Shown in pieces: positions 1-64,000 of a stretch of DNA of 64,000 nt. This stretch comes from Tribonema minus (lineage: Eukaryota; Sar; Xanthophyceae; Tribonematales; Tribonemataceae): contig JAFCMP010000268.1 in the NCBI GenBank assembly GCA_017506865.1, positions 124,001 through 188,000 of the forward strand, read 5' to 3'. The translations under genes were made by a program, and so were the position numbers. The stretch's first letter is position 1; the number at the start of each line of letters is the position of its first letter. Under the pieces are notes generated by a model. That model made no database searches. It was not told where the DNA came from and was given only the letters and a program-made list of their open reading frames with translations.

Positions 1-400
1 TTTACGCCGGGTCAGAGGCTTGAGACTGATGGGCACGCACGTAGTGTAGAGATTATGACATAGAATGGGGGGGGGGGGGCACGCGCTGACATGCGTCTGT
101 CATCAAGCACCTCTGCTGCAAAGCCAAGAGAGCTTGCCGAAACAGCAGTCTGCATCACATCGGCCGCAGCTGAACCATGGTCTGGTGCCTGGCGTGGCGA
201 CTGAAAGAAGTTGAGGTTGCACACTTGTGCACTGTACGTGGACTGAACAATGCACATGTACGCAGCACACGCATTCACAGCAGCAACCCAGATGCCCACG
301 AGAGCGTCAACACACAAGACTGTCCCGAGCGCACCATGAAAGCGCTGCAGCGCACAAAAGCGGTTACACCATACGCAACAGTTTGCGTCTCCGCACACAC

Positions 401-3400
401 CTGCTGGTCGGTGACGCGGAAGTACGCCCAGAAGTAGTACGTCATCTGGGCCAGCACCCTTGCCCAGTTGATAGAGTTGACAGCCCCCAGAGACACGCGC
501 TCCCGAAACTCCTTGTCGTTGAAGGCCGCCTTGACTATGGCCTGGCAGTCGTCAAACGAGCCCTCCACACTGTAATGCATTGTGGATAGACAACAGGGGG
601 GCAGCAAAGGGCAGGGCAGAGATATATCAGCAACTGATGCGCACGTAGGGGGGGGGGGCTGATCGTCTTGCTGAGCACTGCTGTGGCGGGAGCAGTTGCT
701 GGCATCAGTACGCCAGTGGTATGTAGCAGCTTGACTTTGAAGCATGTGACGTGCATGACGATGGCCTGGCAGTTGTGAAGAAGCCCTCCAAGCTGTGATA
801 CACTGTGTGAGGGAAAGGCAGGGGGCATAGGGCAGCCATCCAACAAGTATACGAACGCTGGGTTTTGCTGTCTGTGCTGAGCCATGCTGTGTTCTGAGCA
901 CTGCTGTCTTGTACCTTCAGGCTGTTGTCATATGCCCAGCACAGTCCGGCTCCGAGCTGCATCATCGACCACTCAATGTGTACATATGCATACATGCATG
1001 GTGCTGCTAAAAGTAGTCCGACAGCGATGTACGCATACATCTACACCTGATTATAAGCAGCTATATGACTACTGTTACATGAGTACTACATGACTACGCT
1101 TACACTGTCACCGCCTCGGCTGCACTTGACACAATATATGTTGGTGTCCTCCACTTGATAATAAGCAGCTAGACGACCACTGTTACATTGTGACTGTTAC
1201 GCTGTAACTGCCTCCAATGCCCACCTGACACAGTGGATATTGGTGTCCTCCACCGTGGTCATTTGCCGCTCCTGTATCTGACTCACGCGCCCCTCCGGGA
1301 ACAGTATGAAGCAGTCCATGTGCTTCTTGCCGCGCATACCATAGATGGCAGCAGAGCCTGTGAACGCAGAAGGGGAATCCATTATGCATGGTGAATACGG
1401 ACAAGATGGAAGCACATCAGCGCGACGCCAATAAGTTAGGGCTGGCAATGACATCAAGTCCCATCCGCAGTATGCGATAGCTCACCCAGTGCCCCCGCAC
1501 CACAGTATGTAATTGGAGTATGTAAATGGTAAAGCGCACCAGGACGTTGGTCAGCTCCTGCAAGGCATGTATGTATATATATGTGTGTGTGCACAGCACT
1601 CCACTCCAAGCATGCATGATCCATGTGCAGCACCAAAATGTTTCCAAATAAAGGCTGTGAGCTCAGAGGCTAGGGTCACCATCCCCTGCCCATCCGTGAC
1701 CACATTGAAAGCCTTACATCAAGCTGCCGCAAGTGCAATACATGGGTTACCTGCAATGCTACAATGCAATACCTGTACATTGTACACTGCCTTCCTCCCC
1801 CCCCCCCCCAGCCACACACGCAACAACACTCCGGCATCATGGCACAACGCCGTTTCATCCTGCACCACACTCCCAGCATCGCATCGCTTGCTTTACTCTT
1901 TTATCCTTTTCATGTAACCCAGTGCTCAGCTCCAGTGCGGCCCCTGACCTGTGTCTCCAGAGGTGGCCCCCAGTATGGTGAGGCGTGCCTGCTCGCCACG
2001 CGCCCTGCAATTGGGACAATTGCATGTCTCAGTTGGTGACGTTGTGACGTCGGCAATGTGATGCGTGAGCCAGCTCAAAATTGCATGGTTGGATAATGGA
2101 GGTACACGTACGCATTGCGATGCAGGGAAGCACTGAGCGAATTGCTTCAAATTATCCTCATGTGAAGCATGGGTTTCTGCAACAAAATGTGCGTACTACA
2201 CACATACATACCGTATGTAGAGCACATAGTCACTGGACTGAGCACGGCGTGCAACTTCAAAGCCAGCACTGTTGAATGTTCAGCAGATCCGCAGATCAAA
2301 GATGTGGTTCAACATCAGCAGGTTTGAGCGCCAAACCGACAGCAACAAAGCCTATGTTTCAAACAGGAATCACACATCCGTTGACAACGCAACCATTGCC
2401 ACGCTAGTTGCCATGGTCAGAGAGAGACATTTGTGCACCAGCCTAAGCAGGTGCTGCTGCTGATGTACTTCTACTTCACGCAGTTGCAGCAGGAACTTTG
2501 AACTCTGCGAATACAAATGTTGTCGTGACACGGAGGCATGGCATGAAACGCGTGGTATGGGTGCTGCATGCAATGAGCTCCTGGCATGTGTGTCACAGTG
2601 CAGCCCCACTGCTACAGTAAAATTATCTGCTATGAGCTTGTGTTGTGCTTGAATGCGTTGTGGTGTTGACGGGCGCACTGAAGTGCAATGTCGGCTGCAA
2701 GCAGCATGACTGCAATGTGACAGTGCCGTGTGTATGACGCACAATAGGAATAGACCAGTTGGCGTGTGTCGAGACATGGGCCATGATCGCATCCTGCCGT
2801 AAGCTGCATAAGCTTCACCGTTGCTTGCAATGGGTATCCAACTACTCCAACCGTTGCCGGATATACTAAAACTTCAAACAGATTACAGTTACATAAACGC
2901 TTGCTGCACACATGGCTCACCTGCGCCGCTCCAGAAAGAACTCAAAGAGGTTCCCCAAAAACTGCAGCGCCACGTCCTTGAACGCAAATGTGGGTCCATG
3001 CCACAGCTCCAGCACCCACACGCCCCCCACCTTAACCACTGGTGTCACATCTGTAGTAAAGAAGGTCAAAACAGCAGGATAGTGCAGTTGTGATGCATTT
3101 GCGCTTCAAATTCTATCATAATAGCCGAACGAATCAAGCACTTCCATTTGTTGAGCAGCACAAATTGCTATACTCAATTCTATGATGCAGTACAGACAGG
3201 ATTTCACGAAGCAAGAAAAGTGTACTTGCCTGGTGACCGGAAGGACTTGTATGATGCGTGCAGCAATCGCCTCAGGTCATCGCTGGGAATCTCGTCGGTG
3301 CTCACGTACTGGGACAGGATCGCATGTGCCAGGTCCGCAAAGGAGAGTGATCGCCACTGCGAAGACGACGGAAGAACAACCATACAAATGCCGTCAGTAA

Positions 3401-3595
3401 TGCGTGCGATTGGAACAGCAAGCCGATCACGAATTGCCGCAGGCGCACACTCACACTTTCGATTTCGTCCGCACTGACGGCAGGCACGCTTTCCGGCACA
3501 TAAAGACCTTTGTCCGTGGCCAAGCCGCCTAGAACCACGTCCTCGAAAGACATGCCATGATGTCCACCCCGTGTACTGCGGTACTTGACAGGCAT
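401..3595 (-). CDS. Threonine synthase, N-terminal half (3' part outside window)
   Basis: Converts O-phosphohomoserine to threonine with pyridoxal phosphate, the last step of threonine synthesis. Exons read on the minus strand: 3595-3455, 3356-3230, 3050-2921, 2004-1949, 1357-1225 and 569-401, together 252 codons with all phases closing. The start ATG at 3595 opens MPVKYRSTRG, the family's N-terminus. Further signatures in order are GLYVPE, LELWHGPTFAFKD (PLP-lysine region), ILGATSGDTG, SAAIYGMRGKK, EGSFDDCQAIVKA and LGAVNSINWARVLAQ. These match the yeast THR4/bacterial long type rather than the plant chloroplast type. The rest of the barrel, about half of the usual ~510 residues, must lie left of position 1. 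The donor at 400-399 opens an intron that runs to the window edge. The intron after exon 2 uses a GC donor (3229-3228). Two introns carry echoes of neighbouring exon ends. Confidence 0.95.
535..840. repeat. Tandem duplication across the 3' splice site of threonine synthase exon 6
   Basis: The start of exon 6 with its acceptor (around 537-590) recurs 224 bp away at about 761-815. ATGGCCTGGCAGT and AGCCCTCCA are shared, followed by a G-rich stretch in both copies. The copy at 761-815 lies in the upstream intron and no longer reads as the protein. Confidence 0.8.
1050..1262. repeat. Tandem duplication across the 5' splice site of threonine synthase exon 5
   Basis: Two adjacent ~100-108 bp units, 1050-1157 and 1158-1262, both begin near ATAAGCAGCTA and both end in TTGGTGTCCTCCAC. 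On the minus strand each unit holds the end of exon 5 (VEDTNIHCV) plus the start of the following intron. The upstream copy (1225 donor) joins in phase to exon 6. The other copy is decayed and intronic. Confidence 0.85.
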
Positions 3596-3948
3596 CTGCG
3601 AGGTTCACACAATCGCGGTCGGCAGAAGTGGTTAGACTCGCTTACCACTCACGCAGCTTGCACCGGAGTGGACAGAAATCCACCAAATCGGATGGATCAT
3701 GAGCTTTTGATAGCTGAAAGCGCACGGGCGCACCTGTAGCTCGTCCTACCTGCTCACACTTCACAAGCATGCAGGCACGTCACACACACATGCTGATCTA
3801 ACGTTACAGCGCTGTGACACAGCTCCGTCAACAGGAGCGTTACAGGAACTCTTGAATGAGGCCTGGCACAGATCGCCACTTACCGTGCTAGCGTGTGTGC
3901 CTGGATGGTGCCTCTGCCGTTCCTTTTCATTCATCAGTTTCCAGATGT

Positions 3949-4338
3949 GCCTTATTAGCGAGCTAGGTACGTATGTATGTATAAAAGAACTGTGGCACGC
4001 TTGTGAGTGGAGTGGAGGTACCCAAGTGAAGTCCAATAAAAGTACAGGGTTAGGGCTAGGGTTAGGGTTAGGGTTAGGTTACCTGCCGGGCTGCAAAGCG
4101 CTAGCCATTATTGATGTGCCATCATCACAGCTGTCAGGTGTACCATCATCTGATTGTTGTCAACATTCGACGTCATTGGCGAGTACAATTCATGATGTCC
4201 ACAAACACCATCCTCTCTGTGGCATAGCCTGCATTGAGTACACGCGCGCTCCACTGCCCTCCACTGTTTAGGTCACGCTCCATACTGGGGGGATTCGGGT
4301 ACTTCGTCAGCGTCCAAGTTTATTGAAATTAACTCGAA
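3949..4338. repeat. Dispersed repeat, copy A (with telomere-like insertion)
   Basis: Aligns end to end with 10818-11210. Shared blocks include CCTTATTAG, AATAAAAGTACA, CTGCAAAGCGCTAGCCAT, ACACCATCCTCTCTGTGGC and TTTATTGAAATTAACTCGAA. Both copies start and stop at the same points, so this is a discrete ~390-bp element. No ORF or terminal inverted repeat was recognised. Copy A differs by a (TTAGGG)n-like tract at 4046-4081 between AGTACA and CTGCAAAGC. It may be a non-autonomous mobile element, but the class is unknown. Confidence 0.8.
4046..4081. repeat. Interstitial telomere-like tract inside repeat copy A
   Basis: About five TTAGGG units with slight variants. They interrupt the repeat exactly where copy B at 10818-11210 is contiguous. 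Confidence 0.9.
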
Positions 4339-5376
4339 CATGGGTGCATACAATGCACACACAAGTCTCAACTTGAAGCAGCCAGATTCGCCCCAAAAGA
4401 TGGGGCGGTTTGTGTGAACGAGGCTTCCTCTTATGAGGAAACGCGCCGCTTGAGGGTTCTGTATCTCAAGCATCACCTACACAGAGGGCCGCTTTGGATT
4501 TCAAACGATGGGTCACTGTTAATCCCTGTGGAGGCCTGTACGGCCGGCTCAACCAGCTCCAATTGACATATTGTTGCAATAGGGCTTGTTCTGTGTTCGC
4601 AAGTGGTTCCGTAACCACAGCAACAATGCTTGTTTGCGTGCAACTATTATACTACTGGTCGTTCTGGTGTCGCGCGGCGGTGTCGGCTCCGAGATGAGAT
4701 TTGCGTGTGCATCTCCTTGCTGTACGTTGCATGATCGCCGGCAGCTGTGCATGATGTCACCTAAGGTGACATCATGCGATCATACCTGCAGTGCACATGT
4801 CAGAGCGCATCACTGTCGGCTCCAGTGTCACATGCCTCCGGTGTCTGATTGCTTCACATGTCGGACTGCTCCACGGTCCCATGTGACCCCCTCCCCCTCC
4901 TTCCTGTAGATGTTAGCAAAATGTTGCACTTATGTTCTCTTATCAGACAGTGCCGCTACCTGGGAAGGCTGAATCGCGAGTGTGTCGAACGAAGAGAATC
5001 TGTGGGCAGCTCTGTCTGCTGAGCATTGCTGCAAGAACGATGCTGATGACTCTCAGGCGCACTTTGCATATCCAAAGGCAGGCAGGAGCAACGTGAAAAT
5101 GACGGCAAAAAACGCCGAAAGTGCAGTTTACTCAATGAGAATTGATGTGTCAGCACTCGAAGGTGACCTGGCGGCATTCAGATTCGGCCCCATGCAACCG
5201 TGTGTTGTAGACACAAATGCGCATGTCTGTCCAGCCGCTAGAAGCGGCGCGTGCAATGCATCGCTGCTGCACAGCAGCAGCACTGCTGCTCATTTCTGTC
5301 TTCAAGGCTGCAAGGGCTTGGAGGGCCATGCACAGCAGCAGCCGTTGCTTGAATGGTATTCAAATACACAATAATG

Positions 5377-5670
5377 CCCCGTGAGAGCTTGCACGTGTGC
5401 AGACATGCCCTGCATGCAGCAGGTCAGCTGCAGAGCGGCCTTTTTGAAAGAAGCAGTCAGGGGGGCTCTGGCACCTGCTCGCAGGGCTCGGTGGGCTATG
5501 TATGCACAGCAACTACAGAGAAGAGTGCCCACCCGCAAAACTCAAACAAACCCAACCACCCCGTGAGAGCGTGCATCTGCCCAGAAAAGCCCTGCATGCA
5601 GCAGGTCAGTCGTTGTGTGGCCTCGTTGCAGTCAGACGCAGCGGACTGGACTCTGACACCTGCTCCCAGG
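5377..5670. repeat. 182-bp tandem duplication, two diverged copies
   Basis: CCGTGAGAGC at 5379 and again at 5561 is followed in both copies by GCCCTGCATGCAGCAGGTCAG and, further on, by ACACCTGCTCCCAGG-like sequence. It has no coding context. It shows that ~100-200 bp tandem duplications also occur away from exons. Confidence 0.8.
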
Positions 5671-5984
5671 CACGCCTGATTCTGCCCGTGATCAACGAGT
5701 CTGCAGTTTCAAACAACAACGAAGAAGTAACAATCGTATCAGCAGGTCACGTGGTTGCTGCTTGCTGCCTGATCATCTGCTTGCTGCGTCAGCGAAGCCA
5801 CCAGGCCATGTGCGACCAATGAGCTGTGGCATGGTATTGAGCTGAGTTGCTGAGGCCCGCTTCGCTTCGGTAACGAATCCCCACACTCGCTTGACCTGCT
5901 CTTCAGTGGCACGCTGCTGCTCCCACTGGTACACCCATATCTGGTGTGTTGCTGGCTGCTGGGCACAAGCTCGACGTCAACTCG

Positions 5985-6009
5985 AGGGTTAGGGTTAGGG
6001 TTAGGGTTA
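5985..6009. repeat. Interstitial TTAGGG tract
   Basis: About four TTAGGG units in a row, ending in TTAAGG. Confidence 0.9.
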
Positions 6010-6794
6010 AGGTGCAGTGTAGTGACCCCAAGATGCGCGGTCAACATCACCAGCACTGCCGCGTCAGACTAACAGCATCAGCACTAGAACACAAGGAGGC
6101 TGAAACGGTGAAAACAAACTGACGACAAGAGCGTAATTGGTGGCACTAGCCAAACGTTGTTCGCTGTAGAAACCGCACCCGCTGTGTTCCGACATGTACA
6201 CACAGCTGTTTCGGCGGCTGCTGAACAGACTGGCAGCAAAAGTTGTCAAGTAGGATGGAGAATACTAGTGCGGGTGTGTGTGTGTGTGTGCTTGAGGGTC
6301 ACTCCTGTAGCACCATGGAATTTGATGCATGCTCCCGTCAGAGTTGGAGCACGCTCATCAGTTCACAAAACCTTGTACAGAAGTACTTCTATGTATGCAA
6401 CAAGAAAGGCCAAAGGAACAGTGAAGCAAAGGCGAATGGCTGCGACATGTTGTGTGAAGTAAAAGATGCTCAAGTGGCGCGTTTCCCCTTGTCGTAATGG
6501 AGCACTGCCTCCCTCACACACACAGCAGCACACTTTGAGAGGTAAAAATTCCGCCCAGATTCCGCCCTCACGCCCTCAAGGCGGAACCAAGCCGCCTCTC
6601 ACCAAGGCTGAAACAAGCACATTCAAGACCGCCACATCATAGAACCCCAACCCCCCCCCTTCCCCCATTTAACACAGCCAGGAGGGAGACCAGTGGTCTC
6701 TGTCCAAACATCGAATTTCTGAGGGTGAAGACCGCAGCGTATGCTGCCATTTGATGCGGGCATGTGAAGTAAAAGGCACTCAACGTTTGCTTAC

Positions 6795-7534
6795 ATGGTG
6801 AGGATGCCTGCCCCACACAAACTGGCAGCACACTTTTCAAACTGAATTTTGACTTGTGTGCCTGCTGCCGCCGCAGCGTCACGGTGCTGCGCTGAGCCTT
6901 CAGTGTCTACCTGTACGTTTGACGCGCGCATGCATGCACATCAATCCACTGTGACTTGAAGTGGCGCCTCACCTCTCTCCTGCGCTTCTTTCGTATTCAC
7001 TTCCGCCATGGCTGCAAACAGCTGCTCCAGCAGAATTTGAGGGATATCCTTGAAGCATGGTGACTCGTGTGACAGTGACCGGGCCTCCGCGCATGTGGTG
7101 ATGTCATGGCTGCCCAGAATGAGGCCGAAAAAGACTAGCAAAGTCTCTGGCAGTCGTGTCGCCTCAAGTTGCGCCTCAAAAGCCTCAGAGATCCACGGCG
7201 CCTCGATGAACTGTACCGAATCTGCGGGCAGTGTGCCAATGCATTGACATGCTGCAAGGTCAGCATTTGCAAAAAGGGCGTTTCCTTGTCGGAGGTCGGT
7301 TGAGCGGCATAAGTACACATACTTCTGGGCAGCTGCACCAATGTACCTGCCAGCAGCACATGGGGAGACACGCTGAATCATGTCCAGACTGGTTGTGAAT
7401 GCACAAGCAACAGCATTCTCTTGTGCGCTGTTTCTGGCATCTAGTTGATGAGATGGCTGATGCAGCGTGCCAGTGCCAACGCTGACTGCCATCAGTGTGA
7501 CGCTGACGCCAGCCCTCAAACAGCACGTCGACAT
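6795..7534 (-). CDS. Unrecognised protein, two linked exons (partial)
   Basis: An open stretch from about 7534 to 6972 reads as protein-like sequence (for example LPETLLVFFGLILGSH and ILLEQLFAAMAEVNTKEAQE). It ends at AGAG|GTGAGG. That donor, in phase 1, joins an acceptor after GGCGGCAG near 6878 to an exon coding TQVKIQFEKCAASLCGAG, ending at ACCAT|GTAAGC near 6795. The phase match supports a real gene. I recognise no family. The true start and the remaining exons were not found. Similarity of 6440-6552 to 6740-6853 looks like a downstream copy of the second exon's end. If the frame instead reads through the donor, the ORF would stop at 6941 after LQVTVD. Confidence 0.4.
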
Positions 7535-8404
7535 ACCCTTTCAAATGTTTAAACGCAGAGGGTTGGCGAGCGATTGCTGCTGATACCGGTCACTCATGCA
7601 AGCAGACGCAAGCAGGCAGCGTCCCCTCTAAAACGCTCTATGAGTCAATACCATTCACCTTGCATAGTATATGCTACCGCACCAGCACCTATGTGCGTGG
7701 TGTTGGTCAACACCCAAACTACAGCGCAAAAGTCGAGATCAGCAGCGTTACAAACACAGCTGTACAGCAGCAGCAGCAGCAGCTTGTTCAGCCGCCGATA
7801 ACGCCGCATACACACGCGGTACAGCCCTAGCAGAGCGCGATGGCGACAGGTGCACGTCCGAGCTTTCACGAGCGGAAGTAGAGATGATGCAGGGTTCACA
7901 GCACTGCTGGTTGAACAGCCAACACTCGCCATTAACGCCACCCACAAGTGGTGCGGCCTGAGGAAAGTGCGATGGCAACTGTGTACTCCTAATGTTGTAC
8001 TTTTATTGATATGAGGCGAAGTACGACAAGAACAGCTTCAGCTTCAGCATCGTTCGTTTCCCTTAGCCTCAGAAACCGACGGAATCAGGGACTCCCCCTT
8101 TCTTGAGCAATAAATGACAATGAAGTTCAGCGCCTGTCTTCAAGCAGAGACAAATGTGAAATGAAAGCAGCTGATAGTTCGGTTATTATGAGCTTCAGGA
8201 GCACAACACCTTGTGTGTGCCCCAGTTGCCATCGCACATGTGCGCGCCGGTCTGGTCGATGTTTAGACTGCTGCTGCTGCCGTGTGCGGCGCTACTAGCC
8301 TACGAAAATTAAACGACGCTCAGAAGTCGAAACAGTGTACTGAGTGCTCTGCTCCTGTACGAGCAATTTTACACCGCAGGTTTTACATCAACAGTAGGAA
8401 GAAA
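7535..8404. other. Intergenic region
   Basis: No gene was recognised. There is a (CAG)n/(CTG)n stretch at about 7768-7785; otherwise I see nothing. Confidence 0.4.
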
Positions 8405-8580
8405 TCAAGTGGCGATGCACTGCCGCACGTCAGTCAGGGTGCGGAATCCTGAGGCTCCCGGAAACCTCTGACCTTGCGAAAACGTGTACACGTGAATCAC
8501 TGCACATTGAAAGCAGTCAGGCTCACCTTTATCCGCCATTTGCCGTTGTTCCTCTGTCACTTCAGGTAGTACGGCACCAA
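8405..8580 (-). CDS. 3' end of a small unrecognised gene (two exons)
   Basis: An exon from roughly 8580 to 8527, preceded by CTGCAG, reads NFGAVLPEVTEEQRQMADK and ends at AAAG|GTGAGC. The acceptor CCTCAG at 8449-8450 joins in phase to 8448-8405, which reads GFRTLTDVRQCIAT and then a TGA stop. Splice sites, phase and composition agree, but no family is recognised and the first exon was not identified. It would lie head to head with the membrane protein whose ATG is at 8873. The longer open frame 8557-8871 (-), in another phase, probably overlaps by chance. Confidence 0.35.
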
Positions 8581-8872
8581 AGTTTTCTGCAGCGCCGTTT
8601 GCAGAGCCAGCTCATTTTTTGTGTGTGGCAGCATCCAGCGCATGGGGTTTTGAAGCTCCTTGATACGGCTGCAGACGCGTATGTAGTGTGCCCGAAGTGC
8701 ATAGCGCAGGCCTACACGCCTGGCCCTGCCGGCGGAAGCGTCTTCGCCAGCCATGCAGACAGGCGTGACCAATTGATCTGCTGCTGCCTCAGCCCAAAAC
8801 AGTTCAACTTGAAGTGCCGACTTGCTGTGTTTATTCCTGCGCGGCCAACAGCTTGCGACATCAGCTTGCAAT

Positions 8873-11800
8873 ATGCTGCAGCTGCCTTGCTTTGGTGGTG
8901 GACCGCAGCAGCCTGCTGCTGCTGAGGGGTCTCATCAGCGCCTGATCAACGCCCTTCAGGCGTCGCCGGAGCTGTCTAGGAAGCAGCAGAACGCCATCAG
9001 CATTTTTTACACTGATGATCCGCAGGCCCAAGGGATCCTGATGGACGATGCGGTCTTGACGACACAGCGGTGTACGCATGCAGTGCAGAGCCGCATTATG
9101 GCCGCAATACCAGCAACATGCATCAGGGGCCAAAGTGGTAAGCAGCACAATGCTACTCTAGTGATGTCGGTAGATACTGCAAGTTGTGTCAGTCAGGTGC
9201 AAGGCCTGCCTGGCGACGACGGTGTGCATTGCTTCGTCTTGTTCACACCGGGGAATCACGTTGGAGCCTACAAGGAATCGCAGTCAATAGCACCGCAGCA
9301 GGCCACTCCACATGACAAAGCTGTCGTCGTTAGACAGTGGTACTGGGTTGCTACGACCCATGGAATAGGCGCAGCAGCACTGCATGCCTTGACGTGCCAA
9401 ATGTAGTCGGCCTCGGCAGCGAGATAATCTCTTCATTCCTCAGCTCGCGATGTGTGATAGTCCTTTGGGTGTTTGAGCACTGTTGAGTTTGACCCCAAAA
9501 TTTCGCTTTGACACACCAGCTGGTGTCTGCCACGCGTGCTGCATGGGCGCGAGTCGGGACTACAGCAGATGTGCTGCTCCAAGCATGCTTTCGTCAGCCC
9601 AGCTGCATGCCAAGTGTGTGCGGCAGTGCACACGCAGTGCACACGCTTACGATGCTTCTCCGCACATGAGCTTGCTCGCCAACATCAGCACTTGCTTGTT
9701 GCTTTTTCTTCTTTTCAATGTGCTGCAGACGCAGCCGTCACTGCGTGCCGTGCCGCTGCCTGCCTTCTTCTTCTTTCCATACTGTTCCTCATCCTATTCA
9801 TTGTCGGCGCTGCACGAGTCGGCGGAGAAGGCACCAAACACCTCATCGCGCGATGGTACGGTGTCCCTCTCCCTGGGCGGGCCGCAGCTGCCAAGAAAGC
9901 GCTGGTCCTGGACTCGACGGGCGTTCTGCTCCTGCTTGTGACCATAGGGCCTTGGGGTATGCTCTTGCAGTATTGGCTGTTGAGCCTCTTTTCACAAGCT
10001 CGTGAGGCACACCAAGCAGCGGTTCTCGCCCAGCTGAAGCCGGCGCAGTTCATTGGGGTTCAGAAGGGCGAATGGCGCCAGCTGGTCCGGGTCAGTATTG
10101 CGGCTTTCGCTTATCTACCCTCGGTAGTGACCATGAGGCTTCTCTCGGAGAGCTTCCGCACCAGGACAGCTCTTTGGGCAATCACACCCATCTTTCTTGT
10201 ATGAGGGTGTGGCAAAGTGGGTGAGCTCCGTAGCATTTTTCCGATTATATGGTGGTGCGCCCTTGTTCCTAGTTCAATGTCTGTGCGGATGCACACCAGC
10301 GATCTTCTGTGTCTCCTCTGGTCCAATCATACACAATTACAAAGCGTCAGCGCCTTGGTCGTTCTGTATTTCGTCTCCGCTCTACAAGTTGTCCCTTGTG
10401 GTTGGGCACGATGCATGTGTCACGCAATCATTCGTCATACTGAAACAGTCATGGGCCATGGCACACAAGTCAGTTCCTGCGGCACCTATACCTACACAGC
10501 TCGTCTTTCGTTTAGTCGCCGTTCTGCTCCATGGAGATCAGGCAGCACTGCTGCGGCTACTTCGCAGTGGTCCGGCCGCTGAGGCTGGTGTTTGTGGCAC
10601 CCTGTCGCTGCTGCTGCTGCTGCTGCTACTGCTGGTGGTGGTGGTGGCAGCGCTCACTTCAAGTGCCACGCGTGTTATGGCTGGAACCACTGTGGCCACC
10701 GGATTCCTTGGCTGCATCCCATTCTGCATTACTTGCTGGTTGACCATGAACTTGCATGACATATAGAGCTGCAATCACGGTGCTCTTTTGCCGCAAACGG
10801 CCAATGCAAAAACACATGCCTTATTAGTGAGCGCTGGGTACGAATGTATGACAAGCCTGGAGAACTGTGCACTAGTGCACACTTGAACACGCTTGTGTGA
10901 GTACAGGTGCCCCAGACGAAATCACCAGAAGCACAGCCACAAGTGGAATATAATAAAAGTACAGCCTGCAAAGCGCTAGCCATCACTTATGTCTATCATC
11001 ACAGCTGCCAGGTGTGCCATTGTCAAGTTTGAGCATGATTCTGGTCATCATTCGGCATCATTGGCGAGTACCTTTCATGATCTCCACAACACCATCCTCT
11101 CTGTGGCACCCGGCATGGAGTACCGTACATGCGCGCTCCACTGTGTTCGCGCTCATGGCTCATTCTCTGGGGGATTTTGTAACGTCCAAATTTATTGAAA
11201 TTAACTCGAAGAGCCTGCGACCCCGAGCGGCTGCAAACGCGTGACCGCATGCTCCCACATGCTCATCGGCTACTACGAGAGCGTGTAGATAGCGGAGGCA
11301 TTAGGTCGTAGCCGCTGCAGCCGCTGCAGTAACCACAGCGTCAACGCTGAGGCCACTCTTCCGTAGAGCTGTGTGCCTGTCGCCAGGGCGAGCTCAAGCG
11401 CACGGAGCCTCGCCAAAGCAATTGTAGCAGTAGGGCGAGCGCATCGAGGTGAGTATCGCTGTGGCGCTAATCTGCACCTTACGCCAGGCTTCATTGCCTT
11501 CTCTTGCGTTGTGATGATATGCCGGGGTACACTTTTCGAAAGCACCGACATCTCATATTGCCTCCTGTATTGCCTGTATTGCTTTGTTGCGCAGCAGCGC
11601 GGACAAGAATCGCCAGACCTGCAGGCAGCCATGCGGGCTATATTCAGAGAAGGTGAGTTTCGAGCCGACGACGGCATGCTTGAGCGGCTTGATCGGTGTC
11701 GATGCAAGTGTGCGCTACCCTGGACGACGTCAATCACGCCTGCTGTTGTGTTGCACGCATATGCGATCGCTCGGCGCAGGTGTTACACAATCGGCATATG

Positions 11801-14800
11801 TGGAGGCAATCGTGGCGGCGAACGCGGAGGCTGAGGTTCAGGGGAACATAGCTTCGGCGACCAAGGCGCAGCTCGACGCGGCGCTCAAGTACGTGAACCA
11901 GCAGCAGGAGCGATGGGAGCGGGAGCTGGCAACCACCAGCGGCACCAACTCTCTGGCACCATTGGCTGGCACAGGGCTTCAGGCCAGGCCGTTTGTGGAC
12001 ATCAGCACCGGATCGCTCTACACCCCTGATGCGGAAACCCTGTCCAGATCGGTCACGGCGCTGGTGTTCATCGCCTTCGTTGCGGTGTTCGCGATGGCGA
12101 CCGCGCTGGCGGGGTGGGCATGGCTGTTCCAGGAGCGGCGCATGCGGCGACTGCTGCGCGCTGCCATGACGGACGACCTTGCCAAGCACTCCAAACCCCT
12201 GACGCAAACGCCGCACGGTAACAAGACTCTCGACGGCGCTGGCAGCAAGTACGCATGGCACACCGGCAAGGACGCGGCGACGACGCCCTATAACGTAACT
12301 GCCAACCCCAGTTCGAAATCGGTGGGGGGTATGGCGGCGAACGCGCGGCTCAATGCGACCCCTGCCAAGTCTCAGCAGACGAATGGGCCCACGCCCTACG
12401 ACTCGCCCGACAGGTCGAGTCTGTACTCGAGTAACGACGACGTGTCGCCGCTGACCAACTCGTCGTCGTCCACAGGGGAGGGCATCACCGTCAAGGTGAG
12501 AGCGACACGCAGTGCGTACCAGAAGAGCTGAGTCGAGTTCTTTCATACTGTCTGACAATGCGCTTAGAGCACTGTCGTTGTGGCCAGCCAAGGCCATCAC
12601 AGCGGGGTGGGTGTAGAGTAGTGTGAGTTTTGGACCAAAGCCGTGGCGTCTTCAGTGAGTGTTGCAGCGCTTTCGCAGTGCTCAACGTGCTGCGGCACTG
12701 CTCAGCAGCGCTGTGGCAGTGTTCATCATGTTTTGTTGACAGCGCTCGGCAGCTGTTGTGGCACCGCTCAGCAGTGCTGCTGCAGTGCTCAGCAGGTTGT
12801 TGACACAGTGCAGCAGCCGTGTGGTGTCATTACTCAGCCACTACCCATCTGCACCTGCCATTGTGCGCCTAGTACTTACACTCACACCGTGCCACTGCTG
12901 TGATCTGACGCTATGCATTGCTCCCTATGATTGCGAATGACAGGGGCTCATGTCAATCGCGCCGACGGTGAAGGAGGAGCGCTGGGTGGCTCTGCCCCCT
13001 AACCCGGAGTGGGTGGTCAAGAGCCCCTCGCCACAGGTATGTATATGCTGCAAAAATGCAAGTTGAAGTTTTCTGTCGCGATGGTCCAGGGACCGTGTGC
13101 AACAGTTGAACAAAGTTGCTTTAGTTGCCGTACAGCACGCGGGATGACTGAGCATCGTATGCGGTAGCTGAAGTCAGGGCTCACGGCTTTGCTGTGTCAC
13201 GTATCTTCGATGATGCTCAACGCAGGAGCTTATGATTGCCGGACTGCATGTACTTGCTGATTCCGATGGAATGCAAACTCTCTGCAGCTACACCACCATG
13301 GGTTGAATCCTCCATTTCTGAGCTGTCGGTTGCATCGACGCTGAATGTGTTGCCACTGCATACGAGCTCCCTCTGGCATGATTGCCGCCAGTTTTGCATC
13401 TTGCAGCTACATATACCTAACAAAGCTGCTAACCCTAATATGACCCCGATCCCTAAATGTTGCAACAGCCCATCATGGCGCCCATACGGACAAAGCAGGC
13501 GTCCAAGGCGTCGCTGGAGGAGCAGAAAGCGCGACGAGAGGAGGAGGAGAGGCGCCAGCAGGCAGAGGTATGTATGTATGATGTCTATACAATATACCTA
13601 CCTACTAGGGTTAGCTGGTCAGTGTTGCCTATTAGGGTTAGGGGCAGGCCTGGATGAGGGTCAGGGCGTACTGTAGGTTTAGAGGGGCGGCAGCGGGGCA
13701 CAGGTGGGGTATCCCTACAGTATACCGGCATTACTAACAGATTGCTGTTAGAGTTAGGAGTGGTATAGGACAAGTGTGGAGGTAAGTGGCACGGTTGGGG
13801 GTGATCGTCTATACCCACATTGAAGTTGGCGTGGTGAAACACTGTGTCTTGCACTTCACCTCGCTGACGTCGCAACAGGAACGGCTAGTGCAGCATTGCT
13901 CAGCACGACGCAAGGCCATTTGGCCACATATATACGCATTCGATCAGTGCTCAACATCCTGCTTTGAGCCACGGTTTTGTGGTTCTGACTGGTATTGGGT
14001 TCACTGTGTCACATTTGGCATGGGCCTTGAGCACAAAAAGAGGAGGGGTCTGACCCCCCTGTGTTGCTATGGCATCGCCTTCCCGTGCTACAGGCAGAGG
14101 CGGCTCAGGTCCGGCAGCAGACGCGGGAGCAGTGGGTGCCGCAGCTGCAGGTGCCGGTGGAGGTCGAGGTGAGTCGACACAGTGCTCGGCAGTTGCAGCA
14201 TTGCTCAGTGAGCGGAGCATTTGCTTGCAAGGGCAGCGGCGGTTGTCGGTGGAAGCGGGGTGGGGTGGGAGGAGGCGGTCTGTGCGGTGCGGTTTGCACT
14301 CAGCATTGCACTGCAGCATTGCTCAGGACTCTGACTGCGGCTGAGCCTGGTCAACATGACCGATGCCCATGTCGTGATCGTTACAGCAGCGCTCAACGGG
14401 CAGTTGCAGCAATTGCTCAGTAAGCTGAGCGTCGCCAGCCTGGTCAAGTATGACGGTTGCTGTCTTCAACGGTGCCTACAGCATTGCTCAGCCATGTGCA
14501 GCATGCAGTAAACTGAGTGGCACTCTTGCCATCGTTGCTGGTGACCGCACTGCGCGCGGAAAGCACATACTCTGACTCTTATGCTCTGACCTGCGCACTT
14601 TGAGCAGTAATCAGTTTCATGACTGCACACTGCTGCGCGTAGGATCACACATGCACTGACTCACATTCTCTGACTCACTCGCTGACACCCAAAAACTCAT
14701 ACCCACCCTGCAGGAGATCATGGACAGGCTGTCCCCGCTGCCCACCCTCTCTAATGTAATTGTCACACGCCTGACTAGCACACACTGACTAACGCGCAAT

Positions 14801-15278
14801 CATACCTACCTTACATCACCCTCTCATCCATTCATGATCCATTCATGATCCATTCACGATCATGCAGGAGATCATGGACAGGCCGTCGCCGCTGCCCATC
14901 CTCCCACGCGACCACCCGCTCGCGGTGCAAGACCACCTGGCGGCGCGCAGCATCGCGTCCACCGCCCCCAGCATGGTCAGCGCCACCAGCGCCAGCTCCA
15001 ACGCCTCCGGCAACTCCATCTTTGACGTCGACAGCGTCGGCTACAGCCCGTGGCCAGAGAGCAGCATGCAGCTGTCGGAGGATCAGAGCGTTGCGCACGC
15101 GAGTCAGGCCAGTAGCGTCTGGGAGAGTGCCTGGATGGAGAAGAGGGCGGATTCGCGCGCGGCGAGTTCCAAGGGGCTGTTCCGGTCGAACCGCACGGAG
15201 GACTCGCCGGGGAGCGATAGCACGGTGACGCATGACAGCAGCGACAAGGCGGACAGCCCGGGTACTGATAAGGACTGA
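8873..15278 (+). CDS. Multi-exon membrane protein of unknown function
   Basis: Modelled exons: 8873-9137, 9729-10090, 11595-11652, 11780-12495, 12944-13036, 13469-13567, 14094-14168 and 14868-15278. All phases close, giving about 692 aa. Exon 2 carries two hydrophobic spans (LLLLSILFLILFIVG and a second beginning VLLLLVTIGPWG). Exon 4 carries a third (VFIAFVAVFAMATALAGWAW) followed by basic residues. Helix-rich sequence rich in Gln and Glu lies before the third span. After it come a Ser/Thr/Asn/Pro-rich tail, a charged coiled-coil-like exon (SLEEQKARREEEERR) and an acidic Ser-rich C-terminus. I recognise no family. The middle is the weakest part: extra exons between 10091 and 11594 are possible (hydrophobic frames near 10600-10760), and that intron holds dispersed repeat copy B. 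A 42-nt alternative copy of the last exon's start lies at 14713-14754. Confidence 0.55.
10818..11210. repeat. Dispersed repeat, copy B
   Basis: Second copy of the ~390-bp repeat at 3949-4338, in the same orientation. It lacks the telomere-like insertion and instead has extra sequence around 10915-10945. It sits in what I model as intron 2 of the membrane-protein gene. Confidence 0.8.
14704..14905. repeat. Duplicated 3' splice site and exon start (155-bp offset)
   Basis: TGCAGGAGATCATGGACAGG occurs at 14709-14728 and 14864-14883, followed in both by C-GTC-CCGCTGCCCA-CCTC. The first copy is followed by AAT|GTAATT, so it could be a 42-nt in-frame exon. The second copy opens the last exon. Confidence 0.85.
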
Positions 15279-17569
15279 AGGAGGGGAGGGGGTATGTATG
15301 GTATGGTGAGATTATGACGGGGGTATGTATTGGCCAGGCGGAGGGGGTGAAGGCAGCCTATTACCCCCCTCGCTAGGAATACAAGAGAATCGGGGGTGAT
15401 GTATGGTATGGGTGTGGGTCAGGGTAAGGGAAAGGGGGCGTGCTGTGTCTGAGAGTGGCCACGAAGGGGTGGGTAGGCTCTGAGGCTAGAAGAGAGCGCA
15501 GTGCCCCCCCCAGTCCAGGCCGCGACACGGATCTTTCGAGATGAACAGTCCCCAGTTCAAAGCAAGTCAAGTTGAGCACAAGCCATGGCTGCGGGGAGAT
15601 GGGGCCCAGGAAAGGCAACACATTATGCTGAGCAGCTGATGACCGCCGATATGCCGCGTACACACACAACTGCAGGTTTTGCGATGACCGCTTTGTACTC
15701 TGGCGATTACATGTCCTGATCCGGTGCCAGGATACCTCTCTCCATCGAAGGGTGCAGGTCCATGCCTCACGATGCAGCCACCCTACCCTGTGTGTGTGCT
15801 ATCTTTAAAACTGGTCGCAATTCCTTGGCATTGCGTGTCTGTAAATATAACATCAAGATTGTGTGACATCTACTGCTCATCTTTGGCGTGTGCTGTTGAT
15901 GCCTCTGCTGATGAGCTGTGTCACGTGTTGCTGGCTACAGGACAATGCACTGCTTGCATTCTCATGTATGCAAAGCCGGCGTATTTAATCGTGTGTGCAT
16001 GTTTTTGTTGGGCGTGTGAATCGACCGAGTATGATGTTGATACTGACAAAATTCGATTGCAAAGTGGCCTGGCGTGGTAAATGTTTTGTTTTGCACATGA
16101 CATTTGACAACGAGCTAGTGAGCTCCTCTCAAGCACATACTTTCAAGTATTTGCGATCCTTCTCATCCCGACACAGTTCACTGTGGACTTGAGGCACACC
16201 CCCCCCCCCCCCCCCAAAGTGAGCATCGCAAAGGTCAGTTGTTGGTTACACAACGGTCGTTTCACTCATTACTTGTGATATCCTGCGGGCCCTAGGGACG
16301 AAAGGAGACTGCCAGGCGATGACGCGCGTGAGCGTTGCAACAACAGTGCAAGTGTAAGATCAAATAGCGCGGAAAATCACATCACTGTATTCAGTGAGCA
16401 CCTTCACAGCAACGAGTTGCATTCCACTATGATTTGAGAGCAGCCTTGCAGGCGCCGACAGAGTGGTGCTGCTGCTGTGTTCTTTGCATTGATACCTATA
16501 CATACCAGAGTGATCATCTCCCTCTCCCTGTGTGCCCTTGCATGCGCCAAAACAACAAATCACACTGGAGTTTGCAGGAATACATGTCAATGAACGTGTA
16601 GTGTGTGTCTCGCACTAGCCCTCGCCCTAGTTGCGCCGCATGCGATCGCTACCTTGAAGCCTGCAATGACATCCCTGGAAAGGGGTAGTGAGCAGACTCC
16701 TGTTGAAGTTTGTCAGGCCCCAGAGGTGGTGAAGTTGGAGCGAACTACAACTTTGTACACACAACCTTGATACTTCCACGTATTTGCCAAATTGTTGAGG
16801 CTCTTGGGTGTTTAAGATGCTTTGGTGCTGTGTGATGCGTTGCTCTGTAGGCTAGCAACTTTGTTGCCATCAGTCTCATCAGCTCTCCTTGTATGCTTGT
16901 CAGCTGGTCTTGATATCGTCTGACGCTACCGATGCCTGTCTGCGTAGCTGCAGAGGGCACGCAAGAAGAAGAACAACAACAGCAGGCCACCAATGAGATT
17001 ATCATCTGCAGGTGCATTCATTACATCAATTCCTGCCTGCAAATCCAATAGTGATTATGATATTGCGACACGTATGCTCATGCTCGCATATGTCAGTAAA
17101 TGGGCGCCGTATGTTCACACCACGCTCTGCTTGCTTGCCTCCAGAGCACTGACACAAGACTAAAACTTGAAGTTTGTAGCATGGCAGCGCAGCTCATGAT
17201 CTGTTGTGAACTTGCGCGTCATGCATCATCAAAGTATAAGTCTCCACCGGGCCAGACATGGACAACTGTGGGACGCAAGCAGACACGAGACTCGCGGCTA
17301 GTGCACGCATTGCTAGAAGGTGATCATCGACAAACAGACTCGCGGTCAACGCATGTGTCTCTGGAGGTGATCATTGCGAAACAGGACACATGTACGAACT
17401 TCAACAAGCATCAGTGCTCAGCTTCCGAACCTCACATGTGCTGAGCGGCGCGCTGCGTCAGTCACGGATCTCAGCAACAAAAGTTGCTATGACGTCATAT
17501 TGCGTATTGCACAACACAGCACTGCTGCCCACACATGGGAATGCTCCAGGATTGAGCGCCCCTGCATTA
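15279..17569. other. Intergenic region between convergent genes
   Basis: No gene was recognised. It contains G/T-rich sequence at 15280-15480 and a C run of about 16 at 16199-16215. Confidence 0.45.
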
Positions 17570-19161
17570 TTAACTTGAGCGCTGCTGCACAACACAGCAC
17601 TGCTGAGCACTGCTGCTTACTGACCTGTACGCTGGGGGTGCTCCTGGGTTTGGCGCCGCGTACGCTGCCGGCGCCACCGCCGGCGGCGCGCTCGCATACG
17701 TTGATTGCCCCCCATACCCCCCTGCCTGTTCTTGATAAGCCCCCCCTCCCGCCCCCCCCCCGGCCCCCCCATAGATCGGCTCCGCATACGCCACCGGCAC
17801 AGAGGCGTACCCCCCCGCCGCAACAGCAGCAGCTGCAGTCCCTCCGTGCGCGGGCACGGTGTACGCCTGGATGGGCTCCTGAGCGCCATCGCCACCTTGA
17901 AGTTGCTGTCGAACTTGATGTTGCTGAGAGCTGGGTACGACGTACTCAGGCTCCAATTCCGCACGCGCACTCGAGGGCAGCAGGTGCGCGAGCCCCATGA
18001 AGTTGGCAACGTCGATGGCGGCGTGGCCGTTGTCGTTGCGTAACTTCAAGTTGACGTTGGCGCTGCTGAGCATCCACCGCACGGCGTCGACGCGGCCGCA
18101 CTTCAGCAGCGCCATGAGCAGCGTGTCGCCGCGCGATACTGTGACGCCCTCGGGGGGGCGCCAGTGCTGCGCCGCCGGAATTAATGAATGGATGATTTAT
18201 GAATGAATGGATTGTCAATCATGAATGGAAAAAGAATTATCATTCCCTGGGTTATGCATGGAAAATGGTCCAATTCTTAAATGGGTGACTCTTTACCGTA
18301 AGCATGCTCCAATTATTGGGCGTGAAATTAGGGGACATAGCGTAGAATGCAAGCATGGAACGTGAGTGTTGATTGAATTACTGTGGCAAAAGTGGTTGGA
18401 TCTGTGTAGTATGTTGGGCCGTATGTTGCGCCAAGACGTCAGTGCTTCTGGTTACGCACATTTTAACAGCAAAATGAGCTTCAAGTGTACGTCTCTCTGA
18501 CTGCAGTGCTGCCACACACAGGGGGTTGGGTGTCACAGCTGCCCCCAGTCTTCACCACTTGCCCGTCTGATTTCATCAGATCAAATCGTATGTGCACGTC
18601 ATGACCACCAAGCAAGTCACGCACACACAACATAATGCAACGCAATGATCAACAGCAAGAGCAGCCAGCAGCAGTAGTGATGAGAGTATGCCTGCAACCA
18701 ATTCGCCGTGCATCTCACCTCCCGGGCACTCATGCCCGAGTACACGCCCCACATGTACAGCGGTACCCGTATGCCCCAGCACCTCTTCTTTTTGATAAGC
18801 CAGCAGTCCAGCTGCACATTCACGTTCGCCCCCTTGGCCAACGCGGCCATGTAACCTGGACAGCAGCAGTGAGCAGCAGCGTGCATTGTGTAACATGCAA
18901 TCATGCAGTTAATAATGCAACGCTGTTGAGTGCTGCTTCTGTGAGGGTAACTTGATTCCAAAGGCAAAATAACATCACGTCGGTGCTAGAATGGCGACAG
19001 CTGGGTAGCAATCACCGACTCTGAATTCAAAAATCCATCAGATCTAGCGTGCAATCCTGCCGCTGACGCAGTCGTGTATCGAGCTGTTTGAATCACTCGC
19101 CTGCAGCATTGTCATCCCTCAGCGACTTGAAAAGCGCCAGCTGCACCGAAGACATGGACAT
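17570..19161 (-). CDS. Ankyrin-repeat protein with Gly/Ala-rich tail
   Basis: Exons 19161-19101, 18855-18719 and 18166-17570 give 264 aa with closed phases. The start ATG at 19161 opens MSMSSVQLALFKSLRDDNAA, a typical helix-loop start for ankyrin domains. Repeats follow (YMAALAKGANVNVQ; GDTLLMALLKCGRVDAVRWML; NDNGHAAIDVANFMGLAHLL). The C-terminal ~120 residues are low complexity (Ala, Gly, Tyr, Pro) with runs such as GGAGGGAGGGAY. Intron 1 uses a GC donor at 19100-19099. A possible donor (TACAG|GTCAGT) lies just before the final SSSAQQ stretch, so the extreme C-terminus may differ. It is probably a cytosolic adaptor, but its partner is unknown. It is divergent from the ankyrin gene starting at 19422. 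Confidence 0.75.
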
Positions 19162-19421
19162 CGGTGAACGCAACTATCAAAAAACCAGAACTTCAAGCCT
19201 TACTTGAACTTCTTTTTTAAGACCTGCTTGAGTAGCTGCGGCACTTTCATCGAGACTGCATTGGTGAGCTGTGTGAACATATCACGGACAAGGACGGGAG
19301 GCCACGCCGCCGACAGTTCTGAACTGATCGCCAAGCGCAACTGCTAGACTCTCGGCAAAACTTGGTGGTACCGCTGGGCGGGCAGTGTGTGGACTCTGGA
19401 TGTGCGCCGCGCCCGGACACA
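19162..19421. promoter_or_regulatory. Shared divergent promoter region of two ankyrin genes
   Basis: Only 260 bp separate the two start codons, so both core promoters must lie here or in the 5' UTRs. No TATA box was evident. This is inferred from gene order. Confidence 0.5.
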
Positions 19422-21528
19422 ATGGGCAACATGTTCGACATGTCGCTCCTCGAGTGAGTATTATGTTTGTGTGCGCAACGACACAGCTCCTGAGCGATAA
19501 TTTCTGACTTCTACTTCTCCCAGTGGCCTTTCTTGCCACTGAGACGTCAGCATTCGTGTGTGCTCATGTAGGTACGCTGAAGTTGGCGACATGGCAGGCG
19601 TAAAGGCGCATGTGGCAAAAGGAGGCGACGTAAGTGCCCACAGCTCTTGCAACCTTCTAATATTACGCGCCTCCTCGGCTGTTGCGCGTTATCGAACCTG
19701 AACTCTTCTACTGCCAGACCAGTGATTGGCTGGCTGGCACCCTTCAATTATTTCGACCCAAAGCACCTCCCATTGGTATATTTAGATGTCTCAAACATCA
19801 AATGCCAGGAACAAAATTGCAGAAGGGGCTCACTGTGCATAGCCTACAATGGACCCATTCATCATGCAGATTTCCGCAATGTGGTGAGTCCTTCATGCCA
19901 TTTTCTCTTACAATATACTAATACTGTTGGAAATCAGTGTGCATTTTTTGGGGCACTGAGCACCGGTGCTGCAACAGTCAAGTGACACTCCAACGTACAG
20001 TGTAACAGTCCCCCCCTTCATCGGCAACGCGCTGCAGAGTTGGCCATTCACACACAATTTGTCTACATGAGAGTGATATTGAACTTCATGTCAGCACAAC
20101 TTACCTTATGTCTTTGGCTCTTGTCACAGCAGCCGACGGATGTGTGTGACTACCCACGCATGATCTGCTCCTCTTTTCACACTCTTGTGCCACCATTTGC
20201 TTCAATGTTGATCCACTCTGCAGGTCAACAAGCGAGACTTTTACAAGAACACGGCGCTGCATCGCGCAGCGTGCATGGGATATGCTGACATTGCAAGGTA
20301 AAGAAATGCCGCAACATGAACAGCAACAAGTGTGCCTTGCTTTAAGGTTTGTTGCGGAGTGCTTCTGCGGTGTGCATCAGGCACCAACACCGTTCCATTT
20401 GTTCGCAAGACATTCGAGTCTATTGTGAGCATTGGGACCCGTTGTGTGGCTCAAGTGTGCTGTACTGCAGCTGCTCTGGTACTAGCCCTAACCCTAATTC
20501 TGTCCTCAACGCTGCTCTGTTGTGAACGCATATGTAGCTCAGACGTGTGCCTTTTGTCCTTGGCTACTCTCAGAGTTACTTCATAGATGTGCACATGTGC
20601 TTGAACATCAGCATTGATCCTGCTGTTGCCCGTGTGTGCTATGCCATTGCGTGTGACAGCTTTCTGGTGGAACACGGAGCAGATGTAAATGCACAGGCAA
20701 AGGTGGGTGTCCGCTTCGCAGTGCCTGAAACATGCATTACAGTCGTTATGAATGGGTGCGAGGCTGGCACACACAGCGAACGCTATCCCTCACCGTAACC
20801 CTACTTATAATTCTGCTCCGAGCTGGCAGCATGTTTGTGCCCATATACCAGTGAAAGATGCACAGACAGTTTGAGCAATTGTTCAATAGCCAGTGCTGTC
20901 AGCAACTGTCATCAATTTGTATTATGCAATTTTTGTGAGAGTGTTTTGCATGCTAGTTTTTTTTTTCTCCTCGCCTGCTGGGTGTGGTTGACTGTTGCGC
21001 CATGCTTGCGCACAGATTGGCTGATGTTCCCTCACTTCTGCATGATGCATGTGTGTTCCTGCTCGCTGCTTTTCACCCCCTTCTTTGCCGCACTTTGTGA
21101 CAGCACACGCACGACAATGGCTGCACCCTGCTTCACTTCCATCCGCATGTGTATTCTTCTCTACTCTCACTCCTCATAATGTTGCTTTGGGTTAGAGCTG
21201 ACGTTAAATTAGGGTTGGGGCTAAGTTGCGACGCACTGCATTGCGCTGGTACACACAGGACGGGTGGACACCCCTGCACCTGGCCTCACGATGGGGCCGA
21301 ATCGACGTCCTTCGAGTCCTGGTAAACGCCAACGCGGATAAACACATGACAACAGACGACGGACGCACTGCCGGCGAACTGCTCAAAGTGGGCCTCAATT
21401 CCGCGCAGACCAAAGAGGCAATCGCTCTGCTGGATTACAGGCCGCACGCGGAGCGGAAGTTGAGCGCTGCTGCTGAGTCGGAAGGCAACGGCGGCGGTTT
21501 GTCGTTTATCAGTTGTATGAGCTTATGA
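19422..21528 (+). CDS. Small ankyrin-repeat protein
   Basis: Exons 19422-19453, 19572-19629, 20224-20297, 20660-20702 and 21259-21528 give 158 aa with every phase closing. It starts MGNMFDMSLLEYAEVGDM. Ankyrin repeats follow: AHVAKGGDVNKRDFYKNTAL, HRAACMGYADIA, FLVEHGADVNAQAK, DGWTPLHLASRWGRIDVLRV and LVNANADKHMTTDDGRTAGE. A short tail after ALLDYRPHAE contains Gly and Ser. It is probably a protein-binding module with no catalytic domain. An additional symmetric 45-nt exon candidate at 21104-21148 would add HTHDNGCTLLHFHPH. It interrupts the repeat register, so I left it out. Confidence 0.82.
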
Positions 21529-22905
21529 GCGCAATATTACAGCAACATTTTGTTTGGGTGACACCCAGGTGCTGTGGCAGTGTGCACGCTGCTTGTTTTT
21601 CTGTTTTAAAAAGTAGCAAGCGTCAGGGTTAGGTTAGGGTTAGCATGCGCACTGCTTCTCTTGAAATCCCACAGTGGTTTCAGGCCTGTCGCTGAGTAGC
21701 AAGACATCAGTTGCTGGAGGTTATATTGATGGCGTATTCCAAAGCTGTGCGCAGTATCAAGCCTGCAGCTAGAAAAGCCAGTTCGATTCATGGACTGGGC
21801 CCTTCGCATATGCATGTTAGATTCCTTTCCTGTACCAGTGGCATGCATTGCCAGCCTGGAGTTGCATTTGTGGTAAGCAAGCACCAAGTTGAGCCTGATG
21901 TGATGCAATGTCATGGTCACAACTGTAATGAAAGCAGATTTGTTCCTCCAGGCACTGTTGCCAAGCATGGCGGCCAAACAACCCATGCATTAAGGACATG
22001 TTGCCAAAGCTTACGTAGGACTGTAGGCAAGCCGTACATGGGCCGTAGCTGTGTGAATATGCATACGTCAATTCGCGTCCAGCAAGCTGATGCAACGGGC
22101 ATGCAATTTCTGTCGTGCGAAAAAGTGCAGCCAGTGCTGATTCTGTTTGAGATTAACGATGGAGCTGAAACTTCAGTTGCAGGCGCAGCTGAGGCTCAGC
22201 TGCATGTAGATATGCAGGCGTTATGCAGCAGCATGTCTCACATACACAGGGCGTTGATGCGTATGAGGTTCATACGTAGAAGTACACATGTATGTGGCTT
22301 CAATGCGGTGCACCATCACTCATGCAGCATGATGCGACTGCATACACAACACACCTGACAGAAGAAAAATAAACTGCTGCTCCATATGCCACATGGTACA
22401 TGTACTATCGTAAGGGGAAACACAGAATGGGCGGCAGGGTGAAAGCGAAGCCTTCAGCACAATCGGCCGTTGTAGTGTACTACTTGACCTCTCTCTCTCT
22501 GGTGGTCGTGACGACGCTACAGTGAACTCCCATCATCTGTCTCTAGGCCTGGGATGGATCCACACAAAATCTTCCGCTATGGGTAGGTAGCATAAGGCAC
22601 AAATTACACGCACATCCACTCTTCGTACGCTGGCAGTCTGAGCAAGGCCAGTCCAGGCACAAAGCCCGCCTGCTACCTCAGTATTGCGCCAAGTTGCCAA
22701 CGCGTCTGATGCTACGTTTGGACCCCCCATCTCACGACTCATCTGCTGCCAAGATCACACGCGCAGCGGCACTGCTGGTGCCGCCACCGCTACCGCTGCC
22801 GCTGCCTGTGCGCACACGATGCCGCTAGCACAGCGCCACACATTGCAACGCCGCCAATCAGACAGAGCACAACAACAACAACAACCAACGTAGAGCTACC
22901 ATATG
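21529..22905. other. Intergenic region between convergent genes
   Basis: No gene was recognised. There is a short TTAGGG-like tract at 21626-21643 and a (CT)n stretch near 22489. Confidence 0.45.
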
Positions 22906-25900
22906 CTACCTATGCAGCGGGTGCCGCCCCCTAGTACTACTCCCCCCTCCCCCTGCTGAGCCGCTGCCACCGTGTGCGAGCACTGCCGTCTGCCCATACG
23001 CATGCAGCACCATCGCCCCCAGCTCGCTAGAGCTCATGAGCCCTCCTCCCGCGCCCCGCCGAATAACAGAGGATTTGGGCCGTCGCCGCGTGTTCGCCGA
23101 GCCTGTGACCCTCCCAAGAAAAGCGCCGCCGCCGCCACCGCCGCCGCCGCTATTGCCGGATCTAAGTCCCAACCGGCTGCTCACGCGGCTCTCCGCGCCC
23201 GCCGCAGCTTCGGACATGTCACCGCCGCCGCCGCCGCGAATGCCAGCGCTGAGCTGGCGCTGCAGCAGCAGCGGCGCGGCGGCGGCGCTCGTTGCGGTGG
23301 GCAGCGCGCCGCCGTCGCCCGCAGCAGCGGCAGCGGCAGCGCTCGCCCCCCAGATTCCCCGCAGGTCGACGACTAGCGCGGTGGCGTTGTCGAGCGAGCC
23401 GCGCTGCATGGCGACGGAGACCAGCACCGCGGAGCACTGCTGCGGCGTCATCCCCTGCTGCAGCACGCACTGGTGCGCCATCGCCGCGCACTCGGCGCTG
23501 CTGACAACGTCCCACACGCCGTCGGTCGCCAGGATGAGGAACTTGTCGCCGACTTCAAGATTGCGCACTTGAAGTTCGGGCTCTGCGTTTATGGCCCCGC
23601 GCATGTTTCTGTCGCCGAAGGCGCGGCTCACTGCGAGGATGCCGTTGACGCGCGGCACGCCAAAGCTGAAGATCACGCGCCCGCCGCAGGCCTGGCGGAT
23701 GGCGTGGGGTATGTAGGTATGGATATCATGGGTGCTCTAGGGGGGGGGTTGGTAGACTTTTTTTGCACCTTGAAGTGTGGACGAGCATGGTATTTACGTA
23801 TGTAGGCAGCCCCATTATGCCTGGATTAGAGTCATACAATTTGTTGAGCAGTTGATGGTAGACCAGACTCAGCTGAAGATGACGCGCCCGCCGCAGGCCT
23901 GTCGGATGGGGTATGTAAGTATGTGTTTACATCACGGGCAGGGTGAGTAGTTTATACATGGACGTGCTAGACTATACAGTATGTAGAACTGACCTGCGGC
24001 TTGAGACGTTGAGTTAGGGCGTACGAATGCGCTCTGGTAAATAGATGTCAGCTGGTTGTATGGTATGCATGCATAGAATGTGATGGTATTATGGTTGTGT
24101 GTAGATGGTGCCTCCTGCGTCCCCTAGAAGAGTTACACACTGCATTGCGCTGCAGAACATGCAGCACAGATTGATGACTTTCAATCTCACCCTAATCCTA
24201 ACCCTGACTACATGTCAAGCAGCAAGCTCCCATGCTGCAAAATGAAAGCAGATCCCGTGTCCGTTCCACAGCCCTATAATAGAAGGGTTAAGGTTAGGCT
24301 TAGGGTTGGGCAGCTACCTGCCCACTGTACCCTCGCTCGGACTAAGCCTCAGCACCACCTCTTATGCCTGCCTCTACTTGACCATGTACCAAGACTCAAC
24401 ATCTCTTGTTCTTCACAGCGCCACCACACACAGCATCACATATCATACCCTCCACACCACAGCATAGCACATCACAGCACAGCACCGCACAGCACAGCAC
24501 AGCACAGCGCATACCCTTACCTACCCCCTGCTTCACCCATCTACTGCACCTACAGAGCCCACAGCAGTACAGCACATAATTTTACCTTACCTACCTACCC
24601 CCTTCCGCTCACCTGAATGCGCCGCCGCTCCTCTGGCCCAATGGGCTTGTTGCCACATGTCTCATACCATGCCCCTACCAAAAGCCACGGCCCACAGTAC
24701 GTACATGACATACCCTTACCTACCTACCCCCCCCCGCTCACCTGTATGCGCCGCCGCTCCTCCGGCCTGTTGGGCTTGTGGTCAAACGACAGCGCCACAA
24801 CGCGCCCCCCCGCGCACACCAGCACCGCGCGCGAATCCCCCACGTTCGCCACCGTCAGCGTGCGCCCCCTCAGAAACGCCGTCACCGCCGTGCTTCCGTC
24901 ATTCGCGTTGAACCTCTCGGCCTTGCGCAGGAAGTCAGCGTTGGCGCGCGCAAAGCCGCGTGCGATGGCAGTGCTCAGGTCGCCGCCGCGCTGAAACTCG
25001 GGGTCGCGCGCCACGCACTGCGCCAGCGTCTGCGTCAGCGCTCGGCTGCAGCGCCCGCCTGCGTGCCCATCGAAGACGCCGAAAAAGGCCGTTCTCAACC
25101 CCCCCCCTCCCCCTGCCCCCCTCCCATCGCCCCCCTCGTCTAGCCCCCACGCCCCCGCCCCCGGCGTCGTCTCCAGGTGTGCCAGCACGCGGTACTCGTC
25201 CTCCATGTAGGGGCGCTTGCCCTTGACGGAGCACACACCGACGGCGATGCCCTGCTGCGCGAGGGCGCGCTCCTGCTGCGCGAAGCACGCCGCCGCCGCC
25301 GCGGCGGTTTCGCTGGCGCACATGGCGGCGGTGTGCGCTGCGGCGGCGCTGCTGCCCAGGTGCGGCAGCGCGTGCCTCGGGGCCTGCGACACGGTGGCCA
25401 TGTCATCTTCGAGCTGGGGGCTAGCTGCTGTAGCCGCTCTCGGCATCTCGCTCTGCTGCTGTTGGGCGCCGGGTGCAGCGGCGGCAGCTGTCATGAGGGA
25501 GGTGTAAGGTTCGCCTCCTGAGCTGGCGCTCATGCCCATGGCAGCGCTGCTGCCGCCGCTGCCGCTGCTGCCTGACAAGGGATACTCGCCGATGTTGCTC
25601 CACAGTCTTTTAGCGATGGAACTGTGAAGGGCGAGGCCCGATTGCGGTCGGATGTCGGCTAAGAGCTGCTGCTGCTGCTGCTGCCTGCTGTTCAGAGGGC
25701 TAGTCATAATCACCTTCTGGTCTGCCAGGACAGGCGAGATGCGACCCAACTGCTGCAGGTGGGTGAGTGTGCCACCGCCGCTCTTAAGGCGTGCTCCATT
25801 CGGAGGGCTGTGAAACATGCCCTGTTCCCTGCCGCCGCTCATGTTGCCGGCCACCGCCCTCCCATTGCCTCGGGAGGGCCCTGGCTGCCTCTGAAAGAGG

Positions 25901-25944
25901 GGCACAGGCTCGCCAGTGTACATGTACACGTCTGGCGCCTGCAT
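22906..25944 (-). CDS. PP2C-type serine/threonine phosphatase
   Basis: Metal-dependent protein phosphatase, two exons: 25944-24742 and 23691-22906, 662 aa, phase 0 junction. The catalytic domain spans about residues 232-512. It shows RPYMEDEY (245-252), FFGVFDGHAG (287-296), NDGSTAVTAFL (348-358), ANVGDSRAVL (366-375), DHKPNRPEERRRI (388-400), GILAVSRAFGD (about 418-428), ATDGVWDV (about 455-462) and DNATALVV (about 501-508). All metal-binding aspartates of the family are therefore present. The ~230-residue N-terminus and ~150-residue C-terminus are low complexity (Ser, Gly, Ala, Gln) and probably disordered. There is no signal peptide or membrane span. The single intron carries copies of both flanking exon ends. 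The gene lies downstream of Enhancer of zeste on the same strand, separated by 690 bp. Confidence 0.95.
23660..23925. repeat. Echo of the 3' splice site of PP2C exon 2
   Basis: GACGCGCCCGCCGCAGGCCT at about 23880-23900, with AGCTGAAGAT before it and GGGGTATGTA after it, repeats the exon 2 start and acceptor at about 23665-23717. The offset is about 207 bp. The extra copy is intronic. Confidence 0.85.
24605..24785. repeat. Echo of the 5' splice site of PP2C exon 1
   Basis: CCGCTCACCTGAATGCGCCG at 24605-24624, followed by CCGCTCCT and GGGCTTGT, repeats the end of exon 1 with its donor at 24735-24780. The offset is about 127-130 bp. The copy lies inside the intron and still looks like a usable donor. 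Confidence 0.85.
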
Positions 25945-26634
25945 CTATTCAGCTCCCGACAAGGCTTGGGCAGTCTTCTTTGGCAGCGCGAGCATTCAGC
26001 CTAAGCTTGCCTCAGTGCCGATGCTTCAGTGCCACAAAGACATCAGCTGCTTCTAGATGCTGCGAGAGCACAACACTCAGTCCTACAGCCTGCAGTACAT
26101 ACATTGGGGGGCGTTTCCGCCTCTTCACTTGAATTTGTCCAACTGTCAAAGTTGGCCTGCAAGTAGCACCATTATTGCATCCCTCAGGGCAAGCATTCTA
26201 ACCTACATGTCAGTGTATGAAATTGTAATGAAGCGCTCACGCAAACGAGGGCCAAGTGAGTTTATGTAGCGAACGCAAGTGCCATGATGCGCAGTAAAAG
26301 TCCCAAGCTTCACTATGTGTCGAAGCTTCTGCTGTGCAGGATGCACAGCTGTTGGAGGCGTTGGTGTCTCACGCTGATGCCCTTAGCACTGAACGCAATG
26401 CAACGTTGCGGGCGCTGTGCATACGATTCAGGTTGACATCACTTATGCAGGACGGCTTAGTTCAACCAATGAATCCATACAACACCAGATGCAACTCATA
26501 CAGACGTCAAGAAGCGTGTGATGAACACATCTGGACTCGCCACCACATGTGTTTCTATTCCTAGCAGCAACGCACAGTGGCGTCCCACCTGTGTCAGCTG
26601 TGCTGTCTGCCTACTCAAGCCTATCACGACAACA
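25945..26634. other. Intergenic region upstream of PP2C
   Basis: A 690-bp gap between the Enhancer-of-zeste stop and the PP2C start, both on the minus strand. It should contain one terminator and one promoter. No motif was recognised. Confidence 0.4.
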
Positions 26635-29600
26635 TCATCTCTTGTGACGTTTTGCTGCGGCAGCGGCGGTTGACGCCATGTGACCCATGGGCTTCCCTGC
26701 TGCAGCACCGGCCGCATTCTTGGCTCGACGTTTGTGCCCATGCGCTTTGGCCTTCATGGACTCATGCTCTTCCTTGGTCCAGACAACTTCGCCCTCGCGA
26801 TACCTGCAAGTAGAACGTACAAGGACACTCCATTAGTTAGTCAAAGAAATCAAACACTATTCAAATACCGCTGACATCAAAGTTGCTGCTGATTTCAAGC
26901 AGTTCCTGCGTGAACACGTGTAGTCATGTAGTTTCCTGAGAGGCGTGATCTGAAAATTTACTAAACAGGTACCTTATCAGCATGTGTGCACGTAGTCAAA
27001 GTATCATGGGCGCGAGACCTGAAAATGTATGCCAACGTAATCAGCACGGCTGCTGCTTCTGCAGACGTCATGAAAGCGTGCTGCTCAAGAGTATATGCAC
27101 ATCCTGATGATGACGTTTGTTCAAGCACACATGACACAAAGGGCTTCTGAATAGCGCCGCTTGATTCTACCGGTAGACTCAATATGCTTGAGACTCACTC
27201 AAAGCATGCTGCTTTTCGTCATTCTGATACTTTGAAGTATATGCAATGCTATTGACATGACGACAGTGTTCACCGCCTGTCAAGAGCTGCGATTAATCTT
27301 AGTGCCTTCCTGAAGGGCTTTGTTCAAATTTACGCCTTCCAAAGTCCACCTCATGATGCGCTTGGGGTGGTCATGTCAGAAAGGTGAAGTTGAAGTGTAC
27401 ATGTACTTCAAGTGCAGCGGCTCCGGCATGGCAACGCACTTGAAGGGCACATGCACAGCGATGTCGCACACTGCGCCGCATGTGATCGTCACACAAATTG
27501 AAGTACTTCGAAGTGTGCAAGTTTGTGGCGCATGTGATCGTCACACAAGTTGAAGTGTACAAGTTGAAGTCTCATTATAAGCGCCACCAACATAGGTGTG
27601 GCTTCACCAAGCTACATAGCATCAGCTGAAGCCACGACCTAGCATCGGCGTCAACGCAGACCTGCTTTTCAAAAACAGTGTCTCAAACTGTTACGTCAAT
27701 GTGGAACTACTTCACTTGAAGTATGGAAATACTTGGCTTGAGGTATGCTGTACCTGTAGTTGAAGAGCAGCTCCTCCTGTGCGGCAATGTCGCGCAGCGC
27801 AAATATGCCAATGCGGTGGTCCCCCCGCACCATGATGATGCGTGAGCCACAGTTGGGATTGAGCTCCGAGTGGTTAGCAAACTTGCTCTTGTTGCCCTTG
27901 CGGTGCTGGTCGATGACGGCCTCGCTGTTGAGGTTGAAGAGGTATGACCTGTAATAGCAATGATATAGAGAAGTTGATGTTGAAGTTGCACAAGGAGGAA
28001 AATTGGACATGAACATGACATGAAGCACTCGCTGTTGAGTTGCAGCAGTATGACGTTTTGAGACACGGAGCATTTGTTGTTGTTGTTGAACAGAAAAACC
28101 ATGGATTTACCCGTTGAACAGCAACAGTCACGAAGTCCTCGCTGTTGAGGTCTAGCAAGTGAGTTTTCACATTTGGGGTCATCACAAGAGATTGCAACGA
28201 AACGGGCTTGCTGTTAGGTTAAACAAGGTAATTTGAACTACAGCAATGGACTGACGGCATCAAAGGCTCATGTTGCACACAACGTACTTAATCAGGCATG
28301 TTGTAGGGTTACGGGCAGATGCCCGCTGGCTTCATGTCCTGATGTATTCATCAAGCGCATGTTGTTTTGTTCCTGCAGAGCACCACGTGTTCCACTTACC
28401 TACTACACAACAAATGCTTGTTGTTGTCACACAGGAACATATAGATTCATGTATGCACCTGTTGCGCACGTCGTACATTGGACTGTGCCTATCCTGTCCG
28501 CAGGTAGATCTGAATAGCAATCACGTACATACTACACATCAATTTACTGATGATGTACGTTATCACAGATTAATGTATGCACCTGTTTCGCACGTCGTAC
28601 ACAATCAGGAATGTTGTAGGGTCAGGGGTAGAGGGGTGAGGGTAAGGGGTAGGGTATGTATGCACCTGTTTCGCACGTCGTACATGGGACCACGCCTGTC
28701 CGCCTCATGCTGGCTGATCCTCTCCCCCAGGTACTCGCATACAAACTCCCCCTTGCGAATCTCCGAGTGCGCAAACGCCCCCCACCCCGCCCCCGCTATG
28801 TCACTGGGCGCTATCAGGAGCCGCTTGTGCCGCCGGCACGAGAAGCTGTTGTTGAGGCAGGTGACCGTTTCGCCGTCGGGCGCGGCGGCGGAGGTGGAGC
28901 GTCCCTTGAAGTTGAAGTTGAAGTCTATGGCGTCACACTGGCACATGGTGCAGAGGTCGGGGTCGCACTCGCGCGCGAGGCCGAAGCACGGGCAGGCCTG
29001 CAGGTTTAGGTTTAGGGCAAGTCTAGGTGAGTCATCGTGACAGCCCACAGCTCAGCTCATGATGAGTCTGAGCCCTGTCGGGCCTTGAAGTGGCTGTTCA
29101 TGTTTGCCTCCTGGTTTTCAATGACCACTTCTTCTAGCACCACATGCACTAGCCACAAGTGTCGTGTCTGCTTACACGGTGAAGTGCTATATGCTCTCAA
29201 ACGCGCATTCGCATCACTCAAGTCCATGAACCTCATCTAATAGTTTCAAAGTTGACACAATCATGAATGGCCGACGCTGCTTTCTTGTTGAGCAGTTGAA
29301 GGAAATTGCAGCAATGTCTTGAAAAATAGCCTTACTGTTAGCAATGTCTAGAAAAATACCCTTAGTGACACTATCTGTAACCCTAATTTTCGCCCAAACC
29401 CTAACCCGCAACCCAACCTACTCTTATAATGCGGGCATGTACGTGCATGGCATGGCTTGCTTCTGTACTTTTGCCGCACAGAATCGCCGCAAGCAACTGT
29501 TGTACGAAGCACGTGCACGAGAGGTGCTCGTGCCAAAGCATGGGGGGGGCTGTGCAAGCCAGTTTCTGTTTCCATTGGCAAGCCTTCTGTTCAAAAGTCC

Positions 29601-32600
29601 TGGCGCAGCTCAGAAGTCGGCTGCACAGATCCTGAGCTGGGTCGATGCAGTGAGACGCATCCGCTATCCCTACCGAGTACATCAGCGCACTTCTTGCTGT
29701 GTCTGTGCAACAGCAGTGGTCACATCAGTTGCTGTATGCAGCCCGCCGTTGCCCTAGCTGTTTTCCCAAGCGGATGGACACGGACAGGACAGGAAATGCT
29801 GTCGATGCCTGAGCTGGTCTGTGTGTGTACTGACACATGCAGCACTCTGAACCATGGTCAGCTGGAAGCACAATGAGCTTAACATCCACCATTTTTTTTT
29901 TTTTTTGCCGCCCTAAGCGAGCATGGTGACAATATGAGTTTACACACGGACTTGTCCCGCAGTTCAATGCACTTGCACGCCAGGTTGCTATGGCACACTC
30001 ACTCACTTGCTTTCACAGCACCTCCAAGCAGGATATGTACTGAGTGTGCCGCATAATACTTCAACTCCTGCGCGCAAACCTCAACACTTGCTTGCGTGGC
30101 AGCGCTCACCTTGGTTCTGCAGCGACCGGCCTTGCACCGGCACCCCTTGAAACGGTTGGGGCAGTCTAGGGGGCACTGGCAGTACTTGTCACAAAAGTGC
30201 CCTCGCTTCATGCACTGGCAGTCCGCCATGGGCCCCTTGCACACGCCTTCGTGGCTGCATGGCTGGTAGGGGGGTTTCATGCCGGATTCCCCCCCTTGTT
30301 CCCCCTCCCCCCCCTCCTGATCGTCACCTTCGGCGAGATTTGAGTGCGCCGGCGGTGCTGCCCCGGACATTTGTGCTGAATGACAATTGCAGCATGGGCG
30401 CGATGGTCTAGCGTGAGTGACTTGAGAAATACTCAACGACACGAGATCACATTTAACAGAATGTGTGATCTGATGCTGAAACGATGCGCTGAGCGATCGA
30501 AAAAGGAATCGAGCATGAAGAGGCCAGAAGGCAGGTACAGACGGCGCTCTGGTCGGTGCAGCAAAGAAGTGCAAGTAGCTTGAACAAAAAGTACCGAATG
30601 CATGGCCAAGGGACTCAAGAGTCATGGAGTCATATCATTGCAGCTTAATATCGGGTCATTCAGCACACGCAGGCCCCACTCAAACTTCAACATGTGCGAT
30701 GCGAGGCATGCAGTGCGACAACCAGCCGCAAGCTCACAACTGAGCCGTGCCACAGGTCGTGGATCGGCCAATCAGAAGCTGCAGCAGCGCTCCACAGAGG
30801 TAGAGCTTGCCGCCTGCCTGAGCACTGTTGAGCTCACCCCGCATGGTCGGCAGTTACGGTGAAACTGTAAACCTGCCGTTGATGTGTGTCCGCATTGCGT
30901 CCGTGCCGCGGGTGCTCTGGCGGCTGGCTGTTGAGGCAGACGTACTTATGACGAAGTTGCGGCTGGGGCATGTAGAGCATACGCAGTGTCGAGGTATTGT
31001 GTACTACATCAGGTGCGGGTTGGGCTGCAGTATTGCTATGGATGATGAAGCGCTCACCTGGCGTGTAGCGGCGCTGCTTGCTTCTTGAAGTAGACTATTA
31101 ATAAAGTGAAGTTACTTCCACCGCAACACACTGCATGGTGTTGGTCAATACGCAGCAGTAGGGTCAGGGTTAAGTAAAGTCACCTGGCGTGTAGCGGCGC
31201 TGCTTGCCCTTCTTGCCCTTTCTGCTCCGTGCCAGCCGCGCCGCCTGCTCTTGAAGTTCCACCTCCTTCAACTGCTGTTGCTCAGCAACATACTCGGCGG
31301 CTCCACACCTCCTGCAGCAGCCAACACAGCACACCAACGGAAAATACTGTTGGTGTTGGCATCCTCAAGGACAGAGGCTCACTTGTGCTGTTCCTATGCC
31401 AAATGTCATGCAGAGCAGAAGATTGCATTCACTGGGTGCTTGCAATGCTTGAAGTGGCCACCCGCCCCGGTATGTATTGTAGTTCATGAAAGGAGAAAGG
31501 ATTGCGTCAAAGTTGAGGAGGTTTTCCGCCGGTGACACTCATCTCAACCTAACCCTTGATTGACTCTTAATCCATCCAGCATCGTTTCCCAGGAATGCGC
31601 TTTCAATGAAGCCCAAGCGTTCAAACTGATGTGCACAAGTTGAAGTGCACTCAACCCCTGCTATCTGCCATACAGTGTGACTTTGCTGTCCAGTAACATG
31701 TTTCTTCAGCGTAGGCATGTATATGAAGGATTGGAAGGCATTGTCAATAATGTATGCCCCCATACTTATACTCTATCCAGCACACTGGTGTCACGAGAGC
31801 ACCCCTAGAGGTTTGCAGCAGGAAATGCACATGGGCACTTCAGTAGGTATCTTCGATTGCATGCTGGCTCAAGTTGAAGTTTGGGGCTGCGAGGCTAGGT
31901 GAAGCTGTCGGCAGTGCTCAGCAGTGTTGTCAGTTACAGCCTTGCAGTGCAATGGGCATGGCGCACCCTCGGCCTCCGCAGCCTCGACCCACACTATCAA
32001 GTTGAGGTTTTGCATCATGGCATCGCGCTACTGGCGTCAGACCCAGCGAGGTGCCCCTGAAGCTTACTCCGGCCCTACCACAGGAAAGCCCACAAATGAC
32101 GCTCTGGTTACACCACACCAGTGCGTAGCGCGCAGGACACGCTGCAACAATCGCAGTGATCGTCCGACGGTCTGCTGTTCCACAAACTTCACAACATCAC
32201 ACCTCCAATCAAATGATGTGGTGGCGCAGCCGTTACATCAATCCGCTCACTTTGCGCCGCACAAACCAGTCCTCGCAAGAAGTGTTTCTATCAAGTGGGT
32301 AAGCTTTAACATTAAACCCCAACAATACCAAACTTCAACAACATTATAACAGCAGCGCTCACCTGCCCAGGTCCTGTGCGGCGTGCTCCGTGACCCCCAG
32401 CACGTCCCCCACAGCCCCCACCCCCTCGTCGCCCAGTATGAGAAACGCCCTCCGCGCCAGCGAGCTGATGTGCAGCGGGTAGGCCAGTTGCTGAGCGCTG
32501 CTGCGGCGGCTGCCGCCCTCCTGAGCGCTGCTGCAGCTGCTGATCGACTGGGCACTGGTGCGGCTGCCACTTTCCTGAGCGCTGCTGCAGCTGCTGATTG

Positions 32601-34887
32601 GCTGAGCACTGCTGTGACTGCCACTTTCCTGAGCGCTGCTGCGGCTGCGGTCAGCGCCCCCCTTGTGCCCCGCATCAGAAGTGGTAGGGACAGTTGCTGT
32701 GCTGTTGGCGGGCGGTCCCGTTGCGGCAGTTACAGCAGCGGCTGAGGCAGTGCTCGGCGCATTCCGCTGCTGCCACGACTCGCTCTTGATGAGAGCGCTT
32801 GCGGTTTGCGCGAAGAGCGATAATGGGACGTTGGAGACGTGCAGCTGGCAGTCGTAGCTCAGGCACTGCCTGCAGAAGAGAACTGCGCATGTATATGCAG
32901 GCGGAAGAGAAATTATCAGAATGGAGGGTTTCCAGATGTCAGTTTTTCCCAACTTATTTTGCAAGTTTGCTTATCCGCGCATGACGTCATGCGTCGGGGC
33001 TCTACGGAACAAAGGAAGCCACTTTGCGAAGCAATAAGTGCGATTGTGAATCAGTCAAAGCTTGCAATGGGCAACTATTCAAGTTCAATGACTGCCTGCA
33101 AAGAGCATTGCAGAAAAATATTGTACATGTTATCATGAGCTTGAGCAGAGACTCCGAAGAGAGGCAAAAGGCAGCACATCTGAACAGCCCAAAAGCGACA
33201 TACCTGACACAATCATCATGATGCACACAAAACCTGCAGATGAGCGTTATGTCAGGTCAACAAATCATGACATTGGTGATCGGCCAGTGGTGCAAATGTG
33301 TCTGTACACAGCTCTGAAAACAAACATGAATGAATATCGGCGCAGAGTGCACGTATATACTTGAGCACTGCTGCTGCAGCAGCACCCAAACTTGTGCCCC
33401 ACAAGGCTCAGGATTAGCTTTGGACCAGGGTGATAGTTGAGAAACGGAGGATGAGGCCTATGTAGGCAAATGCGTGAAGTGAAGTAGGGTCAGGATAACA
33501 TTGTTAGGGTTGCATTAGGGTTAGGTTAGCGGTAAGGTTTAGGGTTAGGGTCAGGGTTAGCTTAGCACAGCTCAGCGGCCACGTACAACCCAGTACCTCT
33601 GAATCAGCTCGCACACGAGGACTCGAGGCTGTTTTCAGCTCTATTTGCCATGATTAGGTGAGGGAAGCAGCGGAGAGCCGTCGAGGCGCGGGGGGGGGGG
33701 GGTACGTAGGTAGCAAAGATGTCATTGCTCAGGATAACCCCCCTGCTGCCATTACAGGCATCATGATGAGGGTTAGGCCTTGTACCCTATAAAGAAATCA
33801 CAGCCGACTTTCCATGTCCATGATCTTTGGCCTCGTTGATTTAGTGATGACACAAGACATACATCCGTTCTTCCAAAGTTATGTACTGCTATGCGTATGG
33901 GGCCTGCAAGTGCGCGTGCACAAGGGCGCCGATGACCTCACGGCAGCATCAGGCACTACTGACAACACCGTGACATTGGTGCCAGTGGTGCTGTATGAAT
34001 ATAGTCTAAGGACTGACAAGTAGCGGTTGTCACACCTAACATACAATGAAATGGCTTGCATGCATTGAAAGCCTTAGCCATAACCAGTACCCAGCTCAAT
34101 ACCAGACTTGTATGATGGTCTTGGGCGCAAGAATGCTTTTCGGGTGACGTCTCTCACTGCTGAAATTCGGCATCATGGTCTCCATGAGACTCATTTTCAA
34201 CACGTTGTGTCAGTGAGAGGGATGTGTGCTGATCATCACCATCATGACGATGCCAGCAGTACTCGGCAAGAAAGGTGCTAGGCTGAGTGTTGTGTAAGTC
34301 ACCAAGTAGTCACACGACACAGCAAGAGCTGATGGCATGGTGATACTCTGTCTATCAGTATGCTGGTCCAACTCAGGTGCGCTTTTACCATGACATTGTG
34401 CACCTTGTTTACCTTACATGCAGTACACGCAAGCCACTTTGTGGTACAGTGGCTCATCTCATCAGCACACCACTGCGTGCTAGAAATATCACTCAAACGC
34501 CTCCATGTATCAACGAAATTCGCGTCAGGTCACAAACATCAATCCTGCTCAATGCTTGCCAAATGTGACACCGGTTGTTGTAATTACCACATATGCCATG
34601 GCAACAGCATCTACCACACCAAAACCCACCTCTGTAGCTGTCCATCACGTTCTCGTACGTGCTATCCGCAGGCTTGATGTGGCTCCTGGGGTCCCTGAGC
34701 GCTGATGTGTGCAGCTCGTCAACTTCTGTTGAAGTTTCTGTTGAAGTGCAGTCACCGTCATCCGCAGCAGGAGCGGCAGCAGCTGCTGCTGCTTTCATAC
34801 CGTCGCCACCAGCGCTGGACACCTAAGCATAACAGTTGCGGCATGCCGCGTTGTGAGCCATTTGTGATCACAGCACAACACCATGCT

Positions 34888-34919
<32 letters not shown>

Positions 34920-37900
34920 TGTATGCGCTGCAGAAGCAGTTGGATGATCACAAAACTACTATAATGATCTCTTGGTACAACGCTGAAACTTCAAGCAGCT
35001 TGGCCTGGTCCTCGTGAGCACAATACACAACTTCCAGCGTTTGTTGCTGGCAGCTAATGGCTTGGCAATGGCTAGTCTGAGTGCCCAAAATCCCAGAGTC
35101 TCTAGCTTGGCCCATATGTACACTAGGCGCTGCAGAGCGGTTTATCGACATGAAGCAGCAGCTGCAGCATCTAGTGCAAAGCAGGTTGCATGTGATGTTT
35201 GTTTGTAGTGTAGTATCAGAAACAAAGTGGCAGAGACTTGTCCGACTCAGACAAAATGCATCATCACTGTGAACAAACTGTGATTGAGGTCTACGTCACT
35301 GTGGCGACCGTTGCTTGCATTTGCACAGGAATCAAAGCTCAGGGACGATACAAACTTGAAGAGATGACATCCCACATGATGCTCTAGAAGTAAAATCTTT
35401 CTGCTCACTTTGTCACAAGCCACCCTAACAACATTGATGATGCGCGATGTGAACGACTTTTCACCACCAAATGTGGGCGCATTCACTAACCTTTGCATGG
35501 AAGTGGAATGCTTCAACGGTCAGTGGTGCGAAGTGCTTTCATACATGCATATGTACACAAACAACACCCCATGCTATGCTGCAGGGCATGATTTTTGCCA
35601 CGCATCGCCATGACGCAAGAAAGTGCAAGCGCACTCTGTGCCCTTCCTTTACTCCAAAGCACTTCAACAACACAATGTTTAACTGGCAAGTGCAAGCACC
35701 TGTTAGTGTGAGCCATGGGCAACTTCAAATGTAACTTCAAGTGCACCAACCTTGTCCGCCGTGCCGCTGCCGTCGCTGCTGCTCTCGCTGCTGGTGCTGC
35801 AGCCACTGCTGCTGCTGGTGCGAGCCATGCCGCTTGTGCAACTTGAAGTTGAAGTTAAACTTCCAGAAACGGTGGCAGTTACGCTGTTGCCGCTGCTGCT
35901 TTGAGCGCTGCTGCTGACCGCTGCGTTGAGCTCTTCGGAAAGGGTGGTGGTGTGCACCTTGGGCAAGAGCCGTGCCAGTGGACTGCCACATCGCTCTGCA
36001 CACAGCCGCGGCGACACATGTTGAAGTTGGAATTGCAGTTGAACTTGAAGATGCAGGTTTGCCACAATGCCTTGCGAGCACCATGCCGGTACGTTGCGAG
36101 TGTATGAGTCAGCCTTGCTCATTACAATATGCTCGCATTCATGGACCATCAGCTGTCTGCGCTCTGAACCACTGTGCATGCCATGATGCCAGCCCCAAGC
36201 GTACCAAAGGTACAGATAATCCGCAATTAAATACAGGCGGCGGCTGACAGAGTGTCGCCTCAAAGTTGGAGAGTAACAGGTAGCATTACATAACTGTTGG
36301 CGGTCTTGCAGCAGCTGAGTGATGACGGTTGTGGGTACTTAGGCAAAGCACGCTTTGTGTCATTATCATAATCATCAGCTTTTCTCAGGACGGCCTGGTG
36401 TCACTCACAGCAAAAAACACTCACGCACAAGCATGCCCTCATTTTGCTGTTCACGAGCTTTGCTGTTCACGAGGCACATGGTAACGAGTGCTGATGTGAC
36501 TCCTGGTAAGTAATGCTGTTAGCATCTACCAGGGCCTAATAAGGGGAACCAACTGGTGATGCAAGCTTGATTTCAGAACCGCCTGCCAGCCAGACAGTCT
36601 GCAGTTTATGTCCCCCTGCTTGCAAGGGACGTAAAAGGCTCAGGTGATAGTTGAGGTTGAAGGTTACCTGCAGAAGTATCAGCAACATCCTGATCAGGAA
36701 GCCGCAGCTCTCCTTCCCCTGGTTCCAAAAGCCCAGTGCCATTGCAGCCCCCTTCACTTGCTGAGGCCAGCCACGTTGGTGGAGCTCCAGTGTTGTATCG
36801 CTGGCGCAGATACAACTGGAATGCAGCATCCGCCTGGACTTGAAGTACACATGAGTTCATCAGGGCCACAGTGTGTTCTTTAGCCTGAAATACTAGTCTA
36901 GCGACTGACATGCCTGGACAAGAGCGTTGTGATGGTTATGGTGTGTAGTACACTCTGTGCCAGCAACAGTTTTCTTAGACTCATTCAGCCAGATGTGGAT
37001 TGGTGACGGCGGTGAGAGGGCGGCGGGATGAACTGCTTGACAGGTACATGTACGTTGAAATGCAGTATTCACATTGGGGAGTGACATTATGCGATGGGCT
37101 AGCGACAACTGGTGAGACGCATGCGTGATGCGTTGTTTTTGCACTGATGACTGCCGCAGTCAGTGTGAACAATTGTAACACCGTGTCAATAACCAACCAG
37201 CAAGCTCGCCAGCAGTCGATGATAGTCATCGAAAGAGGTTGATGTACACCATGGTATGCATGGAGCAACCAATTGACCAGAGCATGCTAATGGATCAGGT
37301 AAAGTGGTCAAAGGCGGCGACAGTGTTGCTCATGACAACTGACTCGATGCACTGCTCCTGAAAGCAGCACACCACCTCTTCTATTCTCAATGCAGCAGCT
37401 TTGCATGCAGCTCACTCAAACCGTAGGTCACTGCACCCCGTCATTTTAGACTTTCAAACACAGCCGGTAGCGTGGACAATGTAACAGCGACACTGGCAAT
37501 GAGCCATCTGAAAGCAGTTTTGCAGTCGGACATCACGTGCAGTGCCAGCGCACGCCTGCTTCTGAGCAGGTGTGACCACACTGCCTTGCCACTGGCACAA
37601 TGGCAGCGCAGCATCATTTGCTGAGCAGCTGATGCTGCCTACACTGCCAATGTACTTGCCTGTTCTGCTGTACTTTCCTGTACTGCCAGTGTACTTGCCT
37701 GTACTCTCAGTGTACTTAGACTGTACTGCCCAGTGTACTTGCTTGTACCGCCAGTGTACTTGCCTGAACTGCGCGCTCCTGCACCCACTGCGGCCCCAGC
37801 TCAATCTGCTCCTCCAGCTTGTCCGTCTCAAACGCCCCAAACACGGCATCATCATCGGCCAGCCCGTCATCACCAATATAGGGTACGTATTCAAGGTCCG

Positions 37901-39336
37901 GCTTCTCGATACCCCTCACATTCTGCAGGGTGGTGGCAGCATCAAAGCGGGCATGGGCGGTGGTCGCGTATTGTGGTGCGTCAGTGAGTTTGTTACCATT
38001 GTGCTATTGAGCTGCGCTCGGTGATTTTGAGCAATGCTAGCGGCATCATCTACCATTTGCGCGTGTTGCGATTCCTCATGTCAGCTTCAATGGCTATACC
38101 TGCTGGTGGCACAAGGCAGCTGCTACTTCTATGAAGCGTCCCTTTCATTGGTACAGGCAAGCCTGTACGCAGCGCTGCAGCAGCTGTAAGTGCCTGCCAA
38201 CGTGTCACATTGAATTGCAATCAGTAAATAAGAGTACATGCACAATGCCCGGCCCTGAGATGCGGCACTTCCGTGCACATGGTTGGCACATCATTCCAAT
38301 CGTATCAATTGATGCATGCAGCGGACATTACAAGAGCACAGTGATGACTCACCGAGTCCACAGCAACCCAGTGGCTGGTGGGCGGCAGGGGAACCACCTC
38401 TTTGATTGGCCGTGCAAGTGCACGCGCCGGCAGTGGTCTGCACACAGAGCACACGCATCCAGCATGCAGAATGTGAGACACCGCTATCTCATGTTACCCA
38501 GAAAAGCGTACTGCAGTGTCAGTGATGATCATGACTTGGCCGTGCTGTGGCAGATGCAGACGCCGCCACAGCACAAGGCCACGTGCAGCACAGTTGCTGC
38601 CTTGTGATGCCTGTTCGAGTTGACTCAGGATTAGGGTTCGCGTAGAGGTACTCACTTGCTGGACTGGCGGCTGGAGAGCCTGAATGTGCACGCAGTACGA
38701 CCAGCCTGTGTCTTGCCCTTAGCCGCACCAGCTGGCGGATCTGGTGGCATGTGACTCTCCTTGCGCGCTTGCGCTTCCGCTGACAGGTGCTCCCATGGGA
38801 TCTCCCCAGCAACACCTCCCAACCGAGCCTGTGCCTCAAAGCCGTGTGCCAGCGTGCCCGGTGCCCGTAGGCGCACATGCAATAGCTCCGGTTTGTGCTG
38901 AGTGATTCCCTCCTGCTGTTGGCGGTCAGCAGGAGCTGCTGCCAGGCTTTTGCTGGTGGTGCCGTCTAGGGTGAGCAGTGGCCTCGGGTGCAGTGAACTG
39001 CTCACATGGCCGCCCTGCATAGCGCTATCCACCACGCTTTCCGCCCACAATTGCGCTGCGGTGTCTCGGCTGGCTTGCCGCGCCGCCACATCTGCGCCAA
39101 CAACAACACAGAGGACTGTTAGTGGCTTCGCCAATCACATTGATGGCGGCATTGTTCCCAACAGTAAACACCAACTTACAGGCTCCGATGTTGCGTCTGT
39201 TCTCCTGCAACTCTGCGCTCGCATAGGACGTTAGGGTGGCGTTGCACAGGGTGTCGAACTGCCGCCTTAGCCTGCGCAAGTGCTGTGGCACCGCTGCTGT
39301 CCCTGGGTCTGAGGCGGAATCTGATATCTCCTTCAT
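26635..39336 (-). CDS. Enhancer of zeste histone H3K27 methyltransferase (PRC2 catalytic subunit)
   Basis: Twelve exons with closing phases: 39336-39180, 39091-38656, 37914-37764, 36833-36668, 35995-35751, 34822-34630, 32882-32363, 31311-31184, 30375-30110, 28997-28666, 27948-27754 and 26803-26635, together 985 aa. Family landmarks in order: [14 protein letters not shown] (about residue 208); [15 protein letters not shown] (about 450); a SANT-like segment [14 protein letters not shown]; the CXC domain ([16 protein letters not shown], then [18 protein letters not shown]); and the SET domain ([62 protein letters not shown]). The C-terminus is extended and basic. The catalytic NHS motif and the tyrosine after it are intact. 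The NPNC loop has one more residue than human EZH2 as I recall it. Long Ser-rich linkers include S-S-A-Q repeats. Intron 3 has a GC donor. It acts in the nucleus, where PRC2 silences genes. Confidence 0.95.
27915..28235. repeat. Echoes of the 3' splice site of Enhancer-of-zeste exon 11
   Basis: CTCGCTGTTGAG, part of the exon 11 start at 27920-27932, recurs at 28027 (followed by TTGCAGCAGTATGACG) and at 28138 (GTCTAGCAAG). A weaker copy lies at about 28207. All the extra copies are in the upstream intron. Confidence 0.75.
28440..28700. repeat. Two echoes of the 5' splice site of Enhancer-of-zeste exon 10
   Basis: TGTATGCACCTGTTTCGCAC (with ACGTCGTAC after it) occurs at 28574 and 28658, and with one change at 28452. 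The 28452 copy extends further into exon sequence (GTACAT-GGAC then GCCTATCCTGTCCGC). Only the 28658 copy joins the full SET exon. Confidence 0.9.
29378..29412. repeat. Degenerate CCCTAA tract in an Enhancer-of-zeste intron
   Basis: GTAACCCTAATTTTCGCCCA followed by AACCCTAACCCGCAACCC, in the intron between exons 9 and 10. Confidence 0.75.
31040..31230. repeat. Echo of the 5' splice site of Enhancer-of-zeste exon 8
   Basis: TCACCTGGCGTGTAGCGGCG followed by CTGCTTGC occurs at 31054-31081 and again at 31180-31207, about 126 bp apart. Both copies show the donor CCAG|GTGA. Either could be used, but only the upstream one (31184) keeps the full [12 protein letters not shown] end. Confidence 0.9.
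33486..33560. repeat. Degenerate TTAGGG cluster in an Enhancer-of-zeste intron
   Basis: Repeated variants (GTTAGGGTT, TTAGGTTAG, TTTAGGGTTAGGGTCAGGGTTAG) inside the intron between exons 6 and 7. Confidence 0.8.
34888..34919. repeat. (CAG)n microsatellite
   Basis: About eleven CAG units just upstream of Enhancer-of-zeste exon 6, in the intron. Confidence 0.9.
37640..37775. repeat. Minisatellite made of copies of a 5' splice site (Enhancer of zeste intron 3)
   Basis: Directly downstream of exon 3 (minus strand) the donor CAG|GCAAGTACACTGGC is repeated in a row with small changes: about six copies of (A/C)AGGCAAGTACACTGG-like units spaced roughly 17-26 bp. The first is the donor used in my model (37763-37762). 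Confidence 0.85.
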
Positions 39337-41078
39337 GTCGCCAAAGCAGACTCTGCACGCCTGCTCAACCTCGCCGCCAGCTTTGCATCATGTTATAGCA
39401 GCCGCATACCGCGCGCTAGCCTGCCTGGGGTGGCCAGGCGCACACACACACCGTGCTGCACCAACAATTCACATCGCCCGCGACTTTTTTCAAAATAGGC
39501 GCTAACGAGGGTTAAGAGGGTTAGAGTCATCGCAGAGCAGGAAAGGAGGCTACATAGCGTAAGGTCTGGTTCAGGACAGGGTTGGATTTGACATGGGAGG
39601 CTTGCAAAGAAGTGATTGCGTATCCAGGGACAGCAGTCACGGTGGCGCTCTGCTTGAGCAACGGATGCTCAAGGGATCACATGCATTGGTGGTCATTGTT
39701 GATGCTTGGCAGTCTGGCTGGCCCATGTGTGGAGAACTACGGTCTCAAGCTCACAAAACAACAAACTGGATCATACTTGTTCAACAGCGAGCTTCAAACA
39801 GGAAAGTGTGAGCAATTCACATACATGCATGCAATGGTCCCTCTGTGCACACGCAATGACGCATATGACTGGCATGTGCTGGAGTGACAGATGAGTTGAG
39901 ATCATCATGACCATGCATGACCTAAGTGGTGATGACGGAAAGCCATCATGCGTACAGTCATACCAGTCACTCCAGGAGTAGACAGATCTGCTGCCATCAC
40001 ACATGTGCTCGATCCCAGAAACTGCAGTGCGCTGTTTGCTGTTAGAGACACACAATGCTGCAGCTCAAGGAAGAATATCAATTATACAAAGAGCCAACTT
40101 CCATAACCTTCACTAGCAAAGTGCCAAAACGTGCCCGTTGCGTCCCTCCAGGTATACCCACCTAAGGCACCTGTGTGTGGATGGCGAAAAAGCACTTGGT
40201 GCAGGCAAGAACAGAATCAAACTCCGGACCATGTGAGTACATATTATGTGGCGACTGTCGCTCACGATGGGATGTGCGCTTGCGCGACAATATTGAGATC
40301 TTCGTATGATGGAGAAGCTAAATGCAGGTATGTATGTGCTGTGTCAGCAGGAAGCGGCGCTCAAAGCGCACATGCTGGTGAGCAAGTCTCCGCCTGGACG
40401 AAACGGGGGACGTACTACGGGACCACTGAGTGTACAGCCACTGACCAAAAGCCACAGGTCACCTGATGACTGGTGGCCAGATCAGGTCAATGACCTATGT
40501 CTACATATAGTGATGAATGTTGCTGCGTTCCCTAATAAAATATGTTGAGTTGTGATGCCAGCAGTGCTGTGACTGAATCGCAGTGGCCCACAGGCACGCG
40601 TGCACGGTACGCACCGGATCAGTGATCTCGCACACCTTTGAGCACTAGCACCAACTGAAGTACAAACTTCAGTGAATGCTCAACATGTTGGACGGCAGGA
40701 TACAAGCCCAGCACACCCATAACGCCCAGCCATAGGACAATCCCCCCCAAGGGTCAGGCCGCCATAGCTGAAGAAGCGTTGTGAGCACTGCAGTGGCATT
40801 GCCACCAGGAGCAACGAACGTCACAATGCACCAGAGCGTGCTGAGACTAGAAAGGGGCCTGGCGCTACGCTGCAACGGCTGGGTGTGACCGCAGCTAGCC
40901 CTGCACCATGACTCTGTGCTAGTGACGGGCCTGCCTGATGCATACAGCGTGATGATACATGCAGCTGAATGCTCTGCATTCAATACAGACTTTCCAGTCT
41001 GACCAAGTGTTTGGGCTGACCAGGGGTGTGTGTGGGAGCGCCAGAGAGGGGGGGGGGGGGGGGGGGGGGGGGGCAAGC
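39337..41078. other. Intergenic region between Enhancer of zeste and the FNT gene
   Basis: No gene was recognised. It ends in a run of about 26 G at 41048-41073, five bases past the transporter stop codon. Confidence 0.45.
41048..41073. repeat. Poly-G tract of about 26 bases
   Basis: An uninterrupted G run on the plus strand, hence C on the transporter's coding strand, immediately after its stop codon (41081-41079). It would fall in the 3' UTR. Confidence 0.95.
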
Positions 41079-44000
41079 CTATGGGCGAGGCTTCTGTGTG
41101 ATGAGGCGGTTAAGCACGCCGTACCCCAATGAGAACATGCACGAGACCATGATGGCACCGCCAATGATGTTGCCAAGCGTCACCTGCCGGGTGGGTGTGA
41201 AAGACAATGTCATGCAGCAGGAGAGATCGGTGAGACTGCCCTGAACACATCATGAGACACGGTCAACAACAGAATGTCATCATTGAGCATGCAAGAAGCC
41301 AGAAGCACGCCAATGCGGCCATGTTGTGCCCAGTCCTGTTTCCCGGTCATGATGCTGGTATGTATGCCGACAATGTTCCAATGATGTTCTTTGAAGTACT
41401 ATCAGCTGAAGTTGCAAATCGCACATCATGGCCGCAGAGACGCCGCTTGTTTGGCACATACATGCAGCACACTTGCATGCAGGCACTCACCAGCTGACAC
41501 AATGCGCTGAGTGACTTGCGCAGATTGGCCCCAATTCTAAAGAAACACTGTTGTTGAGAGTTTTGTGTCGACCACTCAAGCTGCTTACATGTGACACTGT
41601 TTAACAACGCCAGGCACATGCATCAGCAAGCCATGCCGTGCAGCCTTGTCTGGTTTTCCCTGATAATCACACGCTTTGAGGTATTCTTGCTGCTGCTGCA
41701 TGTGCTTCAACTTCACGACACAATCTTATAATCTCAGATGATGTGCATCCTGCTTCCAGTTGAGGATCCAAACTGCAGCTGCAGGCCCGTAATCACGCAA
41801 GTGATACACACAGTATTATTCATTGAGGGCAGAGAGCGATATGACGTGAAAAAACAGACACTAGTAGAGTGATTGCGCAGCTGCTGCAACTTCAACTGCT
41901 GCCTCAACTTAAAACAGCTGCTGTACTTACCGGAACCAGGTGCTGCAGCAGAAACTGGTACACGGCGATGTCGGCGCCTACCATCATGGCTGCCGACACC
42001 AGAAACACTGCACAAGAAGCCAGGCAAAGTCAGAAATTGAGCATCATCGGAGCTGCTTGGACAAAACAGTGCTTACATGAAGCTAGACCAGGCATGGGAA
42101 TTGTAATGTTGCTTCATGTGAGGAACTGAATGCAGCATCACAAGAATAGCACAAAGTGCAGCCCAGCGCGATACAAAACCCTATGTTTATGACTGCTGCG
42201 CCAGACACCACACGCAGAGCTCGACACAAGCACGTGCATCACATTCTGGTGCTGCAGTCACAAACCCCTGCTCAGCCATGCAGGCCTTATCGATCAGCCA
42301 GTATCATCTTGTGTGTCATGAAAGCAATACATACATACCAGATCTCATTACAAGCAGGGCAGCGCTTTGGGTGCGCTCTAGTAACGTGCAGCCTTTGGAA
42401 AAGGTGCTCTGCATGGCATTTGGGTGCACAGGTAATGAGCAAACTGCCATTACATATATCCTCAACTGTTGGTCTGTTCGCCGACTAAGTGACGGCACCA
42501 TGCGTGATGGTACTTGAATCATGCCAAAACAGACAAGTTATAGCTAATTTGCATGCCAATCTCAACTTATCATGACACGTATTATATGGTGCTCTCACTC
42601 CACGACTGCATGCTGCTGTTGAGTGCTTTGATGTACTCAGAGTGTGAGTGTCAAGGCGAACACCCAAAGATGTGCAAAACAGCCGGTCATAACATGCAAT
42701 TCATGCTTGTACACCTTGGAGACACCAAGTCCTGCATATGGAGTGCTTGCATTGCATCGAGGATGCCAGAGACCTGCATTCGATTTGGTTTGCGTATGCC
42801 GGATTCAGATCACTGAAAGACCGCACTTACTGTTGGCGACGCAATGGTCCGCTCCAATGGTGACAAACAGCGACACCGGTAGAAAGACGCAAACAAACTT
42901 TCCAGCTGCAACATGAAGCAAAAGTTGGCAGACAAGCGTTCAGAAGCAGAACATTGAGGCCTCACAGTCAGAATTGGCACGTAGTCCTCAGTAGGGAATT
43001 TCAGGCTCTTGCAACTTTGCTGGCAAGCTTTGAAGCCCTGTGAGATTCCACGAGTCAACTAAACAGGCTGTAAAGCAGTCACCAGCGACACGCAGGCGCC
43101 ACATGACCTACCTACTGAAAGTCAAAGACACTCACACACGGAACATGGAGGTGAATTTCAGCACGTGCAGCGAGCCGGCAGTGCAAACTCAAGTCAAACT
43201 TCAAGTGCACCCTCACCCGCATCAGATGCACCCAGCGACATGTACGCCGCCATGCAGACCAGCCAGTTGCAGAGTACTCCACGCAGCAGCGACTTTGCAA
43301 AACTCTCGCTTGTTTTGGCGATTGCCAGCTGTGCGATGGGATCGATCGGCACGGTTTCGCTTGCGGAGGTGATGCCGGCCAGCAGCAGTGCTCCGATGAA
43401 GTTGCCAATGTACGATACCACCCAGCTCTGCAGGGGAGGCAGGGTCGCAGAAGCCCATTGCAGAGCCAGTGAGCTCATGTGACCGCCGTATCTGTTGATC
43501 GCATGCCCGTTTTTGTGATTGTGATGCGACATGGAGAGCATGCCAGCAGGCATTCGGCAAATTGAAAGCAGCGATCCAAAGTAGTTGTACACGTAGGGCT
43601 CGTGTGGGAGCTGAGTTGAGGGTTGGGAGACCAGCTTGGCCTGTGTAGAGATACCAGAAAGAAAGGCAAGATCAGGTGTGCATTCGGCGGAGGACATGCA
43701 GCTGTGCAACTCATCATCGAATAATCATCGAAGCCCATAGTCCCATAGTCTACTCCGAGTAGCCAACATGAAAACACTGTTGAAGTACTTCTAGTGTGCT
43801 ATCAAGTGATGGAAGTCACCAAAAGACACAGGGCCATGACATATGTTATGCTGATGCAGCAAAGTGATGCAGCAAGGTGTGCCGCAGGAGAGGTCAGGAG
43901 CAAGCCAATTGCAAGCTAATGCGCTCCCATTAAATGTGCTGAGCCATGATGTGACATACTTGAATTACGTCACACGATGCCTGTGCACTGCATTGCACAC

Positions 44001-46469
44001 CACTGCTTCTTTTGGTACAACTTTTAGTTGCAGAGTACTATCCAAGCACGTAACTGACTGTGCACGTAGGAGCTTGGCACTGTGCGCACTGAATGTACAT
44101 ACATGCAGTCGGCACCACGAATGCGTTGCTCTCCAGACCTATATACCCAATGTCGACCGATGCCTGCACCTGCAAAGGCAAATGTTGTGAAAGCACTACT
44201 CGTTGCTTCATGAGCACAGCTGCATTGCTCATCGCCTGCTTTCTACTGCGCAGCATACCTGAGATAATACATTAGAGGTGCAATTCGACGAATGCACCTT
44301 CATCATCTGCTGGCATGTTCAGCTGGCGCTAGGGAGAGGGCATCGGAGTCATGTGCTTCTTCTTTCAAGTATGGGTTCAAACCGCCCTTTCCAGGTGATA
44401 CTGAGCAGCGTTCCAGAAAGTGTTGGAACAGATTTGCCTGCTTTGCACATGAGCACCTGACCATGTGTGCTGTGCGGTCACAAGGGTTGCCAACCGCCAG
44501 TAGTACAACACCATTCATTATAGAAGACAAATATATGTACGTCGTAATCATATCATAGCCACCTGAATTTCACGCCCGGCATAAACTGACTGTCCGTGAC
44601 TGTCTGCCACGCACCGTTCAGTAAAAGACAAACCTTACCCTACCCGTCCCGACTAGTGCTGCAAGGATGGCAGCATGTCTAGACACACCTGAGTACTCAG
44701 TCTTGAAGCTGCATTAACAGTCCGTTCAACATGCCTCATCAGACGGGTAAATTTTGATTGCAATGTGTTTTCCAAGAGTGTGCAAAGTGGGGCAGCAATA
44801 CGCACCTTCAACAATCCCTCGAATGTGGCTTTGCGCTCAAGCACCGATGCTGCAAGAAAGGCTGCGTTGCTGGTAAACAGCTCACCACCGGTGACGACAG
44901 TCATGAACAGTCCGTAAGGCAGCCCCACTGCAGAGAACATGAGAAAGTAGAGCGCAAAAGTTGAAGTATGTTGATGAATCTGCAGTCTGAATGGCAGGGA
45001 CCGCTGCAGGCAAAACTAAAATGGGCGGAGTTTGGCCTGGTGCGCAGTACAGGTATGTAAGTAAAGGTAGCGCTACTGTAGCACTAGCAGTAGATGTGCA
45101 GTATTGAGTTTTTGCTGAGCAGCAACCTGCTAGGACACCGTGGCGAGGGATGAGCGACGGAGGTCTGTAACCAAGTATATACGTTCAGCATGTGCTTGTT
45201 GCTCAGACTCCCTCAAAGGTAGCAATGCTGACATCATGCGCCGATGTAGGTGAACAGTTGTGAACATGTGCACCCGTCAGTGCAGTGCCGTGCGCATCAC
45301 GGCGTACCTTGCGTACAGGAATGCTGGACCAAGTATGAAGTGCATAATGATACACACGGCATACGAATAGGTTGATGGAATCTGGCCTCTGTTGAAGCCT
45401 TCATGCAGTCCCCCCAGGAGTACCCCCAATTCATTGAAGCGGTGCCGGCGAAGCTGGAAGGGTGCAATGCAGCAGTGCTACGCTGTGCTTCAATACCTAC
45501 TGTATTGTACGAGCCATCAAGGATGAGCTTCAACATGTGACAGGGCGGCACTCTTCAGTTCCCGTACCTGCACCAATGAGAAACTTTTGCAAGCCTGGAT
45601 TTTCCGCAGCCATCGCTGGCACATTTCCCCCAACTGTGAGCAGTGCTCCAAAGCCGATATGGCAGCCCGACAGTATGCCAAGAAACTGCAAAGGACAAAA
45701 ACGACAGGAATATGGGTATTGAGCATGAGTACATACAAGCTCAGCTGCAACTACAGCTTGCATTTCTTGCGTCTCTCCGTGCAGAGTTACTCAGGGAGTC
45801 TTTCCATAAAGACGTGGCCAATGGCTGGCTATACTCTCACGCGTGCACAATCATGGACCCATGAGTACCGGAGACCAATCTCGACAAGACAGAACGAAGT
45901 AAGCACTATGTTCTGCACAGGAGGGGGGGGGGGGGGAGGGGGGCAGTGCTGCATGCTACACCTGACAAGCATGCGTAATAATGAACAGGGCGCGCAAAGC
46001 AAGTGTGCTTGCAAAATCTTCACAGCCACCTGACATGCATTCGCATGTTGACACGCATGAATGACATTGCCTGTTCCCGACACGGACAACCTGTGGTGAC
46101 AATCGCAGTCCTTGTGCAAGTCTATCAATAGCGAAAGTGCTTGAAAAGCGTATATAAGGACAGCGAGCGAGCGAGCATGAATATCGACACTGAGCACATA
46201 TACCACATCGGGGAAACGGACTTTCGAGCACTTGCATGAATCACCACATCACCTGGCGTGCGACTTACAAAAATGGTCTGAAACGGTAGCAGAGACTTCT
46301 TGGTTCCCATACCCACAGCAGCATCGTACAGGCCTGATGGTGACAGCAGGAGCATTGGCTGGGTTGACGTCGACGGAAAGTGTGACTGAGCCTGCTGCTT
46401 GTTGGCGACCCCGTAGGCCGCGCTCCGTTCATCTCCCTTCACCGAGCATCGACAAGCCACAGCCGACAT
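41079..46469 (-). CDS. Formate/nitrite transporter (FNT family)
   Basis: Channel-like carrier for small monovalent anions (formate, nitrite, lactate) in a membrane. Seven exons with closing phases: 46469-46269, 45685-45568, 44927-44806, 43427-43217, 42905-42831, 42007-41931 and 41183-41079, together 302 aa, normal for the family. Signatures in order: LLSPSGLYDAAVGMGTKK, CHIGFGALLTVGGN, NPGLQKFLIGAG, VTGGELFTSNAAF, SWVVSYIGNFIGALLLAG, LLRGVLCNWLVCMAAYM, GKFVCVFLPVSLFVTIGADH, CVANMFLVSAAMM and VTLGNIIGGAIMV. The FNT pore histidine is in GADHCVAN. The ~65-residue N-terminus has no clear targeting signal that I can call. The substrate cannot be fixed from sequence. I chose the first in-frame ATG (46469). 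The gene is divergent from the methyltransferase gene at 46671. Confidence 0.95.
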
Positions 46470-46670
46470 CGCCGCGCTGATCGCACTCACAACCTTGTGT
46501 GTTGATGTTGAGCACAAACTTCAACTTCAAACTGCGCGAGTGAACGTGTTGAAGTTTTGTTTTCTACTCAAGCAGAGCTGCCGATGCATGGAGCCGTTGC
46601 TGTACCTGCATGGTTAATGCTACTCTGCGTACACCAGCGCTTCGTGGCTTGTGACGCGCTGCGGAGCATT
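46470..46670. promoter_or_regulatory. Shared divergent promoter region, FNT / methyltransferase
   Basis: 201 bp between start codons, or 114 bp if the upstream in-frame ATG at 46584 starts the methyltransferase. It contains several TTGAAGTT/AACTTCAA motifs (46512-46557), a word common across the window. Confidence 0.5.
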
Positions 46671-49600
46671 ATGACACAACCTCAGCTGCCGTCGCTGCCA
46701 GCCAATTTGCGCAGGCATCTGGAGCAACGCATCGCTGGAGCACTGTCTGATGCTTGTGACCCGTTGTGTGTTAGCTCGAGACTGGTGGACGCAATCGCGA
46801 CACAGGAGCTGCAGGCGCGGGGTGAGGACGGGCTCAATGGCAGGTGCCACCACAGGGCAGAGAAGCTGGCAGCATGGCTGCAGTCAGCACCCCAAGAGGC
46901 TGCTATGCTGCAGGTCAGCGTGCTGCATGTAGTTTGACTGGACTCGAAAGTGTCGATTTCGTGAGACTGCGCCTATGCAGCTTGCAGTGCTGTTATTGTG
47001 TGGGGGGGAGTCCCCGTAGTGCTCGTGCTCGCTCAGTAATTATTCTGGTTTTGTCTGTAGTCGTACTATGATGTCAACCGCTCCATTTCACATGCTGGTC
47101 ACGACGATTCAATGTTAAACTTTGCAGTGATTGAACTCTGTCATGTACGTGGTTGCAACTACAATCAGCTGCCATGGCAAGTGTGCAACGCAGATTGCTG
47201 CTTCGGGGTGACAACTGTGTCGAGTTGAGGAACATGATTCAAACATTTTGTCGCTTTCCAAATGTCAACATCAGAGGGGAGAGCTGGACGCAGAGGAGGC
47301 TCTGGCATTGCTATCGGCGTTTCTGAGGGGCCTGCACGAGAAGCGGTCACGCGGCGTAACGGCCGGCAAAAACATCACCTTCCATCACGAGCGCATGCGC
47401 AAAAGGCTGGGGGAGAGGGACGACAGTGCAGCGGGCGATGACGCAAAGGTGATTGTCTCTCAGCTGAAATTGCTGGTAATGTGCGGCACGCACAATAGGC
47501 ACACATGAGCTTTGACAGCTCCTCGTGCCATGGTGTAGAATGAGCATCAGCGTGCATTACCAATGCTGGCACATGGTATTACAGTAGTGCGGTTGCTGTG
47601 GCTCCAGGTGCGGTCAGTGCTTGTATGAGGGCACACATGACATACGCACACCATGCTTGGCAGTGCTTTGAAAAAAGGGCAAGAATTCATCAACCATCAA
47701 CAACTCCAGTGCCGCACAGCTTACCGCCACCTGCTATTGTTGCCCTCCTTGTGCTCATAATTGTGTAATTGGCGTGTTCACCTGAGCGGTGCAGGCCTGG
47801 GCAGCAACGCTCAGCAAGACTCCGTCTAGCGACCTTGAGAAGTATGCAGCATCCATGGCGGTGCTGTCAGAGCGGCGCTGGGTGGCGTCGGGCTATAAGT
47901 GGGCTGCTGAGCACTGTAGGTGGCACATGGGGGGGCCGGGGGAGGCGAGGGCCATCAAGAGGGCAGCACGGCAGCACTATTTTCTGAGCACTGGCACAGG
48001 TGATTTGAAGGGTTGGTATTGAAGTTCTGTGTTGCAGCACTATTTCCTGAGCACTGGAGCAGGTGATGTGGAAGGTCTTCATTGAAGTTATGTACTTCGA
48101 AGTATTGAAGTTTGTTATGAGAAGGGTAGTGAGCTGTTGCCCACTAGCTTAATGCTGTACGCCGTCAGAGGTAGGCTTCCAGGTGACTGGAGCCAGAGGA
48201 GACCGACACCAGTCGTTCGCTGCTATAAGTGAATGCATGTCATCCGTTCACCGGAAAGTACAACCGCTGTAACGTCAGTGTGTCACAATGAACTTGTAAC
48301 CGCCGTAATGCTTTAACACATTTGCGGGAGACCTGGAGAGCACTGCAAGGGAGACACGCGCGGGGTTTGTGAAGGGGTTCAGCCCATCAGCAGAGCACTG
48401 TTGCAGCAGCGTTATCTGACTGTTTGCAGAGGTGTAAAAGTGTTTTGTGACACGGGCCATCATCAGATCACGACAGCAGCTGAGTTTCTGGAGAACTGGC
48501 ACATGTGAAGAACTGTCTCATTGCTAAGTATGCGGTAGACTATTGACCTATCGCTGGGCGTTGCAGAGGGCACGTCGGGGCTCAAGTGCAGGGACTTCAA
48601 CAGCTCAGCGTCGCAGCACTACTTTCAGAGCACTGACGCTGATGCTTATGTTGAACCTTACAGTTGAACCTTGCTACTGATATGAAGAACGTGTGGACAA
48701 AGCACTGCTCATGAGGATATGCAGTCTACCTGCATTGAAACGAATCAAAAGGTCGAAGAGCTCTAGGTGACAAGGTGCGGTAAGCCGTCTCACGATTTAC
48801 GGCAGCAGCAGCAGCTAGAGAGACTGATGCACATAGTACCGAAATTACAAATTTGCTCTCTGTGTGGTCGTTCCGTTCTCTTCTCCGCTTTTCATACACA
48901 CGCAATGACATAAAAAGGGCGTAAATATGCTGGTAAACGTGCTGCGCTTCCTGTGGCCCAACACTTGTTTAGACTTGTCTATCCTACAATAATTGAATGA
49001 ACACAACTTTCAACACCGACTCTGCCACTTCCACTTGCAGTGATGCCGCGGCAAGGCCCGGAAGAAGAGGAGCTGTTGAGACAAATGGGGGCTTACTTGG
49101 GGGGCAAGCAAGGGGACTCAGCAGGCCCCATTCGACTGCTCGACATCGGCAGTTGCACGAACCCTTTCTCACGCATGGAGGGGTTTGAGGTGACAGCACT
49201 GGACCTATGTCCAGGGCATCCCAGTGTCTATCAGGTAATGGCGGGTTGTTGCTGCGCACTGTGCGTCGTTGCTTGTACGCAACGCTTGCAATGTGCTGCA
49301 GCATGAAAATTCCGCTGGTTGTGCGCGTGTGGGGGGCATACATTTCTCGTGCTTCAGAGTTACCAGCGCAGTCCAATCCAGTGCTCAACGTGTATTGGCA
49401 ACCTGCGTATCTCCAGAATTTTAGTTATAACACTGGAATTGGCAGTGCCCCACTGTGGCCAAAGGCATGTGAATTTCGCATACGCAAATTTGCATATACT
49501 CTTCTCAAGCCCCTACTGAATACGGGAGCTGCTGGTAAATGCCGCAAATTTGACATCATGTGTTGATCCACTGAAGCCCCAGCACAGTGGTACAGTGCTC

Positions 49601-50506
49601 GGTGCTGCTAAGTGGTGTACCAGCTGCAGCAACCGAGCTCCGGCCTTGAGGTGAAGTCGTCACAACGCTCAGCACTGTCTGACCCGGCCATCCTGAGGAG
49701 TGCCACTTCTGCTGACTCTCGATTCCTGTATTGATGTCACGTGTTCATTGCAGGCGGACTTTTTGCAAGTGGCAGTGGGCCCTCAAGGCAGCGCCATCCA
49801 AACCGAAGCCTCAACGCCCGATACCCCCAGCACACAGGCGCAGGGAGCGCCACCACTACCACCACCCGATGCGTCGCGTGCCGGTGCCGCCGATGCATCT
49901 ATTGCTCAGCAGAGCCTGCACACACCGCCACCTGGCGCAGCTGCCGCGTCCGCTGCTCAACAGCGGCTCGTGTCGCTGCCGGCAGGGCACTTTGACGCAG
50001 CGGTCATGTCGCTGGTGCTCTCGTACATGCCGCTGCCGACGCAGCGCGCGGCCATGGTAAGCAAGGCCAGGGCATTGCTCAGCACTCCCGCGGCCTGTGA
50101 AGAGCCTGGTAGGGAGTGGCTGAGGCGTGGTGCCGGCAGGCTGTTGATAATCGAGCCGTACAGCACGGCGACAGGGGGGCGCAGGCTGTGCAACCTGCCC
50201 GCCTTGCAGCAGTGGTGTGCGGCGATAGAGTCCATGGGCTTCAAGTTTGAGGAGTACAAGTTCCTGGGCCGGTCGCACGCGCTCGCTTTCTCCGCTGTGC
50301 CGCTACAAGACCCGAGCGCGACTGCAAGCAGCAGCACGGCGTCTGGTGATGCTGAGTTGAGTGGCGCTGCTCAGGCTGAAGTTGAAGATCAGGGGCAGCG
50401 CGCGCCGGCGCTGGAGATTGCGTTTGATGACGCTGCCGTGTTTGCCAAGTATCAGGGCGTGGATAGACCGGGCGGGCGGCGGCCGCTGCCATTGCCCGAA
50501 CCCTGA
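46671..50506 (+). CDS. Bmt2/SAMTOR-like S-adenosylmethionine-dependent methyltransferase
   Basis: Exons 46671-46913, 47061-47144, 47275-47448, 47795-47999, 49041-49234 and 49754-50506 give 550 aa with closing phases. The Rossmann methyltransferase core is in the last two exons: RLLDIGSCTNPF (SAM-binding motif I), VTALDLCPGHPSVYQADFL (motif II), HFDAAVMSLVLSYMP (motif IV) and LLIIEPYS. This arrangement is typical of yeast Bmt2, which methylates an adenine N1 in 25S rRNA, and animal SAMTOR, which senses SAM for mTORC1. A helical N-terminal half (ERRWVASGYKWAAEHCRW) also fits. Between motifs II and IV sits a Pro/Gln/Ala-rich insert (about residues 315-375), and the C-terminus is extended. Whether it methylates rRNA or senses SAM cannot be told. 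ATG 46584 is an alternative start. Confidence 0.85.
47965..48645. repeat. Echoes of a 5' splice site in the methyltransferase gene
   Basis: The end of exon 4 plus intron start (GCAGCACTATTTTCTGAGCA at 47971, then CTGGCACAGGTGAT) is repeated 62 bp on (GCAGCACTATTTCCTGAGCA at 48033, then CTGGAGCAGGTGAT). A more decayed copy lies at 48613 (GCAGCACTACTTTCAGAGCA). All extra copies are intronic. Confidence 0.9.
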
Positions 50507-51316
50507 ATGCACGTGCCGAACCCTATTTCATTTCCTTGTGTTTTACGGTGTCACTGCTCATGTCATGTCAACGCTGAAAGCTGTTCAAGCCAGAATCGTC
50601 ATAATTCTGCAATGGTGCGTTTGATGCATTGGTGACGCTGATAATGGTCTGTGTCGGATTGCGTTGTTCGTAACAAGAAAGATGCATGTTTGCGATCATG
50701 TGAACTTTCAGCCCTCAATTGCAAGTTGTTCAGAACTGCAGATTGTAGTCTGTAGCAGGTTGGCCGTACACGCAGGGACCACCAGCCCCATTAGTCAGTG
50801 GGTACATGGCTACAGCTTTCAACGAGGTTGCCACTTGAGCAAAGCGGCCTCAGTGCTTGCAGACACCAGATGTCAAGTGCTCGTCCCACTTTTGCATGAC
50901 ATTGCTCACAAATTCACCATGTGGCTGAAGCTGAGTGTGAAGTCGAAGCTGCAGCGTGCTTTCAAAGCGTGGTATTGACATACAATGTGCGGTGGTAAAC
51001 ATCTGGCATGGAACCAACTACTGGGCAAGTTGTCTGAGATTCAAATCAAATCTGCAACTCAGGAAAATAAGGAAGATAAATCGCGAGACAGAACTGCCAC
51101 TGTGGGGTGCCACTGGATCATCCTCAGTCGACTTGAACGCATCACTGTTCCCGTGTAGCGTAGCCGTTCCTCTCGCACGTGCAACGCCACCCCTTGCTGC
51201 GCCATCACACCAATGTGTGAAGCGATCATGAGTATCCGTGTACGGCAGCGGGCCTTCACGGTGCCTCAGCCCCAGCTGCATCCTGATCAGCAAGCACACT
51301 CCAAGTGCGATCAAAC
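50507..51316. other. Intergenic region between co-directional genes
   Basis: No gene or motif was recognised in this 810-bp gap. Confidence 0.4.
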
Positions 51317-51403
51317 ATGGTTCGCCTGTCGGCACTGCTGGTGTGTCTCTGCGTCGGGTCTGCCTCTGCGGTCACCAGCAGCAGCAGCAGCAGCGGCGGA
51401 ACG

Positions 51404-51437
<34 letters not shown>

Positions 51438-54400
51438 ATGGCCACGAGGTTACAAAGACCGTCGGTAAGAGCTGATGGCTCATGATCATATGCTGCATGC
51501 TCATTACAAAAGCGCAAGTCATGGTTCTCACACCCTTGCCTGTTGCTGCTGCTCGCTGTGCACCCGTGCTCAAGTCGTCAAGCCTGTCTACAAGGTGAGT
51601 GAATTTATGCAACTGGCGTCCTCAGCGTTACTTGCCGGAGGGCGGTCCTTACAAAAACTGATCATGGCTGGCTGAACCGCCAAGCACCTCGATCACACAG
51701 AAGAGCACATTGTCAGTGTAATGAGCTTTTCCAAATTAACAGACTTGACGTCAATACCATTCCTTTATCCTTGCAAGCATACGCCGGCACAAGAAAATCG
51801 GCACAGGACCGATATAGAATAGGCAAAGTACACACTCTACAGCCCTGCTCACTAGGGCAGGACATCTATACATAGTGTACATGTACAGCGCAGCCGAAGA
51901 TAGAGCTATCAGCCAGATCGGGCATGCATGGCGCAGTTGAAAACAGCAGCTCGTGTTGGCGATGCACAATGGCACAAACTTGCTTTCATAATCATGACTT
52001 GAAGTCATCGCAGCCCTCCTCTTGAAGACATAGTCAGTGTCGCCGCTGCAGCATGGCAGACTGCATGCATTCGCCTGAAGTGCTCGGCTGGCTGGTTGCG
52101 CCAGAACCAACTGCCATTCTGAATCTCCAAGTGCATCTCAGTTGACGGCAGGGATGACTAGCCAGCAAGTGGTTGCCAGACTGAGTAGCAATGACAATTT
52201 TGTTGACCTTTGGCACTCCAATAGCGCAGCTCCCTCCAGCCTCATGCACCGCCGCTGCAGCACTGAACCCCTCGTGACTGAGCGTGTGCATGCTGTGGTA
52301 ATGCTCAACAACACTTCTGGCTGTTGAATTTCAGTCGGCGAGCAATAGCCAACATTGCCGCAGTGACGATCATCGCTGGCGCAAATTGCGTGAAACTCAT
52401 TGTGGACCTATGGTGCTTTTCTGCGTGCAATGTCAACAGGTGAAGGAGATAGTCAGCTACGTCCACAAGCCTGTGTTCAAGGTAAGCGCTCAGCTCCACT
52501 TCCACCTGCATCTGCGTGCCTTATTCATGCACTTTGGTACAGCGAGTAAGCGTGCTTTTGCGAATGTACGTCAAGTTCACGTAGTGTATGCTGTCCTCTG
52601 AGTGCGTGGCAGCCCAAGCGCTGTCTCTGCACTGCTGTTATGGCTTCGGCACTGCGACCATACATAGAGTGAGCACTGCCACACATACTAAACTGCGCCG
52701 TCTGCATGTGCCGTCAAGGAGATGCACCAGTGATTGGTCGAACGCACTACGACCATACATAGAGTGAGCACTGCCACACTGACTAAACTGCGCCGTCTGC
52801 ATGTGCCGTCAAGGAGATGCACCAGCGATTGGTCGAACAATCGTAGTGCATGTTGGCTGGAGGCCCGCAGTTGAGATCACCCCAACAGCTGAAGTCAGCA
52901 TGAATGTTGAGGCATGAGTGACAATGAAAAGCAGCGGCAACATGAGGATTGGTCCTTATGTCTGTAGCTGCGTCGGTACCAACACGCTGCTCACAGTCCT
53001 GTAGATCGACAGCAGCTGTGCTGTACTGCGCACACACTTACCTTAGCATCATTTGCTCATGTCTCCGCTGCCTGCTGCATGTGCCTGTCGCAGATCAAGC
53101 CTGTGCCATATGTGGTCGTGAAGCCCGCCTATGTGGTAAGCATCTTGACTTGTGTACCGTGAGTTTTGCACATACATTGGAGCACACTCGTGGTGGTGCC
53201 TGCTCTTACAAGTAGCGATACCTTCATAAAGTACGTTTACGTATGATCTTTGGAAGAGGTATGATGTGAGGTACAGCCATTTTGTCAATTTTCAGCTGGT
53301 GGCGAGTGGTTAATGGAAGGCAATACTGCAGCCGCATGCCAGGATGCAGTCGCTTCCCTGCCTTGGCCATATACGGATGCACACATACTGTCACTTGTAA
53401 CGAGTCTTGCCTAGCAGTCGTAAAGCCCAATTTCAGCATGTTAAACTACACGCGGTCACGTGTCCCTTTATAGATGCAATGCTTGCAAGAGAAATTTCTC
53501 TGAACTATGATCTTCCTACTGCATGTGTATGACCTCTCTTGTTTGCTCAGGTGAAGACGGTGCCGCAGGAGGTGCACCGCCCCTGCTTCACACTCACGCT
53601 ATGGTCTTTCTACTGCATGTATATGACACCCCTTGTACGCTCAGGTGAAGACGGTGCCGCAGGAGGTGTACCGCCCCTGCTTCACACTCACGCCAGCCCC
53701 CGAGACAGTCATCAAGCCCGAGTTTGTGGTGACGCCAAAGGTTGAGGTAAGACATGCTCATCAGCCTTACCTCTAAAGCGATTGCATGATGGTGCGTAGT
53801 TGATAGGACTACAGTAGCTGGTTTTGGAACTGCAACCGCTCATATTCACGCATGATGAGCGGTTTACTACGTCAAAGAATTACTTTGAATACACGGTAAA
53901 AAGCACTTGAGGTCTCCACTGCTGGACGGTTGGAAGTAAGTTTTGTATACTCGTCAGTGCAGCAGGTAAGTAGCGCTGGCCGTATGGCTGCCAGATGATG
54001 CATCAGCAGCTGTTTAATCAGCTTCACACAACTGCCCTGGTGGGCGTCTGTATAGTCGCACAGTACTGCACAAGCATAGTACATGATGCCACATGCGCGA
54101 TGCTGGCTTATGGTCAGGGTGAGGGTCAATGTGGCTCATTTGCTCGGTCGCGACAATTTTGAATTTGGCCATCACTGCCACGCAGCACACACAACAAGAT
54201 GCCTTTGTGCATGTATGCGAGGCGCGTGATCACTTATTTTGTAGTAGCGCTTATGTTGCGCCATGTATGCACACTCTGTCATGCTGCGCACGTCGCCCAG
54301 GACAGCACCAGCCCGGCATGGTACACCACCTGTCCCCTGCAACGCAAGTGTTGCTCTTGTAAACCCCCTTTCTTTTGGCATCTCTTGTGCAATCTCACAG

Positions 54401-54974
54401 TACCTTCACGAATGCCAGCATATTGGTTGTCAGCAATACACAGTACTACTCTGATCCATTCCACATTTGTTGCTCCACGCAGAGAGTTATGATGATCCGC
54501 TCTGTGTTGAATCGCACTGTCTGTCAACACTGACCAGAGAGACCTCTCACGTGACAGCTGTTGAGCGCTGCCCGCAATTGCAGCTTTTTTGATGCACACA
54601 TACCCTTGCTGCGCAGCGTACACCATCTCATCATCCTGTCATGTATTCGACCACTATGTTGTTGCGTCACGAAAGGATAATTGCAGCTAACGCATGGACT
54701 CTCCTTGCATATTGGCGCAAACCAGGTGGTGGTGAAGCCCCATTTTGTGGTGCAGACAGTGCCGACGCCTGTGATCAAGCCCCACTTCACCGTCGTTGCA
54801 AAGCAGCACAACCCTAGTCACGGCACCTATGGATCCGCTGCCACTTCGTCTGGCACCACCACAAGCAGCTCTGGGGGGACAACTAGCAGCTCTGGGGGGA
54901 CAACTGGCAGCAGCGGTTACGATGAAACTGACAAGCCTGTTGAGACTGACACGCCTATTGAGCCTGCCTCATAG
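51317..54974 (+). CDS. Secreted V-K-P repeat protein with Ser/Thr/Gly-rich ends
   Basis: Exons 51317-51464, 51575-51594 (20 nt), 52440-52481 (42 nt), 53094-53135 (42 nt), 53645-53746 and 54726-54974 give 200 aa, with introns almost all in phase 0. The N-terminus MVRLSALLVCLCVGSASA is a good signal peptide. A poly-Ser stretch encoded by a CAG/AGC microsatellite follows. The core repeats a motif V-x-K-P-x-F/Y-x-V: VVVKPVYK, YVHKPVFK, VVVKPAYV, VIKPEFVV, VVVKPHFVV and VIKPHFTVV. The tail is Ser/Thr/Gly-rich, then acidic. There is no transmembrane span, so it is likely an extracellular matrix, wall or surface protein. I know no named family. The small repeat-bearing exons suggest growth by exon duplication. 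Confidence 0.7.
51373..51440. repeat. AGC/CAG microsatellite in coding sequence
   Basis: Two (AGC)n blocks separated by GGCGGAACGACG encode poly-Ser just after the signal peptide of the secreted protein. Confidence 0.85.
52656..52843. repeat. 95-bp tandem duplication, nearly identical copies
   Basis: GACCATACATAGAGTGAGCA starts at 52656 and again at 52751. The two units differ at only a few positions through ATTGGTCGAAC, so the event is recent. It lies in the intron between exons 3 and 4 of the secreted-protein gene and does not touch an exon. Confidence 0.92.
53507..53698. repeat. 94-bp tandem duplication across a 3' splice site (secreted protein exon 5)
   Basis: The intron end and first 48 nt of exon 5 (GTGAAGACGGTGCCGCAGGA...) occur at 53551 and 53645, each after CTCAG and a TCTTTCTACTGCATGT-like stretch. 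The first copy runs into CTATGG rather than a donor, so the second copy is the exon start used in the model. Confidence 0.9.
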
Positions 54975-55823
54975 CCAGAACCTGTTGACGCTTTCACATG
55001 GCCAAACGCCGGTAGCAGCATTCCGATGGGCATGGCTGAGAAGCAGTGGTGTCGCTTGTGCGTGACAGATGGTGTAGGGATACCTCTGTGACCAAACTTC
55101 AAGCTTTCGCGCAATGCTGCAGTTGAAGATAGCAACTTCATCTTCCATGTAAACTTCCACACCCCCTGGCAAATGGGTTTCCTCTTCCCTGTACAGTTCC
55201 ACTGAGTTGGTTCAATCCCTGCGTGCGCTACATAATACAACTCCTGTTGTTCGTAACATCAATCGTTTCAAGCGTCTTCCACCACGTGCTCTCCTGATGT
55301 TGCACGTGACATTTGTTTTGTGACGGCTTGACTTAAGCTGTCTGACATGAAGGAGGTTGCAGCGTACTCATGCGCAGCTGCTTCGTGCTGGGCTCGAAAT
55401 GCATCTATGTCACCGTTGCCGCTGCCATGTGACTACACTAGCAGATTGTTGGCTGTTGCGAAAATATAGCGCAAATCCACGGCATTGTGAAGATGTCTCA
55501 TCAGTTTTAAGTGCTAACATGCTTGCGTGTGGAGCATATGGAGCATACGCCCAGCAAGGACAAGCAGGCATTCAGTACTAGCCATGCTGAATGTGTGCAT
55601 TGTAGCGTACCTGTACTGAAGTGACATTGGTTAGTGCGGGGTCATGTCTATTGGTGAAACAACAGATTCAAAAATGACATGCGGTGTGTATTGTCAGACA
55701 AAGCCCTGCAGCGAAGAACTGCCAACAAGCCAGTGTTGCCGGCATTGTAGTACCACCACAGACACAGGCAGCAAAGGAAAGAGAATTGCTTGCACACACA
55801 AAGAAAAAGATGTGCAATCAATG
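54975..55823. other. Intergenic region between convergent genes
   Basis: The secreted-protein gene and UTP23 converge here. No gene or clear poly(A) motif was recognised. Confidence 0.45.
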
Positions 55824-57781
55824 TTAAGAGTCGTCGGTATCACCCGCGCCTGCTGTGGCGCGCTTTCGCTTTCGCTTAGGCTTGTCTTGCTGCTTGGCCT
55901 TGGCATTCTTCTTCGGCAAGCAACTTAACGGATTTGGTGCTGTCGGTGCCCTCTTGATTCTTTTTGCCGGTTTTGCCGCTGCTTCTGCCGCCCGTTTTTG
56001 CCGCTCCTCCTGCCTCAGCTGTTCAACGATCTGTGAAGTGCGAAATACAGCAACATGGTTGGTTGAATTGTCATGTACTTCAAGTATAGACACATGCAGT
56101 TGAGCTTTGGTGCTGATTTGTGCAAGGATTGGCGAGAGAACCGGTGTTCTGCAACAGCAGGCAAGCAACCGCAGTTGGAGCTGGCAAACCTACTGGCTAC
56201 ACTAGCACCCAAGACCTGAAGGTAAGAGAATTCGATGTTACGATGTGTGGACAAGGACTTTGATGATGCCATTTGAGCTTTGATAAGACTGACTGTCAGG
56301 GCCGGAAGCAGCAATCATGAATAATATCTCGAGTGTTTGGAGCAGCGCTCCCAATACAAACTGTTTGACCAGGCATTGTGCGAAGGGTGGTGCCAGTCCC
56401 TTGGATCAAGGTGGGTAAGCACGCACCTTGTGAGTAGAATCAGGTCTGACCGTTAACTGAAGAGCTGTGGCATTTGTGCTGTTGAAATGCAGACAGCATT
56501 CCTGGTGTTGAAATACCAGACTAAACACCTGGTGTTGAAATACCAGACTAAACTAGCCATGCGCCACATGCCTAGACCACTGCTTTGGCAACAAGTATGC
56601 GCTGGCCAGAGGGTACCAGTAGAGAAACTGCCATCGCATCATATGCATCCCGTTGTGACAGGAATTTGTGGGCCCGTGACGGCGTGCATCATACAAGTTG
56701 CATCCTGACCGTACACCATCATCATCCTGACGATGCTCTTATTGCAGAGATAGCGTGTACACCCGTGGCACGCGTATGAGTACGAGTTTTTGACACAAGT
56801 TTTAACTCGTACCCGTGGCCGCGGAATAACTTGCACGCGTAACCTGTTGTGTGAGGCAACGAGTAAAGCCTGTACTGGTCCACAGCTGATAAGTGGTACG
56901 AGTAAACATCTCGCGATACCAATTTCGCACACTGCGCGAGCTCCTCTAGAATAAACCCTTTGAAATCATAATCCAAAGGCCGCTGCTGCTGCTGCTGCTG
57001 CTGCTGTGCACCGAACAACACGTCTAGCAGTGATAGCATGACATCATGACATGACTATACAAGCAGTGATGGAAATGACGCAATTATATCTCACCGCAGT
57101 CTCCTCCTCCGTAACTCCCGTTTTCCTCCTCTCCAGAGCCTCAAACGCGGCCTTCGTTTTCCCGCTCGCCTGCTCCATCAGTAGCACCGTCTTGCTCAAG
57201 TAGAGCAGTGGACACCCAGCCACATTCCTCAGCTTGGCCCGCAGCTCCTCATCTTGCGATGCGACTATATATCTGTGAGGGTTGTCAGAGCTAATGAGCG
57301 CCTCAATCTGCTCTGCTGGGCTGCCTTTCCCAGGCGCGTGCTCGGTGATGGTTTGGCAGCTGCGAGTGGCGAAGGCGGCAGCTGCCTGAAATTTCTCGCC
57401 CAAAGCTCGCAGCTCGTCAATGGCTGTTTTGGGTACCAGCAGCTTGTACTTTTCGCCCTGCAGCACTGCCTGTATGCGTTCACCCATCTCGACCTTGTGC
57501 GCGAGGCATGCGTGGATGAAATTGCCGTCGAGCAGCACCTGGGACAGCGGAGCACAGGATGAGAGAGGCTTGCTGTAAATTGAACGTTGAATGCAGATGA
57601 CGGGCGACCGAGCAGTAATAGTGGGAGCGAGCATGCCAGTGGGACAACCTGTTGTGCATCTGTCACAACCTTTGAAGTTTGATCGAGACGAAGAACGCAC
57701 CTTGTAAGGAGCCTGGACACCATACACGATGCGAAAGAAGCGCAGGCGCCGCCGATACTGCTTTGCTCTTGTTATGCGCAT
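55824..57781 (-). CDS. UTP23: rRNA-processing protein UTP23 (PIN-domain family)
   Basis: Nucleolar small-subunit processome factor needed for early 18S rRNA processing and snR30 release. Exons 57781-57701, 57538-57095 and 56030-55824 give 243 aa, close to the usual ~250, with phase 0 introns. The start ATG at 57781 (context GCCACCATGC) opens MRITRAKQYRRRLRFFR. Then VQAPYKVLLDGNFI starts the PIN domain, followed by VPKTAIDELRALG and NPHRYIVASQDEEL and, after PIN, LLYLSKTVLLMEQ. The last exon is basic with the conserved NPLSCLPKK and a lysine/arginine-rich tail. A Lys/Arg/Ala-rich helix precedes it. Intron 2 (1,064 bp) holds a (CTG)n stretch (56981-57004) and a 26-bp tandem duplication near 56500. 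The start codon is 113 bp from that of NDUFS6. Confidence 0.92.
56500..56555. repeat. 26-bp tandem duplication
   Basis: CCTGGTGTTGAAATACCAGA followed by CTAAAC occurs twice in a row in UTP23 intron 2. Confidence 0.9.
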
Positions 57782-57894
57782 GGTGGCTGCCACTCAGATT
57801 ACTGGAACAACTCCATCAACACAAAACTTCAAGAAGAAGGGTAAACTTCAAACTTCACGCTCGAAACGAAGGTTAAGCCAAACTAGAACCCAGC
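57782..57894. promoter_or_regulatory. Shared divergent promoter region, UTP23 / NDUFS6
   Basis: Only 113 bp lie between the two start codons, so the promoters and both 5' UTRs overlap. The segment contains AAACTTCAAG and AAACTTCAAA words. Function is inferred from gene order. Confidence 0.55.
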
Positions 57895-58924
57895 ATGAGC
57901 GCTACGATGAACGCGGCCCGAAATGCATCTCGCACACATGGCACAAGAGGTGAGGTGACCTCGCTGCTGCGGCGATGCCGGGTGTCCAGCGCCTTGTTCG
58001 CTGGCGCACAGCTGCAGAAAATGAGCACGTCAAGAGTGAAGACCGACTTCGAGACCTTTCCTACGAGCAAGTACGGCACGCACCGGAGCGATGCGCCTCA
58101 GCGGATCGCCGCTGTGTCGGTTATTGAGGTGGACGGCGAGTTGGCAATCTGCACCGGCGGTGAGTGCAGCTGTACCTTCAACTGTTCTGAGTTTTGGATC
58201 TTAACGTGTGTGAGCAGACTGCCGCCGCCGCCGCGGTGCAAATCGTTGCCGCAGGCGCGTGGTAGTCGCGTCTCTTTATTTTTGAATTACGTACATCGTG
58301 ACGCAGTGTCGTGGCTATGCTCCACCAAGGCTGCTGCAGCTTCTGCGGTGCTGTTCGCTCTGTTGCATCTTCACCCTGATGCTATTTGACCCTGACAGGT
58401 GACGCACCACGCTATATCCATAGCCACGACTTCCACAACCTGGAGCCTGTCGCAGTTTTCATTATCGTCCGACATGATGGTGGTCTGCCCATGCTGCGAT
58501 AACGACACTGGTGCAGAACGCATGTTTATTTCTGGAGGGAATATGCCGCCTCACGAGGAGCCTTATATCCTGTGTCCTGGGTGCTTCCTTGATTGACAAG
58601 CTGCGTACATTCTCGTGAGAAAGTAAATGTTGTGGTGTTTTCTAACGTAAAGGTTTGGTGACAGGAGCTTCGGTTTTACCTCAATCCATGCAACACATCC
58701 AGACAAGCTAGCTCCCTTCCCGCAGCATTACAGACGCCATCCAATGCACTTAACAGCGTTTGAACATCTGTTGTCACCCCCCGCATGCAGGAGCTGGGCC
58801 GTTGGGTCATCCTACGGAATTCATGACGCTCACCAAGGCAAAGGAGGAACCCGAGGTCTGCAAATACTGTGGCCTGCGCTATAAGATGAAACATCAGCAT
58901 GCGCCTCATGGCGATCACGCCTAG
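57895..58924 (+). CDS. NDUFS6: NADH dehydrogenase iron-sulfur protein 6 (complex I zinc subunit)
   Basis: Accessory subunit of mitochondrial complex I that binds zinc and is needed for late assembly. Exons 57895-58159 and 58791-58924 give 132 aa, with a phase 1 junction rebuilding a glycine. The N-terminal ~45 residues are rich in Arg, Ser and Ala with few acids (MSATMNAARNASRTHG, LLRRCRVSSALF), as expected for a mitochondrial presequence. The zinc-binding core is present: VIEVDGELAICTGG, then GPLGHPTEF, then CKYCGLRY (C, H, C, C ligands). The tail KMKHQHAPHGDHA is His-rich. A phase-symmetric 81-nt candidate exon sits in the intron at 58399-58479. I left it out because it would separate the first cysteine from the GHP motif. 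Confidence 0.88.
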
Positions 58925-61186
58925 ACGATGGGGTAGGCATGTATCACACACTGTCCACAGACGCCTCCAGACGCGATTTACATGAGCACTTCAGCAAGGG
59001 GTGTGCCTGTTCCGCCCCATCTCTTGGTGCACAGGGGGTGATCTAGGTGATGCAACTAGCGATGCAATTGCTGGGGCCATTTGTGAAGGGGGAAGCAGGG
59101 AAGAAGTGGGGGCGTGCAAAGGGATGAACTCAGCTGCGGCTTGAAACACTGGCCAAGCGCTGTCCCCACAAGCACCAAAGTGACACCAGTTGCACAGGCA
59201 TGGCAGGATTGCTACTGTAGAGATTGCCGTTATTGACCGTAGACACTGAGCGCTTGCTGCTGTATCAAAATACACGTGCGCTGTGCATAAGAACCCTCTG
59301 CCTGTGTGGACGATCTACACTGGTCAGCTGTGGTGCAGCGCTTCAGATATCAGCGGCATTTACGCCATGTCTGCCATAGACTTGTGCCATGTGCATGTAT
59401 AGCGCATGCGCCCCCCCCTAAAGCCCCTCAACATGCGGCGCGCATGCACATTTGTAGCCTGGCTGGCGCGCACACATGGGCATGTGTGTGTTGCGTCATG
59501 GTCAACTGGGCCCTGCTCGCACCTCACATTTCGTGCACATGCAATGCAACAAACGGATAAACACCACCTGACTAGCTTTGTGATGAGTGTTTGCTCTGTC
59601 CACCAATGTCGTGTTTTTGCTGTTGACATCCATGCGTTTCAAATGTCAGTGTAACGATGATGACACGGCCTTTGCCAAATTGTCAATGTGAGAGGCCAGC
59701 CTAGTCCGAGGGAATGATCGAATGAATGACTGAATATATTCACTTCGCCAGTGTTTTTCTCTGAAGCGATTATGTAGCGCGACACTGTATTCATTTTCTG
59801 CATGCATTCGCCGCATAGCAAACCTGCAGCACTATGTTTTGTTTTAACAATAGCAGATGAGAATCTGATGGTCACATACAAAACAATGTGATCGTGAACA
59901 AGCATGTAGCACGCATGTGTCGGCAACGTCACAGGCATCGGTCTGTGACGCAACAAATGTCTTGTGACAACGAGACAAAAAAGTACTACAGTGGAGCGCT
60001 GCGCAGCCAAATACACTGAGCACTGCCACGGTATCATTTACAAGCACGCTTGCGAGCGCCATGGGGGCTCCTCCAATGCCTGCAACAGACCATCGTTCCC
60101 CATTGGTGCGCAATGTCGCCTGAGCAACACTTGCGCTGCGCATGGCTGCCGCCGTCGCCAGCAGCACAGCATGGAGTCTGCGACACATGAGTGCAGTCAT
60201 CGCAAACCCAGATCTCTCTGTCCCAAAAAACACGCAACTCTCCACGAAAAAGAAGTGTCCACCAACGTTGTGCTCCCCCAGGCGATGAAAGCAAGCGTGG
60301 GGGGAAGGGGGCCAGTAGATATAATCCAGAACATGTCACAAGGGGAGGGGGGGGGTTCGGCTCCAAAACGGGCTGTGACTTCGAGTGGCAAACCACGGAG
60401 ATGGCACTAGCGTGCTGTGCATACATTGTCGCCTTGGCGCACGAGCCGCCAAGTGCTATGGTTCTTCGGGCAGTTGTTTGCCGTTAACGTGGGCACTCTT
60501 ACTCGAGTTCGTAACTGCCGTTGCCGCCGTCGTTGCGTCCGCTTTGTCCTGTCGAGTTGAAGTTGAAGCGGAGAGCCAGAAGAAGCAGCGCGTGCGATGC
60601 ACAATCAGCACTCGACACAGGTGATGTGCAGGATGCAGCTACAGTCAAAACTGCTACAGTGTGTCTTTGGCTGCGTAACAATAGTATGCGCGAGTGGTCA
60701 TGGGTGCAGATGCTACCAAAAGCTTGCCGTTGCTCACGTTTGTGAAAACTGTGGCTAGTGTGTCCAGGATCTGCAATGCACAACTTATATGAGCTGAGAG
60801 CTGGCACGCCTACTGCCACCTGTCACTGCAGACTATCTGATGCACTCTCGCTTGACCCAACCCAACCAGAGAATTACGCACGGTGCGGGCGGAAGGATTG
60901 CAAAGTGACAGCCATTGCCAGCCTCGGAAATATCGAGTGCAGTCAACCTAGACATGCTGGGGTATGGAATAGTGAATGATGCACCCATGATGACCAATGC
61001 CTCCAGCCATTCATTATAATGAAGCGCTGAGCACCTCTACCAGCCGCGGGTTTCCCCAATTCCCTCCAAAGGCGCAGTTCCGGATGATCAGCCAAGCACT
61101 TCGTAAACAAATCACACTATGCAGCAAAGCACTCAGAGTCGACGCGAACACCATTACCAACCCCACACTCACCCCCCAGCACTCAC
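58925..61186. other. Mostly intergenic; possible 3' exons of the DHHC gene
   Basis: No complete gene was recognised. A candidate minus-strand exon at 60119-60042 (after TGCTCAG, before CTT|GTAAAT, phase 0, 26 codons including NGERWSVAGIGGAPMALAS) could continue the DHHC gene. A frame ending RFNFNSTGQSGRNDGGNGSY at about 60502 (-) is another weak candidate for its C-terminus. Confidence 0.3.
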
Positions 61187-63072
61187 CGCATTTGACCCTC
61201 TTGCCCCTTGGAACACCGACGCAATGCTGCTCTTGATGTCCCCCCCCTGTCCCCCCCCATCCCCCCCCCGCCCCCCCAACCCCCCCCATGGCTTGAACTT
61301 ATCTGCCACCATGGATCGTGGCCGTGTTTGTTGCCGGCCCGCAGTCGCAGCTAGCGGTGCGTCGCGACCCTCGTCATTTGTCACAGAGGAGCGCCCGTGG
61401 GTTGATGAGCGTGCCTCTCGCGCCGCTTGCGCCCCCTGCAAGATGCGTGTGGGGGTGAAAGTGAGGGGTAAATAATGATGCTTGAAGTTTTTGGGGGGAA
61501 TGGGTGATGATAGGTGCTTCGTAGCACATACTCCCAGCTAGTGGGTGAGTACCTTAGGCCTCCCTGCGAGGTGTCCAACATGAAGTTCACAACACTTCTT
61601 GAGAGCACGTCACCCGCTTCATTCAAACCTCAAGTTGAAGCAAGCGAGAGTGAGTCCCGTTGAAGCGCACAAGAGCTCATGATTGATTGATTGAGCACTT
61701 GAGGACGTTGCCACCACACATTGTCATCAGGTGACATCATACATACATGCCCAAGGGTACTTCAAGTCCTCATTGGTTTCCAGAGAGCCCGTAGCACAGT
61801 ACATTCCCAAGTACAGTCTGAGGTGCTGCACAGTGGCTTTGGCTCACTCGAGGAGTCTGCAATCAAGCCAACCTGATAGTGCTGTGAAGTACAGTCATAG
61901 TACAATGTACAGTACACTGCACTCACCGCCTCTTTTCTTGCCCGTTTTTCCCGCTTTTCGCGTTCGCGCTTCTGCTCCCGGATGATGTAGTCATACGTGG
62001 TCAAACCCTCCCGTGCTGGCAAATGTGAGCAAAAACACGAAGAGCAGCGCCGCGAGCGGAAAGCAAGCACATGAGGTGAGGTGCTGAGAATAGGATGCCG
62101 GATACTAGGGTAACCCTCTTGCATTGCATCACATGAGCACATGACTGGTTTGAATAGGGCAGCAGGCACCGTGACACAGGCTGACTGCACCTGCTGCTTC
62201 TGTTGAAGACCCGGAAAGTGTGTGTGTGTCACTGTCTGGTAATGTACATGAACGAACATACTTTGAGGAGTTCTGTGGCACTAAAGAGTAGATGAAGTCT
62301 CTGGTAGCAAGCTTGACATCAAGGTGGAATACGGCGCGCCTGCATCAAGACACGAAAAAACAAGTCCACGAACGCTCATTGGCAGAGTGTTCTTGGGGCA
62401 TGCATCACATCTTTGACAGGCGCTTGCACACGCGTTGTACTTTTAAGTTGAAGTTTCAAGTATGTACTTGAAGTGTGTGTTAGGACTCATACCACTGCTG
62501 TGGCATCAGGCCGAGCAGTGTCGCATTGGCAGAACCATCGTGTAACCCTAACCCTAACACTAGGTGTTGTTACGCCACCAGCAGGCAGCCTGTGCAGATG
62601 AATGAATCATATGAATGAATTGTGTGGTCACCCAGATGAATGAGTTGCATGGTCGCCTACGCGATGCTCCACGACAGTATACTCAGGTGCCCATACCAAT
62701 GCTGGCCCTAGGAGCTGCATATGCAACATGGTCTTGGAACAAGAGCTATGAAAGAAGCCAGTGACACGACACCCATATGGCGCCCTCTCGCGTGCTTCTT
62801 GTGGATTGTGATGGTTTCTACTGATAGCTTCGATTTCTACTGATAGCTTCTGCTTACCCAGCATGATGTGGAAGCCGATAAGCTGTATCATCACCGCTAG
62901 TAACGTAAGATAAACATTGTGTTACGTGCTTTGTTTGCAGTGTACTGATTTTCACTGAGACTGAGACCTGGGCTTACCCAGCATCATGTGGAAGCCGATG
63001 AGCTGTATGAGCAGTCCCACAAAGGGCAGCACCATCACCGCAAACACATAGACGATGATGATGTACCCGTCG
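61187..63072 (-). CDS. DHHC palmitoyltransferase, C-terminal part (5' part outside window or unresolved)
   Basis: Exons 63072-62978, 62015-61927 and 61435-61187 join with closing phases. The first codes a transmembrane helix (YIIIVYVFAVMVLPFVGLLI) ending FHMMLA. The second begins REGLTTYDYIIREQ, the TTxE-type motif that follows the last helix in DHHC S-acyltransferases, then a highly charged helix. The third is a low-complexity tail with Gly runs. The catalytic DHHC cysteine-rich domain is not seen up to position 64000 and should lie further right. The position of the TM helix before a GLTTYDYI motif is the main evidence; the enzyme attaches palmitate to membrane-protein cysteines. The 3' end is uncertain: the third exon ends at a donor (GCG|GTGAGT at 61187). 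Confidence 0.7.
62541..62562. repeat. Interstitial telomere-like tract (CCCTAA orientation)
   Basis: TGTAACCCTAACCCTAACAC: two full units plus variants. Confidence 0.85.
62851..63017. repeat. Echo of a 5' splice site in the DHHC gene
   Basis: CTTACCCAGCATCATGTGGA (with AGCCGATGAGCTGTAT after it) at 62973 is repeated with few changes at 62853, 120 bp away. Both read GCTGG|GTAAGC on the minus strand. The copy at 62853 lies inside the intron. Confidence 0.9.
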
Positions 63073-64000
63073 CTGCAACAGCAAGAACAGGGGCAGTGCA
63101 CAGCATGTATACTCTATCAAGCATTAATACTCCATCAGAACATCAAGGCACAATTCAACCAGTAGTGAACATGCAAGCTTCGTGCGGATCTGCCCAGAGA
63201 GGGAGCTGCAGCTTTCAACAGATCCACAAGATGCCAGTAACGACGTGGGCAAAGACTGGAAGATAAGCCGGTTATTGAGCTGAGACAGACGCGTCAACAG
63301 ACATCAACACCGATAGAAGCACGGCTACTTTGTGCTTGATTTGAACAAGAACTGAGAATGTCATTGCATGTGAATTGCCTTATCGGTGTTCAGCTCAGTT
63401 CACTTGCAACGTCAGATGCTCAAGTAATGTACACCTGTCCCATCTGCTGAACGCTTCGCTTTCTACCTGCAAGCATCATGCTGCAACAGCGCTCAACAGT
63501 GCTGCTCACCTGGACAGGCTACCATACCGGTCGTCAACTGCGGCGCACAGCAAACGCAAGTCGAAGTTCACACAGACAGCAGCGCAGCGCGAAAAGCGCG
63601 TTAAGACTCATGACAAGACTCATACGCCACAAATCTGAGTCATGCGAGCTCTGAGGAGGCGGGTGCCGCTCATAGTGTATTTGAAGGGAGGGGGGGGGGG
63701 CATTTCAGTGAGCAAGTGGCGCTGAACCTGTCCCAGATGTGCCAAACGCGGCCCACAGAAACATACGCTCTGAAACGTGATGCACGTGTGCGCAAATGCC
63801 CGGTGCACTTGGATCATGCGGTCATGCAGGACCTGCACATGCTCACTTAGGCTTCCGAGACCTCATCGTTTGCACAGAGCGATGGCACGCTGGTATGGAC
63901 CCGCTGGTCTTGTATGCACGAGTTCTTTGATGCGTACATTGAACACACATGGGACTGCACATGAGGCCACTTCAGAAAAGTACACGAAAAGCGTTGCTTA
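63073..64000. other. Upstream part of the DHHC gene, exons not resolved
   Basis: Probably intron or missed exons of the DHHC gene. It contains a G run (about 63689-63701). No DHHC or cysteine-rich motif was found on the minus strand. Confidence 0.35.

Follow-up and report, generated by a model that had tools for sequence, protein, structure and literature searches.

In the 64-kb stretch of Tribonema minus DNA analysed here (the window), exon ends and their splice sites appear to recur inside the adjoining introns, raising the question of whether such echoes are real, how they arise and whether splicing plays any part in their origin or retention. Ungapped self-comparison of the window at near offsets (25-499) returned 83 matches with a score of at least 14, against 5 and 5 at far-offset controls, and 41 with a score of at least 18, against 0 and 2. 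When the edges of predicted exons were compared with their own introns, 18 of the 102 junction sides in the window scored at least 80, and 13 of these 18 beat every random-intron control. The remaining five are those at 9729, 14168, 17625, 34927 and 48000, the last with a control of 345 that we take to be a random draw overlapping the query (69 matches of 5), and hence a presumed self-hit. Splice-site echoes inside introns are confirmed, and the near-offset self-matches bear out the original prediction that exon edges and splice sites are repeated in the adjoining intron. That prediction had named eight genes and offsets of 62-226 bp; splice-site copies were found in seven of the eight, with measured offsets of 63-224 at the named sites. 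The eighth, at 6.8-7.5 kb, was not confirmed: among the listed self-matches none starts there and only a weak pair is given, at 7811/7943, and the gene finder places no exon there. The sites and their echoes are as follows.

530..592, minus strand: threonine synthase exon start and 3′ splice site (junction 569), score 160 against a best control of 71
754..816, minus strand: intronic echo of the 569 acceptor, offset 224
1200..1269, minus strand: threonine synthase exon end and 5′ splice site (junction 1225), score 154 against 85
1103..1169, minus strand: echo of the 1225 donor, by intron comparison
14709..14749, plus strand: membrane-protein gene, first copy of TGCAG plus exon-start segment, called exonic, 93% identical to 14863-14903 at offset 154
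14863..14903, plus strand: second copy of that segment, likewise called exonic, by self-match
23664..23714, minus strand: PP2C exon 2 start and 3′ splice site (junction 23691), score 190 against 78
23871..23924, minus strand: echo of the 23691 acceptor, by intron comparison
24717..24786, minus strand: PP2C exon 1 end and 5′ splice site (junction 24742), score 260 against 89
24588..24657, minus strand: echo of the 24742 donor, by intron comparison
27913..27952, minus strand: Enhancer of zeste SET exon start and 3′ splice site (junction 27948), score 111 against 82
28020..28058, minus strand: echo of the 27948 acceptor with its AG lost, by intron comparison
28656..28701, minus strand: Enhancer of zeste exon end and 5′ splice site (junction 28666), score 176 against 90
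28449..28494, minus strand: echo of the 28666 donor, with a partial third copy from 28573
31180..31215, minus strand: Enhancer of zeste exon end and 5′ splice site (junction 31184), score 154 against 75
31054..31087, minus strand: echo of the 31184 donor, with an exact 28-nt match
47971..48024, plus strand: Bmt2-like methyltransferase exon end and 5′ splice site (donor 48000), 82% over 60 nt at offset 63, score 180
48034..48087, plus strand: echo of the 48000 donor, by self-match
53505..53598, plus strand: secreted-protein gene, 94-bp tandem duplication with a 3′ splice site, first copy (TRF; 91% self-match)
53599..53692, plus strand: second copy of the 94-bp duplication (TRF; self-match)
62960..63013, minus strand: DHHC gene exon end and 5′ splice site (junction 62978), score 186 against 69, DHHC domain by Pfam
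62839..62893, minus strand: echo of the 62978 donor, by intron comparison
52649..52838, no strand: for comparison, a young 95-bp tandem duplication entirely within a predicted intron (TRF, 95% matches)

Pfam identifies Thr_synth_N and PALP domains in threonine synthase and a SET domain in Enhancer of zeste, and the PP2C domain spans the intron that carries the 23691 and 24742 echoes. A further Enhancer of zeste site, at 32869, is weak (score 86 against a control of 80).

The census was extended to 254 kb of the nuclear genome by adding to the window 190 kb from elsewhere in the same genome, again on predicted gene models. In this sample 41 of 296 junctions (about 14%) carry an echo, and the distribution is very uneven, with 0 to 39 events per 10-kb tile; the proposed genome-wide habit therefore holds as an average, but not as an even one. 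In the histidyl-tRNA synthetase gene, 13 of the 14 junction sides of the conserved part are echoed. The gene models hold, since a Pfam family was assigned to eight of the nine protein pieces submitted and the histidyl-tRNA synthetase piece aligns with residues 2-396 of 410 of PDB 3hrk. The Pfam search gave no family for the product of the gene at L008, which from its letters we take to be a P-type ATPase, and the 14 junction events of that gene rest on a putative gene model. L008 also holds a 54-nt exon array, which supplies two of the 36 clean junction echoes. The duplicated unit in these 36 measures 79-327 bp; its exon part covers 23-193 nt (median 52.5), and the junction rarely lies beyond the middle of the unit.

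The layout of the copies points to local tandem duplication. Near repeats are direct in 167 cases and inverted in 7 over a similar distance range, and only 4 direct repeats occur at far offsets. The intron flank could be compared in 31 echoes and is copied as well in most: its similarity exceeds the 95% null in 22 of them if any part is counted and in 21 over the whole flank, with flank homology undetected in nine. Decay in these flanks goes beyond what the exon part would lead one to expect, 52% of the 31 lying above the 95% null against 74-79% in simulation, and 68% against a simulated 98% in a second test at an echo age of 0.12. Copying limited by splicing, a reading suggested by the sharp end of similarity past the splice site, was rejected on the gapped tests, in which most flanks prove to be copied. 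Exon sequence is echoed near junctions only: up to 60 nt away, 10-16% of 40-nt windows have a copy, against 5 among 761 overlapping windows with a junction-facing edge at least 60 nt into the exon. In the pairs examined, the two copies belong to a single junction and share its register, the echo lying within an intron already present, and no new intron with duplicated AGGT ends was seen. Since the repeats are direct rather than inverted, the intron flank is copied and no common inserted element was found, tandem duplication in which one splice site still works, as originally proposed, is supported.

Short local tandem duplications would thus keep arising in this genome. If such a duplication takes in an exon-intron junction, splicing would continue at the outer copy and leave the mRNA unchanged, while the inner copy and its piece of exon would be left in the intron to drift as unselected DNA, the intron growing with each such event. 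The direct, near-tandem layout, the copying of intron flanks and the non-coding drift of the inner copy are observed; the outer copy is presumably the one spliced, and the event itself is probably a re-duplication of DNA through repair or replication slippage. Short direct duplications within genes reportedly arise at a high natural rate (internal gene duplication, as treated by Gao and Lynch in 2009), and Vaughn and Bennetzen are said to have traced short tandem duplications, likewise frequent in nature, to patch repair of breaks in 2014; we know of no census of splice-junction echoes in either work. We consider it likely that the echoes are short tandem duplications across junctions with the inner copy drifting in the intron, an account that leaves the excess at junctions not fully explained.

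This excess bears on the strongest alternative, in which exon-intron junctions are themselves duplication hotspots, for example where transcription, splicing or nucleosome edges promote breaks, and echoes would then be more than a by-product. The original prediction had set echo density at exon edges against that of intergenic DNA, equal densities marking the echoes as a by-product; copies were found at a rate of 23% among 64 donor windows and 21% among 66 acceptor windows, compared with 4.5% among 911 windows inside introns and 1.7% among 59 in intergenic DNA, and the prediction survives this comparison. Part of the junction-window excess is due to slower decay of the exon copy. Junction and intron-internal events nevertheless number 54:54 (48:31 at a threshold of at least 25), against simulated ratios of 0.30-0.34; doubling the divergence rate of intron DNA brings these to 0.42-0.50. 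One-sided binomial p values are 6e-9 (ratio 0.32) and 8e-5 (0.47), assuming an independence that is not fully true of the events. A looser set without the intron-length limit gives 61:80, against simulated ratios of 0.33-0.36, where random placement without decay would yield 37.8 junction and 96.3 intron events. Nor is the junction randomly placed in the unit, the exon share exceeding 0.55 in 3 of 36 echoes against 56% in simulation (KS p 8e-9). An old burst of duplication was rejected as the cause of the high ratio: the model reaches 0.74 or more only at a divergence of at least 0.25, and the observed identities (median 0.88 for junction and 0.84 for intron events) fit ages at which only 0.19-0.26 is expected. 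Even placement combined with slower exon decay accounts for only part of the junction events, which exceed the number so predicted 2-5 fold, varying with threshold and model.

This excess, the higher share of junction windows with copies, the short exon part of the unit and the near-complete echoing of the verified histidyl-tRNA synthetase gene all speak for hotspots at junctions. Against them, the sample is small and three 10-kb tiles supply 39 of the 54 junction events. The mutation rate of introns may be higher than modelled, the placement seen could reflect the loss by selection of units that cut off splice signals, and roughly one in three large-share echoes would escape notice because they would be classed as exon. 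Splice-linked duplication is possible, but on the unlikely side. Equally tentative is its fullest form, in which junctions in this lineage would be hotspots where a splicing- or chromatin-linked process copies some 80-330 bp around a working splice site and lengthens introns stepwise from their edges.

The fate of the inner copy bears on whether echoes are kept for use. Mismatches between echo and exon by codon position amount to 81/667, 78/667 and 150/666, a third-position share of 0.49, where simple arithmetic predicts about 0.47 for a free echo and a constrained exon; removing two rows of the 54-nt exon array leaves 77/631, 73/631 and 135/630. The frame is broken by 37 of 38 gaps in the echo alignments, and the inner copy is not a coding spare exon. 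Selection of echoes as decoys or spare splice sites, which had been offered as an alternative, draws on the retention of GT/GC or AG in 32 of 35 readable echoes (one-sided p 0.05 against an expectation of 0.79, or 0.10 counting a displaced row). Drift alone, however, predicts retention of about 0.77-0.82, and after subtraction the rate of change at codon positions 1 and 2 of the echo is close to that at third positions of the exon. With drift at a roughly synonymous rate and the frame lost, the inner copy is not clearly a kept decoy, and we regard this explanation as very unlikely.

It is highly improbable that the echoes are tandemly duplicated coding (alternative) exons misread as introns: the exon array in L008 and the 14709 and 53505 pairs, with both copies called exonic, would suit this reading, but the gaps nearly always break the frame and most echoes carry only part of an exon. 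An introner-like mobile element that inserted with a long target-site duplication could account for the non-repeated sequence between copies and for the echoes with undetected flank homology, but is exceedingly improbable and largely refuted by the copied intron flanks (22 of 31) and by the in-between stretches. Only 1 of the 36 stretches has any dispersed match within the 254 kb searched (the best two pairs, at 112 and 110, being slightly above the highest control, 104), and three of three tried match only themselves in a whole-genome search.

Local duplication across a splice junction has precedent. As outlined in the published report, a segment comprising the 3′ part of an intron and the 5′ part of the following exon was duplicated in tandem in the potato RdRp gene (PMC4974935), likewise over an intron-exon boundary; there, in one case, the copy gave rise to a new intron and exon, whereas here the inner copy apparently lies unused in the pre-existing intron, and about 14% of the junctions sampled show such an event. 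In the intron-gain model, as those sources present it, duplication of an exonic AGGT yields an intron of the duplication's length (PMC3443670, PMC2891723); exon sequence is locally duplicated and removed by splicing in both settings, but in the present genome the duplication takes in a junction that already exists, and its sole effect on the intron is added length. Tandem exon duplications described with unannotated intronic copies, found by homology and partly RNA-supported (PMC9013439), similarly place exon-like sequence in adjoining introns, although they involve duplicated exons rather than the mostly out-of-frame exon edges seen here. Among the matches listed, which cover open-access titles and the starts of abstracts and are weak evidence of absence, none describes splice-junction echoes as occurring throughout a genome. 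As far as these sources go, junction-spanning duplication was already known from the single published case found, and what is new is its density and a possible splice-linked bias.

Echo pairs are in effect fossils with one copy under selection, and could gauge duplication rate, intron growth and neutral decay within one genome. Should the excess at junctions prove general across the genome, it would indicate a mutational process tied to splicing or exon chromatin and provide a testable route to intron lengthening. They also carry a warning for annotation, as some predicted exons here are copies; in the membrane-protein (14709/14863) and secreted-protein (53505/53599) genes, the gene finder makes both copies at least partly exonic.

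The DNA analysed totals 254 kb and combines the 64-kb window, which lies on contig C268, with 19 tiles of 10 kb from the same eukaryotic genome (158 Mb, 554 contigs). A self-trained gene finder produced 36 gene models, with splice signals close to CAG/GTGAGT and GCAG/G after training from a similar seed; these signals and the G+C content may be of a green-algal type. It fuses neighbouring genes into single models: in the window, Enhancer of zeste and PP2C share one model with others, a second model combines the DHHC gene with an adaptor-complex subunit, and a further one the methyltransferase with the secreted protein. Eight of nine protein pieces submitted returned a Pfam family (threonine synthase, SET/CXC, PP2C, Bmt2, adaptor subunit with DHHC, histidyl-tRNA synthetase, HIRAN/SNF2 and pyridine nucleotide oxidoreductase); none was found for the ninth, from the gene on tile L008. 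Since residues 2-396 of the synthetase piece match PDB 3hrk with two single-residue gaps, the junctions within that part are very likely correct.

Near direct duplication is real and no peculiarity of the window, because near matches greatly outnumber far ones both there and in the 254 kb. In the window, ungapped self-matches at offsets of 25-499 number 83 at a score of at least 14, where the two far-offset controls give 5 each; at a score of at least 18 there are 41, with 0 and 2 in the controls. In the 254 kb, complexity-filtered matching at offsets of 40-399 yields 167 events at a score of at least 17, against 4 at a far offset. The short-offset copies of the original prediction thus exist, and the comparison of exon edges with intergenic DNA that it set as a refutation leaves it standing. 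When 60-nt windows were compared with 300 bp of adjoining sequence (score at least 80), a copy was present for 23.4% of donor (n=64) and 21.2% of acceptor windows (n=66), against 1.7% of intergenic windows, a set kept small (n=59) by the fusion of gene models. Intron-internal and exon-internal windows gave 4.5% (n=911) and 2.4% (n=127), with nulls of 0 to 0.8% (2.5% for exon-internal). In a position scan, 10-16% of exon windows within about 60 nt of a junction were echoed, against 5 of the 761 overlapping windows that lie more than 60 nt into the exon; the background in intron interiors was 2-9%. Of the 296 junctions of introns 150-1500 bp long, 41 have an echo at the base threshold.

Of the near copies, 167 are direct and 7 inverted. 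The intron flank is copied too: among 31 echoes, its match passes the 95% null in 21 over the whole length, in 19 near the junction and in 10 at the far end. No clear common element was found in the in-between stretches: one of 36 had a dispersed match in the 254 kb searched, although the two best pairwise scores (112 and 110) slightly exceeded the top control (104), and the three stretches tried against the whole genome matched only themselves. Taken together, these sequence features are best read as the result of tandem duplication, as originally proposed.

Mismatches between 36 echoes and the live exon fall at codon positions 1, 2 and 3 in 81/667, 78/667 and 150/666 cases, with little change when two rows of a 54-nt exon array are removed (77/631, 73/631 and 135/630). 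Positions 1 and 2 being equal, the echo drifts freely, and the third-position excess is the live exon's own synonymous change, at a rate nearly equal to echo drift; the length of 37 of the 38 gaps is not divisible by three. The splice dinucleotide, read from alignment rows and excluding one acceptor with a displaced match, is retained in 32 of 35 echoes (donors 18/19, acceptors 14/16). Drift alone predicts about 0.77-0.82 (p 0.05), which is suggestive at most of retention beyond drift.

Some observations fit poorly with echoes being a simple by-product of duplication. Echoes should be over-detected because the live exon copy decays more slowly. A simulation with even placement, drift and identical detection gave junction:intron ratios of 0.30-0.34, or 0.42-0.50 with introns diverging twice as fast. 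The observed events stand at 54:54 (52:40 at scores of at least 20, 48:31 at 25), and at 61:80 without the intron-length limit, against a simulated 0.33-0.36. With intron events that are only echo-to-echo matches removed and no junction counted twice, the totals are 41 junctions and 35 intron events. By contig the counts are 19:13 (c100), 14:22 (c160), 8:7 (c268), 6:4 (c130), 4:1 (c550), 3:3 (c190), 0:3 (c268b) and 0:1 (c10), so that 39 of the 54 junction events come from three tiles. That the exon-intron junction is a duplication hotspot is a testable reading, which we consider rather improbable.

The exon share of the duplicated unit exceeds 0.55 in 3 of 36 cases, against 56% in simulation. 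When the gene finder was re-run on 8905 artificial duplications, the correct boundary was kept in 80-98% at exon shares up to 0.85 and in 65% above, and the echo was called exonic in 8-19% below 0.55 and 28-44% above; annotation therefore conceals some large-share echoes, too few for the observed deficit. For acceptors, though the reasoning does not extend to donors, we infer a minimum intron part, because the outer site would fail if the unit carried no branch point and pyrimidine tract. Intron-flank decay exceeds that predicted from the exon part.

Some copies are called exonic:
L008, 7296-7803: 54-nt repeats, including two called 54-nt exons coding for near-identical NVNGVNVAEIE-type repeats
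Window, 14709-14903: duplication pair, both copies at least partly exonic, model without stop
Window, 53505-53692: duplication pair, both copies at least partly exonic, model without stop

The L008 array resembles live exon multiplication beside decayed copies. The two window pairs may be echoes on the way to becoming a new exon or intron, like the tandem duplication crossing a junction described, as a single case, in a potato study (PMC4974935). Other reports describe exonic AGGT duplication as a source of introns (PMC3443670, PMC2891723) and duplicated exons within introns in animals (PMC9013439).

Events at scores of at least 20 range from 0 to 39 per 10-kb tile (25 tiles, mean 5.6, variance 77), and their density declines weakly with non-coding G+C (Spearman -0.55, p 0.06, 12 contigs). 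Tiles L006 (C100), L007 (C130) and L008 (C160) hold 26, 12 and 39 events, the other 22 tiles 0-8; in the L006 gene, 13 of the 14 junction sides within the synthetase part have an echo. Tiles L003 (C10), L005 (C70) and L011 (C520), with 0-2 tandem events at this score, have a G+C of 62-63%, against 53-57% in other contigs, and could be a second compartment or a different source within the assembly; L004 (56.5%) is also without such events. Interstitial telomere-like AGGGTT/GTTAGG repeats lie at 4046-4078, 5985-6013 and 33503-33560 of the window.
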